Assembly (NCBI RefSeq): GCF_013337285.1 | Contig: NZ_SUPW01000003.1 | Coordinates: 248,001 to 312,000 of the forward strand | Source: Agrobacterium tumefaciens | GTDB lineage: Bacteria; Pseudomonadota; Alphaproteobacteria; Rhizobiales; Rhizobiaceae | Direction: 5' to 3' | DNA: 64,000 nucleotides | Part shown: piece after piece, positions 1 to 64,000 of the stretch | Position numbering within the stretch: position 1 is the first letter of the stretch | Layout of the letters: every line of letters begins with the position of its first letter | Made by a program: the position numbers and the translations under genes | Notes under the pieces: model-generated | Databases searched by the model: none | Told to the model about the DNA's origin: nothing | Seen by the model: only the letters and a program-made list of their open reading frames with translations

Positions 1-206
1 CTGGCAAGGCCGGCGGCGCTGAAGGAGCCGGAGATCGAATAATTCGGCCCGTCCATGCGAGTCGAAAAACTTGCCCGCGCAATCGGCAGAATGCCGAGAT
101 TGATGCTGTATTCGCTTGTATGGCGTGCTTCGGCGGCGAGCGAGGGGGAGACGCCCGCAAACGCCATTGTCACGGCCATGAAAATGCTTTTTCCTCTGGC
201 AATCAT
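1..206 (-). CDS. DUF3108 domain protein, N-terminal part only
   Basis: This gene runs off the left edge of the window; only its first 68 codons are present. The start ATG (206-204) has an AAGGTGAT ribosome site about 8 bases upstream. The first ~25 residues look like a cleavable signal peptide (positively charged start, hydrophobic core, then a Ser-Leu-Ala-Ala-Glu-Ala cleavage region). The following residues (YSINLGILPIARASF and on to a YSISGSF stretch) resemble the start of DUF3108 periplasmic proteins of Rhizobiales, whose function is unknown. It is divergent from rpmB, sharing a 250-bp upstream region. Confidence 0.65.
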   Translation of the reverse strand, partial: MIARGKSIFMAVTMAFAGVSPSLAAEARHTSEYSINLGILPIARASFSTRMDGPNYSISGSFSAAGLA

Positions 207-334
207 TTCGATATCACCTTAAAAGAGGCGCGGAAGCGGCCTTATCGGGCGATGATATACGCTGACTTGTGGCAATAAAAAAGCGGACGACGGTTGAAAA
301 CGCCGGAATTTCCTTTCATTTGATCGCGAGCGGC

Positions 335-363
335 TTGACTGTTAAGTCTCGTCTGACTATAGA
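335..363 (+). promoter_or_regulatory. Sigma-70-type promoter of rpmB
   Basis: TTGACT at 335-340 and TATAGA at 358-363 are separated by exactly 17 bases, close to the housekeeping consensus. Transcription would start near 370 and give a leader of about 88 bases before the rpmB ATG at 458. This is the only good promoter-like pair I saw in the 207-457 gap. Confidence 0.6.
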
Positions 364-457
364 ACCGCAACTTTCCAATCAAGGCCAGTTGGATTGCCTC
401 TCCGGTTTTGCCGGTGGCGAGCCAGTGGCGAAACAGACGAACGAAATAGGTGTACCC

Positions 458-748
458 ATGTCCCGTGTATGCGAATTGACCGGCAAGGGCGTCCAGACGG
501 GCAACAACGTCAGCCACGCCAACAACAGGACCAAGCGCCGGTTCCTTCCGAACCTCTGCCAAGTCACGTTGATCTCCGATGCTCTCGGCCAGCGCTTCCG
601 CCTGCGTGTTTCCGCAGCTGCTCTGCGTTCCGTTGAACACCGTGGCGGCCTCGATGCTTTCCTTCTGAAGTCCGGCGAAAATGATCTGAGCATGCGCGCT
701 CGTCTCCTGCGCCGCCAGATCGCCAAGAAGACGGCTGAAGCTGCTTAA
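458..748 (+). CDS. rpmB: 50S ribosomal protein L28
   Basis: Encodes the 96-residue large-subunit ribosomal protein L28. The N-terminus [11 protein letters not shown] is the family signature, followed by the [16 protein letters not shown] segment typical of alphaproteobacterial L28. The length matches rhizobial orthologues. I chose the ATG at 458 because the reading frame upstream of it (from 269) has no family similarity and the L28 fold begins at this Met. The gene stands alone between its own promoter (335-363) and an intrinsic terminator (777-812). Confidence 0.97.
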
Positions 749-776
749 TAGCGGTTTCGACATCATCGATATTCAG

Positions 777-812
777 AAGGCTTGAATGGCTTTTGCCGCT
801 CAGGCCTTTTGT
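777..812 (+). terminator. Intrinsic terminator of rpmB
   Basis: A 9-bp stem (AAGGCTTGA 777-785 with TCAGGCCTT 800-808, one G-U pair) encloses an inner GGC/GCC stem with a TTTT loop and is followed by TTTTGTCTGTC. It separates rpmB from the riboswitch-controlled gene downstream. Confidence 0.6.
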
Positions 813-831
813 CTGTCTAAATTCGCTCCAA

Positions 832-861
832 CTGGTGGCATCACCCAGGATAAAAAAATGC
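832..861 (+). promoter_or_regulatory. PreQ1-I-like riboswitch overlapping the start codon
   Basis: The minimal preQ1-I pseudoknot can be drawn here. P1 is CTGG (832-835) with CCAG (845-848). U836 directly follows the 5' strand and C844 directly precedes the 3' strand, the positions of the ligand-contacting U and C in the class I structure. An A-rich tail (852-858) follows, and loop GCAT (838-841) pairs with ATGC (858-861), which contains the start AUG of the transporter gene. The ribosome site AGGA (847-850) lies in the P1 strand. Ligand binding would therefore be expected to close the ribosome-binding region. The gene it controls, a queuosine-precursor transporter, is a fitting target. The fold was drawn by eye, not computed. 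Confidence 0.72.
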
Positions 862-1496
862 TGACCCTGCGCTATACGCTGATCTACGTTCTACTGATGA
901 CACTGGTGGTCGTCGCTTCCAATATTCTGGTGCAATATCCGCTTTCCGGATCGCTGTTCGGCGTCAATCTGGGCGATCTGTTGACCTGGGGCGCCTTTAC
1001 CTATCCGGTCGCCTTCCTCGTCACCGACCTGACAAACCGCCAGTTCGGCCCCTCGGTCGCGCGGCGCGTCGTGCTCGCGGGCTTTGTCGTTGGGGTAACG
1101 CTGTCCTTCTGGACTTCCATTCCGCGCATCGCAGTGGCTTCCGGCACCGCCTATCTCATCGGCCAGTTGCTCGATATTTCGGTCTTCAACCGCCTGCGCC
1201 GCCAGCGCTGGTGGCATGCGCCGCTTGCCGGCTCGATGCTGGGTTCGGTACTGGATACGGCACTGTTCTTCTCCATCGCCTTTGCCGCGAGTTTCGCCTT
1301 TGTCGGCCCCAATGATGCCTTCGCCATCGAAAACGCACCCATACTCGGCGCGCTTACCCTTGAAGCGCCGCGTTGGATTTCCTGGGCATTGGGCGATCTT
1401 TCGGTGAAAATCCTTGTCGGCCTGGTCATGCTTCTGCCTTACGGCGCGCTGATGAACACGCTGAAGCCGATGCCGGGCACAGTCAAATCGGGCTGA
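858..1496 (+). CDS. yhhQ: Queuosine precursor transporter (YhhQ/DUF165, VUT family)
   Basis: A 212-residue inner-membrane protein of the YhhQ/DUF165 family, which imports queuosine precursors (preQ0, preQ1 and related bases) for tRNA modification. About six hydrophobic segments are visible, with family landmarks such as FTYPVAFLVTDLTNR near residues 45-60 and a C-terminal RWISWALGDLSVK segment. The ATG at 858 is preferred to an upstream in-frame ATG at 786 because it follows AGGATAAAAAA, because the hydrophobic family similarity starts here, and because the upstream stretch holds the rpmB terminator and the riboswitch. It stands alone; regulation is probably by preQ1 at translation initiation. 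Confidence 0.88.
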   Translation: MLTLRYTLIYVLLMTLVVVASNILVQYPLSGSLFGVNLGDLLTWGAFTYPVAFLVTDLTNRQFGPSVARRVVLAGFVVGVTLSFWTSIPRIAVASGTAYLIGQLLDISVFNRLRRQRWWHAPLAGSMLGSVLDTALFFSIAFAASFAFVGPNDAFAIENAPILGALTLEAPRWISWALGDLSVKILVGLVMLLPYGALMNTLKPMPGTVKSG

Positions 1497-1609
1497 CATT
1501 ATCCGCCAGCCGCATTTGAAGCTGTGCAGGCGTGGATCAAATCACGCTTGCAAACCGGCGGACCGCGTTGCAGTCTGCCGTCCGTGGTGCAGCACGGAGG
1601 CGGATCGGC

Positions 1610-1945
1610 ATGCAGATCAAGGATGTTATCGACATTGTGGATGCGACGAGCGCGACGCTTTCGGGCTCCAGCTTTGATGACGTCAATCTGTCGGGAACGG
1701 TCTTCAACAATGTCAATCTGGCCGGCACACGCTTCAACGACATCAACTTTTCCGGTGCGTCGTTTACGGATAGCAACATGTCCGGCTGGTCGATCGATGA
1801 CGTCAATTTTACCGGACTGAAGCTGAGCAACACAAATCTGTCCGGCGCGCAGATAACGGCATGCCGAATGACAGGCATGAAGATCGACGGCGTTCCGGTC
1901 GAGGATCTCCTCGCTGCCTACAAGGCGGCACAGGAGAAGGCCTGA
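1610..1945 (+). CDS. Pentapeptide-repeat protein
   Basis: A 111-residue protein made mostly of pentapeptide repeats: from about residue 25 to 85 every fifth position is F, L, M or I, in units such as SSFDD, VNLSG, TVFNN, VNLAG. This predicts a right-handed quadrilateral beta-helix. The last ~25 residues (DGVPVEDLLAAYKAAQEKA) form a helical tail. The start at 1610 has GGAGG nine bases upstream; a longer in-frame version from 1532 lacks one. There is no signal peptide, so it is probably cytoplasmic. Some family members protect DNA gyrase by mimicking DNA, but this short one gives no sign of a specific partner. Confidence 0.8.
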   Translation: MQIKDVIDIVDATSATLSGSSFDDVNLSGTVFNNVNLAGTRFNDINFSGASFTDSNMSGWSIDDVNFTGLKLSNTNLSGAQITACRMTGMKIDGVPVEDLLAAYKAAQEKA

Positions 1946-1948
1946 TAT

Positions 1949-2953
1949 TCACTCCACCAGCTTGAATTCCAGCATCAGATTGCGCTGGAGAAACGAGTGG
2001 TTGTCATCGGACACGATGATGAGGCGCGTCGAGCCATCCGGCCCCTTCACCACATCCATGCCTTCCATATTGTCGATCTGGTAGGCCATGCCCGCTTCCA
2101 TGAGGATTTCACCATCCACCACGGCACCCGGCCGGATATCGCCCCCGCGGATGCGGCGGATGCGCATGCCGACACCTTCGGCGAAATTAAAGCGCCGCTC
2201 AAGAAGCAGCAGATCGCCGTTCGGCAGGAAAGCGCCATCAGTCACATCGAATGACGGATGATGGGTGACCGCGAATGTGCCCTTCAGCGGGCCTTCCAGG
2301 ATGGCCGCGAGAAGATTGCCGTCCGCATCGATACTTTTTTCAGCGACCACGACCAGAGCGCCGGCGAGCGGCGAATCGGCTGGCGATACCGCCAAGGCCT
2401 CCATGCCACCGTTGTGGCGCAGTTCATTATTGGGAATGAGATGTGGCAGGCGACTGAGCGGCTTGGACGTCGCAAAGCCCGGATCCGGATAGATATCGAT
2501 CCTGTGCCGCTGCTCGTAGCTGACGAACACCTTGCCGTCGCGCAGCGCCAGCCCTTCCGCATCCATTTCCATCTTGCGCGGCGGCTCGCGGCCACTCATG
2601 TCCAGCATGGGAGTGATGCGGGCATCGGCAAGCCCGGACAGCGCGCCAGCCGCACCACGCGTGATCCTGCCCGTCAGCCAGTGGCCGGTATCCAGCACCG
2701 CGATAAATTCCTCACCATCGGGACGGAAGCGGATGGAGGATATCGCCCCGAACAGCTTTTCCGGGGCGCTCATCACCATGCCGCCGATAAATTCCAGCTT
2801 GCCGAAACGTTTTGCGCTGGTGCCGACCTCAAAACCCGACAGCAGACGAACGCTCACCGGTACATCGATGGTCGAGGCGCCGATGGGAATGGGAAACAGA
2901 GAAGCCGCCGCAAGAACCGTAGCGACCGCCAGAGACCTGCAGGAAAAGGACAC
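1949..2953 (-). CDS. Phytase-like esterase-fold secreted protein
   Basis: A 334-residue exported protein of the phytase-like/esterase-like beta-propeller family (Pfam Phytase-like). Its sequence has propeller landmarks: FIAVLDTGHWLTGRI, MDAEGLALRDGKVFVSYEQ, NGGMEALAV, and VTDGAFLPNGDLLLLERRF. I chose the GTG at 2953: it follows a GGGG-containing site, lies 10 bases after the cobT stop and starts a clean signal peptide. A longer frame begins with TTG at 3031 inside cobT and adds a non-hydrophobic extension. Substrate is unknown; the family name does not prove phytase activity. It is probably co-transcribed with cobT. Confidence 0.75.
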   Translation of the reverse strand: MSFSCRSLAVATVLAAASLFPIPIGASTIDVPVSVRLLSGFEVGTSAKRFGKLEFIGGMVMSAPEKLFGAISSIRFRPDGEEFIAVLDTGHWLTGRITRGAAGALSGLADARITPMLDMSGREPPRKMEMDAEGLALRDGKVFVSYEQRHRIDIYPDPGFATSKPLSRLPHLIPNNELRHNGGMEALAVSPADSPLAGALVVVAEKSIDADGNLLAAILEGPLKGTFAVTHHPSFDVTDGAFLPNGDLLLLERRFNFAEGVGMRIRRIRGGDIRPGAVVDGEILMEAGMAYQIDNMEGMDVVKGPDGSTRLIIVSDDNHSFLQRNLMLEFKLVE

Positions 2954-2963
2954 CCGGCCCCGC

Positions 2964-4868
2964 TTATCCGGCACGGCGGACCCTGTGGGACGAACCGGAA
3001 GCACTGCTCGTATCCTCGAAGAGAGCAGCAAGCTGCTCGGTCATCGCGCCGGCAAGCTCATCCGCATCAACGATGGTCACGGCGCGGCGGTAATAACGGG
3101 TCACGTCATGGCCGATGCCGATTGCCAGCAGTTCCACCGGCGAGCGCGTCTCGATCTGCTCGATGACCGCACGCAGATGCCGTTCCAGATAGTTGCCCGG
3201 ATTAACTGACAGGGTCGAATCATCCACCGGCGCACCGTCGGAGATCATCATCATGATCTTGCGTTGCTCGGGGCGGCCGATCAGGCGGTTATGCGCCCAC
3301 ATCAGCGCTTCGCCGTCGATGTTTTCCTTGAGCAGGCCTTCGCGCATCATCAGGCCGAGATTGCGCCGTGAGCGCCGCCATGGGGCATCCGCAGACTTGT
3401 AGATGATATGGCGCAAATCGTTGAGGCGGCCCGGCGAAGCGGGTTTGCCATTGGCGAGCCATTGCTCGCGCGATTGTCCGCCCTTCCACGCCTTGGTGGT
3501 GAAGCCGAGAATTTCGACCTTCACGCCCGACCGTTCCAGCGTGCGCGCCAGAATATCGGCGCAGGTGGCTGCAACCGTGATCGGACGGCCGCGCATCGAA
3601 CCGGAATTATCGATGACCAGCGAAACCACCGTGTCGCGGAACTTGGTATCACGTTCCTTCTTGAAGGAGAGCGGCTGCATGGGATCGATGATGAGCCTGA
3701 CGAGACGGGCCGGATCGAGATAACCCTCTTCCAGATCGAAATCCCAGGAGCGGTTCTGCTGCGCCATCAGGCGGCGCTGCAGCCGGTTCGCCAGACGCCC
3801 GACGGCACCCTGCAGATGGGCGAGCTGCTTGTCGAGGAAGGCGCGCAGGCGGTCCAGCTCGGCATCGTCGCACAGTTCTTCGGCGCGGATTTCCTCGTCG
3901 AATTCCTCGGTAAAGATGCGGTAGTCGACCTTCTCGTTAAAATCGTCGAAGGGGCTATTGGGGCGACGCGTCTCACCGGGCGTTTCGGAATCCTCGTCGA
4001 GGTCGTCGGACATTTCCTCGTCCGACATCTCGGCGCCGTCCATCTCGCCTTCTTCCATTTCCTCCTGCGAGGCCTCGTTTTCATCGGCAGGCGTCGCATC
4101 GGAGCCGGCCTCTTCCTCGACCTGCTCTTCCTCGGTCTCGTTGGTGCGCGGCTGATCCTCGTTGGATTCCGCCTCCTGGCTCTCCGGGTCGTTATCCTCG
4201 TCGCCGAAATCCTCCGCCATCTGCATGGAGGTCAGCATCTTGCGCACCAGCCGCGAAAACGCCTTCTGGTCGGTAATGACGCGGGAGAGATCGTTGAGGT
4301 CGCCTGCCGCCTTGTCTTCAATGAAGTCGCGCCAGAGATCGAGAACCTTGCCAGCACTTGCCGGCGGCTTTTCGCCGGTCAGTTTCTCACGCACCAGAAG
4401 CGCGACCGCCTCCGCGAGTGGTGCGTCATCCTTATTGTTGATGCCGGAGAAATTGGCCTTGGCGTATTTTTCCGTATTCATCGCCTGAATGTTGGACGCC
4501 ATGCCCGGCATGCGCAGCGCGCCGATGGATTCCACCCGCGCCTGTTCGACGGCATCGAAAACCAGCTGCGCTTCGGCGCCCTGCGGCGACATCAGCGCAT
4601 GCGTATCCGCATCATGGCAAGCAAGCCGCAGCGCCATGGAATCACCGAGACCACGCGTGATGGCGATCTCATGCGCCGTGGGTTTCTTGGAAATTTCCGG
4701 CAGGCGCATACGCTCACCGGCAAGACCCGGCCGCTCATTGGCGAAGACGACTTCGACCTCGGCATCACCGGCAACGGATCGCACGCACCCGGCAATCGCC
4801 TGACGCAACGGCTCCGTATCAACAGCCGTACCCGGTTTTGCTCTGGAATTGTCGCCGCGCGCTGCCAT
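2964..4868 (-). CDS. cobT: Aerobic cobaltochelatase subunit CobT
   Basis: CobT partners CobS (AAA+) and CobN in the ATP-dependent insertion of cobalt into hydrogenobyrinic acid a,c-diamide during aerobic cobalamin synthesis. The 634-residue protein has the expected parts: an N-terminal domain, a long Asp/Glu-rich region around residues 225-300, and a C-terminal von Willebrand A domain with the MIDAS motif DNSGSM near residue 420. An ATG at 4868 with AGGAAAG six bases upstream is preferred to the ATG at 4883. It lies downstream of cobS in the same orientation, the usual rhizobial order. No cobalamin riboswitch is visible near either gene. Confidence 0.95.
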
Positions 4869-4974
4869 TGTCTTTCCTGTCATTTGTAGACACGTGGGAG
4901 CCGCCCATCAAAGGATGCGCGGCCCGCCGGCGTCTTCAAGTCATCGGTGATTTCTCCGGACGAACCGGGGAATA

Positions 4975-5964
4975 TCAGGCGCTGAGAACGATGTTCGCAG
5001 CGCTTTCCTTCAGCTCGACGCCGAAAGCCCGCTGATATTGCTCGGCCACCAGCGTGCGCTCCAGCTCGTCGCACTTGTTGAGGAAGGTTACGCGGAAGGC
5101 AAAGGCGAGATCGCCGAAGATTTCCGCATTTTCCGCCCAGGTAATGACGGTACGCGGGCTCATGACCGTGGACAAGTCGCCATTAACGAAGGCCGAACGG
5201 GTGAGATCGGCCACGCGCACCATCTTGGAGACGTTTTCGCGGCCCTTCGGATTGTCGAAGCTCTTCACCTTGGCGGCAACGATGTTCACTTCCTGCTCAT
5301 GCGGCAGGTAGTTCAGCGTGGTAACGATGGACCAGCGGTCCATCTGCGCCTGGTTGATCTGCTGCGTGCCGTGGTAAAGGCCGGTCGTATCACCGAGGCC
5401 GACCGTGTTGGCGGTCGCGAAAATACGGAAGGCCGGGTGAGGACGGATGACGCGGCTCTGGTCGAGCAGGGTCAGGCGGCCGGAGGATTCCAGTACGCGC
5501 TGGATAACGAACATCACGTCCGGGCGGCCGGCATCATATTCATCGAAGACTAGCGCTACATTGTGCTGGTAGGCCCAGGGCAGAATGCCGTCCTTGAATT
5601 CGGTAACCTGCTTGCCGTCCTTCAGGACGATGGCGTCCTTGCCGACGAGATCGATACGGCTGACATGGCTGTCGAGGTTGACGCGCACACAGGGCCAGTT
5701 GAGGCGGGCAGCCACCTGCTCGATATGGGTGGACTTGCCCGTGCCGTGGAAACCGGAAACCATGACACGTCGGTTGTGAGCAAAACCGGCTAGGATCGCG
5801 AGGGTCGTATCGCGGTCGAAAAGATAGTCAGGATCGAGATCCGGCACATAGGCGTCGCCCTGGGAATAGGCGGGAACCCGCAGATCCGTATCAATGCCGA
5901 AAACCTCCCGCACGGACACTGTCGTGTCGGGCAGGTTGGAAATATCAAGGTCGATTTTGCTCAT
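4975..5964 (-). CDS. cobS: Aerobic cobaltochelatase subunit CobS
   Basis: The 329-residue AAA+ subunit of the CobNST cobaltochelatase. Visible motifs: Walker [10 protein letters not shown] near residue 80, Walker [14 protein letters not shown] near 145, and a sensor region [14 protein letters not shown]. The start [13 protein letters not shown] is the family N-terminus and has GGAGA five bases upstream; the longer frame from 5991 is not needed. It precedes cobT by about 105 bases and follows the J-domain gene, all leftward. Confidence 0.95.
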
Positions 5965-6032
5965 CACGTCTCCAAGGCGGGCGGCAGCCACCCGGCCACA
6001 TCATCAATCAGGCGGTAAACACGTAAGTTGGC

Positions 6033-6665
6033 TTAGCAGAAACCTGACTGCTTTAACAATTGATATGCTTGAACAACAGCCCGAAAACGTTCTTCCGAAC
6101 CGCGATCGCCACCATTAGCATCAGGATGGTGCTTTTTGACAAGCTCCTTATAGCGCCTTTTAATGTCTTCCTGCTTCGCATTGGCCGCAAGACCGAGCGT
6201 ATCGAAAGCTTTCGCCTCCAGCGTCTTCAGCTTGCGGTCCTTTTGCAGGCGCTCTCCGCCAGCCTTTGCGCCGCCGGCAAAACCGCCGGTGAAGCCGAAA
6301 GGATCACGGATACGGGCATTGCCGGCCGCGCCGGATCGCAGCGTGGAGTGAAGGGGGCTGTCGCGCGCCGTCTTGTTGACGCCGACCGTCCAGGTCGGGC
6401 GATGGCCGGTGATCGCCTCCTTCTGGTAACGGGCGATCTCGCCGTCTGACAGGCCGGAGAAATAATTATAGCCCTTGTTGTATTCCTTCACATGCTCAAA
6501 ACAGAACAGGAAGAATTGCCCCTCGGCATTGCGGCCGACGGGTGCGCGGTGAACGCCCGGTTTATCGCATCCATCCCACTGGCAGGTGGGAGCCTGAACC
6601 TCAGGTTCCCGCTCCCTTTTCCGGCGCGTGCGGATGCGGTCGAAATATTTCGAATCCAGTTTCAT
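6033..6665 (-). CDS. J-domain (DnaJ-like) co-chaperone
   Basis: A 210-residue protein with the J domain at its C-terminus, about residues 150-210: FDTLGLAANAKQEDIKRRY, then KKHHPDANGG with the HPD tripeptide that stimulates DnaK ATPase. The N-terminal half has a cysteine pair region (CQWDGCDKPGVH and FLFCFEHV) that may bind zinc and is conserved in alphaproteobacterial proteins next to cobS. The start has AGGACATC before ATG. The client is unknown; the constant position beside cobST does not prove a role in cobalamin synthesis. Confidence 0.88.
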   Translation of the reverse strand: MKLDSKYFDRIRTRRKREREPEVQAPTCQWDGCDKPGVHRAPVGRNAEGQFFLFCFEHVKEYNKGYNYFSGLSDGEIARYQKEAITGHRPTWTVGVNKTARDSPLHSTLRSGAAGNARIRDPFGFTGGFAGGAKAGGERLQKDRKLKTLEAKAFDTLGLAANAKQEDIKRRYKELVKKHHPDANGGDRGSEERFRAVVQAYQLLKQSGFC

Positions 6666-6780
6666 GATGTCCTGATTATGGAGTGCTAAAAGCCGCACAA
6701 CAAGAATTGACAAAGCGGAATGTTGCTGGCTTTTAGGTAACCCCCTTTGAAGACCAGCCAACAGGAATGGAGCCCTTCGC

Positions 6781-7062
6781 ATGTCCCTGCGAGAACGTAT
6801 AGAAACGAAGCTGCGTGAGAGCTTTTCACCAGAGCGTCTGAAAGTCGTTGATGAAAGCCAGATGCATGCGGGCCACCAGCCGGATATGACCGGCACGGGC
6901 GAGACACATATGCGTGTTCAGATAGTGTCGGAAAGCTTCTCCGGCAAGTCTCGCGTCGAACGCCACCGGGCGATCAATGCCGTTTTGAAGCCGGAACTCG
7001 ACGCGGGGCTGCATGCGCTGGCAATAGAGGTAGCGGCACCGGGGGAAGCGGTGCGGTTTTAG
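6781..7062 (+). CDS. BolA family protein
   Basis: A 93-residue BolA-like protein. The family's class II KH-like fold is recognisable: SLRERIETKLRESFSPERLKVVDES, then H-rich GHQPDMTGTGETHMRVQIVSESFSGKSRVERHRAIN with the invariant R-H-R helix, and a C-terminal LHALAIEVAAPGE strand. BolA proteins pair with monothiol glutaredoxins around a [2Fe-2S] cluster and affect iron homeostasis and cell shape. It is divergent from the J-domain gene across a 115-bp gap. Confidence 0.92.
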   Translation: MSLRERIETKLRESFSPERLKVVDESQMHAGHQPDMTGTGETHMRVQIVSESFSGKSRVERHRAINAVLKPELDAGLHALAIEVAAPGEAVRF

Positions 7063-7176
7063 GCTTAACTGCGCAGCATTACATTCGTGTTTCTGAGATG
7101 AGAACCTGATTGATCTAAATATCTTTTCGTACTGACACTCAATCACAGGGATACGGTCCCGGTCCCGTACGAGAGA

Positions 7177-7755
7177 ATGATGCCTCACTTCTACGTTGTA
7201 ACCGATTGTGAATTCGACGGTCCGATCCCAGGAAAAAACTCAATGTTGTCATTCGGTTCTGTTGCAGTCTCAGAAACCGGCGAAATTCTCGGCGATTTCG
7301 AGACCGTTCTGGAACGGCTGGAAAATGCGGAGAGCGACCCCGTAACCATGGAGTTTTGGCGCAAACATCCAAAGGCCTGGGAAGCAGCGACGGAAAACGC
7401 TCAACCTGCCGCGGTCGCTATTCAAAGTTTCGTGGCGTGGATAAAATCCTTTGATGCTGAGCCGATATTCGCAGCCCATCCAGTGTCTCTCGACTGTCTG
7501 TGGTTAGATTATTACCTGAAGCGGTTTACAGGTCAGCCGCTTTTTGAAGGCCCGTGGGTTTCCAACCGCCTTTTCAGGTATGCTCCCCTTTGCATCATGT
7601 CCATGGTCGCGGGAAAAACCGGTCGCGATTACTGGAGCTGTGACGTTCAGCACTATCCCGCAGAATGGCTGGGTGCCATTGAGCACACCCATCGTGCAAT
7701 CGACGATGCGCGCGGTTATGCAAACCTTCTGAGTTTCATGCTCAACAAAGGATGA
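7177..7755 (+). CDS. DEDD-type 3'-5' exonuclease domain protein
   Basis: A 192-residue protein with the DnaQ/RNase T exonuclease fold. The Exo I motif is VVTDCEFDGP near residue 10 (two acidic metal ligands); a middle region FAAHPVSLDCLWLDYY around residues 95-110 fits Exo II; HRAIDDARGYANLL near residue 175 fits Exo III with the DEDDh histidine. No polymerase or helicase domain is attached. Nucleic-acid substrate is not evident. It is a single gene convergent with aroB. Confidence 0.78.
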   Translation: MMPHFYVVTDCEFDGPIPGKNSMLSFGSVAVSETGEILGDFETVLERLENAESDPVTMEFWRKHPKAWEAATENAQPAAVAIQSFVAWIKSFDAEPIFAAHPVSLDCLWLDYYLKRFTGQPLFEGPWVSNRLFRYAPLCIMSMVAGKTGRDYWSCDVQHYPAEWLGAIEHTHRAIDDARGYANLLSFMLNKG

Positions 7756-7813
7756 GCTTTCCACGCTGTGGTTTTGCAAATGAAGAGGGTTAGCTTAGGG
7801 CTTGAGCTGCCCC

Positions 7814-8947
7814 TCACCCCGGATGCTTCTCCGACAGGAACGACTGCACCTCCGACGACGCCACATCATCAGCAACGAAAGATTGGCCGATGCCGTGGGT
7901 GAGGATGAAGGTGAGCTTGCCGCCCTTGACCTTCTTGTCCTGCGCGATTGCCGTCATCAGCGTCTCGACCGGCGGCAGCTCACCGGGGATGTCCTTCATC
8001 GTCGTGGGTAGACCGACCGCCTTCAGATGCGCTTCGACGCGGGCCGCATCATCAGGGCTTGCAAGGTTCATGCGAGCGGAGAACTGGTGCGCCAGCACCA
8101 TGCCGATGGCGACGCCTTCACCGTGCACCAGCCGCTTGCTGTCGTAATTCGTCGCCGCTTCCAGCGCGTGGCCGAAGGTGTGGCCGAGGTTCAGAAGGGC
8201 GCGCACGCCGTTTTCTTTCTCGTCCGCCACCACCACATCGGCTTTCGCCTGGCAGCTGGTCGCAATCGCCTGGATGCGGGCGGGGCCGCCGGTGCGGATT
8301 TCATCCCAGTTCTTCTCGAGCCAGAAGAAGAAATCCGGCTTGTCGATTAGGCCATATTTCACCACTTCGGCGTAACCGGCGCGGAATTCCCGCGGGCTCA
8401 GCGTATCGAGTACCGCCGTATCCGCCAGCACCAGATCTGGCTGGTGGAAAACGCCGATGAGGTTCTTGCCGTGGCGGCTATTGATGCCGGTCTTGCCACC
8501 AACGGAGGAATCGACCTGCGCCAGAAGCGAGGTCGGTATCTGCACGAAGCGCACGCCGCGGCGCACGATGCCTGCGGCAAAACCCGCCAGATCACCGATC
8601 ACGCCGCCGCCAAGCGCGATCACCGCATCGTTGCGCTCCACCCGCGCGGAGAGAACCGCATCGCAGACCGTGATCAAGTGCTCGAAGCTCTTGGTTTTTT
8701 CGCCGGCCGGCAATGTCAGCGAAACCGCTTCGATGCCATCCGTCTGCAAGCCGTCCATCAGGCTTTCGAGATAAAGCGGTGCAACATGCTCATCGGTGAT
8801 GATCGCCGCGCGTCTGCCCTTCAGCCGCGCCGAAATCTCGCCACCCGCCCTGCCGATCAGGCCCGGTCCGATCAGAATATCATAGGCGCGCTCGCCGAGC
8901 GGCACATGGACAAGACGTTCATCGGCGTGGATTTCGGAAGGCGTCAT
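7814..8947 (-). CDS. aroB: 3-dehydroquinate synthase
   Basis: Second enzyme of the shikimate pathway: DAHP to 3-dehydroquinate, NAD+ and metal dependent, cytoplasmic. Motifs in the 377 residues: ALGGGVIGDLAGFAAG (nucleotide binding), PTSLLAQVDSSVGGKTGIN (phosphate and substrate contacts), and LNLGHTFGHALE (metal-binding histidines). The start ATG overlaps the aroK stop (ATGA), so the two are translationally coupled. Confidence 0.97.
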   Translation of the reverse strand: MTPSEIHADERLVHVPLGERAYDILIGPGLIGRAGGEISARLKGRRAAIITDEHVAPLYLESLMDGLQTDGIEAVSLTLPAGEKTKSFEHLITVCDAVLSARVERNDAVIALGGGVIGDLAGFAAGIVRRGVRFVQIPTSLLAQVDSSVGGKTGINSRHGKNLIGVFHQPDLVLADTAVLDTLSPREFRAGYAEVVKYGLIDKPDFFFWLEKNWDEIRTGGPARIQAIATSCQAKADVVVADEKENGVRALLNLGHTFGHALEAATNYDSKRLVHGEGVAIGMVLAHQFSARMNLASPDDAARVEAHLKAVGLPTTMKDIPGELPPVETLMTAIAQDKKVKGGKLTFILTHGIGQSFVADDVASSEVQSFLSEKHPG

Positions 8948-9534
8948 GATGGTCGGTCTTTCTGTTCGATGCCGGCGATGGCGGCCAGCACTTCGGTCAC
9001 GATGATTTCCTTGCGGACGTCACGGGATTCGATGGTGAGATCCGCTTCTGCATATACCGGGTAACGTTTATCCATCAGGGCCGCCAGCGTGGCCTTGGGA
9101 TTTTCGGTCTTGAGAAGCGGACGATGATCGCGCTTGTTGACCCTTTCCCACAAAACCTCGAGATCGGCCTTCAACCACAGCGAGATACTGCCGCGCGAAA
9201 TGTGACGCCTGGTATTGTCGTTGATGAAGGCGCCGCCGCCGGTGGAGATGACCTTGGGACCACCGCGCAAAAGCCGCTTGATCACCCGTGTTTCCAGCGC
9301 CCGGAACTCTTCCTCACCATAGGTGGCGAAAAGTTCTGATATCGTCATGCGTGAGACACGCTCGATTTCGACATCCGTGTCGATGAATTGCACTTTAAGC
9401 TGCTGGGCAACCATGCGGCCTATCGCAGACTTTCCAGCCCCCATCAGCCCGACAAAGACGATGTTGCGCCTCCCGAGCTTTGCCCGTGCTTGCTCCCCGA
9501 GTGTGGCCGGGACGGATAAATTCGTTTCATTCAT
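8944..9534 (-). CDS. aroK: Shikimate kinase
   Basis: Phosphorylates shikimate to shikimate 3-phosphate with ATP. In 196 residues: Walker A GLMGAGKSAIGR at about residue 30, FIDTDVEIER (substrate/Mg2+), FRALETRVIKRLL with the conserved Arg, and VISTGGGAF (substrate-binding glycines), then the lid region around KRDHRPLL. First gene of the aroK-aroB pair; about 190 bases without a gene separate it from the divergent rightward unit. Confidence 0.96.
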   Translation of the reverse strand: MNETNLSVPATLGEQARAKLGRRNIVFVGLMGAGKSAIGRMVAQQLKVQFIDTDVEIERVSRMTISELFATYGEEEFRALETRVIKRLLRGGPKVISTGGGAFINDNTRRHISRGSISLWLKADLEVLWERVNKRDHRPLLKTENPKATLAALMDKRYPVYAEADLTIESRDVRKEIIVTEVLAAIAGIEQKDRPS

Positions 9535-9722
9535 AAATTTGAAAGCCCGTTTGGCATGGATATCTGCAAATGTTTACGAAGCGTCAAGCCAAATTGCTGC
9601 CTGAATGGCGTTGAATCACAATCATCGCCGCATGCGGCACGGAGCGAAAGCCGGCTTTTTGATCTTGCCGCCGCTTTCGCCGCACCGCATATAAGTTCGA
9701 CAGCCACCTTCACGGAGCCGCC

Positions 9723-9896
9723 ATGCCCACCCTCTTCCGCTTCACGATGATATTGGCGACCATCGCGGGGCTGATCTATGGCGGCATGGTGCTGCTTGTC
9801 ATGGTCGTGAAGCCGCGCGACCGCGAGGTGACGGTGCGCATTCCGTCCGAACGTCTGAACCCAGCCGCGGCAGAGCCGGCAAGGCGCACTCCATGA
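9723..9896 (+). CDS. Small membrane protein coupled to xerD
   Basis: A 57-codon ORF with one N-terminal membrane segment (about residues 6-27, [20 protein letters not shown]) and a charged tail. An ATG follows a GGAGCCGCC stretch, and its TGA stop overlaps the xerD ATG (ATGA), a strong sign of real translation. I know of no function; the anchored topology and the coupling to a cytoplasmic recombinase give no clear role. Confidence 0.6.
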
Positions 9897-10876
9897 GCGG
9901 ACAAGCGGGTGGCCGTGACGGCGCGCGGCTTGAAAGTTTTCTGGAAATGATGAGCGCCGAGCGGGGTGCTGCCGCCAACACGCTCTCCTCTTACGAACAC
10001 GACCTTACCGATCTGCGCGAGTTCCTTGGCGGCCGTGGCCAGTCCTTGACCGAGGCCGCCACCCCAGATCTTTCCGCCTATCTGACCCATCTTTCCGCGC
10101 AAGGCTTCGCCGCCACCTCGCAGGCGCGACGCTTGTCATCGATGCGGCAGTTCTATCGTTTCCTCTATTCGGAGGGACTGCGCAGCGACGATCCGACCGG
10201 CATCATCGACGCCCCCAAAAAGGGTCTCAGCCTGCCGAAAACGATGAGCGTTGCCGAGGTGACGAAACTGCTGCGCATCGCCGCGGAGGAAGCAGCCATC
10301 GCCGGTCCCGGCCAGCTTGCCCGCATTCGCATGCATCTGCTGCTGGAGCTGCTTTATGCCACCGGCATGCGCGTCAGCGAACTCGTCTCCCTGCCGGTCA
10401 AGGTGCTGCGCCAAGAGGGCCGCTTCCTGATGATCCGAGGCAAGGGCAACAAGGACCGCATGGTGCTTCTGTCCCGCGCCGCCATCGAGGCCATGGAAAA
10501 ATACGACGCCGCCAGAAAGGCGCTCGTGCCCGAGAAGGCTAAGGCAGGGAAAAAAGCCGACGCACCGGAAAGCCCATGGCTGTTTCCTTCAAGCAGCAAG
10601 GAAGGTCATCTGCCACGACAAGTCTTCGCCCGCGACCTCAAAGATATTGCCATCCGTGCCGGCCTTACCCCTTCGGCGGTGTCACCGCACGTCCTGCGTC
10701 ATGCGTTTGCCAGCCACCTTTTGCAGAACGGTGCGGACCTGCGCGCCGTACAGGAGCTGCTCGGCCATTCCGACATTTCCACGACACAAATCTATACACA
10801 TGTGCTGGAAGAACGCCTGCAAGAACTGGTACAAACACATCACCCCCTTGCCAAACAGGGCAAAAACCTTGATTAG
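9893..10876 (+). CDS. xerD: Tyrosine recombinase XerD
   Basis: A 327-residue site-specific recombinase that with XerC resolves chromosome dimers at dif under FtsK control. The N-terminal SAM-like domain (about residues 10-100) includes [13 protein letters not shown]; the catalytic domain has Arg in [13 protein letters not shown], Lys in GKGNKDRM, His-x-x-Arg in [12 protein letters not shown], His in [15 protein letters not shown] and its Tyr nucleophile. The start overlaps the small ORF upstream. No phage genes surround it, and the sequence reads as the housekeeping XerD. Confidence 0.93.
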
Positions 10877-10939
10877 AGCGACCGGAACCGCCGGATAATC
10901 CGGTTCAAACCTTGCGCAAAACGATCGGAAACGGATCTC

Positions 10940-11893
10940 ATGCACAATTATCTCGACTTCGAAAAACCTATCTCGGACCTTGAAGGCAAGATCATCGAGC
11001 TGAAGAAGCTTGCCGATGAAGACGAGAGCATAGACACCTCGGAGGAGATCAACCGCCTGGAATCGCGCGTCAACGATGCGATGCAGGACATCTATTCCAA
11101 GCTGAACGCCTGGCAGAAAACGCAGGTTGCGCGCCACCCGCAGCGCCCGCATTTCGTCGATTACGCCAAAGCGCTGTTCACCGATTTCACGCCGCTTGCC
11201 GGCGACCGCAAATTTTCCGAAGACGCCGCCATTCAGGCGGGCCTTGCCCGCTTCAACGGCCAGCCCGTCGCCATCATCGGCCAGGAAAAGGGTAACGATA
11301 CCAAAAGTCGCCTGAAGCACAATTTCGGCAGCGCGCGTCCGGAAGGTTACCGCAAGGCGATCCGCGTGCTCGAACTGGCCGACCGTTTCTCGCTGCCGGT
11401 TGTCACACTCATCGATACCGCAGGCGCCTATCCCGGCGTTGGCGCAGAAGAGCGCGGCCAGGCCGAAGCCATCGCCCGCTCGACGGAAATGTGCCTTAAC
11501 GTCAAGGTACCAATCGTCTCCGTCGTCATCGGCGAAGGCGGTTCGGGCGGCGCGATCGCGATCGCTACCGGCAACCGCGTCTATATGCTCGAACATTCGA
11601 TCTATTCGGTGATTTCGCCGGAAGGTGCTGCTTCCATTCTCTGGCGTGATTCGACCCGCGCCAAGGAAGCCGCAACCAACATGAAGATCACGTCCGAGGA
11701 TCTGAAATCGCTCGGCGTTATCGACGGCATCATCCCCGAACCGATCGGCGGGGCGCATCGCGCTCCGGAGACCGTGATCAATGCGACAGGTGACGTGATC
11801 GCCAAGGCTCTGGCCGATCTTTCACAGCGCTCCGGCACGCAGCTGCGTGCTGAACGCCGTCAGAAGTTCCTGGATATCGGACGGAACCTTTAA
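10940..11893 (+). CDS. accA: Acetyl-CoA carboxylase carboxyltransferase subunit alpha
   Basis: Alpha subunit of the carboxyltransferase of acetyl-CoA carboxylase, which moves CO2 from biotin to acetyl-CoA to make malonyl-CoA for fatty acids. At 317 residues it has the normal length. Motifs: N-terminal [52 protein letters not shown], and [12 protein letters not shown]. It follows xerD by 63 bases. Confidence 0.97.
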
Positions 11894-12084
11894 ATCCAGC
11901 CTCATTTTTCCTGAAAATCGCCCCAACTCGGCCATAGTCCGGTCACATCAACAGATGTATCGGCGGTCGTGGGGGCGGGCACCGATTTGAGTTAAGAAGA
12001 TGTAAACGGTTAATACCGTATTTAAATTGCACGCGGGACGGTGTAGAACTCGGCCGCCCGTGCCATCGTCTTTCGGATCAGATC

Positions 12085-13383
12085 ATGCGTTTGACACATT
12101 TTGCCCTTCTCGCCTGCACCGCGCTCGTTCTCACCGGCTGCAACGATACGCTCGAAACCGTCGAACGCGACGTTTCCCACGTCAAGAACAAGGTCGATTA
12201 CCCGCTGTCTCCGTCCATTCTGGCCGAGATCGACAAAAGGGGCATGGATCGCACTTCGCCGATCATGATCCGCATCTTCAAGGAAGAAGGCGCGCTGGAA
12301 ATCTGGAAGGCCAGACGCGACAACCGCTTCGAGAAGATCGCCGGCTACGAGATTTGCGCATGGTCCGGCAAACTCGGCCCGAAGGTGAAGGAAGGCGACC
12401 GGCAAGCGCCGGAAGGTTTCTACAACCTCACACCTGCGCATCTCAATCCGAACTCGAAATATTACCTCGCCATCAATACCGGCTTCCCGAACCGTTACGA
12501 TGCCGCGAATGGCCGCAATGGCACCAACCTGATGATCCATGGCGCCTGCTCATCGTCAGGCTGTTATTCGATGACGGATGCACAGATCCTCGAAATCTAC
12601 GGTTTTGCGCGTGACGCCTTCAAGGGCGGCCAGAAAACCGTGCAGCTTCAGGCTTTCCCCTTCCGTATGACGGCGGAAAATATGGCCCGCCACCGTCAGA
12701 GCGAACATCTCGAATTCTGGAAGATGCTGAAGGTCGGCTACGACAATTTCGAAGTCACCAAGCGACCGCCGGAGGTGAATGTCTGCGAGAAGAAATATGT
12801 CTTCAACCAGCAGACGGAAGGCGGCACCTTTAACGGCTCCGCGCAGTGCCCGGCCATGAGCACACCGCCCGCACTGGTCAGCGCGCTCTCAAGCTATGAG
12901 AAGACCTATGATCTCGCCTATCAAAAGGCGATGTCGAAATATGACGGCATGGCCTGGTATGACCCGAGCGAGGCGGAGCGCAAGGCGCTGGTCGTCGAAA
13001 AGCGCAAGGGCCGCGAACCTGCCTACGCTCCCACCGGCTCGGCGCTGAAGGCCGGCAAGCTGATGAAGGAAACGGAATTTGCCGCGCTGATGGAGAAGAA
13101 GGCGCAGCAGGTGACGTCGTCGTCAACGGCGACGACAGCCACTGCCTCGTCGCTGCGCGGCCCGCGCCCTTTAACGCCTCAGCCAGCCGCCCCGCAGTCG
13201 AACCCGGCGCCTGCCGCCCCGACCATGGTTGCAACGGCCACCCCCGCGCCTTCGGCCAACGGCCAGAGCGGTGCTGCCGCACAGGGCATCCCGGTTCCGG
13301 CGCTCAACCCGCTCGCCTATTCCGCACCGGCACCGGAAGCGCCGGAAAAGAAGCCGTTCTGGAAGTTCTGGGCGAAGGAATGA
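12085..13383 (+). CDS. L,D-transpeptidase (YafK/YkuD type) lipoprotein
   Basis: A 432-residue lipoprotein with an L,D-transpeptidase catalytic domain. The signal peptide ends in lipobox LTGC (Cys at residue 19). The YkuD active site is HGACSSSGCYSM around residues 152-163, with the catalytic Cys and upstream His. The fold region spans about 50-220. The C-terminal ~130 residues are rich in Ala, Pro and Thr and are probably disordered, ending in a KPFWKFWAK tail. Such enzymes crosslink peptidoglycan 3-3 or attach or release outer-membrane proteins; in Rhizobiales, L,D-transpeptidases are prominent in polar growth. The substrate is inferred only. The stop overlaps the next start. Confidence 0.85.
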   Translation: MRLTHFALLACTALVLTGCNDTLETVERDVSHVKNKVDYPLSPSILAEIDKRGMDRTSPIMIRIFKEEGALEIWKARRDNRFEKIAGYEICAWSGKLGPKVKEGDRQAPEGFYNLTPAHLNPNSKYYLAINTGFPNRYDAANGRNGTNLMIHGACSSSGCYSMTDAQILEIYGFARDAFKGGQKTVQLQAFPFRMTAENMARHRQSEHLEFWKMLKVGYDNFEVTKRPPEVNVCEKKYVFNQQTEGGTFNGSAQCPAMSTPPALVSALSSYEKTYDLAYQKAMSKYDGMAWYDPSEAERKALVVEKRKGREPAYAPTGSALKAGKLMKETEFAALMEKKAQQVTSSSTATTATASSLRGPRPLTPQPAAPQSNPAPAAPTMVATATPAPSANGQSGAAAQGIPVPALNPLAYSAPAPEAPEKKPFWKFWAKE

Positions 13384-13616
13384 ACGACACGGCCGAAGTG
13401 GTTTACGATTTGAGGGGGCTTAAATGCCCCCTTCCGGTTTTAAGAAGCCGCAAGAAACTTGCTGCCCTCAGGGCCGGCGATATTCTGACCGTGGAGACGA
13501 CGGATCCGCTCGCCGTCATCGATATTGCCCATATGTGCAATGAGGATGGGCATAGTCTGGTTGAGACGGTGGCAGTGGGTAAGGGGCATCGGTTCAGGAT
13601 TGTGAAGGGCGGGTAA
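13380..13616 (+). CDS. TusA-like sulfurtransferase (SirA/YeeD family)
   Basis: A 78-residue TusA-fold protein. The signature LRGLKCPLPVLRSRKKL carries the conserved Cys-Pro-x-Pro, and the rest (GDILTVETTDPLAVIDIAHMC) matches the family core. TusA-like proteins carry persulfide sulfur for tRNA thiolation, molybdenum cofactor or sulfur metabolism. Its start overlaps the transpeptidase stop (ATGA), but a functional tie to cell wall work is not evident. Confidence 0.88.
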   Translation: MNDTAEVVYDLRGLKCPLPVLRSRKKLAALRAGDILTVETTDPLAVIDIAHMCNEDGHSLVETVAVGKGHRFRIVKGG

Positions 13617-13644
13617 ACCGACGGTTTAGCTGTGCGCCCGTGGC

Positions 13645-13823
13645 TACCCCCCTCTGTCCTGCCGGACATCTCCCCACAAGGAGGGAGATCGGATGATGCA
13701 GCCGCTCGGTTCCTCGCAAACTTAATTACTGCGATCTCAACCGCACGATAACGATATTCGAAGCAGGCCGCTTGTCGATCTCCCTCCTTGTGGGGGAGAT
13801 GCCCGGCAGGGCAGAGGGGGGTA
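13645..13823. repeat. Inverted repeat pair, intergenic element A
   Basis: Two arms of about 48 bases face each other: 13645-13691 and 13776-13823, separated by 84 bases. Comparing the left arm with the reverse complement of the right gives two substitutions and one extra C. The core contains CCCTCTGYCCTGCCGG and ATCTCCC-CACAAGGAGGG. The element fills the gap between convergent genes and resembles the short palindromic repeats scattered between genes in Rhizobiales. It could fold as a long hairpin at RNA level. Confidence 0.8.
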
Positions 13824-13860
13824 AACCCCACGCGCAGACTTACCCGCACGGCCACTCACC

Positions 13861-15000
13861 TCAAAACCGCAACCCCGAAATCGCCAGCGGATTATCCGTC
13901 ATCGCCTGCCTGTCCGGCCTGTCGATACCCGGTGCGCCGGTAAAAGCGGCAAACAGGTCCTGCACGAAAGCCTCTGGCAAATCCTTGGTGATCAGCACCA
14001 TGCGCGTGCGCTGGTCAGACGGGTCCGGCCAGGCCGCGAGGCGCTCCGGCCGGTGGAAAATGTTCTGCACCCCATGCAGCACTAACGGTCGCTCCGGATT
14101 GTCCGAAAGCTTGACGACGGCCTTCATGCGCAACAGCTTTTCGCCATGCGCCGAACGCAGCAGATCCACGAACATATCGATCGCCATCGGATCGATCGGC
14201 TTGTCATGAATGATCGAGAAGGAACGGATCGACGCATCGTGCCGGTTCACATCGTGATGGTGATGGCCATGGTCGCCATGGTGGTGGTCTCCGTGGTCAT
14301 GGCCATGACCATGATCGTCGTGATCATGGGCCGCCTCTTCGCCCAGCCAGCGGCCTACATCGGCATTTTTGCTGCCGGCATCATAAAGACCATTGTCGAG
14401 AAGCGCCGCTGCAGTCCAGTCGGCCTTGTCGCCATCCTCGATCGTTGCGCGCGGATTGAGCGCCTGCAGGCGCGCATTCAGTGCAGCAATTGTGGAAGCG
14501 TCGGCGAGCGCTCGTTTGGTCATCACCAACCGGTCGGCCACGGCCGCCTGCTTCACGGCTTCTTGGTGATTGTCGAGCGTGGAGAGGCCGTTCACGGCAT
14601 CCACCACCGTAATCATCCCGTTCAGCACGAAACTTTGGGCGATCACTGGATTGCCCATGATCGACTGCATGACTGGGGCAGGATCGGCAAGGCCCGTCGT
14701 CTCAATCACCACCCGCTTTACCGGCTTCAGCTTGCCGGTCTGGATACCATCCATCAGTTCCGCCAGCGTATCCACCAGTTCCCCGCGCACCGTGCAGCAG
14801 AGGCAGCCTTCCGCCAGTTCGATGATGCCCTCGCCGGCGCTTTCAACCAACATATGATCGATGCTGACATCACCAAATTCATTGATGATGATCGCCGCGT
14901 CGCTCATCTCGGGATCTTTGAGAAGCCGGTTGAGCAGCGTCGATTTTCCGGCGCCGAGAAATCCGGTGATGATGGAGACCGGTATACGCTCGCGAGACAT
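13861..15000 (-). CDS. COG0523 (CobW/Zng1-type) metal-chaperone GTPase, His-rich
   Basis: A 379-residue G3E-family GTPase. Walker A is GFLGAGKSTL near residue 12; the GCLCCTVRG metal-binding CxCC motif is near residue 70; ETTGLADPAPV and the TKRALAD segment (an NKxD-like site) follow. Between about residues 225 and 260 lies a loop extremely rich in His and Asp, typical of COG0523 proteins that load zinc or nickel. The CobW C-terminal domain ends the protein. The start MSRERIPVSIITGF fits the family; a longer frame from 15099 does not. No Zur box or cobalamin gene is adjacent, so zinc chaperone is a better guess than cobalamin synthesis. Confidence 0.85.
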   Translation of the reverse strand: MSRERIPVSIITGFLGAGKSTLLNRLLKDPEMSDAAIIINEFGDVSIDHMLVESAGEGIIELAEGCLCCTVRGELVDTLAELMDGIQTGKLKPVKRVVIETTGLADPAPVMQSIMGNPVIAQSFVLNGMITVVDAVNGLSTLDNHQEAVKQAAVADRLVMTKRALADASTIAALNARLQALNPRATIEDGDKADWTAAALLDNGLYDAGSKNADVGRWLGEEAAHDHDDHGHGHDHGDHHHGDHGHHHHDVNRHDASIRSFSIIHDKPIDPMAIDMFVDLLRSAHGEKLLRMKAVVKLSDNPERPLVLHGVQNIFHRPERLAAWPDPSDQRTRMVLITKDLPEAFVQDLFAAFTGAPGIDRPDRQAMTDNPLAISGLRF

Positions 15001-15225
15001 GCCTTGCCTGTATGTTGAGGGCCGCTCCGGCAGATCGTTAGACGATACTCGACCCGGAACCGCGCGATAAAACAGAAATCGCCCAAGGCCTGAAGCCACG
15101 GGCGAGACTGTAATACCATAACAGATCAGAGCTGCGAATAGCCAATTCGTAAAGCTCTCCAGGAGAAACCGCCCGATTTAGGCCGCAACAGGCAATCGTA
15201 TTAAGCTCGGCGTCGCGCCGCGTTT

Positions 15226-15345
15226 CTTCTCCCCGGACGGGGAGAAGGTGGCCCGAAGGGTCGGATGAGGGGGAAACGTTGCCGGATTTCGGAGAGCTTG
15301 CCCCCTCAACCCGCTGCCACGACCTTCTCCCCGGTGGGGAGAAGG
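15226..15345. repeat. Inverted repeat pair, intergenic element B
   Basis: Arms at about 15226-15272 and 15301-15345 are diverged inverted copies of one element: both contain CTTCTCCCC...GGGGAGAAGG (itself a short hairpin) followed, in opposite orientation, by a GGGT-GATGAGGGGG-like stretch. The unit lies between two leftward genes in a gap of about 400 bases (15001-15409). The rest of that gap shows nothing I can name. Confidence 0.7.
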
Positions 15346-15409
15346 CGAAAGACGCACCCTCTCGCTTCATGTGCGACGGGGCCGCCCCTGGAGGCATACT
15401 CCCTTAAAA

Positions 15410-16579
15410 TCAGAATGTCGGGCGTGGGATCGGGATCGGCACGTTGGCCAGTTCGCCCTTGGCCGTAGCCCCCTTGGTCGTGTTGACAGCCACGGTCTCG
15501 CTGCCCGGGATCAGGCCGGCGAAGGAATATTCCGGCGGGCGGGTCATCTCCGTCACATAAGGCGAATGGATAACCATGCGGCCCGCGTCATCGCGGCCCT
15601 CGCTGCGCACTTTGGCAGCCTTCGGGTTGCAGATTTCGGCGCTGACATCGTTCACATCGCCGGTATCGCCATAGGGTGCCAGAGAAGCGAGCGAAACCCC
15701 TTGACCGGAAGGCGCCGTCAGCCCCATCTGCAGCAGGTCTGCAGACTGGTCGGTTCGTCCGGCAAGGCTGTCCGCGCCCAGCACCACGGTGATGACAGAG
15801 CGGCCATTACGCACGGCCGACGACACCTGGTTAAAACCGGAGGCACAGATGAAGCCGGTCTTCATGCCGTCAGCGCCATCGAAGCGGCCGACCAGCATGT
15901 TGAAATTGGCATAATTCTTCTTGCCGGTGGTGACGCCTTCCAGCGAGAAATAGCCCGCATATTCCGGGAATTCGCGCTTGATGATCAGCGCCAGCAGCGC
16001 CAGATCCCGCGCGGTGGTATATTGCCCCTTGCCGGGCAAGCCGTTGGCGTTCACGTAGTGGGTGGAGCTCATGCCCAGCCGCTGCGCCTGCGCATTCATC
16101 TGCGCCACGAAATTATCAGATGTGCCACCGATCGTCTCGGCAATCGCCACGGCAATATCATTGGCGGATTTGATCAGCAGCAGCTTCAGCGCGCTGTCCA
16201 TCGTCAGCTTCTGGCCGGGCTTGAAATACATTTTCGAGGCCGGCTGGTCTGCCGCCTTCTTGCTCATCACCACTTCCGTCTGCGGGCTGAGCTTGCCGGC
16301 CTTCATCTGCGAAAAGGCGATATAGGCGGTCATCAGCTTGGTCAGCGAGGCCGGATACCACTTGCGGAAGGCTTCCTGATGGGAAATCACCTTGCCGGTT
16401 TTGACATCCACCACCATTTTAGGATTGGCATTGGCCACGGGTGCCGCGGCAACGAGGCCTGCGGTCATGATGGCAACGGCTGCGGAGAGCCGCCGGGCGG
16501 CGTTTGGCGATTTAACTGTCTGTGGCAAGGCTTGTCCTCGAATTCCCGTCTTCGGTCGGGGAATGGCAATATTCACCAT
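15410..16579 (-). CDS. D-alanyl-D-alanine carboxypeptidase (PBP5/6 type)
   Basis: A 389-residue S11-family penicillin-binding protein that trims the terminal D-Ala of peptidoglycan stem peptides in the periplasm. The signal sequence lies near residues 30-52 (AAVAIMTAGLVAAAPVANA). Active-site motifs are SLTK (in YPASLTKLMTAY), SAN (in LIKSANDIAVA) and KTG (in DGMKTGFICASG). The ATG at 16579 has AGGACATAT before it and is preferred to the one at 16606. The C-terminal 100 residues are Pro-rich near the end (VPIPIPRPTF). It is divergent from the M20 amidohydrolase gene, with 112 bases between them. Confidence 0.9.
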   Translation of the reverse strand: MVNIAIPRPKTGIRGQALPQTVKSPNAARRLSAAVAIMTAGLVAAAPVANANPKMVVDVKTGKVISHQEAFRKWYPASLTKLMTAYIAFSQMKAGKLSPQTEVVMSKKAADQPASKMYFKPGQKLTMDSALKLLLIKSANDIAVAIAETIGGTSDNFVAQMNAQAQRLGMSSTHYVNANGLPGKGQYTTARDLALLALIIKREFPEYAGYFSLEGVTTGKKNYANFNMLVGRFDGADGMKTGFICASGFNQVSSAVRNGRSVITVVLGADSLAGRTDQSADLLQMGLTAPSGQGVSLASLAPYGDTGDVNDVSAEICNPKAAKVRSEGRDDAGRMVIHSPYVTEMTRPPEYSFAGLIPGSETVAVNTTKGATAKGELANVPIPIPRPTF

Positions 16580-16691
16580 ATATGTCCTAGCAATGGCAAA
16601 GTACATTGATTACGTCAATTATGCGGCGCACTATCCACCACGGAGGATGGCTTTTACCACGCGCCGCACCGATGAACCCAGGAATGAACGA

Positions 16692-17855
16692 ATGCCGATT
16701 TTGAACAGAGCCGCCGAACTTCAACAGGAAGTCAGCGAATGGCGGCGTCACCTGCACGAAAACCCCGAGATTTTGTATGATGTCGACAACACCGCAGCCT
16801 TCGTTGCGGACAAGCTGAAATCTTTTGGCGTTGACGAAATCGTGACCGGTCTTGGCCGCACAGGTGTGGTCGGCATCATCCGCGGCAATCTTTCGAGTGG
16901 ACGCACCATCGGCTTTCGCGCGGATATGGACGCCTTGCCCATTCTTGAGGAAACCGGCAAACCCTGGGCCTCCAAAACAGCGGGCGCCATGCATGCCTGC
17001 GGCCATGACGGTCACACGGCCATGCTGCTCGGCGCGGCCAAATATCTGACCGAGACCCGCAATTTCGCCGGCTCGATCGCCGTCATCTTCCAGCCTGCCG
17101 AAGAAGGCGGCGCGGGCGCGCTTGCCATGGTCGAAGACGGCCTGATGGAGCGTTTCGGCATCGACGAGGTCTATGGCATGCACAACATGCCGGGAATTCC
17201 GCTCGGCGCCTTCGCCATCCGCAAGGGCGGCATCATGGCGGCACCGGACAAGTTCTCGATCACCGTCAAGGGCCGTGGCGGCCATGCGGCACAGCCGCAC
17301 CGCACCATCGACCCGATTACCATCGGCGCGCAGATCGTCGGTAATCTGCAGATGATCGCCTCGCGCAATGCCGATCCGATCCGTTCGGTCGTCGTATCCG
17401 TCACCCGCTTTCACGCCGGCTCCAGCCACAACATCATCCCCAACGAGGCATTGATCGCCGGCACGGTGCGCAGCCTCGACGAGACGGTGCGCGATCTCGC
17501 GCAGGACCGCATCAAGCAGATGGCGGAAGGCATAGCCCTTGCCAATGGCGCTGAAGCCGAGGTGGTGTATGAGCGTTATTGCCCTGTGACCTTCAACCAT
17601 GCCGCCGAGACGGATCATGCCATCCGCGTCGCGCGCGATGTAGCGGGTGAGCCGAATGTCGATCCCGATGTCGATCCTTCCATGGCAGGTGAGGATTTCT
17701 CCTTCATGCTGAAGGAAAGACCGGGCGCCTTCATCTTCCTCGGCAATGGCGATTCGGCCGGGCTTCATAATCCCGGCTACGATTTCAACGACGAGGCCAT
17801 CGCCTACGGCATTTCCTACTGGGTGAAGCTGGCTGAGCAGCGCCTTACGAGCTGA
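16692..17855 (+). CDS. M20 family amidohydrolase (hippurate hydrolase-like)
   Basis: A 387-residue metal-dependent amidohydrolase of the M20D group (hippurate hydrolase, N-acyl amino acid amidohydrolase, IAA-amino acid hydrolase). Metal-site motifs: FRADMDALP, MHACGHDGHTAMLLG (Cys and His ligands), QPAEEGGAGA (catalytic Glu pair), GMHNMPG, and SMAGEDFSFML near the end. The dimerisation domain lies about residues 185-295 (FSITVKGRGGHAAQPH). An AGGA before the ATG supports the start. In plant-associated bacteria such enzymes can release amino acids or auxin from conjugates; the substrate cannot be read from sequence. Confidence 0.88.
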   Translation: MPILNRAAELQQEVSEWRRHLHENPEILYDVDNTAAFVADKLKSFGVDEIVTGLGRTGVVGIIRGNLSSGRTIGFRADMDALPILEETGKPWASKTAGAMHACGHDGHTAMLLGAAKYLTETRNFAGSIAVIFQPAEEGGAGALAMVEDGLMERFGIDEVYGMHNMPGIPLGAFAIRKGGIMAAPDKFSITVKGRGGHAAQPHRTIDPITIGAQIVGNLQMIASRNADPIRSVVVSVTRFHAGSSHNIIPNEALIAGTVRSLDETVRDLAQDRIKQMAEGIALANGAEAEVVYERYCPVTFNHAAETDHAIRVARDVAGEPNVDPDVDPSMAGEDFSFMLKERPGAFIFLGNGDSAGLHNPGYDFNDEAIAYGISYWVKLAEQRLTS

Positions 17856-17950
17856 TTGTCGGCTAACGCCAAGAAAGCCGAGGAACAGATTAACCGCGAT
17901 GAAGAACGCGGTTGATCCGCAGGCATGGTCAGGTTAAAGAGCAATTCAGT

Positions 17951-18267
17951 GTCCACGTAGCTCAGCAGGATAGAGCACAGGATTCCTAGTTGATAATTGG
18001 GGGCTGCAGTCCGAAAGGCTGTAGTCGATCTGCTCAAATTCGGGGAACGCTTAGCTGGGCTTCCAGCATGCCAATCCCGAGCCAAGCTTCAGGCGAAAGC
18101 CTGTTGAAGGTGTAGAGACTGGTAGGGCAGCACCTAAAGGCCGAAAGGTCCATGGTGAAGGGACAGTCCAGACCACGAACGCCCTGCCCATTGGTGGCGG
18201 GACGGCGGTTAAAGCCGAAGTGGTATGAATCCTGGGGTCGGAGGTTCGAATCCTCTCGTGGACACCA
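17951..18267 (+). tRNA. tRNA-Arg(CCU), interrupted by a group I intron
   Basis: Exons 17951-17987 and 18228-18267 join to a complete cloverleaf: acceptor GTCCACG/CGTGGAC, D stem GCTC/GAGC, anticodon stem CAGGA/TCCTG with loop TTCCTAA (anticodon CCT, reading AGG), T arm with TTCGAAT, and an encoded CCA (18265-18267). The interruption lies directly after the third anticodon base. Without splicing the anticodon stem could not form, so the intron must be removed. The downstream catabolic locus starts 120 bases after the CCA. Confidence 0.95.
17988..18227 (+). ncRNA. Self-splicing group I intron in the tRNA-Arg anticodon loop
   Basis: A 240-base intron with the core of the subgroup seen in bacterial tRNA genes (IC3). 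The 5' exon ends in U and the intron ends in G (18227), as required. A G-rich guide sequence near 17999-18003 can pair with the exon end TTCCT. Core strings shared with the Azoarcus tRNA-Ile intron are CAAATTCGG (18035 on), GCCAAGCTTC (18081 on), TGAAGGTGTAGAGACT (18105-18120), CACCTAAAGG (18131 on) and AGTCCAG (18165 on). P7, the guanosine site, is GACT (18117-18120) with AGTC (18165-18168). It carries no ORF or homing endonuclease. Introns at this tRNA site are known from Agrobacterium. Confidence 0.93.
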
Positions 18268-18388
18268 TTTTTTCCTGTTTTATCCGCCGTTAAGATACAG
18301 ACCCTGCTCTGCAACCAGAACGGCCAAAACCTTTCGGACCGATATGGCCTGTCCGAAAGGTCGATTTCCGGCACGGTCTGCCGCGCGC

Positions 18389-19552
18389 CTACACCGCCAC
18401 CGGCGTAATCCAGCGCGGGTCGGTGCTTTCCGCGCTATCCACCACCGCTTCCACAAAGGCCACGCCCTTCAACCCGTCATAGGCAAGCGGAATATTGCGG
18501 CCAATCGCACCCGGCTCGCGGCTCGCCTTGCGGGCACGGATGGCTTCCGCAAAACCGGCATAAAGGTTGGCGAAGGCTTCCAGATATCCCTCCGGGTGAC
18601 CGGGCGGGGTGCGTGTTCGGACCCTTGCGTCTTCGGAAAGATCATCCGCGCCCCGCTTGATGGTCTGCACACGCCCGTTAAGCGGTGTATAGACGAGTTC
18701 GTTCGGCTGCTCCTGAAACCATTGCAGGGAGCCGGTCGCGCCGAAAACCCGCAGACGCACGCCGTTGGAATTACCGAGCGCCACCTGTGACGACCACAGG
18801 AGGCCCCGCGCGCCGCCGTCATAACGCATCATCACATGGGCATTGTCATCCAGCGCCCGCCCCGCCACGAAAGTGGCAAGATCGGCGGTAAGCGACTGTA
18901 GTTTCAGCCCGGTCACGAAGCCAGCCAGATGATAGGCATGGGTGCCGATATCGCCGATGGAGCCGCCGCGGCCGTTCTTCTTCGGGTCGGTGCGCCATGC
19001 CGCCTGGGCATTGCCCTGCTGTTCGATGGCCGTCGCCATCCATTCCAGCGGATATTCCACCTGTACGGTCCGAACCTCGCCGATCTCACCGGCCGCCACG
19101 CGCATACGGGCTTCATGCACCATCGGATAGCCGGAATAGGTATAGGTGACCCCCACAAAGCGGCCGCTTTCCCGCGACAGTTTTTCCAGCGCGATGGCGT
19201 CCGCCAGCGTCGCAGTCAGCGGTTTTTCGCAGATCACGTCAAAACCCGCCTCGATCAGCGCTTTCGCGATCGGGTAGTGGGTGAAATTCGGCGTGCAGAT
19301 CGCAACAGCGTCGACACGATCCTCGCGGGAAATCTCCCCGGCGATCAGGTCGTGATAGCTGCCATAGCTGCGGGCCGGGTCGAGCCCTTCATTGATCGCA
19401 AAGGCGCGGCCCTTTTCGGGGTCGACATCGAAGGCCCCGGCCACCAGCACCCATTTGCCATCAAGACGCGCGGCGAGACGGTGGATATTGCCGATATAAG
19501 CGCCCTGACCGCCGCCGATCATGCCCAGACGAAGTGGTCTTTCGATACTCAT
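18389..19552 (-). CDS. Gfo/Idh/MocA family oxidoreductase
   Basis: A 387-residue NAD(P)-dependent sugar or cyclitol dehydrogenase. The N-terminal Rossmann fold has GMIGGGQGAYIGNIH (GxGGxxG type); the EKPLTATLADA motif with its conserved Lys sits near residue 110; the GGSIGDIGTHAYHL segment near 205 supplies the family's catalytic Asp and His. Last gene of the leftward iolD-iolE-SDR-TIM-barrel unit; its start shares a base with the stop of the isomerase gene (TAATG), so the pair probably works on the same intermediate. Substrate is not readable; an inositol stereoisomer or a keto-glycoside are both possible. Confidence 0.85.
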   Translation of the reverse strand: MSIERPLRLGMIGGGQGAYIGNIHRLAARLDGKWVLVAGAFDVDPEKGRAFAINEGLDPARSYGSYHDLIAGEISREDRVDAVAICTPNFTHYPIAKALIEAGFDVICEKPLTATLADAIALEKLSRESGRFVGVTYTYSGYPMVHEARMRVAAGEIGEVRTVQVEYPLEWMATAIEQQGNAQAAWRTDPKKNGRGGSIGDIGTHAYHLAGFVTGLKLQSLTADLATFVAGRALDDNAHVMMRYDGGARGLLWSSQVALGNSNGVRLRVFGATGSLQWFQEQPNELVYTPLNGRVQTIKRGADDLSEDARVRTRTPPGHPEGYLEAFANLYAGFAEAIRARKASREPGAIGRNIPLAYDGLKGVAFVEAVVDSAESTDPRWITPVAV

Positions 19553-20613
19553 TATTCCTCCAGCCCCAACATGGCGCGGTTGGCATTGCGGTTCGCGCCG
19601 GATTTGACGAAATCGTCAAAGGCGCGGTCCGAAACGCGGATGATGTGGTCGGCGATGAAACGTGCGCCTTCAGACGCGCCGTCTTCCGGGTTTTTGACGA
19701 AACATTCCCACTCCAGCACCGCCCAGCCATCGAAGCCATACGTGGTGAGCTTGGTGAAGATCGCCCCGAAATCGACCTGCCCGTCGCCGGGGCTTCGGAA
19801 GCGGCCGGCCCTTTTGGACCACGGCTGATAACCGCCATAGGCGCCTGATTTTCCGTCTGGACGAAACTCGGCATCCTTGACGTGGAAGGTTTTGATCCGT
19901 TCGTGATAATGGTCGATGAAGGCGAGATAATCCATTCCCTGCAGAACCAGATGCGAGGGATCATACATCAGGTTCGCCCGGGGATGCTCCTTGACCTTGT
20001 CGAGAAACATCTCCCAACTGTGGCCGTCATGCAGGTCTTCGCTGGGATGGATTTCATAGCAGACATCCACGCCATGGGCGTCGAAGTCATCGAGGATCGG
20101 CGTCCAGCGGCGGGCAAGCTCGTCAAAGCCTTCCTCCACCAGCCCTTCCGGCCATTGTGGATAAGGATAAAGATAGGGCCATAAAAGCGCCCCGGGGAAG
20201 GTCACGTGGCGGTCGATGCCGAGGCGCTTTGAGGCGCGGGCGGCAAAGCGCAGTTGTTCCTCGGCCCATGCCCGACGCCTTGCGGGATTGCCGCGCACAT
20301 GCTCCGGCGCAAAACTGTCCATGATCGCGTCATGGGCGGGATGCACCGCCACAAGCTGCCCGGTGATGTGGGAGGCGAGTTCGGTGATCTCCAGCCCGTG
20401 CTCGCCGAGCATGCCCTTCAGATCATCACAATAGGCATCGCTTTCCGCTGCCTGTTTCATGTCGATCAGGCGCGTATCCCAGGTGGGAATCTGCACGCCC
20501 TTGAAGCCCTTGGCCGAGGCCCACGCCGCCAGCGAGGCAAGCGAATTATAGGGCGCCTCATCCGCGGCGAACTGCGCCAGAAAGACGCCAGGCCCCTTGA
20601 TGGTCCGCATCAT
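19552..20613 (-). CDS. Sugar phosphate isomerase/epimerase family TIM-barrel protein
   Basis: A 353-residue xylose-isomerase-like TIM barrel. Metal-site signatures are YEIHPSED near residue 180, MYDPSHLVLQG near 215, FHVKDAEF near 245 and VLEWECF near 320. The start ATGATG at 20613 has GGAGG seven bases upstream. Barrels of this length pair with Gfo/Idh dehydrogenases in many rhizobial loci and have been linked to epimerisation, inosose isomerisation or cleavage of 3-keto-glycosides; which applies here is unknown. It is one of two such barrels in the locus, the other being iolE. Confidence 0.82.
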   Translation of the reverse strand: MMRTIKGPGVFLAQFAADEAPYNSLASLAAWASAKGFKGVQIPTWDTRLIDMKQAAESDAYCDDLKGMLGEHGLEITELASHITGQLVAVHPAHDAIMDSFAPEHVRGNPARRRAWAEEQLRFAARASKRLGIDRHVTFPGALLWPYLYPYPQWPEGLVEEGFDELARRWTPILDDFDAHGVDVCYEIHPSEDLHDGHSWEMFLDKVKEHPRANLMYDPSHLVLQGMDYLAFIDHYHERIKTFHVKDAEFRPDGKSGAYGGYQPWSKRAGRFRSPGDGQVDFGAIFTKLTTYGFDGWAVLEWECFVKNPEDGASEGARFIADHIIRVSDRAFDDFVKSGANRNANRAMLGLEE

Positions 20614-20614
20614 C

Positions 20615-21427
20615 TTATTCCTCCAGCTTTTTCGCCGGCACCGGCGCGTCGTCGTAACCACCATAGACCGACTGATCGAAGGGGATCACGGCGCCCGTCA
20701 TCATGCCGCTGTCGCCGGATGCCATCCACAGGATGGCGCGGGCCACTTCGAGTGGATCGAGGATGCGCCCGAACGGCTTTGCCGCCGCCGCACGGTCGAT
20801 GAAATCGGGATCACCGGTCTCGGAGAGGACGAGCTTGCGCTCGTGATCGGAATTCATCCAGCCGATATCGAGCTGGTTCACATGGATACGATGGCGCATC
20901 AACGAAAAGCCGGCATGGCGGGTGACCGTGGCAAGCGCGCCCTTGGACGCCGCATAAGGCGCAAGGAAAGGCTGGCCTGTCAGACCCGACATTGATCCGA
21001 CATTAACGACACGACCCTCGATCCCCTCGCGGATCATCACCTTTGCTGCATCCTGAATGAGAAAGAATGGCGCACGCGTGTTGACCGCGAACATCCGGTC
21101 GAAAAGCTCGGGCGTCGTGTTGAGCATGTTGCCGCGATCTGTCAGCCCCGCCGCATTGACGAGAATATCGACCCGTCCGAAGCGTTTGTCCGTCGCCGGA
21201 ATGATACTGCGGACATCATCGATATCTCCGAGATCGGCCGCTACCATCTCGACGGGCACGCCCGATTTCTGCGTGATGGCATCAGCGACTGCCTGTCCCT
21301 TTTCCACGCCGCGCCCGACGATGACGATCCCTGCCGCACCCGCCTGTGCAAACACCTGCGCAACGGCTGCGCCCAGACCCTGGGTTCCGCCAGTAATAAC
21401 GGCGATCTTTCCTTCAATGCTGTTCAT
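20615..21427 (-). CDS. Short-chain dehydrogenase/reductase
   Basis: A 270-residue classical SDR. The cofactor motif is TGGTQGLG near residue 12, NAAG appears near 90, the catalytic Ser lies in VNVGSMSG, and the YAASK active site is near residue 158. The start overlaps the iolE stop by four bases. Within an inositol-type locus it probably oxidises or reduces a cyclitol or a derived sugar acid; cofactor preference is not clear by eye. Confidence 0.87.
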   Translation of the reverse strand: MNSIEGKIAVITGGTQGLGAAVAQVFAQAGAAGIVIVGRGVEKGQAVADAITQKSGVPVEMVAADLGDIDDVRSIIPATDKRFGRVDILVNAAGLTDRGNMLNTTPELFDRMFAVNTRAPFFLIQDAAKVMIREGIEGRVVNVGSMSGLTGQPFLAPYAASKGALATVTRHAGFSLMRHRIHVNQLDIGWMNSDHERKLVLSETGDPDFIDRAAAAKPFGRILDPLEVARAILWMASGDSGMMTGAVIPFDQSVYGGYDDAPVPAKKLEE

Positions 21428-22317
21428 TTCACGACCTCATAACCAGCGGCGTCCATGACGCGCAACAATTCCCTGTGTCCCTTGCGGGCCATGTCCAGCG
21501 GCGGGTTCTTGACCGGGTCCTGCTCCGCCTCGACCACGAACCAGCCCTCGTAACCTTTCGACGCCAGCGCCTTGACGATTGCCCCGAAATCCAGGCTGCC
21601 ATCGCCCGGCACCGTAAAGGCGCCCTTGATGACGGCATCGAGGAAACTCTCCCGGCTCCTGTCCAGTCCGTCGACAACCTCACGCCGGATATCCTTGGTG
21701 TGGACATGGGTGATGCGGCCATGGTGGTTTTCGATGACGCGCATGACGTCCCCGCCCGCAAAGGCCATGTGCCCGGCGTCAAACAGCAGGGGAACGGAAG
21801 AATGTTTCATGAAGAAATCAAGTTCCGGCTCGGTCTCCACCACGGCCGCCATATGGTGATGGTAGGAAATCGGCATGCCCTTTGCCGCGCACCAGTCGGC
21901 AAAGTCGGACATCTTGCGGCCATAGGCCGCCATGCCGGCCTCGTCGAGCCTTGGCTTCGTGGCAAGCGGGGCGGAACGCACGCCCTGAATGGAACGCGCC
22001 GTTTCGCCATAAACGACGCAGGGCGCGCCGGCGGCGATGAAGAATTCCATCTGCTGCGCGATGCGGTCTTTCTCCGCCTCGATGTCGCCATCCAGCAGCA
22101 GGCCGGAAAACCAGCCACCGCACACCGATATGCCGTAGCGGTCGAGGATCGGCCCAAGCTGCGCCATATCCATCGGAAACCGGCGTCCGGTCTCCATGCC
22201 GGTAAAGCCCGCCTCGCTTGCCTGCCGCAGGCATTCCTCAAGGCTCACATCGTCGGAAAGCTCGGCCAGATCGTCATTCCACCAGGCAATCGGCGCAATA
22301 CCAAGTCTTGCTTTCAT
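21424..22317 (-). CDS. iolE: Inosose dehydratase (2-keto-myo-inositol dehydratase)
   Basis: IolE removes water from scyllo-inosose to give the diketone that IolD hydrolyses. The 297 residues show the family start RLGIAPIAWWNDDLAEL, EAGFTGMETGRRFP, ISYHHHMAAVVE (metal-binding His/Glu), LLFDAGHMAFAGGD, HVHTKDIRR, and the end WFVVEAEQDP. The start ATG at 22317 lies one base after the iolD stop (22319), so iolD and iolE are co-translated. A frame extending to 22449 runs into iolD and is a shadow. Confidence 0.9.
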   Translation of the reverse strand: MKARLGIAPIAWWNDDLAELSDDVSLEECLRQASEAGFTGMETGRRFPMDMAQLGPILDRYGISVCGGWFSGLLLDGDIEAEKDRIAQQMEFFIAAGAPCVVYGETARSIQGVRSAPLATKPRLDEAGMAAYGRKMSDFADWCAAKGMPISYHHHMAAVVETEPELDFFMKHSSVPLLFDAGHMAFAGGDVMRVIENHHGRITHVHTKDIRREVVDGLDRSRESFLDAVIKGAFTVPGDGSLDFGAIVKALASKGYEGWFVVEAEQDPVKNPPLDMARKGHRELLRVMDAAGYEVVK

Positions 22318-22318
22318 C

Positions 22319-24190
22319 TCAGACCCCCACTCGCTGCGCCTTGCGGATGTTTTCCTGCGCAGCGCGGGCGGCACGCACGGCCTCGAAGCTGGAAACAGTC
22401 GGAACCCCGACATCCCAGTCGGCATCGCCCGGCACCCATTTCCACGCATCGGAAACGATGGAGATGACGGTCACGCCATCATTGCCCTGCGCCCAGATCA
22501 TCGCGTCTTCAAGATCGGCAAGGCTCTCGGCCTTGCGCGCATGGGCGCCCATGGCTTCCGCATGTTTGACGAAATCCACATGCAGCGGATTTTCCCTGTC
22601 CCTGATGCGGCAATCTGCCAGCAGATTGTTGAAACCGGGAACGCCCTTGGCCTGCTGCAGACGGTTGATGACGGCATAGCCGCCATTATCGCAGACCACC
22701 ACGATCATCCGGTGCCCGGTGAGTGCGGCCGAATAAATATCCGAGTTCATCATCATGTAGGTTCCATCCCCCAGCATGACGATTGGAACGCCGCCGGCAC
22801 CGCCCGGCCCTTCCTGCGCCATCGAGCAGCCCCAGCCGGCGGCGATTTCATAACCCATGCAGGAAAAACCGAATTCGCAGTCGAACGTATTCGGGTTCTT
22901 GACCCGCCATCCCTTGGTCACCTCACCCGGCGTTCCACCCGCCGCCGCGATCAGCGTATCTTCGGGCCGCGCAACCCGGTTCAGCACGCCGACCACCTGC
23001 GCATAAGACGGAACCGGCGCATTGGTGACACGCTGGTGTTCGTCGAGCAGATTATCCCATTCTGCGAACAGCGTTTTGGCCCGCTGCATATGGGTGGCAT
23101 CGGCCTTGTAGGCACCAAGCACGTGGTCCAGTTCGTCAATCGCCTCGAGCGCATCGCCGACGACGGAAAGCGCCCGGTGTTTCACCGCGTCGAAGCGGGC
23201 GGCATTGACGGAAATGAACTGCGCATCGCGGGAGAACGCCGTCCAGGAACCCGTCGTGAAATCCTGAAGCCGGGTACCGATCGCCAGCACGACATCCGCC
23301 TCTTTCGCCAGCGCATTCGCCGAGGTCGATCCGACGATGCCGATCGGCCCGGCATGGACCGGATGGTGATGGGTAAGCGCGCCCTTGCCGGCGATGGTTT
23401 CAACCACTGGAATGCCGCGCTTTGCGGCAAACTCGGCAAGGCGTTCTTCCGCCAGCGAATAACGCACGCCACCGCCGGAAATGATAAGCGGCCGTTTTGC
23501 CTGCGCCAGCAGCCGCGCGGCGGCGGCCACGGCGTCACGGTCCGGACGCGGGCGCGGAATTTTCCAGACCTTCGGTTCAAAGAAGACCGCCGGATAATCG
23601 AAAGCGATTTCCTGCGTATCCTGTGCGAGACCGATAAAGGCCGGGCCGCAATCGGCCGGATCGAGCATGGTGGCGACCGCCTGCGGCAGCGATTGCAGCA
23701 ATTGTTCCGGCAGCACGATCCTGTCCCAGTAACGCACCACGGATTTGAACGCGTCATTAACGGTCAATGTCGGATCGCCGAAATGCTCGACCTGCTGCAG
23801 AACCGGGTCCGGCAGGCGGCTTGCGAAAGTATCGCCCGCAATGAGGAGAACGGGCAGCCGGTTGGCCATGGCGACACCGGCGGCGGTTACCATGTTCAAC
23901 GCCCCCGGCCCGATCGAGGTCGCGGCGACCATGATCTGCCTGCGCCGCTTTGCCTTGGCAAAGCCGATTGCGGCAAGCGCCATGGATTGCTCGTTCTGCC
24001 CGCGCCAGGTCGGCAACTTGTCCTGCACCGTCTCCAGCGCTTCGGAAAAGCATGTGACGTTGCCGTGCCCGAAAATGGCGAACACGCCGGCAAACAGCGG
24101 AACGCGCTCTCCGTCGATCTCGGTAAACTGGTTGCACAGGTAACGTACTAGCGCCTGAGCCATGGTCAGGCGTAAGGTCTTTGCGGTCAT
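22319..24190 (-). CDS. iolD: 3D-(3,5/4)-trihydroxycyclohexane-1,2-dione acylhydrolase
   Basis: A thiamine-diphosphate enzyme that opens the cyclitol ring to 5-deoxy-glucuronate. The 623 residues start with the very typical TLRLTMAQALVRYL, then FGHGNVTCFSEALE, the cofactor Glu in QNEQSMALAAIGFA near residue 75, a central Rossmann domain, and the ThDP motif GDGTYMMMNSDIY ... VCDNGGY around residues 470-500. First gene of the leftward unit, with GGAGGAGG six bases before the ATG at 24190. Its presence with iolE is the best evidence that the locus handles an inositol. Confidence 0.92.
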   Translation of the reverse strand: MTAKTLRLTMAQALVRYLCNQFTEIDGERVPLFAGVFAIFGHGNVTCFSEALETVQDKLPTWRGQNEQSMALAAIGFAKAKRRRQIMVAATSIGPGALNMVTAAGVAMANRLPVLLIAGDTFASRLPDPVLQQVEHFGDPTLTVNDAFKSVVRYWDRIVLPEQLLQSLPQAVATMLDPADCGPAFIGLAQDTQEIAFDYPAVFFEPKVWKIPRPRPDRDAVAAAARLLAQAKRPLIISGGGVRYSLAEERLAEFAAKRGIPVVETIAGKGALTHHHPVHAGPIGIVGSTSANALAKEADVVLAIGTRLQDFTTGSWTAFSRDAQFISVNAARFDAVKHRALSVVGDALEAIDELDHVLGAYKADATHMQRAKTLFAEWDNLLDEHQRVTNAPVPSYAQVVGVLNRVARPEDTLIAAAGGTPGEVTKGWRVKNPNTFDCEFGFSCMGYEIAAGWGCSMAQEGPGGAGGVPIVMLGDGTYMMMNSDIYSAALTGHRMIVVVCDNGGYAVINRLQQAKGVPGFNNLLADCRIRDRENPLHVDFVKHAEAMGAHARKAESLADLEDAMIWAQGNDGVTVISIVSDAWKWVPGDADWDVGVPTVSSFEAVRAARAAQENIRKAQRVGV

Positions 24191-24230
24191 CTCGCCTCCT
24201 CCTGCGGATGGTTGTTGATATGTTTTGGAA

Positions 24231-24269
24231 TACATATTGACAAATTCAGCGCTTTGCAATGATTATTGC
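24231..24269. promoter_or_regulatory. Divergent iolD/iolG-like promoter with palindromic operator
   Basis: The palindrome GCAATGATTATTGC (24256-24269) lies between the divergent units. For the rightward genes, TTGACA (24237-24242) and TGATTA (24260-24265) are 17 bases apart and the palindrome covers the -10. For the leftward genes, TTGCAA (reverse strand, 24259-24254) and TATGTA (24236-24231) are also 17 bases apart and the palindrome covers the -35. One bound protein could thus control both directions. The same palindrome recurs before the RpiR gene and the ABC transporter operon. Confidence 0.6.
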
Positions 24270-24294
24270 CAAATACCTCGGGAGGAAAATTTCA

Positions 24295-25302
24295 ATGCTG
24301 AGAATTGCAGTGCTTGGCGTGGGCCGCATCGGCCGCATGCATGCGGAAAACATCGTCGCTCATCCACGTGCGACCTTGGCTGGTATCTTTGATGTATACG
24401 AGCCCTCGGCGAAAGAAATTGCCGAAAAGCTTGATGTGACACGATTTGAGTCGGCGGAGGCGGTTTTCACTTCACCCAAAGTCGATGCCGTGCTGATCGC
24501 CACCTCAACCCCCACCCATGCGGACCTGCTGGAAAAGGCGGTTGCGGCGGGAAAACCTGTGCTCTGCGAGAAGCCCATCGATCTCTCCCTCGACCGCGTC
24601 AACGCCTGTGCAACAAAAATTGCCGGCAGCGGCGTACCGATCATGCTCGGCTTCGTCCGGCGTTTTGACAGCGGACACCGCGCCGTGCGTGAGGCGATCA
24701 AAAACGGAACGATAGGCGATCTGCATCAGGTCGTCATCACCTCGCGCGACCCCGGCATGGCGCCCGCCGCCTATATCGAAATGTCGGGCGGCATTTTCCG
24801 CGACATGACGATCCACGATTTCGACATGGCCCGCTTCATTCTGGGTGAAGAGATCAGCCAAGTCTCGGCCACCGGTTCGCGGCTGGTCGACCCGGCGATG
24901 ATGGAAAAATGCGACGACTACGACACCGTAACCGTGGTGCTGAAAACCGCTTCGGGCAAACAATGCACAATCAGCAATTCGCGGCGCGCGGTTTATGGCT
25001 ACGATCAGCGGGTGGAAGCTTTCGGAAGTGCCGGCATGGCGATTTCCGAAAACCGGACGCTCAATCACCTGCGCCTCCACACCGAAAGCGGCACCGACCG
25101 GGCAGCACCGCTGATGAACTTCTTCATCGACCGGTATTCCGATGCCTTCGCAGCGGAAATCAGCGCCTTCGTCGAGGCCGTGGAACAGGGCAAGGCACCG
25201 GAGGTCGGCTTCGAAGACGGCCGGCTGGCATTGCTTCTCGCCGAAGCGGCAATCCGCTCCGTCGCTGAAGGGCGCACCGTCAACACAAGCGAGATGGGGT
25301 AA
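24295..25302 (+). CDS. Inositol 2-dehydrogenase-like Gfo/Idh oxidoreductase
   Basis: A 335-residue dehydrogenase close to IolG in layout: Rossmann motif AVLGVGRIGRMHAENI at the N-terminus, VLCEKPIDLSLDRV with the conserved Lys near residue 97, GGIFRDMTIHDFDMARF near 165-180 with the catalytic Asp and His, and C-terminal ASGKQCTISNSRRA and YGYDQRVEAFGSAG. It would oxidise an inositol to an inosose with NAD+, feeding IolE. The ATG at 24295 has GGAGG 9 bases upstream; the frame starting at 24259 lies in the promoter. First gene of the rightward unit. Confidence 0.85.
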   Translation: MLRIAVLGVGRIGRMHAENIVAHPRATLAGIFDVYEPSAKEIAEKLDVTRFESAEAVFTSPKVDAVLIATSTPTHADLLEKAVAAGKPVLCEKPIDLSLDRVNACATKIAGSGVPIMLGFVRRFDSGHRAVREAIKNGTIGDLHQVVITSRDPGMAPAAYIEMSGGIFRDMTIHDFDMARFILGEEISQVSATGSRLVDPAMMEKCDDYDTVTVVLKTASGKQCTISNSRRAVYGYDQRVEAFGSAGMAISENRTLNHLRLHTESGTDRAAPLMNFFIDRYSDAFAAEISAFVEAVEQGKAPEVGFEDGRLALLLAEAAIRSVAEGRTVNTSEMG

Positions 25303-25305
25303 ACC

Positions 25306-26736
25306 ATGTACGCGAATTTTGGACTTTTCATAGATGGCCGCTGGCTTGCCGGTGCCGCAACAGGTGAGGTCGTCTCTCCGGTCACCGGCGCGGTGCTGGG
25401 CGAGGTGACGCTTGCTAACGCCGATCAAACCCGCAGCGCGATCAACGCGGCCGCAGCCGCCCTTCCGAAACTGCGCGCCATGGGCGGCTTCGCACGCGCC
25501 GAAGCGCTGCACAGGGCCGCCGACGAAATGCTGCGCCGTGCCGATGAAGGCGCAACGATGATCTCGCTGGAGACCGGTAAACCGATTGCCCAGGCTGGCC
25601 GCGAATGGACGCTTTCCTGCGACCAGTTCCGCTGGTTCGCCGAAGAAGCGCGCCGCATCTATGGCCGCATCGTCGACAGCCGGGTGCCCGGCGGACGGTT
25701 TGAGGTGACCCGCGAGGCCGTGGGCATCGTCGGCGCTTTCACCGCCTGGAATTTTCCGGCCGCCCTTCCGGCCCGCAAACTCGCCCCGGCGCTCGCCGCC
25801 GGATGCCCCGTCGTGCTGCGCCCCTCATCCCAGACGCCGGGTGTCGCGATGGTCATGGTCGACTGCCTGAGGGCCGCCGGCTTGCCCGATGGCGCCGTCA
25901 ATCTGGTTGTCGGCTCGACCGCCGATACCTATGGCCCGATCATGGCGGACAAGCGTGTGCGCAAGGTGTCGCTGACGGGCTCCACCCGGGTCGGCCAGCA
26001 AATGATCCGTGACGCTGCTGAGACCGTGAAGAAGGTCTCGATGGAACTGGGCGGCAATGCGCCCCTCATCATTTATGACGATGCGCATCTCGACAACGCG
26101 CTCGATCTTGCCGTGCCCACCAAATTCGCCAATTGCGGCCAGGTCTGCGTCACGCCGGATCGCATCTTCGTTCACGAGAGCCTGCATGACGCCTTTGTCG
26201 ACGGTTTCGTGACCCGTGCGGCCAAGATCAGGCTCGGTGACGGGCTTGACCCCGATACCGGGATGGGGCCGCTCATCAATGCCGGTCGCCTTGAGGACAT
26301 CGAGGCGGTGGTTGCCGAGGCCGTGCGCGCCGGCGCAAAAATCGCCCATGGCGGCAAGCGCCCGTCGCATCTGAACCACGGTTTCTTTTTCGAACCCACC
26401 GTGCTGACCGGCGTGACGGACACGATGAGGGTTTTTGCCGAAGAGAATTTCGGGCCGATTGCCGCAATCACCCGTTTCAGCACCGAGGAAGAGGTTCTGG
26501 AGCGGGCCAATGCCTCGGATATGGGCCTTTCCGCCTATGCATTCACCCGTTCCCCGGACAGGGCACGGCGAACCGTGGCGGCGCTGAAATCCGGCATGGT
26601 CGGCATCAACAGTTTCGCGCTCGCCGCATCCGAAGCGCCTTTTGGCGGCACGAACCATTCCGGCATGGGGCGTGAGGGTGGTATCGAGGGGATAAGCGAT
26701 TATCTCGAAACCAAACTCGCCCAGATCGTCTTCTAA
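25306..26736 (+). CDS. NAD(P)-dependent semialdehyde dehydrogenase family protein
   Basis: A 476-residue aldehyde dehydrogenase of the succinate-semialdehyde (GabD) type. Active-site landmarks: AWNFPAALPARKLAPALAAG, the Glu in MELGGNAPLI near residue 248, and the nucleophilic Cys in FANCGQVC near residue 282. It starts three bases after the iolG-like stop. It is not an MmsA/IolA-like CoA-acylating enzyme by its motif set, so malonate semialdehyde to acetyl-CoA is unlikely to be its job. It could oxidise the aldehyde of 5-deoxy-glucuronate or a small aldehyde released by the neighbouring aldolase. Confidence 0.86.
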   Translation: MYANFGLFIDGRWLAGAATGEVVSPVTGAVLGEVTLANADQTRSAINAAAAALPKLRAMGGFARAEALHRAADEMLRRADEGATMISLETGKPIAQAGREWTLSCDQFRWFAEEARRIYGRIVDSRVPGGRFEVTREAVGIVGAFTAWNFPAALPARKLAPALAAGCPVVLRPSSQTPGVAMVMVDCLRAAGLPDGAVNLVVGSTADTYGPIMADKRVRKVSLTGSTRVGQQMIRDAAETVKKVSMELGGNAPLIIYDDAHLDNALDLAVPTKFANCGQVCVTPDRIFVHESLHDAFVDGFVTRAAKIRLGDGLDPDTGMGPLINAGRLEDIEAVVAEAVRAGAKIAHGGKRPSHLNHGFFFEPTVLTGVTDTMRVFAEENFGPIAAITRFSTEEEVLERANASDMGLSAYAFTRSPDRARRTVAALKSGMVGINSFALAASEAPFGGTNHSGMGREGGIEGISDYLETKLAQIVF

Positions 26737-26763
26737 AAACAGACATTCTTGCAGGAGAATCCC

Positions 26764-27576
26764 ATGCGGAAAAACAAATTGAAGGAAATCTGGGCCGAGG
26801 GACGTCCGGTGCTGCATGGCTGGCTGTCCATCGCCAGCCCGTTCAGCGCCGAAATCATGGCGGCGCAGGATTATGACGCCATCTCCATCGACATCCAGCA
26901 CGGCGCGGTCGACTACAAGGACGTGCTCGGCATGTTCCAGGCGATGCGCGCTTCTGACAAGGTGCTGATGGCGCGGGTGCCCTGGCTCGACCCGGCATGG
27001 ATATCCAAGGTTCTGGATGCCGGGGCTTATGGCATCATCTGCCCTATGATCAACACCCGGGCACAGGCGGAGCAATTCGTCCGATACATGCGCTATCCGC
27101 CACTTGGGGAACGCAGCTTCGGCCCCACCCGCGCCGTTTACGCCGCCGGCGGTAATTATGCCGCCGAAGCCAATGACGAAATCCTCGCCTTTGCGATGAT
27201 CGAAACGGCAGAGGCGATGGACAATCTTGAAGAGATTGCCTCCACCCCCGGCCTCGACGGGATTTATGTCGGCCCCGCCGATCTCAGTTTCTCGCTCTCT
27301 AAAGGGCAATTGACACCTGCCTTCGACCGCGAGGAACCTGAAGTCATCGACGCCATCAAGCGCATCCTCGATGCCTGCCACCGCAACGGTATCAAGGCGG
27401 CCCTCCATTGCGGCACAGCGGATTACGCGGCACGCGCGGTGGAATGGGGTTTCGACATGACGACCGTATCAGGCGATTCCCGCCTGCTGGCCGCGGCGGC
27501 GACGGAATCGACTGCGACGTGGCGCAGGCTGGTGGAAACGACCGCCAAAAAAACCGATGGCAAAGGGGGGTATTGA
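26764..27576 (+). CDS. HpcH/HpaI family class II aldolase
   Basis: A 270-residue metal-dependent aldolase related to HpaI and 2-keto-3-deoxy-glucarate aldolase. Key residues are visible: His in IDIQHGAVDY near residue 45, Arg in MARVPW near 70, the metal ligands Glu in AMIETAEAMDN near 148 and Asp in VGPADLSFS near 175. These enzymes cleave 2-keto acids to pyruvate (or hydroxypyruvate) and an aldehyde. The start has GCAGGAGAAT upstream. Standard inositol catabolism uses the unrelated phosphate-dependent IolJ, so its presence marks a variant route. Confidence 0.88.
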   Translation: MRKNKLKEIWAEGRPVLHGWLSIASPFSAEIMAAQDYDAISIDIQHGAVDYKDVLGMFQAMRASDKVLMARVPWLDPAWISKVLDAGAYGIICPMINTRAQAEQFVRYMRYPPLGERSFGPTRAVYAAGGNYAAEANDEILAFAMIETAEAMDNLEEIASTPGLDGIYVGPADLSFSLSKGQLTPAFDREEPEVIDAIKRILDACHRNGIKAALHCGTADYAARAVEWGFDMTTVSGDSRLLAAAATESTATWRRLVETTAKKTDGKGGY

Positions 27577-28545
27577 ATGCCGAACCTTCTCGTGGCCGGA
27601 AAACTTCATCCTTCCGGCGAGGCGATGCTGCGCGATCTGCCGGCCCTCGGCTTCTCCATCCGCTATATCGAAGATGTCTCCGAAGCCTCCTACGCACCCT
27701 TCATCGAAGAAGCGGATGCAATCGTCATCCGCACACAACCGCTCTCGGCAGCCACCATTGCAAAGGCCGGACGGCTGAAAGTGGTGTCCCGTCATGGGGT
27801 GGGTTACGATAGCGTCGATCTTGCCGAACTCAACCGGCGCAACATCGCGCTCACCATCGTCGGCGATGTCAATTCCGTCTCCGTCGCCGAACATGCGATG
27901 ATGCTGCTGCTGGCGGCGGCAAAGCGGGCCATACTCGCCGACCGTGCGGTTCGCGAACCGGGGCAGTGGAGCTGGCGCAACAGGCTGGAGCAGCAGGAAA
28001 TATCCGGCAAGAACCTCCTCATCCTCGGTTATGGCCGGATCGGGCGGCATCTCGCCAGAATGGCTTCGGGTTTCGGCATGCATATCCGCGCCTACGACCC
28101 CTACCTGCTGCAATCGGGATGGCCCGAGGGGGCGACAAGACCCGTATCGCTGGAAGAGGGCCTGCCCTGGGCCGACTATATTTCCGTACATATTCCCAAG
28201 GGAGCAAGCCCGGCAATCGGGGCTGCCGAAATCGCTCTCATGAAACCCGGTGTCGTCCTGTCAAACACGGCCCGTGGCGGTGTCGTTTGTGAAAAGGCGC
28301 TCAGCGAAGCGCTCGCCTCGGGTCATGTCGGCGCGGCCGGGCTTGATGTCTTCGACGACGAGCCGCCGGAAAGCTCCTCCCCGCTGCTGTCGCAGTTCAA
28401 TACCGTCCTGTCGCCGCATATTGCCGGGCTTACGACGGAATGCGGGGAGAGGATGGCCATCGCGTCCATCCAGAACGCCGTCAATTATCTGAAAGGGACG
28501 ATCGATCCCGGCCTCATCGTCAATCCGGAATTTGCCCATGTCTGA
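27577..28545 (+). CDS. D-isomer-specific 2-hydroxyacid dehydrogenase
   Basis: A 322-residue NAD(P)-dependent dehydrogenase of the phosphoglycerate/hydroxypyruvate reductase family. The cofactor fold has ILGYGRIGRHLARMA near residue 148; the catalytic triad is Arg in SNTARGGVV, Glu in FDDEPPE and His in SPHIAGLTTE. It starts directly after the aldolase stop and its own stop overlaps the next gene by eight bases. It may reduce hydroxypyruvate from the aldolase, or oxidise the C2 hydroxyl of the sugar acid before cleavage. Confidence 0.87.
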   Translation: MPNLLVAGKLHPSGEAMLRDLPALGFSIRYIEDVSEASYAPFIEEADAIVIRTQPLSAATIAKAGRLKVVSRHGVGYDSVDLAELNRRNIALTIVGDVNSVSVAEHAMMLLLAAAKRAILADRAVREPGQWSWRNRLEQQEISGKNLLILGYGRIGRHLARMASGFGMHIRAYDPYLLQSGWPEGATRPVSLEEGLPWADYISVHIPKGASPAIGAAEIALMKPGVVLSNTARGGVVCEKALSEALASGHVGAAGLDVFDDEPPESSSPLLSQFNTVLSPHIAGLTTECGERMAIASIQNAVNYLKGTIDPGLIVNPEFAHV

Positions 28546-29662
28546 AAAACCCGTTCTTCGCGTCGGCCTCATCGGCACCGGCTTCATGGGCAAAGCCCAT
28601 GTCTTCGGTTTTGCCTCCGCCCAGAAGGTCTTCGACCTGCCCTACCGGATCGAACTGCACACCGTTGCCGACATCACCGAAGATGCGGCTGCACGGGCGG
28701 CAGTGGATTTTGGTTTTGCCCATTCCACGGCGGACTGGCGCAGCATCATCGCCGATCCGGATATCGACCTCGTCGACATCACCGCGCCGAACGCCCTGCA
28801 CAAGGAAATGGCGCTTGCCGCCATTGCCGCCGGCAAACATGTCTATTGCGAAAAGCCGCTCGCACCGCTGGCGTCGGATGCCGGCGAGATGGCTGCAGCC
28901 GCGACGGCGCGCGGCGTCAAAACACAGGTGGGTTTCAACTATCTCTGCAATCCCATGCTGCGGCTGGCGCGGGACATGGTGGCAGCGGGCGAACTCGGCA
29001 AGATACGCGGTTATCGCGGTCTGCATGCCGAAGATTACATGGCCGACGCCGCAGGCGCCTTCACCTTCCGCCACGATCCGGCCGGCGGCGGTGCGCTTGC
29101 CGATATCGGCTCGCACGCGCTTGCCACAGCCGAATTCCTGCTCGGTCCGATAACCCAAGTGATGGGGGATTGCGTCACGCTGATAGCCGAGCGGCCGGAT
29201 GGCAAGGGTGGCACACGCAGGGTGGAAGTGGATGATGTGGGACGCGCTTTCCTGCGTTTCGCCAATGGTGCGCAGGGTTCGGTCGAGGGCAACTGGATCG
29301 CCACCGGCCGCAAGATGCAGCATGATTTCGAGATTTACGGCGACAAGGGTGCGCTTTATTTCACGCAGGAGCGCTTCAACGAGCTTCATTTCTATTCCGC
29401 CGCCGATCCGGCCGGCCGCCGCGGCTTCCGCAGGATCGAGGCATCTCCTGACCACGCGCCCTATGGCCGTTTCTGCGTCGCGCCCGGTCATCAGCTCGGC
29501 TTCAACGACCTGAAAGCCATAGAGATTGAAGGTTATCTCAGGGCAATCGCGGGACAGGCACCAGAGCCTTTCGGCTTTGCTGCCGGCCTGCGCATCCAGC
29601 GACTGGTCGAGACGATCCAGCACTCGTCATCCGCACGGCAATGGATGGCTGTCGATGCGTGA
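28538..29662 (+). CDS. Gfo/Idh/MocA family oxidoreductase
   Basis: The third Gfo/Idh enzyme of the locus, 374 residues. The Rossmann start is VGLIGTGFMGKAHVFGF; VYCEKPLAPLASDAG carries the conserved Lys near residue 105; GGGALADIGSHALATAEF near 195 supplies the catalytic Asp/His; FEIYGDKGALYF is the usual domain-closing segment. The ATG at 28538 lies inside the end of the hydroxyacid dehydrogenase gene. Having three such enzymes suggests that several cyclitol isomers, or oxidation and re-reduction of one, are handled. Confidence 0.85.
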   Translation: MSEKPVLRVGLIGTGFMGKAHVFGFASAQKVFDLPYRIELHTVADITEDAAARAAVDFGFAHSTADWRSIIADPDIDLVDITAPNALHKEMALAAIAAGKHVYCEKPLAPLASDAGEMAAAATARGVKTQVGFNYLCNPMLRLARDMVAAGELGKIRGYRGLHAEDYMADAAGAFTFRHDPAGGGALADIGSHALATAEFLLGPITQVMGDCVTLIAERPDGKGGTRRVEVDDVGRAFLRFANGAQGSVEGNWIATGRKMQHDFEIYGDKGALYFTQERFNELHFYSAADPAGRRGFRRIEASPDHAPYGRFCVAPGHQLGFNDLKAIEIEGYLRAIAGQAPEPFGFAAGLRIQRLVETIQHSSSARQWMAVDA

Positions 29663-29712
29663 AATCCCGGATTGAGCGACGGGCTGCGGGCCTTCATGCC
29701 TCTTGGAAAACC

Positions 29713-29726
29713 GCAATAAATATTGC
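29713..29726. promoter_or_regulatory. Palindromic operator before the RpiR gene
   Basis: GCAATAAATATTGC, a perfect GCAAT-N4-ATTGC palindrome, lies 12 bases upstream of the RpiR-family start codon, in the 75-base gap after the Gfo/Idh gene. It is the same motif as in the divergent iolD promoter and fits autoregulation. Confidence 0.6.
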
Positions 29727-29737
29727 AAGATCATGCC

Positions 29738-30622
29738 ATGAAGCAACAACCGCAGCCCGTCGACCCTCCGAAAGATTACGAAGAACTGATCCGCCTCATC
29801 CATGATCGCCATGATCAGATGAGCAAGACCTATCAGCGGATTTCCGTCTATCTGACGCAGAACCCCAATGAAGTCGCCGTGCATTCGGTCAATACCATTG
29901 CCGAGCGGCACAACATCCACGCCTCCAGCTTCGTGCGGTTTGCGCAGTCGCTGGGCTACAAGGGTTTCAAGGAGCTGCAGGCGCTGTTCCAGAAACGGCT
30001 GGCGACGGCTGCGCCGGGCTTTGAGGCACGCGTGCGCGCGCTCGATGACGAATTGCAGAGCCGCGAGGACCGTTCGGAATACGGTTTCCTTCACGATCTT
30101 GTCGTCAGGGACATCGCCTCCTTACAGGACCTGCTCGAACGGATCAGTGCCGAGCAGCTCGGCACCGCCGCCGATCTGATCGAGGCCGCCGGCACCGTCT
30201 ATCTCGTCGGCCAGCTGCGCTCCGCGCCGGTGGCGGAGCTGCTGCGTTACATCCTCACCATGCTTGGCAAGCAATGTATCCTTCTTGATCCGGGCGGCGG
30301 GCTCGCCACCCATATGGCGCGGACGATGAGAACCGGCGACGTACTGATCGCGGTGTCGTTCCGATTTTACGCGACGGAAGTAGTGAATATCGTCGAGGAG
30401 GCGGAAAAGATCGGTGTGCCGACCGTAGCGATTTCCGACAGTACCCTGTCACCGCTGGCAAAATCGGCAAAAGTCCTGTTCGCCGTTCCAGAGCATGATT
30501 ACAGCTTTTCCCGGTCTCTGGCAGCGCCGATGTGCCTTGCGCAGGCTCTGGCGGTTGCGGTGGCCGCGCGCGTTCAGAAGAACGAGACCGCGCCGCGCAT
30601 TCCGACGGTGACCGGCCTCTAG
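29738..30622 (+). CDS. RpiR-family transcriptional regulator
   Basis: A 294-residue regulator with an N-terminal HTH_6 domain (about residues 15-90; VHSVNTIAERHNIHASSFVRFAQSLGYKGFKELQ) and a C-terminal SIS domain (about 130-260; AGTVYLVGQLRSAPVAELL and VLIAVSFRFYATEVVNIVEEA) that senses a sugar phosphate or related ligand. The ATG at 29738 was chosen; a TTG at 29723 would sit inside the palindrome. The inositol regulator IolR of Sinorhizobium meliloti is also RpiR-type. The three palindromes of this locus are its likely targets. It converges with the TauE-like gene, 13 bases apart. Confidence 0.9.
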   Translation: MKQQPQPVDPPKDYEELIRLIHDRHDQMSKTYQRISVYLTQNPNEVAVHSVNTIAERHNIHASSFVRFAQSLGYKGFKELQALFQKRLATAAPGFEARVRALDDELQSREDRSEYGFLHDLVVRDIASLQDLLERISAEQLGTAADLIEAAGTVYLVGQLRSAPVAELLRYILTMLGKQCILLDPGGGLATHMARTMRTGDVLIAVSFRFYATEVVNIVEEAEKIGVPTVAISDSTLSPLAKSAKVLFAVPEHDYSFSRSLAAPMCLAQALAVAVAARVQKNETAPRIPTVTGL

Positions 30623-30635
30623 GCACCAACATCCC

Positions 30636-31397
30636 TCAAAGCCCCGTCACACCGTCCCAGATCAGCTTCACCGCTACCAGCGCCACGGAAATATAAGTCA
30701 GGGGGTAAAAGATCGAGGCACGCATGTGGCGCACCGTCCAGGCACCGAGCCATGTGGAGACGATAGCCAGCGGCACCATCAAGGCGGCACGGCCGAGATT
30801 TTGCGCGCCGAAACCTCCGAGCGCCGCATAGGGCACGAGTTTCAGGACATTGGTGATGGCAAAGAACATCACATTGGTGCCGGTGAAAACCTTCGGATCC
30901 ATACGCAGCGGAAGCAGATAGACCTGCAGCGGTGGCGAGCCGGCATGAGCGACGAAGCTGGTGTAACCCGCAAGCAGGCTCCAAAACCGTCCCGCCATCG
31001 GCCGCTCCTTGGCTGCCATCAAAAGAACGCCTCTGGCCAGAACGACGCGCAACACGAACACGGCAGAGACCAGGCCGACGATCAGGCGCACCACGGCGTC
31101 CGAAGTGATCTCGGCTGTCATCCAACCAAGGCCGATGCCGAGAACAGCTGCCGGCAGAAGCTGGCGCATGATCCGCCAGTCGACCCATTTGCGCCAGGCC
31201 GCCACACCAACCATATCCATGACAACGAGGATCGGCAGCAGGATGGCGGCCGCCGTGACCGGCGACATCACCAGCGCCATCAGCGGCACGCCAAGCAGGC
31301 TCATGCCGCCGAGCCCGCCCTTGGAAAGCCCGACCAGCACGACGGCAAGCACGGTGACGCCCAGTTCCAGAGGAGAGTTGAAAAGGTTCAAGTGCAT
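30636..31397 (-). CDS. TauE/SafE-family membrane permease
   Basis: A 253-residue protein with about eight hydrophobic segments and the family start LGVTVLAVVLVGLSKGGLGGMSLLG. TauE/SafE proteins are linked to transport of anions such as sulfite, sulfoacetate or organic acids. It lies 51 bases behind the ABC permease gene in the same orientation, so it is probably the last gene of the transporter operon. A role in exporting or importing an acidic intermediate of the pathway is only a guess. Confidence 0.82.
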   Translation of the reverse strand: MHLNLFNSPLELGVTVLAVVLVGLSKGGLGGMSLLGVPLMALVMSPVTAAAILLPILVVMDMVGVAAWRKWVDWRIMRQLLPAAVLGIGLGWMTAEITSDAVVRLIVGLVSAVFVLRVVLARGVLLMAAKERPMAGRFWSLLAGYTSFVAHAGSPPLQVYLLPLRMDPKVFTGTNVMFFAITNVLKLVPYAALGGFGAQNLGRAALMVPLAIVSTWLGAWTVRHMRASIFYPLTYISVALVAVKLIWDGVTGL

Positions 31398-31448
31398 CTC
31401 CTCGGCATTGCCGTCGGCACCCCTGCCCGGGCACCGCGCGCATGGATT

Positions 31449-32462
31449 TCAGCCCTTCCGGAGCCGGGCTTTTTGACGGTAGACATCAGCAACGACCGCG
31501 CTGACGATGATCAGTCCCTTGACGATCTCCTGATAGTAAGCATCCACGCGCAGAAATGTGAAGCCCGACATCATCAACCCCAGAATCACCGTGCCGATAA
31601 CGGTGCCGAAAATCCTACCCCGCCCACCGGAAAGGGACGTGCCGCCGATGACAGCCGCGGCAATGGCGTCGAGTTCATACATCATGCCCATGCCTGCCTG
31701 CGCGGTTTCCGCACGGGCGGCGGTGACAATGCCAGCGAGGCCCGCGAGCAGGCCGGCAATGGCATAGACCTTGACCAGATGCAGCTGGACATTGATGCCG
31801 GACACCCGGGCCGCCTGCATGTTCGCGCCGATTGCATAGGTAAACTTGCCGTAACGCGTATAGCGCAGGGCAATGTGGAAGGTAACGGCGACAAGCAGGA
31901 AGATGACGACAGGCCATGCGCCCGAGCCGATCGATGCGAAGCTCTCTGTCGGGAAGGAGATCGGCTGCCCCTTCGTATACCACTTGGCGATGCCGCGTGC
32001 GGTCACCATCATGCCCAGCGTGGCGATAAAGGGCGGTATTCCCGTCACCGCGATGAGCATGCCGTTAACGATGCCGGCGATCAGGCCGAGACCGAGGCCG
32101 ACGGCCAGCGGCACCACCACGGGCATATCGGTCAGTGCCGGATAGATCGCCCGGGCAAAATCGCTGCTTTGCGCAAAACTCATGGCGATCATGGCCGTCA
32201 TCGCCACCACCGAGCCCGAACTGAGATCGATGCCGCCGGTGATGATGACCTGGGTGACCCCAACGGCGATGATGCCGACAACGGAGACCTGCAGGATCAT
32301 GATCGTCAGGCGCTGCGGGCTGCCGAGAAAGCTCTGCCCCTGCACGAACCATCCAAGCAGTTCGAAGACGAGGGCGACGCCGATCAGCACGGTCAGAATA
32401 TTCAGTTCCTGCGGTAGCTTCCGCCTTTTCCGTTCGACCGGTTCGGTCTGTACGCTATCCAT
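31449..32462 (-). CDS. Sugar ABC transporter permease (RbsC family)
   Basis: A 337-residue inner-membrane permease of the ribose/inositol type with about nine hydrophobic segments. Family landmarks: GGIDLSSGSVVAMTAMIAMS near residue 75, GIPPFIATLGMM near 140, YAIGANMQAARVSGI near 205, and AAVIGGTSLSGGRGRIFGTVIG near 260. It follows the ATPase gene by 35 bases. A single permease gene implies a homodimeric channel, as in this family. Confidence 0.92.
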   Translation of the reverse strand: MDSVQTEPVERKRRKLPQELNILTVLIGVALVFELLGWFVQGQSFLGSPQRLTIMILQVSVVGIIAVGVTQVIITGGIDLSSGSVVAMTAMIAMSFAQSSDFARAIYPALTDMPVVVPLAVGLGLGLIAGIVNGMLIAVTGIPPFIATLGMMVTARGIAKWYTKGQPISFPTESFASIGSGAWPVVIFLLVAVTFHIALRYTRYGKFTYAIGANMQAARVSGINVQLHLVKVYAIAGLLAGLAGIVTAARAETAQAGMGMMYELDAIAAAVIGGTSLSGGRGRIFGTVIGTVILGLMMSGFTFLRVDAYYQEIVKGLIIVSAVVADVYRQKARLRKG

Positions 32463-32497
32463 AATTTTTCCTCCCCGGCATTGCCGCCGTCGCAGCC

Positions 32498-34033
32498 TCA
32501 GCGGGCCGCCAGTTCCATGATTTTGACTTGGTCCGCTTCGGCGCGATCGAGAATCCCGGTCATATGCCCCTCGTGCATGACGAGGATCCGGTCCGACATG
32601 CCGAGAACCTCCGGCAGTTCCGACGAGATCATGATGACGGCGACACCTTCCTTCGCCAGACTGGAAATCAGGCGATGGATTTCCGCCTTGGCGCCGACAT
32701 CGATGCCGCGTGTCGGCTCGTCGAGAATGAGGATGGCGGGCTTGGTCAGAAGCCAGCGGGCGATCAACACCTTCTGCTGGTTGCCACCGGACAGGTTTTC
32801 GATCCGCTCATCGAGATCGGGCGTCTTGATACGCAACGCCTTTTTCATGTCTTCGCACAGCACCGTCAGCCCGCGCTCATCGACATAACCCATCGCCGCA
32901 TGGCCATTCTGGAGGGCCGCGATCTGCATGTTCTCGAGAATCGAAAGTGGCAGAAAACAGCCGGTTGCCTTGCGGTCCTCCGTCAGCAGCGCCATGCCCC
33001 TGCGCATCGCATCCGCCGGCGAACTAATCGTGACCGGAACGCCGTCGATGCGGATCGTCCCTTCATTCGCCGGCACCACTCCGAAAATCGCCTCGGCGAC
33101 GTTGGAGCGGCCGGAGCCCACCAGCCCCGCCACGCCGAGGATTTCGCCGCGATGCAGATCGAAGGAAATATCGTGGAAAACCCCGGCCAAACCGAGATCC
33201 CGAACCTCAAGAACGACATCGCCGATCAAGGCTTCCTGCTTGGGAAACATATTGGTGATCTCGCGGCCGACCATCATTTTTATGATGTCGTCGCGCGTGA
33301 CATCGGTGCTCGCATGAGTGCCGACATATCGCCCGTCCCGAAACACGGAAAACTCGTCGGCGATCTCGAACAGCTCGCTCATCTTGTGGGTGATGTAGAC
33401 AATGCCGATATTGCGTGACCGCAGATCGCGGATGATATCGAAAAGATGTGCGACTTCGGACTCCGTCAGTGCCGATGTCGGCTCATCCATGATGAGCACG
33501 CTGGACTGGTAGCTGACGGCCTTGGCGATTTCGACCATCTGCCGCTGCGCCACCGTCAGCGTGCTGACCTCCGCCGCCGGATCGATATTGATCTTCAGCT
33601 GGTTAAACAGCGCCCGCGTCTCCGCCAGCATTTTCGCATGGTCTATGAGGCCGAGACGATTTTTCGGCTCGCGGCGGATCCAGATGTTCTCCGCCACAGT
33701 CATCCAGTCCATCAGCGCCAGTTCCTGATGGATCATGGCGATGCCGCGCTCCAGCGCATCGCGGGGGCTTTTCAGGCGGACGTCTTCCCCCCGTAGCCTC
33801 ACGGTGCCGGCATCCGGGCTATAAATCCCGGCAATAATCTTCATGAGTGTCGACTTGCCGGCGCCGTTTTCGCCCATCAGCGCGTGCACGGAACCCGGCC
33901 GCAGGCGGAACTGCACCTCATCCAGCGCGACGACGCCCGGAAATTCTTTGCGTACCCCCTCGATTTCAAGAAGGTAGGGGCCGGCGGCCTGCTTGAAGCG
34001 TTCAATCGCCTCTAAGGTGGTTGTGGAAATCAT
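32498..34033 (-). CDS. Sugar ABC transporter ATPase (RbsA/MglA type)
   Basis: A 511-residue protein with two fused nucleotide-binding domains. The first has Walker [10 protein letters not shown] near residue 55, signature [15 protein letters not shown] near 160 and Walker [12 protein letters not shown]; the second has a degenerate Walker A ([16 protein letters not shown] near 300), signature [15 protein letters not shown] near 410 and Walker [15 protein letters not shown]. This arrangement is normal for ribose, galactose and inositol importers. Middle gene of the binding protein-ATPase-permease operon. Confidence 0.95.
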
Positions 34034-34119
34034 ATCTCACCCGTCCTTTATCCGGCCAGCGGCCGGGCCGTGATCTGCTGTGCCGGCGACCGAGGCAGTG
34101 CCCGGCCGCCGGCCACAAA

Positions 34120-35049
34120 TCAGTTGCTGGACTTGTATTGAGCGACATTGGCGGGGGTGACGAGTTCAAAGGGCACATCGACCTTGTGCTCGAATTTTTC
34201 ACCACGTGCGATTTTCAGCACGGTATCGAGAGATCCCTCGCCCTGCCCCTTGGCGGACTGGTAGACTGTAACGTCGAGGTCGCCCGCTTCCATCGCGGCA
34301 AGCGCATCCTGCGTTGCGTCAACACCGGCAACAATGACATCCTTCATGCCGACGCCCGAAGATTTCAGCGCCTGGATCGCGCCGAGCGCCATCTCGTCAT
34401 TGTTTCCAAGCACGATGGTCGGCTTCATACCGGATGTGATCCAGTTCGTCATCAGGTCCATGGCCGGGGTGCGCATCCAGTTCGCGGTCTGCGCGTCCAG
34501 CACCTTGATGTCCTTGCAGGCATCGCTTTTAAGGACACGTTCGGCTGCCGCGGTGCGGCCGCGCTGACCGGTGGTGCCAAGCTGGCCCATGAGAATGACC
34601 GAATCACCCTTGCCGGCCGCAAGCCTGCAAACCTCTGTCGCCTGCAATTCGCCAGCCTGCTCCTCATTAGAGCCGACCCATGCCTGCTTGTCCGGGAATT
34701 TTTCCATATTGGCCGGAAGCATGTTCACGAAGACCAGCGGAATACCCGCTTGATCGGCGATCTTTGACATCGCCCTGCCGGAATCCGCATCCACCAGCAT
34801 GGTGATGATGCCATCCACGCCAGCCGCCACGAAGTTTTCGATCTGCGACTGCTGGCGGGCAATATCGCCCTGCGCATCCTCCATCTGGACTTCCACGCCA
34901 AGATCCTTGGCATGGCGCTGAATGTTGTGGCGCAACACGGTGAGATAATTGTCGTCAAAGAGCGACATCGCCACGCCAATTTTCTCGGCGTGGGCAGCGC
35001 TTGCCATCAGGGCGCAGAATGCGGTTGTGATTACGATTTTTTTGATCAC
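34120..35049 (-). CDS. Sugar ABC transporter periplasmic binding protein
   Basis: A 309-residue periplasmic binding protein of the ribose-binding (Peripla_BP_4) type. The signal peptide spans about residues 1-22 (ITTAFCALMASAAHA). The mature part shows KIGVAMSLFDDNYLTVLR, QQSQIENFVAAGVDGIITM, and VLGNNDEMALGAIQALKSSG. The start is GTG at 35049 with GGAGGAG eight bases before it; the longer frame to 35103 lacks a ribosome site. Given the locus, an inositol or related polyol is the likely ligand, but no residue reading proves it. It is the first gene of the transport operon. Confidence 0.92.
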   Translation of the reverse strand: MIKKIVITTAFCALMASAAHAEKIGVAMSLFDDNYLTVLRHNIQRHAKDLGVEVQMEDAQGDIARQQSQIENFVAAGVDGIITMLVDADSGRAMSKIADQAGIPLVFVNMLPANMEKFPDKQAWVGSNEEQAGELQATEVCRLAAGKGDSVILMGQLGTTGQRGRTAAAERVLKSDACKDIKVLDAQTANWMRTPAMDLMTNWITSGMKPTIVLGNNDEMALGAIQALKSSGVGMKDVIVAGVDATQDALAAMEAGDLDVTVYQSAKGQGEGSLDTVLKIARGEKFEHKVDVPFELVTPANVAQYKSSN

Positions 35050-35502
35050 GAGATTTTCTCCTCCTCTTTTCCCCGCACGTGACGAATGTGTGCGATCACC
35101 CAAACCGGCGCCTCCCGGCCGTCTCCAGGCATGGCTTCGCCGGTGACGGATGCAGCAGCAAAATCCGCCTCAAGCGAAGTCATGTCCTGTCGATCAGTCG
35201 AAACGGCAGCACTGTTTGCGCGCAGCTTTAGTGCTGCGCCCGTCTCTCCCATGCGACCGGGTGTTTTCCGGGCGCAGTTTCAACATAGCGGGATGGAACA
35301 GGATTCGCAACAAAAATTGCAGAATTTCTATACAGCAATAAAATTTCCAGAATCTCGCTACCGGGCCATTTGTCGACATTCGTCCCGAAGGTGAAAAAGG
35401 ATCGACAAAACCCGCGCCCTGCGACTTTGCGCGCAGCGCGCTACAGCTATGCTTGTTTTTGGGAAGAACAGACGCAGAGAGCGGCTGGCACGCCGCAAAG
35501 AT
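35050..35502. promoter_or_regulatory. Upstream region of the ABC operon with operator and hairpins
   Basis: This 450-base gap has no gene. It holds a near-perfect copy of the locus palindrome, GCAACAAAAATTGC (35307-35320; one arm differs), and a second related half-site GCAATAAAATTTCC (35335-35348). Closer to the gene, GCGCAGC (35220-35226) pairs with GCTGCGC (35233-35239) and a CCGG/CCGG pair follows. If the promoter lies by the palindrome, the transcript has a structured leader of about 250 bases. I could not place a -35/-10 pair with confidence. Confidence 0.5.
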
Positions 35503-37581
35503 TCACTCGACAAAAACCCGCACGCTCGAAGCGCGGCCGTCGGCATCGATTACCGTGAGGGTGGAAAACCCTTGCCCCTCGGGTCGCCATTCGCTGTTGC
35601 GGCGATGAGAAGCGTCGGGCAGAGGCATGCCATTCGCGAGCCAGCGGAAGGGAGCGCGACCGCCTTGCAGCTTCAGCACCAGCGGCGAAATGCCCGACTG
35701 GCCGGAAAGCTCGACCCTTGCTCCTTCCGGCGGATAAACGATGCGCGGGGCGCTTTCGCGTCTCGATGCCGAAAGCAGGCCGCTTGCCGTCGTGGTGAAA
35801 CGCCGCTGGTTGGCGGGAAGATCGGCAACGGCAACACGCGCGACGCCGGAGGGTGGAGCAGGCATCGGCGTGATCGCCACACCGGATTTTGCGAAGGCTT
35901 CGAACAGGATCGGGGCCGCGGTCGCGTAACCGGCAATACCCGGCACCGCGCCATTATCGGCCCGGCCGACCCAGACGCCGATCACGTGTCGCCCGTCATA
36001 GCCTACCGACCAGGCATCGCGGTAGCCGTAACTCGTGCCTGTCTTGTAGGCGATGCCGCGCTGCTTCACACCGAGCGGCGGCAGCACGCCGGAGAGTATG
36101 TCAGAGACATTCCAGATCGCAGCATCGGAAAACAGCCGGTCACCGGCAAGGCGTTCGGGGACTGAGCGGACGCCGTCGCCCAACCGCACGGGATCACCGC
36201 TACCGGCAAGCCCGGCATAAAGCTGCACCAGATCAACAAGCGAAATACCCGCGCCGCCAAGCGCAATGGCAAGTCCGGGCGCCTCGTTTGACGGAAGCAC
36301 CAGCCGGACGCCCGCTCGCCGGAACCGCACCATCAGCGCTGATGGGTTGACCGCATCGAGCAACTTGACGGCAGGCACATTGAGCGACAATTGCAGCGCC
36401 TGCCGAATGCTGACGTCACCCTGATAATGCATGTCGAAATTGCGCGGTCGATAACCGGAAAAATCCGCCGGGCGATCTTCGATGATGGTTTCCTGTCCAA
36501 CCAGACCATCTTCGAAGGCAAGACCGTAGATGAAGGGCTTGAGGGTGGAACCTGGCGAGCGCACCGCCCGGCTCATCTCGACGAAACCACGCCTTGCCGT
36601 ATCGAGATAATCCGCCGAGCCGACCTCCGCCAGAATATCGCCGGTCTCTGCATCCGCCATGACGATGGCGACGGAGACCTTGTCTCCAAGCTTTTCCACC
36701 GCGTGGCGCGCCACTGCTTCCAGTTCCCGCTGTATCGGCAGTTTCAGCGTCGCGCGCGCCTCTGTGGTATTCGGAAATTTCGCCCGCGCCGCGACGGCCA
36801 TATGCGGTGCAAAGGCCGGCAGGTCGCGCCGGCTGGCAGGCACTGCGGAAAGAGTCGCCCGCTCCGCCTCCCCTTCGCCCACCACGCGCTCGACGGCAAG
36901 CCGTTGCAGCACCCGCTCGCGCGCCTGCCTTGCCGCTTCCGGAAAACGGTCCGGACGACGTTTCTCCGGCAGCTGCGGCAGCGCCACCAGCAGGGCCGCC
37001 TCCGCCGTGGCGAGCCGGCCTGGTTCCTTGCCGAACCAGGCGAGGCTTGCGGCCCTGACGCCCTCGAGATTGCCGCCATAGGGCGCGATATTCAGATAGA
37101 GATCGAGGATATCAGCCTTGTCGAGCCGTCTTTCGATCTGGAGGGCCCGCATGGCCTGCAGCAATTTTGCCGAGAATGAGCGGTCGGCGCGCGGCTCGAT
37201 CAGCCGCGCCACCTGCATGGAAAGAGTCGAAGCGCCGGAGACGATCCGGCCGTTGCTGGCCAGTTGCCAGGCGGAGCGCATAAGCGCCCATGGGTCGACC
37301 CCGTGATGATCGTAGAACCGCTGGTCCTCATAAGCGACCAGCATACGCAGGAACTGTGGATCGACCTCGGCGGCAGTCGTTTTCAGCCGCCAGCGGCCGT
37401 CCGATGTCGCAAAGGCCCGCAACAGCTTGCCGTCGCGATCCAGCACCTCGAAGGATCGTTGCTGCGCAGCCTCCAGCGGCGGCGGATAGGCCTTGTCCAG
37501 CGCATCAAGACCGAAGGCCGCGCCGCCGAGAAGCAGCGCGGCTGACACGATGCCGACGATGATCGCCTTGCGTCGCCTCAT
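35503..37581 (-). CDS. pbpC: Penicillin-binding protein 1C
   Basis: A 692-residue bifunctional peptidoglycan synthase. After an N-terminal membrane anchor (about residues 5-25), the GT51 transglycosylase domain shows EDQRFYDHHGVDPWAL near residue 85 and GASTLSMQVARL. The transpeptidase domain has STLK (in SPGSTLKPFIYG, near 343), SLN and KTGTSYGYRDAW near 512. The C-terminal ~90 residues fit the PBP1C C-terminal domain. Its start overlaps the alpha-2-macroglobulin stop by four bases, the classic PbpC/A2M pairing. Confidence 0.95.
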   Translation of the reverse strand: MRRRKAIIVGIVSAALLLGGAAFGLDALDKAYPPPLEAAQQRSFEVLDRDGKLLRAFATSDGRWRLKTTAAEVDPQFLRMLVAYEDQRFYDHHGVDPWALMRSAWQLASNGRIVSGASTLSMQVARLIEPRADRSFSAKLLQAMRALQIERRLDKADILDLYLNIAPYGGNLEGVRAASLAWFGKEPGRLATAEAALLVALPQLPEKRRPDRFPEAARQARERVLQRLAVERVVGEGEAERATLSAVPASRRDLPAFAPHMAVAARAKFPNTTEARATLKLPIQRELEAVARHAVEKLGDKVSVAIVMADAETGDILAEVGSADYLDTARRGFVEMSRAVRSPGSTLKPFIYGLAFEDGLVGQETIIEDRPADFSGYRPRNFDMHYQGDVSIRQALQLSLNVPAVKLLDAVNPSALMVRFRRAGVRLVLPSNEAPGLAIALGGAGISLVDLVQLYAGLAGSGDPVRLGDGVRSVPERLAGDRLFSDAAIWNVSDILSGVLPPLGVKQRGIAYKTGTSYGYRDAWSVGYDGRHVIGVWVGRADNGAVPGIAGYATAAPILFEAFAKSGVAITPMPAPPSGVARVAVADLPANQRRFTTTASGLLSASRRESAPRIVYPPEGARVELSGQSGISPLVLKLQGGRAPFRWLANGMPLPDASHRRNSEWRPEGQGFSTLTVIDADGRASSVRVFVE

Positions 37582-40500
37582 GGGTTTGCCGAACGCACCT
37601 CCATGCGGCCGGTTGCCGTGCGGGCGGCAAATTGCGGCCGGTACATATCTTCAACTGAGGCTGCCGGATGGTCATAGGTGCCCGGAGTAACGGCGCGGAC
37701 GACATAGGCAAGCGTGATCTCCGAACTGTCGCCGGCCGAGCGGTCGAAGGCCGCCACGAAGCGGTCATAGCGGAATTCGGTATGGGCCGCTTCCGTTTCC
37801 GGCAACCAGTCGAAATTCGAAAGCGCTGCCGAATTGACGAGGCTCGGATTGTCGATTTCGAAACCGGAAGGCAAGAGATCCGTCACGAGAATGCGCGACT
37901 GCCAGTTATTTTGCGGCACGACGTTAAGCACCGCGACATAACGCTCATTTTGCGTGACCTCGCTCGGGTTCACCTCCTCGCCATCCATGGAGTAATAGGT
38001 GCGGGTGATGGTGAAACCCTCGCCGCCCGCCGCAAGCGGTTGCGCCGGCGGCGCCACGGTGGTGACAACAGCCGTGACCGGATCGGCCGAGGCATTGGCG
38101 ATCTTCAAGGGAGCGGCCAGCAATTCATCGCCGCTCATCCGCTTGCCGAAACCGCCGGTCTGCAGATCACCGTTCACGTCGAGGCGGATATCCTTGTCCT
38201 CGCCTTTGACGGCACGGGCGGCCAGCAACATCCACGCCTGTTCCTGCGTGCTGGTATAGGGCTTCTTTTCCCATTCCTTCGCCACCGCGCCGGCAAGCTG
38301 CGGCACGACGGCCGGAACCGGACGGCTTTCGGCCGCGAGCGCCAGCGTCGCCGCGCCGTCACGCAGGGCGGAGCCATAATCGGCACGCGCAAAGCTGACA
38401 TTGGTGGTGCGGCTTGCCATATCGAGCGAAGCGCCGAACACGGCTTTCGAACGGGCCTGATCGCCATAAAGCGAAAGGGCTGCGGCAACCTGCGCCTTGG
38501 CAAGCGGGGTCGGGAAATCGGCAAGCGCCGTATCCGCGTAGTAACGCAGATCGTTGATCGCCGCCTTGCGGTTGCGCGCCAGCACATAAAGCGAATAGGC
38601 GATCTCGTTGCCGCGATCCTTGACGTTGCTGTCAGAGGAAAGACCGTTCTGCAGGTTGTTCAGCGCCTGCACCATGGCCTCATCGGGAACATCGTAACTC
38701 TGTTCGCGCGCCCTTGTCAGGAAGTCACTGATATAGGCATCGAGCCACAGATCGCCGTAACCCGGCGACCAGAGGCCGAAACTGCCGGAACTCGACTGGA
38801 AGGACAGCACGCGGTAGATCGCTTCCTGCACCCGCTTGCGGGTATCGGGGTCTTCGGCCATGCCGCTATCCTTCGTCAGCTCCGAAAGGTAGAGCAACGG
38901 CAAAGCGCGGCTCGTCGTCTGCTCGGCGCAGCCGTAAGGATATTTATCCAGCATCATCACCAGCGCCGGAATATCGAAGGCGGGCGAGCGCGTGACATTG
39001 ACGGCGACCGAAGAGCCGAGCAGCATGCTGTCGGCCAGAAGATCGCCGTTGATCGTCAGGCTGCTGTTCGGCGCGATCTTGATTTCGCGCCGCGTTGTGA
39101 CAGGCAGAACGGCCGGGCGCACCGGAACATTCAGAACCTGCTCCAGCGAGACGCCTGATGCATTGGAAACCTTGATGGTGATCGCGCCATTGCCGGGCTG
39201 TTCGCCCGTCAGCGGAACGGTCAACGATGACTTGCCGCCCTTTTGCAGCGCCAGCGTCTGCGACATCTCGCCCTGATCAACTGTCAAGGCCGTGTTGCTG
39301 GTCACATCCAGCCGGTAATCGCCGGCATCGCCATCTGTATTGGCGATATCGAGCCGCAATTGCGAGACATCGCCGGGGGCGAGGAATTTCGGCGCGCTGG
39401 CCGTCACCACGACCGGATCGCGAATGATGGCATCGGAGACCGCATGACCGACGCCCGTTTTCGTCCAGGCCACAGCCATGATGCGGGCCGTGCCGTTGAA
39501 CTGCGGAATATCGAAGCTCACCGTCGCCTTGCCGTCCGCGTCGAGTTCGACCGGACCGGCAAAGAACGCCACCAGCTTTTCGGTGGGTGGGCTGCCCTGA
39601 AGGGCCGCCCCGCCGCCATCGCCGCCGGTGCGCAGCCGGCCGGTGGCGCCCAGCGAACCGTCGATCAGGCGGCCATAGAGGTCGCGGATTTCCAGCCCCA
39701 GCCGCCGCTGGCCGAAATACCATTCGTCCGGCTTCGGCGGCTCATAGCGGGTGAGATTCAATATGCCGACATCCACGGCCGCAACGATGGCATAGGCCTT
39801 TTCGCCGACACCAGCGCCCGCAACCGTGATCGGAATTTCAAGCGGCTGGCGCGGCAGCGTCTTCTGCGGCGCGCCGAGGGTAACGGCAAGCTTGCGCTCG
39901 GCAGGATCGACAGCAAGCCATTTGATGCCGATGGCGCGCATCGGCATGCGGCTTTCCTGCGCATCGCCGGGCCGGAACAGCGTGGCCGTGACGTAAGCGC
40001 CCGCACCCCATTCCTCGGTGACCGGAATGTCGATCTCGCCGCCATCCGCGCCGATCTCGGCATTCTGAACGGAAATCAGCTTATCGGAACCGGAAGTGAT
40101 CATCAGCTCGCCGGCAAAACGCGAGGAAACCTTGAGTTTCGCCGTATCACCGATCTTGTAGCTCTGCTTGTCGAGAGCGATTTCCAGCGCATCCGGCGTT
40201 TCGGTCGAACTTGCCTCCACATAGAAGCCGGCATCGAATTCAACGCTGGAAACCGGCGCACCATTACCGGCACCCTCTACTTCCAGCCGGTAGCGTCCCC
40301 AGGTGACAGGCACGGAAATCTCGCCGCCATTGGCATCGACCGAAAGCGTGCCCGCTTCCTGCTGCTTGGTATATTCCACCGGCTCATAGCGCCAGGAATT
40401 GCCCTGACGATACCATTGATAGTTCCGCTCGACCTTGATGAGCTTCCAGTTGAGGCCGCTCATCGCCTGTTTGGCGCCCTCGGCACCAACGCCGATGATG

Positions 40501-43031
40501 TGGAAACGGCCGACGGAATTCTGGGCGAGATCGCCGGAAAATTGCGGCTTGATGCCGATAGCAGAGGTTTCCGCCTTGATAGGCAGCGTCAGCGAACGCT
40601 CCACGGCACGCCCACCGGCCTCCTGCATGCGCACGGTGATGTTGGCGGAAAGCAGCTGCGTGGTGGACGGCAGGTCGGTCAGATCGACATTGAAGCTCGC
40701 CTTGCCCTCTTCATCCAGAACCGGCAGATCGGCAAGCGTGGTGCGGTTCTCCTCTTCGCTTTCCTCATCCGCCAGACCGAAGAAATAACCTTCGAAATCG
40801 GCGCTGGTGCGGGTCGGCTTGATGGCGACCTCGCCTTCCAGCGTCAGGCCGGCAGCGGGCGCGCCATAGAGATAACGGCCGTCGACATCGATTGCCGTTT
40901 CCGCGCCCGGATCGATCTGCTTTGCCTTGCTTGAAAGATCAAACTCCGTGCGATCAGGCACGAAATCATCGACGAGGAAGCTCTTTTCACTGATGGCAGC
41001 TGTCTTCGGATCGGTATGAATGCGCAACGTCCAGGTGCCGCGCATGGCATTTGCCTGCAACGGCAGATCGACCGCATGACCGCCCAGCGCCTTGCCATCG
41101 CTGACGAAGCGCCGGTCCTCGACGCCATCGGGACGCGAGAAGATGAAGGTGAGCGGAAGATCCTCGATTGCCTTGCCGTCGACATCACGGGCAAGCGCTG
41201 CGGCATGCACGGTCTCGCCGGCGCGGTAGATGCCGCGTTCTGTCCAGCTGAACACATCGATCGCGCCCGGTGCTGCACGTCCCGTCACGCCACGGTCGGA
41301 GAGGTCGAAGCCGGCGCGTGTCATATCGAGGAACACGTAGTCCTTGTCGCCGTTGCGCGCCGTCAGGATTGCGGGCGCCTGCGCAGCCGTGCCGCGCATC
41401 AGGCCGGCGGAAAACACCGCGCGGCCGTCCGCATCAGTCTTCGCCGTGCCCAGTACCTCATTATTTTTGGCAAGCAACTGCAAATCCACGTCTGCGAGCG
41501 GCTTGGCGCTGCCAAGGGCGCGGACAAAGACATTGAGCCCGTCGGTTCCGGCATAGGTGGTGATGCCGGTATCGGATACGAGGAACCATTGCGTGGCGCG
41601 CGAGTCCCAGGTCTCCGGTGCGGTACCCGGCGGCACGGCAGTCAGCACATAGATGCCGGGCTTGCGCTCCGGCAAAGCTTCATCCACCGGGAAACTCGTC
41701 ACCACATCCTTGTTGAGATCCGGCTGGATATCGATCGCGCCCTGCCAGACGAGTTCCCCGATTTCGTTTTCGATGCGGTCGGCGTTGTATCCGTCCATCT
41801 GCGTCAGAAACTGCGAATTGGAAAGAAGCGAAGTGATGTTGCGATCACCGACGCGATAGAGCTTCAGATCAGCCTTGTCGGCATTAACAGAAACGATCGG
41901 AATGCCGCGGCGCGCAGTACCCGGCAGCACGAAATTTTCGCCCGTAAAACGCACGCTGGCGGCGCGGTCGCGCACGTAAATATCGAGATTGACCTGCTTT
42001 TCCAACGGCTCTTCCACCGAAGACGGCAGGCCGGCGCGCAGCGCGATCTTGTAGCGCTGGCCATGGGTCAGGCCTTCCACGCAGATTTCGCTGCCCTTTG
42101 CCTCGATGGCCTTGGGGGCTGCCCCATCCAGCGTGATGAAGGAGGAATAATCGACACCGTTCTTCACCAATGGTTCGGAAAACTGCACGCAGGCGCGTGG
42201 ACTGACACTATCCGTATCCACCGTGTTGTTGATGACGCGGAAACCCTGACGCGTGCGCAGATCGGCATAGGCCGCCTTGGTCTGTGCATTGTCGGTAAGC
42301 GCAAGGCTTTCCTTATAGGCATTGAGTGCCGCGCGATAATTCTGGGTTCTTTCAAAAGCCTTCACCAGCCGGTTCAGGGCCTCGGTGCGGGCGCTGACCG
42401 TGCGGCTCAGCTGATAGGCGTTGATGGCGGCAGACGCCGCCTGCCCGGCAATCGAATAATTATCGGTGACCTGCGCCGCCTTTTCCGACAATTCCGCCCA
42501 GAGCGCGCCGTCATCAGGTGTGATCGCAAGAGCCTGTTTATAGGTCGTGACCGCATCGGGAACATTGCCCGCGGCGGCCTGCTGCCGCGCCGTCTGCACA
42601 AGCGCTTCCACGCCCTGTTCGTCACCGTCACTGGCAGCAAGGCCGGCTTTCAGCCGGCGGGCTTCCTGCTGCAGGCTGTCGGTCACGAAGGAAAGGCGCT
42701 GCGGCGCGCCGATATCGGCTTCCGTCGCCACTTCCACGATCTTGCCGGCAACGGCGCCGGGGAAAGCGTTCAGCTGATTGAAATCCGATTTAAGGAAGCA
42801 CCATTTCACCTTGGGATTGTAGGTGAAAGCCTTGCAGGCAGCGTCGCCAACGCAAATCTCGCCGCATTGTTCCAGCGAGACATTCTGCTCCGTCCGAAGA
42901 TCGAAGCCGAAATAATCGCCGTTTTGCGTGGTTACCACTTTTCGCGAAGGTTCGGCCGCCGTGGCCGGGAGAAAAATCAGGGCGGTAGAGACCGCAACCA
43001 ACGAAATCCGGACGAGCGCGCGCAACGACAT
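37578..43031 (-). CDS. Alpha-2-macroglobulin family protein with PAN domain
   Basis: A 1817-residue exported protein. After a signal peptide (about residues 1-28) comes a Cys-rich PAN/Apple-like region (CGEICVGDAACKAFTYNPKVKWC), helical repeat-like segments around 100-250, then the macroglobulin domains. The thioester motif CAEQ is present with Cys1368 (codon 38930-38928), followed by the alpha-helical thioester domain. Bacterial A2M proteins trap proteases in the periplasm; with PbpC they are thought to protect and repair the wall after attack. No lipobox is seen, so it is probably soluble. The start ATG at 43031 fits the signal peptide; an upstream frame to 43115 does not. Confidence 0.92.
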   Translation of the reverse strand: MSLRALVRISLVAVSTALIFLPATAAEPSRKVVTTQNGDYFGFDLRTEQNVSLEQCGEICVGDAACKAFTYNPKVKWCFLKSDFNQLNAFPGAVAGKIVEVATEADIGAPQRLSFVTDSLQQEARRLKAGLAASDGDEQGVEALVQTARQQAAAGNVPDAVTTYKQALAITPDDGALWAELSEKAAQVTDNYSIAGQAASAAINAYQLSRTVSARTEALNRLVKAFERTQNYRAALNAYKESLALTDNAQTKAAYADLRTRQGFRVINNTVDTDSVSPRACVQFSEPLVKNGVDYSSFITLDGAAPKAIEAKGSEICVEGLTHGQRYKIALRAGLPSSVEEPLEKQVNLDIYVRDRAASVRFTGENFVLPGTARRGIPIVSVNADKADLKLYRVGDRNITSLLSNSQFLTQMDGYNADRIENEIGELVWQGAIDIQPDLNKDVVTSFPVDEALPERKPGIYVLTAVPPGTAPETWDSRATQWFLVSDTGITTYAGTDGLNVFVRALGSAKPLADVDLQLLAKNNEVLGTAKTDADGRAVFSAGLMRGTAAQAPAILTARNGDKDYVFLDMTRAGFDLSDRGVTGRAAPGAIDVFSWTERGIYRAGETVHAAALARDVDGKAIEDLPLTFIFSRPDGVEDRRFVSDGKALGGHAVDLPLQANAMRGTWTLRIHTDPKTAAISEKSFLVDDFVPDRTEFDLSSKAKQIDPGAETAIDVDGRYLYGAPAAGLTLEGEVAIKPTRTSADFEGYFFGLADEESEEENRTTLADLPVLDEEGKASFNVDLTDLPSTTQLLSANITVRMQEAGGRAVERSLTLPIKAETSAIGIKPQFSGDLAQNSVGRFHIIGVGAEGAKQAMSGLNWKLIKVERNYQWYRQGNSWRYEPVEYTKQQEAGTLSVDANGGEISVPVTWGRYRLEVEGAGNGAPVSSVEFDAGFYVEASSTETPDALEIALDKQSYKIGDTAKLKVSSRFAGELMITSGSDKLISVQNAEIGADGGEIDIPVTEEWGAGAYVTATLFRPGDAQESRMPMRAIGIKWLAVDPAERKLAVTLGAPQKTLPRQPLEIPITVAGAGVGEKAYAIVAAVDVGILNLTRYEPPKPDEWYFGQRRLGLEIRDLYGRLIDGSLGATGRLRTGGDGGGAALQGSPPTEKLVAFFAGPVELDADGKATVSFDIPQFNGTARIMAVAWTKTGVGHAVSDAIIRDPVVVTASAPKFLAPGDVSQLRLDIANTDGDAGDYRLDVTSNTALTVDQGEMSQTLALQKGGKSSLTVPLTGEQPGNGAITIKVSNASGVSLEQVLNVPVRPAVLPVTTRREIKIAPNSSLTINGDLLADSMLLGSSVAVNVTRSPAFDIPALVMMLDKYPYGCAEQTTSRALPLLYLSELTKDSGMAEDPDTRKRVQEAIYRVLSFQSSSGSFGLWSPGYGDLWLDAYISDFLTRAREQSYDVPDEAMVQALNNLQNGLSSDSNVKDRGNEIAYSLYVLARNRKAAINDLRYYADTALADFPTPLAKAQVAAALSLYGDQARSKAVFGASLDMASRTTNVSFARADYGSALRDGAATLALAAESRPVPAVVPQLAGAVAKEWEKKPYTSTQEQAWMLLAARAVKGEDKDIRLDVNGDLQTGGFGKRMSGDELLAAPLKIANASADPVTAVVTTVAPPAQPLAAGGEGFTITRTYYSMDGEEVNPSEVTQNERYVAVLNVVPQNNWQSRILVTDLLPSGFEIDNPSLVNSAALSNFDWLPETEAAHTEFRYDRFVAAFDRSAGDSSEITLAYVVRAVTPGTYDHPAASVEDMYRPQFAARTATGRMEVRSANP

Positions 43032-43149
43032 CAGTATTCTCCCGCAACAGACATGTCGGGCGGGACTCTGGTCAAATCCACGCATGGTTGTCAACGCATC
43101 TTCGTCAATTCGCAACAGGAGGATGCGTGGAGGCCAGCAGACGGGGAGG

Positions 43150-43338
43150 CTAGTCTTCTATTTTACGCGCTTCGGAAATCAGCATGATCGGCACGCCGTC
43201 GCGGATCGGGTAAGCAAGCCTCGCGCTTTCGGAGATGAGTTCGTTGTGGGTCCGGTCATAAGAAAGACGTCCCTTGGTCAAAGGGCAGACCAGCAGCTCC
43301 AGGAGCTTCGGATCGACATTGCTCATCCGGTCGTCCAT
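43150..43338 (-). CDS. Trm112-like protein (UPF0434)
   Basis: A 62-residue Trm112/YcaR-like protein: [16 protein letters not shown] and the end [21 protein letters not shown]. Of the family's zinc ligands only one Cys is evident here (CPLTKG, with Lys-Gly where a second Cys often sits), so metal binding may be lost. Trm112 proteins activate methyltransferases in eukaryotes and archaea; the bacterial role is unclear. AGGA eight bases before the ATG at 43338 supports that start. It lies 9 bases after the LON-domain gene. Confidence 0.88.
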
Positions 43339-43347
43339 GGGGCGATC

Positions 43348-44019
43348 CTATTGCAGCACGGTGCCGCCCTCGCCCGATCCCTGGGCAAGAACGATCTCGG
43401 TGATGGCAATCAAGGTTTCGGCCCGTGTCTTCAGGTCGGGCGCTTCAAGCAGCGCCTGTTTTTCGGCAGGACCGAAGGGAGACATCATGGAAAGGGAGTT
43501 GACGAGAACACGATTGCCCGCCCTTTCAACGCTTTCCCAATCTGCCTCCAGCTGGTTTGCATCCAGAAACGCGCGGAATACCCGGAGGAGGTTTTCGCGA
43601 TCCACCGCTTCCTCATTATATTCGCCGGAAAGATCGGCGATGAAGGGCGCATGGTGGAAACTGCGATAAGGCTTGCCGGCCTCCGCCTCTTCCAGCAGGC
43701 GGAAACGGCAAACACCGGTGAGGGAGATGACGTAACGGCCGTCCCCCGTTTCAGAAAAGGAAGTGATGCGGCCGAGACATCCGACGGCGCTCAAAGGCCC
43801 ACCCTCAAGTCCTGACTCCATGACGTGAAGGGCCGGCTGCACCATGCCGATGAGCCGATGCCCGGCCAGCGCCATATCGATCATGGCAAGATATCGCGGC
43901 TCGAAAATATTGAGCGGAAGATGACCTTCCGGTAGCAGCAGCGCGCCCGGCAAGGGAAATACCGGCACGATTTCCGGCAGATCGTCGTTCTTCACATATC
44001 TCGCATTTCCGACATGCAT
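43348..44019 (-). CDS. LON substrate-binding domain protein
   Basis: A 223-residue protein made of the Lon N-terminal (PUA-like) domain alone: VPVFPLPGALLLPEGHLPLNIFEPRY near residue 20, LGRITSFSETGDGRYVISLTGVCRFRL near 85, and a helical C-terminal part. There is no AAA+ or protease domain. It probably recognises misfolded proteins or an adaptor target; function is unproven. The ATG at 44019 has GGGGG nine bases upstream and is preferred to a GTG at 44040. It sits between the thioredoxin-like gene and the Trm112-like gene in a conserved rhizobial order. Confidence 0.88.
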   Translation of the reverse strand: MHVGNARYVKNDDLPEIVPVFPLPGALLLPEGHLPLNIFEPRYLAMIDMALAGHRLIGMVQPALHVMESGLEGGPLSAVGCLGRITSFSETGDGRYVISLTGVCRFRLLEEAEAGKPYRSFHHAPFIADLSGEYNEEAVDRENLLRVFRAFLDANQLEADWESVERAGNRVLVNSLSMMSPFGPAEKQALLEAPDLKTRAETLIAITEIVLAQGSGEGGTVLQ

Positions 44020-44087
44020 GGGATCAAGCCCCCTGTTCACTGCTGCCCGGCCGGCGGATCAACCGCCGCGGCCGGGATATGCCCGCA

Positions 44088-45056
44088 TTATGAAAACAAT
44101 ATTGCCGAAAGCTTACGGCGGCCGGCGACGGTTGCCGGGTCCTTGAAGCCCCAGGCCTCGAAAAACTCCAGAAGCTGGCGGCGCGCGCCGTCATCGTCGA
44201 AGGTCCGATCCTTGCGCATGACATAGAGCAGATGGTCTGCCGCTTCATCGCGCCGCCCTTGAGCGTTCAGCACCTTGGCGAGCTTTATCCGCGCCTCGTG
44301 ATGATCGGGATTAAGCGCCAGATCGCTTTCCAGCGCCACCGGATCGCCGATCTTTCGGGCTTCCTCATATTGCGCGATCTTTTTCAAAACGAGCTGAATG
44401 CCCGCATCTTCGTTGAGCTCCGCAGGCAGGGAGGAGAGCAGTTCGCTTGCCCGCTCATATTGCCCGGCAGCGATCATGCATTCGGCGATACCGGCAATCG
44501 CCGCAGGGTTTTCCGGATCGGCCTGCATGACGGCGCCGAACAGCTGTGCTGCGCCATTAAAATCGCTATCCGCAAGAAGCTGTTTCGCCTCAGTCAGAGC
44601 CGCCTCGATTTCGGCTTTCGGATCACCCGCATCCGGGCCGGCAATCTTGTCAATGAACTGCTTGATCTGGCTTTCCGGCACCGCGCCCATGAAGCCATCC
44701 ACCGGCCGGCCATCGGCAAAAGCGACGATGGCGGGAATGGACTGGATGCCGAGCTGGCCCGGAATGGACGGATGATCGTCAATGTTCAGCTTCACAAGCT
44801 TCACACGACCATTCGCCTCGTTGATGACCTTTTCGAGCACCGGCGTCAGCTGCTTGCACGGACCGCACCAGGGCGCCCAGAAATCCACCAGAACCGGCTG
44901 GCGGCGCGATTCCTCAAGAACATCCTTGGAGAAAGCAGCCGTCGTTGTGTCCTTGATGTGACCGGAGGCCGCACCATTCAGCTCGCCGTGATGATGCGCG
45001 CTCGCAGACATCTGCCCGCCATAGGAACCGCCGTAAGGATTATTGGTGTCGCTCAT
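44088..45056 (-). CDS. Thioredoxin-TPR protein (YbbN/CnoX-like)
   Basis: A 322-residue protein with a thioredoxin domain (about residues 35-140) carrying WCGPCK, followed by tetratricopeptide-like repeats (about 150-300; FNGAAQLFGAVMQADPENPAAIAGIAECM). This matches YbbN/CnoX, a chaperedoxin that protects substrates and hands them to GroEL/DnaK. The alphaproteobacterial form keeps both active-site cysteines. The start MSDTNNPYGG has GGGAGA upstream and a disordered Gly/His-rich first 30 residues. First gene of the unit with the LON-domain and Trm112-like genes. Confidence 0.9.
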   Translation of the reverse strand: MSDTNNPYGGSYGGQMSASAHHHGELNGAASGHIKDTTTAAFSKDVLEESRRQPVLVDFWAPWCGPCKQLTPVLEKVINEANGRVKLVKLNIDDHPSIPGQLGIQSIPAIVAFADGRPVDGFMGAVPESQIKQFIDKIAGPDAGDPKAEIEAALTEAKQLLADSDFNGAAQLFGAVMQADPENPAAIAGIAECMIAAGQYERASELLSSLPAELNEDAGIQLVLKKIAQYEEARKIGDPVALESDLALNPDHHEARIKLAKVLNAQGRRDEAADHLLYVMRKDRTFDDDGARRQLLEFFEAWGFKDPATVAGRRKLSAILFS

Positions 45057-45109
45057 GCCGGTCTCCCGCAATTTCTGTCATCTGTCTCAGTTGAAGCAAA
45101 GATCGTATC

Positions 45110-45619
45110 TCACTCGCTGACTTTCAAGACAAGCGGCGTATGTCCGGTCGCCTCAAGAAAGCGGATAAGATCCTTCGACGCGATCGTCGTCGTCTGGTCG
45201 TTGGAAAGCGGATGGCCATTGACCTGCTCGTTTTCCAGAAGATCACTGTCGAGCACGAAGGTGACCTGCCTGCCAGTGTCGTTGATCGCCCCAAATACCG
45301 TTACCGATCCCGGCACGACGCCCAGATATTCGAGCATTTTTTCCGGTCTGCCAAAGGACACGCGGCTTGCAGCCCCTATCGTCTTGTGAACGCTTTTGAG
45401 ATCGACGACGGCATTTTCTTCGACAGTCAGAACAAAATATTGATCCTTCTTGTCCTTCACGAAAAGGTTTTTCGTGTGACCGCCGGGAATGAGATCGCGC
45501 AGCGACTGGGATTCTGCAACAGTAAACACCGGTTCGTGCTGTTTCGTGGCATGAGAAATGCCGAGCCCATCCAGAAACTGGAAAAGCTCCGTTGCCATCC
45601 TGGGAGAATTCTCCGCCAT
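45110..45619 (-). CDS. Prolyl-tRNA deacylase (ProX/YbaK family)
   Basis: A 169-residue editing domain that hydrolyses mischarged Ala- or Cys-tRNA(Pro) in trans. Family landmarks: HEPVFTVAES near residue 40, GGHTKNLFVKDKKDQYFVLTVEE with the catalytic Lys, and VPGSVTVFGAINDTGRQVTFVLD near residue 110. The start MAENSPRMATELF at 45619 matches the family; a longer frame to 45829 reads through the promoter region. No proS gene is adjacent. About 255 bases without a gene separate it from tRNA-Gly; I see nothing definite there. Confidence 0.9.
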   Translation of the reverse strand: MAENSPRMATELFQFLDGLGISHATKQHEPVFTVAESQSLRDLIPGGHTKNLFVKDKKDQYFVLTVEENAVVDLKSVHKTIGAASRVSFGRPEKMLEYLGVVPGSVTVFGAINDTGRQVTFVLDSDLLENEQVNGHPLSNDQTTTIASKDLIRFLEATGHTPLVLKVSE

Positions 45620-45875
45620 ATTCCGCCGCCCGCCTCTGCCGATTTCGATATCACTGCATTCCTGATTAAGGGGGCAACCGGCGCTTGGCAACACAGGAAA
45701 AAACGCAGAGATGAAAAACCGCCAATCATTTCCGTCGCTTGTCGCATTTTTCAAAGAAATTTTCGCGTTTTTGTCATTTCCCTGTTGCATTCCAAAATCG
45801 ATTGAGCGATATAGCGCCCGTCGCCGCAACGTGGTGACCCACGGTTCAGCGACTACCCCGGACCGGTGGATTTGA

Positions 45876-45950
45876 GCGGGTGTAGCTCAGGGGTAGAGCA
45901 CAACCTTGCCAAGGTTGGGGTCGAGGGTTCAAATCCCTTCGCCCGCTCCA
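45876..45950 (+). tRNA. tRNA-Gly(GCC)
   Basis: A complete 75-base cloverleaf with encoded CCA: acceptor GCGGGTG with its 3' partner, D arm GCTC/GAGC, anticodon stem CAACC/GGTTG around loop TTGCCAA (anticodon GCC), T arm with TTCAAAT. No intron. Confidence 0.97.
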
Positions 45951-46136
45951 AATTTTCCAAAAGATAGAATCTACGACTGAATACTGAATTCAGACCGGCT
46001 GAGTTATGCGGTTCGGCGCTCAAGAGTTCGTCATCCTCCCTTGTCAGAACATTTGTGAAATTATCGAGCGGATGGAACCTCCGGCAGAAATGGCCGTTTC
46101 AGATTCGAGGCTCCTAACCTCAGTTCCCCTATGAAT

Positions 46137-46162
46137 TGCCCGCCATGAGCGGGCATTTTTTT
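46137..46162 (+). terminator. Strong intrinsic terminator without an obvious gene
   Basis: A perfect 7-bp stem TGCCCGC (46137-46143)/GCGGGCA (46149-46155) with a 5-base loop is followed by seven T residues. The stretch 45951-46136 upstream has no ORF that looks coding, so this either ends the tRNA-Gly transcript or marks the 3' end of a small RNA. Confidence 0.75.
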
Positions 46163-46257
46163 AAGGGCGCCTGTCGCCAAAAAATAAATCCGCCCGTCCG
46201 GAACATCGCCCACACACGGGGCGTTTCCCTGTGTTGATCAACACCGGGGGAACACCC

Positions 46258-46554
46258 ATGTCCGCAATTTCGAAAACTCTTTTGATTGCAGCATTCGCCG
46301 CCGTGACTATGCCGGCCGCTTCCTTCGCCGCAGACATGATCATTTATGGTCAGGATCAGCCTCCGCGGCACAGAACCCACCACGAACCGCGCGCGACTGC
46401 GAACACCTATTCGAATCATGCGGAAATGCGCTGCTCCGAGAACATCGTCTCCTATCGGGCGCCTTACCAGCGGCACACGGAACTGGTAACGCTCTGCCAT
46501 CCGCCACTAAATTGGCGAACGGAGCCGTCCACGGCAACAATATGGTCGCCATGA
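46258..46554 (+). CDS. Small secreted protein of unknown function
   Basis: A 98-residue protein with a clear signal peptide (MSAISKTLLIAAFAAVTMP, cleavage after SFA around residue 24). The mature part is rich in His, Arg, Tyr and Pro (QDQPPRHRTHHEPRAT) and has two cysteines (MRCSEN, TLCHPP) that could form a disulfide in the periplasm. The 5' side has a GGGGG stretch before the ATG. I do not recognise the family. An intrinsic terminator follows at 46617. Confidence 0.6.
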   Translation: MSAISKTLLIAAFAAVTMPAASFAADMIIYGQDQPPRHRTHHEPRATANTYSNHAEMRCSENIVSYRAPYQRHTELVTLCHPPLNWRTEPSTATIWSP

Positions 46555-46616
46555 TCTTGCCATAATTCATTCGATGTGCTTTTGTGCAGCCGCCCTTGTG
46601 GGAGGGGGTAGAGGTC

Positions 46617-46662
46617 GAGACCCGCTGGTTGCTTTTGGCAGCAGGCGGGTTTCCCTTTTTTT
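46617..46662 (+). terminator. Intrinsic terminator of the small secreted protein gene
   Basis: GAGACCCGC (46617-46625) pairs with GCGGGTTTC (46645-46653), with an inner GCTG/CAGC stem and TTTT loop, then CCTTTTTTT. It fits the rightward gene ending at 46554. Confidence 0.75.
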
Positions 46663-46710
46663 GGCGACCGCCCTTCCTATTGTAATCCTATAGTCAGGTA
46701 GATAATCAAA

Positions 46711-47541
46711 TTAGGCGACCTGAGGCGGATATTTGTCGTGTATCCTTCTTTGGACACGATTACCCATATCGGAAAAAATTTGGAAGAGCCTTGGAAGGTG
46801 TGGCAGTGGGTCCTCTACTGACCTTCCCTTTTGAGTGATTCCGTTCCTATGTACGCAATCATGACGAATCTGCTGCATACTAAGTAAGAACTTCCTATCC
46901 TCGTCAGTGTCCGGAAAGATATCAACTTTTAATGCGGTTAGAAAAATGGACTGCACGAAAACAAAGTTATGGAAAGATACCGTTTCTATAAATTTTTCGA
47001 TCTTTTCCATAACTATCGCTGGGGATTTTTCGATCTGGGCGAGAGAAAATTTTGTGTCCTTAAGACCATCCAGACGTTCGACCATTGCAAGTCTCGCCGC
47101 CGAATCACGGCTTACAAAGCTATGTAAGCTGTCAGATAACAAAGCCTCAAAATTTGAGAATGCTTGCATCAAATACATACGGTGAAGCATAGGATTGGGC
47201 TTGTGAGAAAGCCATTTTATGACTTCTTCCAAGCTAGCTTGAGCGTGATAAAATGCCTCCAATCCTCCGTTATTAGGATCGAAGTAAATGGGATATTGGA
47301 CCTCATTCGCGATCGCCACTTTGTGGCCATCCGGCAATATTTTTGCAAAGAATGAAGACAGGTGCCCAGACACCTCAATAGTCGTCACTGCTCCGCAAGC
47401 TTTACATTTTTCATTCAGCGTTGTTGATGCTTCAATTTCGCTAACCCAGTCCTGCCCTGGTAATGTCGGAGCCGGACGCTCAAAACGAACAATGTCTCCG
47501 CATTCCGAGCAGTTGATTGATCCAGTGACTACTGTGCGCAT
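46711..47541 (-). CDS. Orphan protein with zinc-ribbon and HEPN-like motif
   Basis: A 276-residue protein of no family I can name. The N-terminus has two Cys pairs, Cys11-x2-Cys14 and Cys46-x2-Cys49, a probable zinc ribbon. The C-terminal half is helical and contains QIRHDCVHRNG, in which Arg226-x4-His231 matches the Rx4-6H catalytic motif of HEPN ribonucleases. The gene is visibly richer in A/T than its neighbours and sits alone between tRNA-Gly and the CAU tRNA, which suggests gain by transfer. It may be an RNase of a defence or stress system, but no antitoxin or partner gene is adjacent. No signal peptide. Confidence 0.65.
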   Translation of the reverse strand: MRTVVTGSINCSECGDIVRFERPAPTLPGQDWVSEIEASTTLNEKCKACGAVTTIEVSGHLSSFFAKILPDGHKVAIANEVQYPIYFDPNNGGLEAFYHAQASLEEVIKWLSHKPNPMLHRMYLMQAFSNFEALLSDSLHSFVSRDSAARLAMVERLDGLKDTKFSLAQIEKSPAIVMEKIEKFIETVSFHNFVFVQSIFLTALKVDIFPDTDEDRKFLLSMQQIRHDCVHRNGITQKGRSVEDPLPHLPRLFQIFSDMGNRVQRRIHDKYPPQVA

Positions 47542-47665
47542 ATCGGATCTTCTTGTAGTGAACCACTGGTAGTCGATCGGACGAACAAATTAACACTTAT
47601 CACAGACCGGCAATATTTATTGTCCAGAATATAAACCAAAATCTACTTTTTTAAATTTCTAAAAA

Positions 47666-47742
47666 TGGTAGCGGGAGAGGGACTTGAACCCCCGACACGC
47701 GGATTATGATTCCGCTGCTCTAACCACCTGAGCTACCCCGCC
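47666..47742 (-). tRNA. tRNA with anticodon CAU, probably elongator tRNA-Met
   Basis: A 77-base gene with encoded CCA (complement of 47666-47668). Acceptor GGCGGGG/TCCCGCT has G-U pairs at both ends; D arm GCTC/GAGC; anticodon stem GCGGA/TCCGC with loop ATCATAA (anticodon CAT); T arm with TTCAAGT. It lacks the mismatched first pair of an initiator tRNA. It could instead be the tRNA-Ile that TilS converts to lysidine; the two cannot be told apart with certainty by eye. Confidence 0.9.
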
Positions 47743-47877
47743 ACAGGGGAAACGTGACAGTCATGTGACCGGCCGCTCCATCAGGATGAGCGGCTTATAA
47801 GGTGCCGCTCCCCAAAGTGTCAAGCGCAAGATGCGCAAAAAATTCGCTTTCCGCCTCGCGGCAAAAAGTGAACTGTT

Positions 47878-49086
47878 TCAGGCCGCAACCGGCTTTTCCA
47901 AAAGCGCCTTAAGCGAGGCCTCGGCTTCCACCGAGCGTTCCGAACGTTCGATGAAACCGCCGCCGTAAACGCGGGCATCCGCGCCCGGCGCGGAATAGAG
48001 CACGCAGGCCTGGCCGGGGGCGACGCCGGCCTCGCCGGTCATCAGATCCACATAGATGCCGTTTTCATCTGCGTGCAGCACTGCTTCCATTGGCGGGCGG
48101 GTGGAGCGCACCTTGGCGAAACAGGCAAAGCCCTGCCCGGCATCGTCCGCCAATGCGCCATCTCCCAGCCAGTTCATGTCACGCAGATAGACACGGCGGG
48201 TTTCCAGCGCTTCACGCGGGCCAACAATGACCCGACGGCCCCGCGCATCGAGATGCACGACGTAGAGCGGCTCTCCTGTGGCGACGCCGATGCCGCGGCG
48301 CTGTCCGATCGTATAATGCACGATGCCGTCGTGACGGCCCAGTACACGGCCGTCCAGATGCACGATATCCCCGACCAAAGCCGCATTCGGCTTCAGCTTG
48401 TTGATGATATCGGTATATTTGCCCTGCGGCACAAAACAGATGTCCTGGCTGTCGGCCTTCTTGGCGACGACGAGCCCCATATCTTCCGCCAGCGCCCGCG
48501 TTTCGGCCTTGGAGAGACCGCCGAGCGGAAACCGCAGATAATCGATCTGCTCCTGCGTCGTCGCGAACAGGAACCAGCTCTGGTCGCGGTCACTGTCGAT
48601 GGGACGATAGAGCGCGCGGTGTCCCGACTGGCCGGAGACCGGATTGGGGCGTGAACGGATATAATGTCCGGTCGCCAGCGCATCGGCGCCCAGTTCTTGC
48701 GCGGTGGCCAACAGATCGGCGAATTTTACCGTCTGGTTGCAGGCCACGCAGGGGATCGGCGTTTCACCCATCGCATAGGCTTCGGCGAAGGGATTGATGA
48801 CGGTTTCGCGGAACCTCGCCTCATAATCCAGCACATAGTGGGGAATACCGAGCGTTTCGCAGACCCTGCGCGCATCGTCGATATCCTGTCCGGCGCAACA
48901 GGAGCCGGCGCGGTGCACCGCAGCACCGTGGTCATAGAGCTGGAGCGTAATGCCGAGAACATCATAGCCCTCGCGCTTGAGGATACCTGCCACAACAGAA
49001 GAATCGACGCCACCGGACATGGCGACAACGATCCGGGTATCTTCCGGCCTCTTGTCAAAATCGAGCGTATTCACGTTTTTTCCCAT
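47878..49086 (-). CDS. mnmA: tRNA-specific 2-thiouridylase MnmA
   Basis: Adds sulfur at U34 of Lys, Glu and Gln tRNAs. In 402 residues: PP-loop [13 protein letters not shown] near residue 24, the catalytic Cys pair in [11 protein letters not shown] near 120 and [10 protein letters not shown] near 215, and the tRNA-binding GQRRGIGVA. The start [14 protein letters not shown] fits family length. An alphaproteobacterial trait is the insertion around the second Cys. Single gene, downstream of the CAU tRNA on the other side of a 135-base gap. Confidence 0.96.
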
Positions 49087-49229
49087 CGTCAGTCATAACG
49101 GGGGTAAAGGCCCCGCCGCCTGTCGGTCATCCGCCACGTGGGCATCAGCCGGAAAAAACCGGACTGTCATGCCTCGTCATCCTGCGGATTTAAGGGCTGC
49201 ATATAGAAAAGAAAGGCCGCGCACGCAAG

Positions 49230-49252
49230 TACGGGGCGGAAAACCGCCCCGT
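49230..49252. terminator. GC-rich hairpin, terminator-like
   Basis: ACGGGGCGG and CCGCCCCGT pair perfectly around AAAA. No T tract follows on either strand, so it is a weak terminator candidate at the end of the leftward OpgC-like gene, about 35 bases past its stop. Confidence 0.35.
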
Positions 49253-49286
49253 AAAGACATACCAAACATGAATAGCGCCGAAGCGT

Positions 49287-50477
49287 TTAGGCGCCGGCAG
49301 CCTTCTGGCCGCTGTTGCCAGTCCACTTGTCGCGCTCCCGCCACAGGGCCGGCAGGGCCAGCAGCCCAATAGCCGTCAGGGCGATCAGCGTCTTGTTCAA
49401 CTGCGACAGTTCCACCGTACGGCCATCCAGATAATAGACGCCGTAGACGATCGCCACATGCCAGACGTAAACCTGCAGCGAATGGCGGCCGAGTAGCTGA
49501 AGGAACTTCAGCGACAGCACCCAGATGACGCCTTCGGCAATGGAGCGCACAAGCGGGCGATGGTGCCTCGGACCGGCGATCACCAGCCATGTCAGGCCAA
49601 TGCCAACGGCAAGAAAGTTGATGAGATAGACGGGGCCGAAATCGGCGCGGATTTCCATGGTGGAAAACTTGCCCATCATGAATTCCGGCATCAAGCCCCA
49701 GGCTGTCGCGATGCGCAGCGGCATGAAGAACAGGCAGGCGATGAGTGCAGCCTTGGGAAGCCAGGTTCTCTCAGGCGAGAAGATAGCCTTCCACGGAATG
49801 CGGTTTTGCGCTGTCATCGCTCCAAGCACGAGCGCCGAATAAAACACCAGCTGCCAGCCGAGCAGATTGAAGCTGACGCGGATGCCCTGTTCGTCGGCGC
49901 CCTTGACGAGTTCGTTAAGCGGCGCAGTGACAATCTGCTGGAGCCCGAGCTGACCGGCCATCCACACCAGCATTGAGCCGGCGAGAACATAGGCCCACTT
50001 GCCGTCGAGGCAGAGCTTGATAAGGATCGGCGCAAACAGCATGTAGACGATATATTGCGGCAAAATATCCATGAATGTCGGCTGGAACAGGAAAGCCGCA
50101 ATCGCCGCCAGACGTAACGGATCGTCGAACGAGGTCATACCGAGCCAGTTGTACCAGATATAGGGCGCATGCGGGATGACCATACGGAAGAACAGCACGG
50201 CGATGACGAGGCCCATCGCATAACGATAAAGCTCCATAGCCCGGTTCCAGATCGCCTGTTTGCCGGCGTCATAACCGTATTTCATCATCTTGCGGGCATA
50301 GACCATGCCGATCAAAAGGCCTGACAGGAACACGAAGCCCTGTGCGTCTTCCACGAAGGCAAACTGGCGATGGTTGATTTCCACCAGCCAGAAACCGCCG
50401 GCAAACACCAGATGGTTGATCAGCATGAAGACGAGGAAGTAACCACGCATTCCGTCGATCAGGTCAAAGCGTTTCAT
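49287..50477 (-). CDS. opgC: OpgC-like membrane protein (acyltransferase)
   Basis: A 396-residue integral membrane protein with about ten hydrophobic segments. It begins RFDLIDGMRGYFLVFMLINHLVF, the OpgC/acyltransferase-3 opening with the conserved Asp-Gly-x-Arg-Gly and a membrane His, and ends LGRHSLQVYVWHVAIVYGVYYLDG. OpgC succinylates osmoregulated periplasmic glucans; a related role on cyclic beta-glucan or another surface sugar is likely. The ATG at 50477 follows GGAGAGCTATC; a longer frame to 50522 is not needed. Confidence 0.82.
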   Translation of the reverse strand: MKRFDLIDGMRGYFLVFMLINHLVFAGGFWLVEINHRQFAFVEDAQGFVFLSGLLIGMVYARKMMKYGYDAGKQAIWNRAMELYRYAMGLVIAVLFFRMVIPHAPYIWYNWLGMTSFDDPLRLAAIAAFLFQPTFMDILPQYIVYMLFAPILIKLCLDGKWAYVLAGSMLVWMAGQLGLQQIVTAPLNELVKGADEQGIRVSFNLLGWQLVFYSALVLGAMTAQNRIPWKAIFSPERTWLPKAALIACLFFMPLRIATAWGLMPEFMMGKFSTMEIRADFGPVYLINFLAVGIGLTWLVIAGPRHHRPLVRSIAEGVIWVLSLKFLQLLGRHSLQVYVWHVAIVYGVYYLDGRTVELSQLNKTLIALTAIGLLALPALWRERDKWTGNSGQKAAGA

Positions 50478-50906
50478 CTCGATAGCTCTCCGTTCTCGCA
50501 GGGGCCTGCGTTGCCCGGCCACCTGGCCCGGCTTGCGGGAGGCTGGCCGGGGGTCGGATTGTCAACGCGGCTTTGCGCCTGTGGTTCCCTTTCCAAAGCG
50601 GTTTAGAACCGGCACGAAAAGTCACATTGGCGTGTGTTCCCCGTGGTTAGGCCGCAGGGACTGAATGCTTGATGAATAAAAAAAGGCAATTCCGTGGAGC
50701 GTCCAAGCTATGCGCCAGCGAGATATCTTGGCAAAAAGAGCGCAAAGCCTTGCATGGCAGGGCGAAGGCGAACGGCTCGACTTATCGGCACTACAGATAT
50801 TACCCGTTAGATTTATCAGGCATTTTTCTGGAGAGTTGCCTTGGCTCGCGCATCGCTGGAAAAGCCATGCAGCGTAATGAGGCCAGCGGGCCGAATCACG
50901 ACAAAG
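50478..50906. other. Intergenic gap with no gene identified
   Basis: About 430 bases between the OpgC-like gene and a bidirectional terminator. Frames on both strands read through the terminator and lack ribosome sites and family similarity, so I leave them out. An A-rich run lies at 50671-50682. Nothing else stands out. Confidence 0.5.
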
Positions 50907-50943
50907 AAAAGCCCGAAGGTTTGTAAAACCTCCGGGCTTTTTC
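50907..50943. terminator. Bidirectional intrinsic terminator
   Basis: AAAAGCCCGaAGGTTT pairs with AAACCtCCGGGCTTTTT. T-rich tails exist on both strands (CTTTTTC rightward, CTTTTCTTTG leftward). It ends the leftward Tim44-domain gene, whose stop is 26 bases away. Confidence 0.8.
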
Positions 50944-50968
50944 ATTCACAAAAAGACTATGTGTCGCC

Positions 50969-52048
50969 TCATGCAGCGGCCTGAATAGCGGCGACCTGCC
51001 AGTTGTCGTTGCCGCCACGGCGCACGAAGGTCCACATTTCCACCGCTTCGGAAGGCTTGTGCTCGTCACCCTCAATAACCTTGCCCGAGGTGCGATCGCG
51101 CATGATGTCGATGGCGGAATAACGCATGGCCACCGTCGCGTAGTCCTGGCCCTCTTCGTGCCATGCTTCGGCAACATCACCCTGCAGCAGCGTCACGTCA
51201 CGGACGTCGTTCTTCACACCGCTCGTGGCGTTATCGCTCAGTTCCTCGGCAAGGTAGGACATAGCTTCCGGCGTCGTCAGCTTGCGCAGCGCACCGTAAT
51301 CCTCGGCGCCATAAGCGGACTGAACGTCCTGCAGCATTTTCTGGAAGGTTTCGAGGTCGCCTGGGGTGATGCCGATCTCGTCGCCTTCGGAAACAGCGTT
51401 CTCATGCGCTACCGGCTTCGCCGTTGCGGCAGTGACTGCCGCCGCGCCGCCCGCAGCACCGGCAAGCGCGCCGATCTTCGGGATTTTGAACGAGGACGCG
51501 GACGGACCTGCCTGTGAACCACCATTAAAGGAAGAGCCCGAGTGATCCGTGCGCTGCGAGCCGCCGGCTGCACCATAAGCGGGCTGGCCCTGACGGCGCG
51601 ATGCGAAGAAACGCATGGCGAGCATGATGAGACCGCCGATAAGCAGCCCCTGCAACAACATGCCGAAGAAACCGGCCATGCCGCCAAAACCGCCGCCCAT
51701 CAGCATGCCGAATAGGCCGCCCATCAACAGGCCGCCCATCAAACCACCCATCATGCCGCCGAAAAGGCCACGGCTCTGCTGCGGGGCCGCCTGCGCGCCC
51801 GGACGGGCCGGCTGTGCGGCACCCGGCGTTGCCTGGTTGGTATTGGGCGTCATGCTGCGGTTGATCGGTGCTGTCTGGCCCGGCGCAGTGCTGGTCGAAG
51901 GCGGTGCGGAGTATGTCCGCGTACCACGGCTGCCAAAGCCACCACCGGCACGGCGTGCCTCTGCCATATCAACCGCCACGAAAGACACCGCGATACCAAG
52001 TGCGGCGACTGCGAACAAACCCTTGAAGCGCCGAAAGGCAGCAAACAT
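50969..52048 (-). CDS. Tim44-like domain protein
   Basis: A 359-residue protein with a signal or anchor segment (about residues 8-30), a Pro/Thr/Gln-rich linker, then a remarkable Gly/Met-rich hydrophobic stretch around 90-150 (runs of GGLMGGLL, GGFGGMAGFFG) likely forming one or two membrane hairpins, and a C-terminal Tim44-like domain (about 220-358; DLETFQKMLQDVQSAYGAEDYGALR ... VEMWTFVRR). In alphaproteobacteria such proteins are relatives of mitochondrial Tim44; their role is membrane-associated and not well defined. The ATG at 52048 has GGAGAGAG upstream. Confidence 0.85.
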   Translation of the reverse strand: MFAAFRRFKGLFAVAALGIAVSFVAVDMAEARRAGGGFGSRGTRTYSAPPSTSTAPGQTAPINRSMTPNTNQATPGAAQPARPGAQAAPQQSRGLFGGMMGGLMGGLLMGGLFGMLMGGGFGGMAGFFGMLLQGLLIGGLIMLAMRFFASRRQGQPAYGAAGGSQRTDHSGSSFNGGSQAGPSASSFKIPKIGALAGAAGGAAAVTAATAKPVAHENAVSEGDEIGITPGDLETFQKMLQDVQSAYGAEDYGALRKLTTPEAMSYLAEELSDNATSGVKNDVRDVTLLQGDVAEAWHEEGQDYATVAMRYSAIDIMRDRTSGKVIEGDEHKPSEAVEMWTFVRRGGNDNWQVAAIQAAA

Positions 52049-52209
52049 CACTCTCTCCTGTTGGCCGCCCTCCCATGAGCGGCATGTCAGCAGCCGATAT
52101 AGCAACTCATGATCATCATTTTTAGACCACTCGGCTTAAATTTTTCGTGATATGCAACCAAAACGCGAGACAGCCGCGTATTGCCGTAAAACCAGTGGCT
52201 AGAAAACCG

Positions 52210-52243
52210 AAAAACCCGGCACAGGGTCTCCCCTGCACCGGGC
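52210..52243 (-). terminator. Intrinsic terminator of serA
   Basis: On the reverse strand CCCGGTGCAGGG pairs with CCCTGTGCCGGG around GAGA, followed by TTTTTC. It lies about 35 bases after the serA stop. Confidence 0.82.
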
Positions 52244-52276
52244 CTTATTGTCCCCTTGGGAGGAACGATAAGTGTA

Positions 52277-53872
52277 TCAATCGACGTTGAAAGTCAGCGG
52301 CTTGACCTGGCGGATCGCCGGGTTGGCGCGCAGCTTGTCCAGTACGGTTTCGGAAACCGGACCATCGACGTAAAGCAGCGCGATGGCGTCACCGGCTTCC
52401 TTTTCACGGCCGAGCTGGAAGTTGGCGATGTTGACGCCAGCTTCGCCGAGCGTGGTGCCCATGAAGCCGATCATGCCGGGAACGTCGGTGTTGGTGATGT
52501 AGATCATGTGCGATCCGACATCGGCATCCATGTTGATGTTCTTGATCTGGATGAAGCGCGGCTTGCCATCCGAAAACACCGTGCCGGCCACCGAGCGGAT
52601 CTGGTTTTCCGTCTTCACCGTCAGCTTGATGTAGCCGTCGTAGACGCCGGTCTTGTCGCGCTTGACCTCGGAAAGGATGATGCCCTTTTCCTTAATCATG
52701 ACCGGAGCGGAAACCATGTTCACGTCGGAAACCTGGCTGCGGATGAGGCCGGCCAGCAACGCGCTGGTCAGCGCCTTGGTGTTCATGTTGGCGGTGGCAC
52801 CGTCATAAAGGATTTCGATTTCCTTGGTGGCGCTTTCCTGCACCTGGCCAACGAAGGAACCGAGAACATCCGCCAGACGGATGAAAGGCTTCAGGCGCGG
52901 TGCTTCTTCAGCCGTGATCGACGGCATATTGATGGCGTTGGAGACTGCACCCTTGACGAGGTAGTCCGACATCTGCTCGGCAACCTGAAGCGCGACATTT
53001 TCCTGTGCTTCCGTGGTCGACGCACCGAGATGCGGCGTGCAGACGACGTTTGGCAGGCCGAAAAGCGGGCTTTCGGTGGCTGGTTCGACTTCGAACACGT
53101 CGAAACCGGCGCCGGCGACATGGCCGGACTTGATGGCTTCGGCAAGGGCCGCTTCATCCACCAGACCGCCACGGGCGCAGTTGACGATACGCACGCCCTT
53201 CTTGGTCTTGGCAAGGTTTTCAGCATTGAGGATGCCGCGCGTCTTGTCGGTCATAGGCACATGCAGGGTAATGAAATCAGCCTGGGCCAACAGCTCGTCG
53301 AGTTCAACCTTGGTCACGCCCATTTCCTGCGCACGCTCCGGCGACAGGAAGGGGTCATAGGCCAGAACATGCATCTTCAAGCCCAGTGCCCGCGAGCAGA
53401 CGATGCCGCCGATATTGCCGGCACCGATGACGCCGAGCGTCTTGCCGGTGATTTCGACACCCATGAACTTCGACTTTTCCCACTTGCCAGCCTGCGTGGA
53501 GCTATCGGCGGCCGGGAGCTGGCGCGCGACGGCGAACATCAGTGCGATGGCATGTTCGGCAGTGGTGATGGAGTTGCCGAACGGCGTGTTCATGACGATG
53601 ATACCACGGCGCGAGGCGGCCGGAATATCAACATTGTCCACACCGATGCCGGCGCGACCGATGACCTTGAGGTTGGTCGCCGCTTCGATCAGCTTCTCGG
53701 TCGCCTTGGTGGCGGAACGGATGGCGAGACCATCGTAATTGCCGATGATTTCGGCAAGCTTGTCCTTGTCCTTGCCGAGCTTCGGCTGGAAATCAACTTC
53801 GACGCCACGATCACGGAAAATCTGGACGGCGGTTTCCGACAGTTCGTCGGATACAAGTACGCGAGGTGCCAT
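52277..53872 (-). CDS. serA: D-3-phosphoglycerate dehydrogenase
   Basis: First step of serine synthesis: 3-phosphoglycerate to 3-phosphohydroxypyruvate. The 531 residues form the long type: catalytic/Rossmann part (about 1-310) with GVIGAGNIGGIVCSRAL, Arg in NCARGGLVDE, Glu in FEVEPATESPLFG and His in TPHLGASTTEAQ; an intervening ASB domain (about 320-450); and a C-terminal ACT domain (about 455-525; DVPGMIGFMGTTLGEAGVNIANF). Serine feedback through the ACT domain is typical. It follows serC by 85 bases in one operon. Confidence 0.97.
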   Translation of the reverse strand: MAPRVLVSDELSETAVQIFRDRGVEVDFQPKLGKDKDKLAEIIGNYDGLAIRSATKATEKLIEAATNLKVIGRAGIGVDNVDIPAASRRGIIVMNTPFGNSITTAEHAIALMFAVARQLPAADSSTQAGKWEKSKFMGVEITGKTLGVIGAGNIGGIVCSRALGLKMHVLAYDPFLSPERAQEMGVTKVELDELLAQADFITLHVPMTDKTRGILNAENLAKTKKGVRIVNCARGGLVDEAALAEAIKSGHVAGAGFDVFEVEPATESPLFGLPNVVCTPHLGASTTEAQENVALQVAEQMSDYLVKGAVSNAINMPSITAEEAPRLKPFIRLADVLGSFVGQVQESATKEIEILYDGATANMNTKALTSALLAGLIRSQVSDVNMVSAPVMIKEKGIILSEVKRDKTGVYDGYIKLTVKTENQIRSVAGTVFSDGKPRFIQIKNINMDADVGSHMIYITNTDVPGMIGFMGTTLGEAGVNIANFQLGREKEAGDAIALLYVDGPVSETVLDKLRANPAIRQVKPLTFNVD

Positions 53873-53957
53873 GGTTCACGGGCTCCTTGGAGGAAACGAT
53901 TGAGATGTGCGAATGGAGAATGCGCGGCCCTGCATCTGCGCAGGGCCGATATCAAAA

Positions 53958-55136
53958 TCAGGCGGCAGCCTTGGAAAGTGCTGCCTTCTGCGTCTGGTAG
54001 GCCCAGGCGAGCCAGGGCATGACAGCTTGCATATCCGCCGTCTCGATGGTGGCGCCGGCCCAGATGCGCAGACCGGACGGTGCGTCACGGTAAGCGCCGA
54101 TATCGAGGGCGACATTTTCCTTTTCGAGCAGGGCGACGATGCCCTTGGCGAAATCGGCCTGTGCGGCCGCATCCAGCGCCTGTACCTCGGGATCGACGAT
54201 CTTCAGGCAGACGGAGGTGTTGGAGCGGGTTTCCGGCTTGACGGCCAGGTTGGCGATCCAGTCATTCTTCTCGATGAAGTCGTAGATGACCTTGGCATTG
54301 GCATCGGCACGGCCGATCAGCACCTTCAGCCCACCTAGGTTCTTCGCCCACAGCAGCGCGTCGATATAGTCCTCAACGCAGAGCATGGAGGGCGTATTGA
54401 TCGTTTCGCCGGTGAAGATGCCTTCGATCAGCTTGCCGCCGGAGACCATGCGGAAGATTTTCGGCAGCGGCCATGCCGGCGAATAGCTCAGCAGACGCTC
54501 GACAGCGCGGGGCGACAGAATGATAACGCCATGGCCGCCCTCACCGCCCAGAACCTTCTGCCAGGAGAAAGTCACGACGTCGAGTTTCGTAAAGTCCATG
54601 TCCTGCGCAAAGGCCGCCGAGGTGGCGTCGCAGATCGTCAGACCCTTACGGTCGTCAGGAATGAAATCGGCATTGGCAACGCGAACGCCGGATGTCGTGC
54701 CGTTCCAGGTGAAAACCACGTCACGGTCGAAATCGACTTCAGCAAGGTTCGGCAGCAGGCCATAATCGGCCTCGAACTTGCGAACGTCCTTCAGCTTCAG
54801 CTGCTTGACGACGTCGGTGACCCAGCCGGCGCCGAAGCTTTCCCAGGCGAGCATATCGACGCCGCGTTCACCGAGCAGCGACCAGAGCGCCATTTCAACG
54901 GCGCCGGTGTCGGATGCGGGAACGATGCCGATGCGATAATCGGCGGGAACATTCAGAATTTCACGGGTGAGATCGATGGCCTGCTTCAGCTTGGCTTTGC
55001 CAACCTTGGCGCGATGCGAGCGACCGAGCGGTGCATCGGAGAGAGCATCTAGCGACCAACCGGGACGCTTCGAGCAGGGACCAGAAGAAAAATGCGCATT
55101 GCCCGGACGGAGGTCCGGCTTCACTATATCTGTCAT
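53958..55136 (-). CDS. serC: Phosphoserine aminotransferase
   Basis: A PLP enzyme that converts 3-phosphohydroxypyruvate and glutamate to phosphoserine (and acts in pyridoxine synthesis in some bacteria). The 392-residue alphaproteobacterial type shows [15 protein letters not shown] at the start, [33 protein letters not shown] with the PLP lysine in SWQK near residue 193. It is preceded by a conserved serC leader and followed by serA. Confidence 0.96.
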
Positions 55137-55190
55137 TTGACTACCCTTTCAGATAGGCGCCTCTCGTTAGGGAGAGGTGTCCTGCCGTCG
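55137..55190 (-). promoter_or_regulatory. serC leader RNA motif
   Basis: Directly upstream of the serC ATG, on the reverse strand, two hairpins can be drawn. The first is CCTCTC/GAGAGG (genomic 55172-55177 with 55160-55165). The second is CTATC/GGTAG, ending 5 bases before the start codon and enclosing TGAAAG, so it covers the ribosome site (AAAGGG). This matches the serC motif described for alphaproteobacteria, a putative cis-regulator of serC-serA whose ligand is unknown. Pairing was read by eye. Confidence 0.72.
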
Positions 55191-55284
55191 TTGCTATTCC
55201 TGTCGTCGGTCTCAGTCAAGCGGAATATGTCGCTGCGCATGGGAATTTTAGTCCATATGCGTCACGCACCGTGTCAGCTGCCGC

Positions 55285-55324
55285 CAAAACAAAACCGCCC
55301 GCACCCGAAGGATGCGGACGGTTT
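55285..55324 (-). terminator. Intrinsic terminator of the outer-membrane protein gene
   Basis: On the reverse strand AAACCGTCCGCATCC and its partner form a 12-bp or longer stem with a TTCG tetraloop, followed by TTTTGTTTTG. It ends 25 bases after the stop at 55349. Confidence 0.88.
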
Positions 55325-55348
55325 GAAACTACCAGTCTGGCGTGACGT

Positions 55349-56194
55349 TTATTTATAAACGGCAGGCTGCAGCGGAATATCGGCAGGCGGCATGTATTGC
55401 GCCGTATCGCAACCGTTGAAGACATAACGGCCACCGACGCGCACTTCATGCGAATAGAGACCCTTGTCGCGGCCGGGGCCGCCACCGTTCTCATAACCGA
55501 ACATGTCGCCCTTGTTGATGTGACGGAAACGGTAGCCGATATCGGCCTTCAGGTTACAGGTCACGTCGATAGACGCACCTGCCATCAGGGCGTAAGCGAA
55601 GCGCCACTTGCCCTTGCCGCCGTGCTCGGTGGTTGGGTCGCAGCCGAGGCCATTAACGCTGCACGATGTGTTGCGCAGCTTATCCCACTTGACGTACGAG
55701 CCACCAATACCACCGCCGACATAAGGGGTGACGCGGCCATAGGTGCCGAGATCGACATAGGCGTTGGCCATCAGCGTATAGGCTCTCAGCGAGCTCAGAT
55801 CGGCCGAAACACAGCGACCGGGAACGGAGCCGCAGAAACCGCTCGTGGAACCGCGGAAATCCGATTTTCCCATATAGTCGAAGGTCACGTCGCTGCGGAA
55901 ATAGTTGTTGAACTGATAACCGACACCGGCGCCAATGACATAACTGTCCTTGATATCAGCCGTATCAAAATCCTGCAGATAGCCGCCCGGTCCGCCCTGA
56001 TAATAATTGGCGCCGCGCAGTTTGTTGAAGGAATAGCCGACGTCGCCGCGCAGATACCAGCCGCTCGACTGGGTGATCGCGACTTCAGGGGCATCGACAT
56101 AGGCGGGTGCTGGTTCGGCTTGATATAGGTCGGCGCCGACGGCGCTTGTGCCGGTCAGCAGAACGGCCAGAAATCCGGCCAGGGCGTTTTTCAT
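55349..56194 (-). CDS. Outer-membrane beta-barrel protein (Omp25/31-like)
   Basis: A 281-residue outer-membrane protein. The signal peptide spans about residues 1-21 (cleaving after SAVGA, before DLYQAEPAP). The mature part alternates amphipathic strands typical of an eight-stranded barrel: SGWYLRGDVGYSFNKL, YVIGAGVGYQFNNYFRSDVTFDY, VTPYVGGGIGGSYVKW, and the end HEVRVGGRYVFNG. Four or more cysteines occur in loops, unusual for a barrel and perhaps paired. The ATG at 56194 has GGAG upstream; a GTG at 56203 is less likely. Confidence 0.87.
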   Translation of the reverse strand: MKNALAGFLAVLLTGTSAVGADLYQAEPAPAYVDAPEVAITQSSGWYLRGDVGYSFNKLRGANYYQGGPGGYLQDFDTADIKDSYVIGAGVGYQFNNYFRSDVTFDYMGKSDFRGSTSGFCGSVPGRCVSADLSSLRAYTLMANAYVDLGTYGRVTPYVGGGIGGSYVKWDKLRNTSCSVNGLGCDPTTEHGGKGKWRFAYALMAGASIDVTCNLKADIGYRFRHINKGDMFGYENGGGPGRDKGLYSHEVRVGGRYVFNGCDTAQYMPPADIPLQPAVYK

Positions 56195-56325
56195 GACTTC
56201 CACTCCAGAAGAGGCACGTGCGTTGCGGCAGCTGCCAGTGAACTGTTCAGTTCTGGAGAGTGGCGTAAAATGGTTAAGTCCCGATTAACCACGATCATTC
56301 ACTATATTTATTAGCAAACACTCAA

Positions 56326-56355
56326 AGAAAAAGCCGGCTGGAAGGCCGGCTTTTG
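56326..56355 (-). terminator. Intrinsic terminator of glmM
   Basis: AAAGCCGGC and GCCGGCTTTTT pair around CTTCCA on the reverse strand, with a TTTTTCTTTG tail. It follows the glmM stop by about 25 bases. Confidence 0.85.
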
Positions 56356-56378
56356 TCTTGCGTTACTGTCGCGATAAC

Positions 56379-57731
56379 TCACGCGGCCGAGCGGGCGCTG
56401 GAGATAACGCCGACCAGATCATTGACGATCTTCTCCACCTTAGCGCTGTCGTCGCCCTCCGCCATGACGCGGATCAGCGGCTCGGTGCCGGAGGGCCGGA
56501 TGACGAGGCGGCCATTATCGGCCAGCGCACTTTCCGCATCCGCAATTGCCTGCAGCACGATCGGGTTTTCCAGCGGCTTGCCACCGGAAATACGCACATT
56601 CTTCAAAAGCTGCGGCACCGGCTCGAACTTGCGGCAAACCTCACTGACCGTACGGCCCGAACGCTTGACCTTGGCGAGAACCTGCAATGCCGCGACGAGA
56701 CCATCACCGGTCGTGCCATAATCCGACAATACGATATGGCCGGACTGCTCACCGCCGACGTTGAAATTGTGGTTGCGCATATGTTCGACGACATAACGGT
56801 CACCGACCTTCGTGCGGGCAAGGGTGAGGCCCTGATCGCCAAGAAAACGTTCCAGGCCGAGATTGGACATCACGGTGGCGACAATGCCGCCGCCGCGCAG
56901 CATGTTGTCGGCCGCCCAGCTGTCAGCGATCGTCGCCATGAGCTGGTCGCCATCAACGATCTCACCGCGTTCGTCAACAATGATGACGCGGTCGGCATCG
57001 CCATCGAGCGCAATGCCGATATCGGCGCGCACTTCATGCACCTTTTTCTGCAGGGCTTCCGGGTGGGTGGAGCCGCATTCGAGATTGATATTGACGCCGT
57101 TCGGCTCGTTGCCGATGGTGACGACTTCGGCACCCAGTTCCCAGAGGGCTGCGGGAGCCACCTTGTAAGCCGCGCCATTGGCACAGTCGATGGCGATCCG
57201 CAGGCCGCTCAGCGTCACGTCGCGCGGCAAAGTGCGTTTCACGAATTCGATATAGCGGTAGATGTCGCCATCCACGCGCTTGGCGCGGCCGATCTCGCTG
57301 GGCTTTGCCAGCTGCGCGTAAATATCCTTGTCGAGAAGATCTTCGATCTCCAGCTCCAGCTCGTCGGAAAGCTTGTATCCGTCCGGTCCGAACAGCTTGA
57401 TGCCATTGTCAGAGAAGGGATTATGCGACGCCGAGATCATCACGCCGATATCAGCACGCAACGACCGGGTCAGCATGGCGACGGCAGGCGTCGGAATAGG
57501 TCCGAGCAGGAAAACATCGAGGCCGGCTGCGGTGAAACCGGCAACCAGCGCGTTTTCCAGCATATAGCCCGAAAGGCGCGTATCCTTGCCGATGACGACG
57601 CGATGGCGATGATGGCCACGGCGGAAGATCGTGCCGACCGCAATGCCCACACGCATCGCCAGATCCGGTGTCATGGGGAAGACGTTCGATTGTCCGCGGA
57701 TACCATCGGTTCCGAAATAACGGCGTGCCAT
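56379..57731 (-). CDS. glmM: Phosphoglucosamine mutase
   Basis: Interconverts glucosamine 6-phosphate and 1-phosphate for UDP-GlcNAc, hence peptidoglycan and LPS. Exactly 450 residues, the family length. Motifs: [14 protein letters not shown] at the start, the phosphoserine loop [17 protein letters not shown] with the active Ser near residue 102, metal loop [12 protein letters not shown] near 245, sugar-binding GGEQSGHI near 328, and phosphate-binding [15 protein letters not shown] near 415. The start MARRYFG is chosen over an upstream in-frame codon. Confidence 0.97.
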
Positions 57732-57862
57732 TTGAACTCCAAATCTTTCGAGCATTCCGGCAAAGCTGAAAACAACCGGAAGCGTTTTTGGCTAGATGCC
57801 ACAAACCACGATAAACAGCACGTAAATTACCGCAAAAATGGCTTATATCTTGTTACCAAACT

Positions 57863-57896
57863 GAAAAGGCCACCCGGAAAACCGGATGGCCTTTTA
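57863..57896 (-). terminator. Intrinsic terminator of ftsH
   Basis: On the reverse strand AAAAGGCCATCCGG and CCGGGTGGCCTTTTC form a long stem around TTTT, with T tract. It lies 25 bases after the ftsH stop and before glmM. Confidence 0.9.
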
Positions 57897-57920
57897 CAAC
57901 AGGTCAGCTTGCGCAAGCGA

Positions 57921-59885
<1,965 letters not shown>

Positions 59886-60039
59886 CGAACTCCCCGAACT
59901 CACACGGACATGTCTGCTGCCCGCTATTATGTGCCCCTAACATAAGGACGACATTTGCCGTTGCCAAGGCGAACGGCGTTATCTGATGCGTTTTGGTGTA
60001 AAAAGTATTCCATGGCAATTCACGAAAAAGAGGCGGGAT

Positions 60040-61377
60040 TTAAACCGGGGGCTGTGGATATGCGGCGCGACCGAATAAAACAGCGATTGCATTCGCCAAC
60101 TCAAGGTCGAAACGCGGCAGGAAAAGATCAAAGGGTGCAAGCCTTGGCGTAATCTCGACGCCCCCCGCAAGGAAGGTCGACCCGGCAACCGCTACGGCGA
60201 TTTGCGGCAGGCCCGCCATCGCCGATTTTGCCACCCCGGGCGGCACCGAGGAAAAAGGGGTGGCCGCTTCCGCAGCATCACCCACCCTTTCAGCCGCAAC
60301 GCGGATCGGAAACGTGGAACCGTTCTTCACAAAAAAACGATCGTCCCACAGCCCCTGCTCGGAAACCTCGAGACAAAGCTCCGGCAAGTTTCGCTGCTCG
60401 CGGAAAATATAAAGCCCATCCCGCCGACGATCGAGCAGGACGCGGCCGACCGTCATCCGACCGTTTTCACCGGTTTTGAGAAATTGTAGAACCCGCCCCA
60501 TGCTGCTCCCGGCCGGAAAATAGGCCCTCCCGCCAAGCGTGGCGATGAGCGCTGCCAGCCCGTGCCGGAATTCAGGATGATCGGCCAGTTTGTTGTCCAC
60601 CGGCAATCTGGCGACCGCGGCATGAAAGACTTGCGCGTGCCCACGCAGGAAATCGGCGCTTTTTTCAGAAAGCGCCTGCCTTTTGGCGGCGGCCTCCACA
60701 TCAGGCGGCACCTGAGAATCAGGAAGCGCTTGCCGAACGCGTACGCGCTCATATTTTGTATTCTCGTTGCTCGGATCATCAAACCAGCCCCGCGAGCGGG
60801 ATGATACGAAATCGCGGATCGCCTGTCTCTCACACGAGAGAAATGGCCGCATGATCCAGTGACGCCCATCGTATAAAACAGCATCTGCCATGCCCGAAAG
60901 GCCGAGATTGTCTGCACCGCCGCTTCGGGCGGCTCGCATCGCCACGGTTTCCCGCTGGTCGCCAATCGTATGCCCCGTCACAACGAGATCGGCGCCGCCC
61001 TCTTGGGCGACCTCGGCAATCAGGCGATAGCGGGCAAGGCGGGATGCTTCGGAGATACCAGAGGCCGGCTTGTTGCCATCCCATCGGCGTGTGGCATGAG
61101 GGATGCCCAGCTCGGCGCAAAGCGCGGCAACCTTGCGGGCTTCGTCGGCGGACTCCGCTCTCAACGCATGGTCGACCGTGACGGCGGAAAGTCGCATTCC
61201 GTCGCCGCCCGCCTCCATTGTTGCTTCATGCAATGCCAGCAACAGGCCGGTGGAATCACTGCCGCCGGAGATTGCGACGAGGATATGGGCGGGTTTGCGC
61301 AGATTTTCGACGAACAACCTTGCCGCCGCAAGCGGCGGAACTGCCTTTTCGCTCAGAATGCGGGCATCAATCGGCAT
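60040..61377 (-). CDS. tilS: tRNA(Ile)-lysidine synthase
   Basis: Modifies C34 of the CAU-anticodon tRNA-Ile to lysidine so that it reads AUA, an essential step. The 445 residues have the PP-loop [14 protein letters not shown] near residue 38, the [13 protein letters not shown] segment, [17 protein letters not shown] near 130, and [15 protein letters not shown]. The C-terminal half is poorly conserved as usual. Order cpoB-tilS-ftsH-glmM is the common alphaproteobacterial one. Confidence 0.95.
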
Positions 61378-61407
61378 GGAAAGACCGCCATCATGGCAGG
61401 AGAAAAA

Positions 61408-62412
61408 TCAGCAGCTCAGTCGCTTCTGTTCGCTCGCAACCTTGTTCAGCACGGTCTTCGACGCACTGGGGTAACGCTTAGGCACCTCACGCAACGTGGC
61501 GCAGGCGGTTTCGGTATTGTCGAGAGCTGCAAGCGACATGCCGAGCTTCATCAGCATTTCCGGGGCTTTCGGAGATTTGCCATAGGTCTGATGGCCGTTG
61601 AGGAAGGTTTTCGCCGCCTCGTTGAACTTGCCCTGCGAATATTGCGCCTCACCCAGCCAGAAGCTCGCATCCGCGGCCTTGGTGCCTTTGGGGTAACCCT
61701 GCAGGTACTGCTGGAACCCCTGTTCCGCCAGCCTGTAATCGCCGGAAAGAACATGGCCATAAGCGGCCTGATAGATATCGCTCTCGCTGGTCAGCGCTGC
61801 CGTGTTGACCGGATCGGTCGTCTTGCGCGGTGTATTGCCGGTCGTCACACCGGGAAGGTTGCCGGAAGAATTGTTGGCACCCTGATTGAGCGTACCACCG
61901 ACAGGCATACCCTTGGAATCAAGCTCAATGGAACCGAGCGTGGTCTCTCCCGGTGCATTTGTCGGGGCAGACGGAGAAACGGAAGCGCCACCCTGGGGTG
62001 GCGTTTCGATGATCGTTGCAACGTCGTCGGTCGGCGGCGTGGCCGGACTTGCCGGACTGGCCTCCGCCTTCTTTTTCGGTGCCGTCGGGCTTGCGCTTTT
62101 GCCGCCGGCATTGCCGCTTTCCAGTTCCTGGAAGCGGAATTCGTTATCTTCCTGCGCCTTGCGGATCGTTTCCTGCATCTGCAAAAGCTGGAAGCTCATT
62201 TCTTCGATACGGCCGTTGAGCTGCCGGATCTGTTCTTCAAGCTGTTGAACCTTATAGGCTTCATTGGCCTGAACCCGCACAATCGGAGCTTGCTGAGAGT
62301 TGATCGTGCCGAAGCTACCCCCCGCACCGAACAGCGGACCCGAAACGGCGATGCCGCTCAGACCGGTGCAGGCTGCAAGCCCCAGCATTCCCGCCACGAC
62401 AAGTTTCTTCAT
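61408..62412 (-). CDS. cpoB: Cell division coordinator CpoB (YbgF)
   Basis: A 334-residue periplasmic protein of the Tol-Pal locus. Signal peptide about residues 1-25; a coiled coil around 45-95 (VQQLEEQIRQLNGRIEEMSFQLLQMQETI) for trimerisation; a Pro/Ala/Thr-rich linker; and C-terminal TPR repeats about 215-330 (YQAAYGHVLSGDYRLAEQGFQQYLQGYP). CpoB couples peptidoglycan synthesis to Tol-driven outer-membrane constriction. It follows pal with about 160 bases between them, in which lies a terminator. Confidence 0.93.
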   Translation of the reverse strand: MKKLVVAGMLGLAACTGLSGIAVSGPLFGAGGSFGTINSQQAPIVRVQANEAYKVQQLEEQIRQLNGRIEEMSFQLLQMQETIRKAQEDNEFRFQELESGNAGGKSASPTAPKKKAEASPASPATPPTDDVATIIETPPQGGASVSPSAPTNAPGETTLGSIELDSKGMPVGGTLNQGANNSSGNLPGVTTGNTPRKTTDPVNTAALTSESDIYQAAYGHVLSGDYRLAEQGFQQYLQGYPKGTKAADASFWLGEAQYSQGKFNEAAKTFLNGHQTYGKSPKAPEMLMKLGMSLAALDNTETACATLREVPKRYPSASKTVLNKVASEQKRLSC

Positions 62413-62510
62413 CTCATTCGTCCTGCCTTAACTGATTTGCACCGGAATGATGCAAGCCGGATTTTTTCCATATCAACCAAAAAAGCAACTTAACTTCGGC
62501 CAAACTATGA

Positions 62511-62543
62511 AAAAAACGAAAGGCGGCCCGAAGACCGCCTTCC
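62511..62543 (-). terminator. Intrinsic terminator after pal
   Basis: AAGGCGGTC and GGCCGCCTT pair around TTCG on the reverse strand, followed by TCGTTTTTTTC. It falls between pal and cpoB and would limit read-through, so cpoB may have its own promoter or rely on partial read-through. Confidence 0.85.
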
Positions 62544-62570
62544 ATTCGAGATCACAATAACGTCAGGCAA

Positions 62571-63101
62571 TCACATGCCCGCGCCACCGAGAACCGTCAC
62601 GGCGCGGCGGTTCTGCGACCAGCAGGAAATGTCGTCGCAAACTGCGACCGGCTTTTCCTTGCCGTAGGAGATCGTCTTCATGCGGTTTGCCGGAACGCCC
62701 TGGGAAGCCAGGAAGTCACGGGTCGAAGCGGCACGACGGGCGCCGAGCGCCAGGTTGTATTCGCGCGTACCGCGTTCGTCGGCATGGCCTTCGACCGTGA
62801 TCGCGTAGTTGGGGTAACGGGCAAGCCACTGTGCCTGGCGCTGCAGGGTCTGCTGCGCATCGGCGCGGATCGAGGTCGAGTCCGTATCGAAGAAGATGCG
62901 GTCGCCGACATTGACCGTGAAGTCCTGCTGGGAGCCCGGCGTTGCGGAACCCGCGCCACCGAGACCGAGTTCACCGGCGTTGTTCGGCATGTTCTTCTTC
63001 GCGCAGCCTGCGAGAGCAAGCGCGAGAGTCATGGCGATAACAGCCGGGTTACGGGCCAGTTTCTGCATCGGGCTGAGTGCCGAAATGTTTGTACGGCTCA
63101 T
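62571..63101 (-). CDS. pal: Peptidoglycan-associated lipoprotein Pal
   Basis: A 176-residue outer-membrane lipoprotein. The signal peptide ends in lipobox LAGC (near residue 32). The OmpA-like peptidoglycan-binding domain has ITVEGHADERGTREYNLALGARRA near residue 110 and GKEKPVA near 150. Pal connects the outer membrane to the wall and binds TolB. The start MSRTNISALSP has GGAGA upstream; a longer frame to 63203 is not supported. Confidence 0.95.
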   Translation of the reverse strand: MSRTNISALSPMQKLARNPAVIAMTLALALAGCAKKNMPNNAGELGLGGAGSATPGSQQDFTVNVGDRIFFDTDSTSIRADAQQTLQRQAQWLARYPNYAITVEGHADERGTREYNLALGARRAASTRDFLASQGVPANRMKTISYGKEKPVAVCDDISCWSQNRRAVTVLGGAGM

Positions 63102-63262
63102 CGCCGGTCTCTCCTTGGAAATTTCAATAACGTTGCCAGACACTAACTGATCGCGGTTAATAGCCGGCAAACGCTTATGGTTAACAGAAAGGAAACGTCC
63201 CACTTTTTTGCTCCCTCACAACACTTTGCGGCAAGAAAGAGGCATTTTCCCGTGTGGCATGC

Positions 63263-63302
63263 GTAAAACATGACGGCGCCGGAGTTGCCGGCGCCGTCAT
63301 GG
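63263..63302 (-). terminator. Intrinsic terminator after tolB
   Basis: A long stem, ATGACGGCGCCGG with CCGGCGCCGTCAT around five bases, is followed by GTTTTA on the reverse strand. It lies about 10 bases after the tolB stop, so pal may be transcribed separately from tolB. Confidence 0.82.
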
Positions 63303-63311
63303 CAGTCAATA

Positions 63312-64000
63312 TCAGTCCAGAAGCGGCGACCATGCCGGGTCTGAAGCAAAGGTCGGCGTCTTGATGAGCTGTTCATTGTAGCCCGTCAGATCGATCGAAT
63401 AGAGCTGCGGGCCACCTGCACCAGCGTTCTGGCGGAAGAACATCAGCACGCGGCCATTCGGCGCCCAGGTGGGGCCTTCATTGTGGAAACCGCTGGTCAG
63501 AATGCGCTCACCCGAACCGTCGGTCTTCATCACACCGATCGAGAACTTGCCGCCCGACTGCTTGGTGAAGGCGATCAGATCGCCGCGCGGCGACCATACC
63601 GGGGTGGAATAAGAACCGTCGCCGAAAGAAAGGCGCTGCTGGCCGGAACCATCCGCATTCATCACGTAAATCTGCTGGCGGCCGCCACGGTCGCTTTCAA
63701 AGGCGACGCGCTGGCCGTCCGGCGAAAATGACGGCGCCGTATCGATCGCCGACGTGTTCGTCAGGCGGGTCGTGGTGCGCGAGCGCAGATCCATGGTGTA
63801 GATATTGGCGTTACCATCCTGCTGCAGGCTCATGATGACTTTCTGGCCATCCGGCGAAAAGCGCGGCGAGAACGTCATGCCGGGGAAGTTGCCGACCACT
63901 TCGCGCTGTCCGGTTTCCAGCTGCAGCAGGTAAACGCGCGGCTGCTGGCCTTCGAAGGACATGTAGGTCACTTCCTGGCGGTTCGGCGAGAAACGCGGCG
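63312..64000 (-). CDS. tolB: Tol-Pal system protein TolB, C-terminal part
   Basis: The last ~229 codons of tolB; the rest lies beyond the right edge. The visible part is a beta-propeller of about five TolB repeats with the typical closing motifs ([70 protein letters not shown]). TolB is periplasmic and shuttles between TolA and Pal. The frame is open to the window end, so no start is present here. Confidence 0.96.

Follow-up and report, generated by a model that had tools for sequence, protein, structure and literature searches.

Gene content of the locus

The window, i.e., the whole stretch of 64,000 nucleotides of Agrobacterium tumefaciens DNA that was analyzed, contains an iol-type locus at positions 18389–35103, in which every gene named in the original prediction was found:

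18389–19552, minus strand: GFO1, Gfo/Idh/MocA oxidoreductase (PF01408/PF22725; 3V5N 389 bits, 7D5N 306 bits)
19552–20613, minus strand: IolEL, xylose-isomerase-like TIM barrel (8RO4 526 bits; TIGR04379 66 bits, cut-off 290)
20615–21427, minus strand: SDR, short-chain dehydrogenase (NF004847 369 bits, cut-off 240)
21424–22317, minus strand: IolE2, inosose dehydratase family (TIGR04379 387 bits, cut-off 290)
22319–24190, minus strand: IolD2, trihydroxycyclohexane-dione hydrolase family (TIGR04377 797 bits, cut-off 715)
24256–24269, no strand: operator-like palindrome GCAATAATCATTGC between iolD2 and iolG2, divergent promoter
24295–25302, plus strand: IolG2, inositol 2-dehydrogenase family (TIGR04380 425 bits, cut-off 355)
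25306–26736, plus strand: ALDH, SSADH-like (PF00171; 3JZ4 390 bits)
26764–27576, plus strand: HpaI, HpcH/HpaI class II aldolase (PF03328; SwHKA 6R62/7O5I 205 bits)
27577–28545, plus strand: D2HDH, D-2-hydroxyacid dehydrogenase (PF02826/PF00389; PGDH/glyoxylate-reductase relatives)
28538–29662, plus strand: GFO2, Gfo/Idh/MocA oxidoreductase (4FB5 302 bits; scyllo-inositol dehydrogenase 5YA8 281 bits)
29713–29726, no strand: second palindrome copy, just before rpiR
29738–30622, plus strand: RpiR/SIS-family regulator (PF01418 and PF01380)
30636–31397, minus strand: TauE/SafE-family membrane protein (PF01925)
31449–32462, minus strand: sugar ABC transporter permease (PF02653)
32498–34033, minus strand: sugar ABC transporter ATPase (PF00005)
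34120–35103, minus strand: periplasmic sugar-binding protein (PF13407)

The start of IolD2 was set to the ATG behind GGAGGAGG, the open reading frame reaching 24259, and that of IolEL was picked from the alignment to 8RO4. IolD2, IolE2 and IolG2 all score above their NCBIfam equivalog cut-offs; these profile scores and the full-length genes bear out the predicted arrangement of iolD, iolE and an iolG-like gene beside ALDH, HpaI and D2HDH. IolEL is related to 2-hydroxy-3-keto-glucal hydratase (8RO4), and its match to the IolE model is weak. GFO1 is an accessory gene, paired with IolEL.

As had been predicted, iolB, iolC and iolA are missing from the locus. Searching the whole window with the genome's own proteins (tblastn, E 1e-5) gave no match for IolB or IolC, and the sole match of the MMSDH (IolA) query was the locus ALDH. 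An assignment of this ALDH as IolA was rejected, since it shares only 29% identity with MMSDH; it resembles succinate-semialdehyde dehydrogenase.

A canonical iol set in the same genome

The genome as a whole does not lack iolBCA. On another contig, iolB was found at C3:68814-69560 beside a fused iolC/J, iolD1, iolE1 and a Gfo/Idh/MocA gene, and an MMSDH gene lies at C14:146341-147774. IolD2 is 47% identical to the canonical IolD and IolE2 40% to the canonical IolE, and the canonical stretch (L002) contains a D2HDH relative of 32% identity. The genome-wide search for iolCBA suggested along with the original prediction thus revealed a canonical set, which makes the locus of the window the second one in this organism. 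However, no copy of the 24256 operator was found at the canonical set, so the objection that iolBCA elsewhere are co-regulated and sufficient applies only in part.

Exact matches to the palindrome occur in the genome at the 24256 and 29713 sites only. The motif GCAAT-N4-ATTGC precedes IolD2 in 47/80 loci (best 80 of 440 IolD2 relatives) and occurs in none of the 19 loci L002 and L101–L118. The palindrome GCAATNNNNATTGC is a candidate RpiR site, to which the regulator would bind, and the second locus is probably regulated separately from the canonical set.

Conservation of the module

Locus counts are based on the best 80 of 440 IolD2 relatives. A tree with IolD1 places all 81 IolD2 rows in a separate clade, set off by a branch of support 100; the 18 rows labeled D1 include two distant TPP enzymes (L099, L100). 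Excluding these and L109, 29 alignment columns are fixed differently between IolD1 and IolD2. ALDH is present in 69/80 loci, D2HDH in 68/80, and the trio of ALDH, HpaI and D2HDH jointly in 66/80. HpaI and D2HDH are found in none of 17 canonical iolB loci (L101–L116, L118). A chance neighborhood of trio and IolD2 was rejected based on these counts. Comparable sets are found in many Proteobacteria, and a few of these have no canonical genes.

SDR (75/80), RpiR (64/80) and GFO2 (60/80) are likewise frequent in these best 80 of 440, while the TauE/SafE protein (4/80) and close relatives of the ABC permease (8/80), the ATPase (7/80) and the binding protein (6/80) are rare. Many IolD2 loci contain extra IolG-like matches of 24–30% identity. 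Among other conserved neighbors, clustered and assigned by eye from their N-termini, ABC transporter and Gfo/Idh/MocA genes predominate; a single one was checked with Pfam.

The locus contains a hydratase homolog, IolEL, which closely resembles an enzyme of the non-hydrolytic 3-keto-glycoside pathway, and Gfo/Idh/MocA genes. It might thus belong to that pathway, in which a glycoside lyase and a glycoside 3-dehydrogenase would accompany the hydratase, instead of to inositol catabolism. However, GFO1 occurs, always together with IolEL, in only 36/80 loci, compared to 66/80 for IolD2 with the trio (best 80 of 440), and IolD, IolE and IolG exceed equivalog cut-offs. We consider this explanation very improbable.

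The full trio is missing from 14 of the best 80 of 440 loci. Six of these belong to Bradyrhizobium, L024 and L049 end at contig ends, L074 and L077 end with the fetched stretch, and L038, L073, L080 and L084 are uncut, yet part or all of the trio is missing. The trio is likewise absent beside IolD2 in two loci of Acetobacteraceae, L144 and L145. Conversely, eight loci (L036, L037, L043, L046, L047, L063, L078, L082) carry the trio and neither IolE2 nor GFO2, indicating that the upper half of the module varies.

Sequence properties of ALDH, HpaI, D2HDH and SDR

Despite their full length, ALDH, HpaI and D2HDH score under every equivalog cut-off listed; hence, family membership does not give their substrates. 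HpaI scores 205 bits to SwHKA compared to 123–124 bits to the heptanedioate aldolases 4B5S and 2V5J. Among 69 HpaI rows (the window gene and the genes of 68 linked loci), His51, Arg76, Glu152 and Asp178, the class II catalytic residues of SwHKA-type aldolases, are conserved in 69/69, as is Ser123, and His220 in 68/69. At the position aligned by eye with Phe210 of SwHKA, 68/69 rows have His. According to PMC10099721, SwHKA converts hydroxypyruvate, which is credited to aromatic residues in place of a conserved leucine. Distant HpaI relatives in Bradyrhizobium share the His found at this position, which thus does not set the module apart. These relatives (42–46% identity) were considered as the trio member missing there, but probably belong to a different module: in L100, the gene next to the HpaI relative is of the galactarate/altronate dehydratase family, and among the matches listed for four Bradyrhizobium genomes no D2HDH exceeded 42%.

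D2HDH is nearest to phosphoglycerate dehydrogenases and glyoxylate reductases. D-2-hydroxyacid dehydrogenases often operate as reductases. Roles could therefore be exchanged, in that SDR (or GFO2) would oxidize C2 of the 5-deoxyaldarate and D2HDH would reduce the released hydroxypyruvate to D-glycerate; the presence of SDR in 75/80 loci (best 80 of 440) agrees with this. On the other hand, 35 of the 75 SDR ORFs are only 50–59% identical to the SDR of the window, making a single common role unsure, and C2 of glucarate has the R configuration, which suits a D-2-hydroxyacid dehydrogenase. An exchange of roles appears rather unlikely to us.

Genomes without IolB and IolC

IolB was tested in 49 of the 80 hosts, mostly isolates, which were preferred because the absence of a gene from a metagenome bin is hardly informative; IolC was tested in 20 of those 49 genomes, and MMSDH in 13 plus the genome of the window. 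IolB is missing from 8/49 genomes, and the same eight have no IolC over the cut-off, while the remaining 12/20 carry IolC. Halomonas salipaludis, Komagataeibacter rhaeticus, Acetobacter malorum and A. senegalensis combine the full module with absence of both genes, and IolD2 is their only IolD over the cut-off. MMSDH adjoins the module in all four loci of named Gammaproteobacteria and in the Acetobacteraceae locus L147, which points to malonate semialdehyde as a product. The canonical loci of the two Marinobacterium genomes have an MMSDH of their own as well, and a profile test of the Komagataeibacter genome gave no MMSDH over the cut-off.

It seems improbable that IolD2 feeds the ordinary IolB/IolC route, with ALDH, HpaI and D2HDH serving an unrelated sugar acid co-imported with the cyclitol. 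This would be in line with the presence of IolB in 41/49 tested genomes and with genes that follow the module in some Paracoccaceae, namely IolC in 5 loci and IolB in 4 (best 80 of 440). Silicimonas fits as well: IolD2 is its sole IolD over the cut-off and IolB and IolC are present, suggesting that the product of IolD2 can enter the IolB route; HpaI is present too, with no ALDH beside it and no D2HDH match above 36%. Against this stand the four full-module genomes without IolB and IolC, the trio, which tracks IolD2 and is not found in the 17 canonical loci, and the single palindrome between both gene arms.

The retention of both loci in 41/49 tested hosts may instead reflect a different substrate, i.e., a cyclitol (isomer, methylated or glycosylated) other than myo- or scyllo-inositol, yielding a 5-deoxyuronate stereoisomer unusable by IolB. 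The 29 differently fixed columns, the IolG-like extras, the IolEL/GFO1 pair (36 of the best 80 of 440 loci) and the 526 bits of IolEL to the hydratase are compatible with this. Nevertheless, IolG2 lies above the inositol 2-dehydrogenase cut-off, and Silicimonas keeps IolB and IolC with IolD2 alone. We regard another cyclitol as a real but tentative possibility.

Proposed pathway

With somewhat better than even confidence, we interpret the locus as a second cyclitol locus combining an Iol-type upper half with an oxidative, kinase-free lower half leading to hydroxypyruvate and malonate semialdehyde. IolG2 or GFO2 would convert inositol to inosose, IolE2 inosose to trihydroxycyclohexane-dione, and IolD2 the latter to a 5-deoxyuronate. 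ALDH would then oxidize C1 to give a 5-deoxyaldarate, D2HDH (or SDR) would oxidize C2, and HpaI would cleave the resulting 2-keto-5-deoxyaldarate into hydroxypyruvate and malonate semialdehyde. Malonate semialdehyde would proceed to acetyl-CoA via the MMSDH encoded elsewhere in the genome, while hydroxypyruvate would be converted to glycerate. All individual reactions, their order, the isomer used as substrate and the binding by the regulator are what we infer from the sequences. The originally predicted sequence of ALDH, C2 oxidation and HpaI fits the linkage to IolD2, the genomes without IolB and IolC, the MMSDH linkage and the likeness to SwHKA; the canonical set in this genome and IolB in 41/49 tested hosts count against it, as do the IolD2 loci of Bradyrhizobium, Acetobacteraceae and Silicimonas that lack the full trio and the Komagataeibacter genome, which gave no MMSDH over the cut-off. 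Whether this is a widespread oxidative, non-phosphorylative lower inositol route without IolB, IolC and IolJ, and the sole one in some Acetobacter, Komagataeibacter and Halomonas, appears evenly balanced.

No description of such an inositol route with IolD and HpaI/D2HDH was found in searches of open-licence PMC papers. If the proposal is true, bacteria have a second type of lower half for inositol degradation, with no kinase before C–C cleavage, with extra NADH and with hydroxypyruvate and malonate semialdehyde as products. This would explain genomes having iolD yet no iolB/iolC, and missing iolB/iolC alone would not exclude inositol degradation.

Comparison with known systems

The canonical Iol pathway (iolGEDBCJA) shares the IolG, IolE and IolD families and, based on the MMSDH linkage, the proposed product malonate semialdehyde. 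It differs in that the locus has ALDH, HpaI and D2HDH and lacks IolB, IolC/J and IolA, and would yield hydroxypyruvate instead of dihydroxyacetone phosphate. The Thermotoga inositol pathway (IolM/IolN/IolO) is not known to use IolB or IolC either, nor IolD, which is present here; its IolO epimerase was not found at the locus (NF041099 26 bits, cut-off 300).

GFO2 aligns over almost its full length with Pl-scyllo-IDH (LgdA) of Paracoccus laeviglucosivorans (281 bits), whose gene likewise lies within a putative inositol cluster, as stated in PMC5969746. However, 4FB5 is a better match to GFO2 (302 bits) than LgdA is, and the canonical-locus paralog reaches a higher score to LgdA (319 bits); GFO2 appears related to LgdA, with orthology putative at most.

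SwHKA of Sphingomonas wittichii (6R62) is the nearest solved aldolase. It shares the conserved His, Arg, Glu and Asp with the locus HpaI, a Ser of which aligns with the Ser of the resting metal site of SwHKA; unlike SwHKA, the locus HpaI has His in place of Phe210. The accessible part of PMC10099721 gives no natural role for SwHKA. If true, the proposed pathway would suggest one for hydroxypyruvate-accepting HpaI aldolases, which the accessible literature treats as synthesis tools.

Gene Content of the Locus and the Canonical Set

The locus consists of two divergent arms, followed by two minus-strand features:

22319-24190, minus arm: IolD2
minus arm: IolE2
minus arm: SDR, short-chain dehydrogenase
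minus arm: IolEL, xylose-isomerase-like TIM-barrel protein
minus arm: GFO1, Gfo/Idh/MocA oxidoreductase
24256-24269: palindrome GCAAT-N4-ATTGC, between iolD2 and iolG2
24295-25302, plus arm: IolG2
plus arm: ALDH, SSADH-like aldehyde dehydrogenase
plus arm: HpaI, HpcH/HpaI-type aldolase
plus arm: D2HDH, D-2-hydroxyacid dehydrogenase
plus arm: GFO2, second Gfo/Idh/MocA oxidoreductase
29713-29726: palindrome GCAAT-N4-ATTGC, directly before rpiR
plus arm: RpiR regulator
minus strand, after the two arms: TauE-family gene
minus strand, after the two arms: sugar ABC transporter

IolD2, IolE2 and IolG2 score above the respective NCBIfam equivalog thresholds; none of the thresholds listed is reached by ALDH, HpaI or D2HDH (the trio). 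Using tblastn with the genome's own IolB and IolC, no match was found in the window. The original prediction of a variant locus with iolD, iolE and an HpaI-type aldolase, without iolB and iolC, is confirmed. Also in the window (35503-43115), penicillin-binding protein 1C adjoins a 1845-aa ORF without NCBIfam match; from this pairing, the ORF is perhaps an alpha-2-macroglobulin.

The genome also carries the ordinary pathway. The sole IolB match (contig C3, 68814-69560, 333 bits) is adjoined by a fused IolC/IolJ (NF047869, 743 bits; cut-off 600), IolD1 (916 bits), IolE1 and a Gfo/Idh/MocA oxidoreductase, and a methylmalonate-semialdehyde dehydrogenase (MMSDH, 645 bits) lies at 146341 of contig C14. 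The IolD2 locus is thus an additional set, with 47% identity between IolD1 and IolD2 and 40% between IolE1 and IolE2.

Conservation of the Neighborhood

A scan of genome contigs gave 440 IolD2 relatives, of which the best 80 were kept. Their loci contain SDR (75/80), ALDH (69), HpaI and D2HDH (68 each), IolE2 (67), RpiR (64), IolG2 (62) and GFO2 (60). IolEL and GFO1 occur in 36 loci, always together and never apart; IolC is found in five, IolB in four and IolD1 in none. The full trio is present in 66 of the 80, counted with a shorter length limit than the single genes. As control, 17 canonical iolB loci were fetched from genomes also carrying IolD2, and none contained HpaI, D2HDH or IolD2; in the canonical stretch of the genome that contains the window, a D2HDH relative with no more than 32% identity is present. 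In the tree, built from 99 rows, one branch supported at 100 keeps the 81 IolD2 rows together on the same side, the placing of the other rows being unsure due to long branches among them (tool warning). We conclude that the IolD2 locus is a real, conserved variant of inositol catabolism, of which no description was found in the open-licence literature.

Exceptions exist, and they count against the pathway proposed below. Six Bradyrhizobium loci and two from Acetobacteraceae (L144, L145) have IolD2 without the trio, which is missing in part or whole in L038, L073, L080 and L084. Eight loci with the trio lack IolE2 and GFO2, but have IolEL and GFO1. IolEL scores 526 bits to a 2-hydroxy-3-keto-glucal hydratase; the substrate of the IolEL/GFO1 pair may be a glycosylated cyclitol or another one. 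Silicimonas has no IolD over cut-off other than IolD2, yet retains IolB and IolC; HpaI is present, no ALDH lies beside IolD2, and the best D2HDH among the matches listed reaches 36%. Silicimonas algicola (genome G043; loci L073 and L105) is possibly an intermediate state. Its IolD2 row branches first among the IolD2 rows of the tree.

Regulation

Among the best 80 of 440 loci, 47 have the palindrome upstream of IolD2; it is absent throughout the 19 loci L002 (the window genome's own canonical stretch) and L101-L118. Genome-wide, exact matches to the pattern GCAATAWWYATTGC are confined to 24256-24269 and 29713-29726. One mismatch adds seven sites, none of them on C3, the contig of the canonical set; the MMSDH gene lies approx. 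2.2 kb away from one of them (C14, 150008). At up to three mismatches, the number of matches in L002 does not exceed chance. Outside the locus, a copy at 47610-47623 differs from the palindrome by one mismatch or by two, according to the pattern used. Both arms probably share one putative operator, which would be read by the locus's own RpiR. The canonical set shows no sign of sharing it, and the IolD2 locus is probably regulated separately.

Hosts of the Module

IolB is absent in 8 of 49 genomes tested; the same eight lack IolC over cut-off, and the remaining 12 of 20 tested have it. These absences are not proof, as the genomes are drafts. Four of the eight (Halomonas salipaludis, Komagataeibacter rhaeticus, Acetobacter malorum, A. 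senegalensis) carry the full module, i.e., the IolD2 locus with trio, and IolD2 is their only IolD over cut-off; no MMSDH over cut-off was found in Komagataeibacter, a result against the proposed pathway. The other four are Bradyrhizobium with trio-less loci, and one of these genomes (G041) also has an IolD1 (943 bits). The majority of the hosts tested retain both sets, so the module may act on a different isomer; 29 alignment columns in which IolD1 and IolD2 have different fixed residues would allow this.

Of 65 Acetobacteraceae genomes that match IolD at E 1e-180, 43 are without an IolB match at E 1e-60, and many of these 43 have a canonical-like IolD. In ten loci of this kind (L154-L163), HpaI, IolB and IolC gave no match. 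In three loci (L149-L151; genomes G201, G244, G142, IolB not found at E 1e-60), an IolD relative 56–58% identical to IolD2 adjoins a gene common to all three, which in L151 is a dehydratase of the ILVD/EDD type; a metallo-beta-lactamase-fold gene lies nearby. This is perhaps another lower-half variant. In Bradyrhizobium L100 (9899-12376), an HpaI relative with His220, as in the module aldolase, adjoins a galactarate/altronate-dehydratase-family gene and may be part of an aldarate route that proceeds by dehydration.

Proposed Pathway and Aldolase Products

GFO2 is related to scyllo-inositol dehydrogenase (PMC5969746), and IolG2 belongs to the inositol 2-dehydrogenase family. Both would form inosose, from which IolE2 and IolD2 would produce a 5-deoxyuronate. 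ALDH would oxidize C1, and D2HDH or SDR would oxidize C2, which is R in glucarate; cleavage of the resulting compound by HpaI would then release hydroxypyruvate and malonate semialdehyde. We infer each reaction (GFO2/IolG2, IolE2, IolD2, ALDH, D2HDH/SDR, HpaI). Best support is found for the kinase-free scheme originally predicted, ALDH and C2 oxidation followed by HpaI cleavage, although here it would add to the ordinary route rather than replace it.

Among the best 80 of 440 loci, four come from named Gammaproteobacteria (Pseudomonas L019, Marinobacterium L027 and L076, Halomonas L061), and in each a true MMSDH adjoins the module; the other 76 stretches contain none with an identity of at least 40%. 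An MMSDH also adjoins the module in L147 (Acetobacteraceae). Canonical iolB loci have MMSDH in 4 of 17 cases, and both Marinobacterium genomes have one there too. MMSDH of the IolA type acts on malonate semialdehyde. Its position beside the module points to malonate semialdehyde as one predicted HpaI product, and suggests that the locus ALDH does something else.

The nearest solved relative of the locus HpaI is the Sphingomonas wittichii hydroxyketoacid aldolase SwHKA (205 bits, versus 123–124 for heptanedioate aldolases). According to PMC10099721, SwHKA was crystallized with hydroxypyruvate, which would be the other half of the cleavage. Catalytic and metal-binding residues are invariant across 69 HpaI rows. 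The promiscuity of SwHKA is ascribed to aromatic residues replacing a conserved leucine (same paper); 68 of the 69 module HpaI rows have His at this position. These observations fit, but do not prove, hydroxypyruvate as a product; more distant Bradyrhizobium relatives have the His as well.
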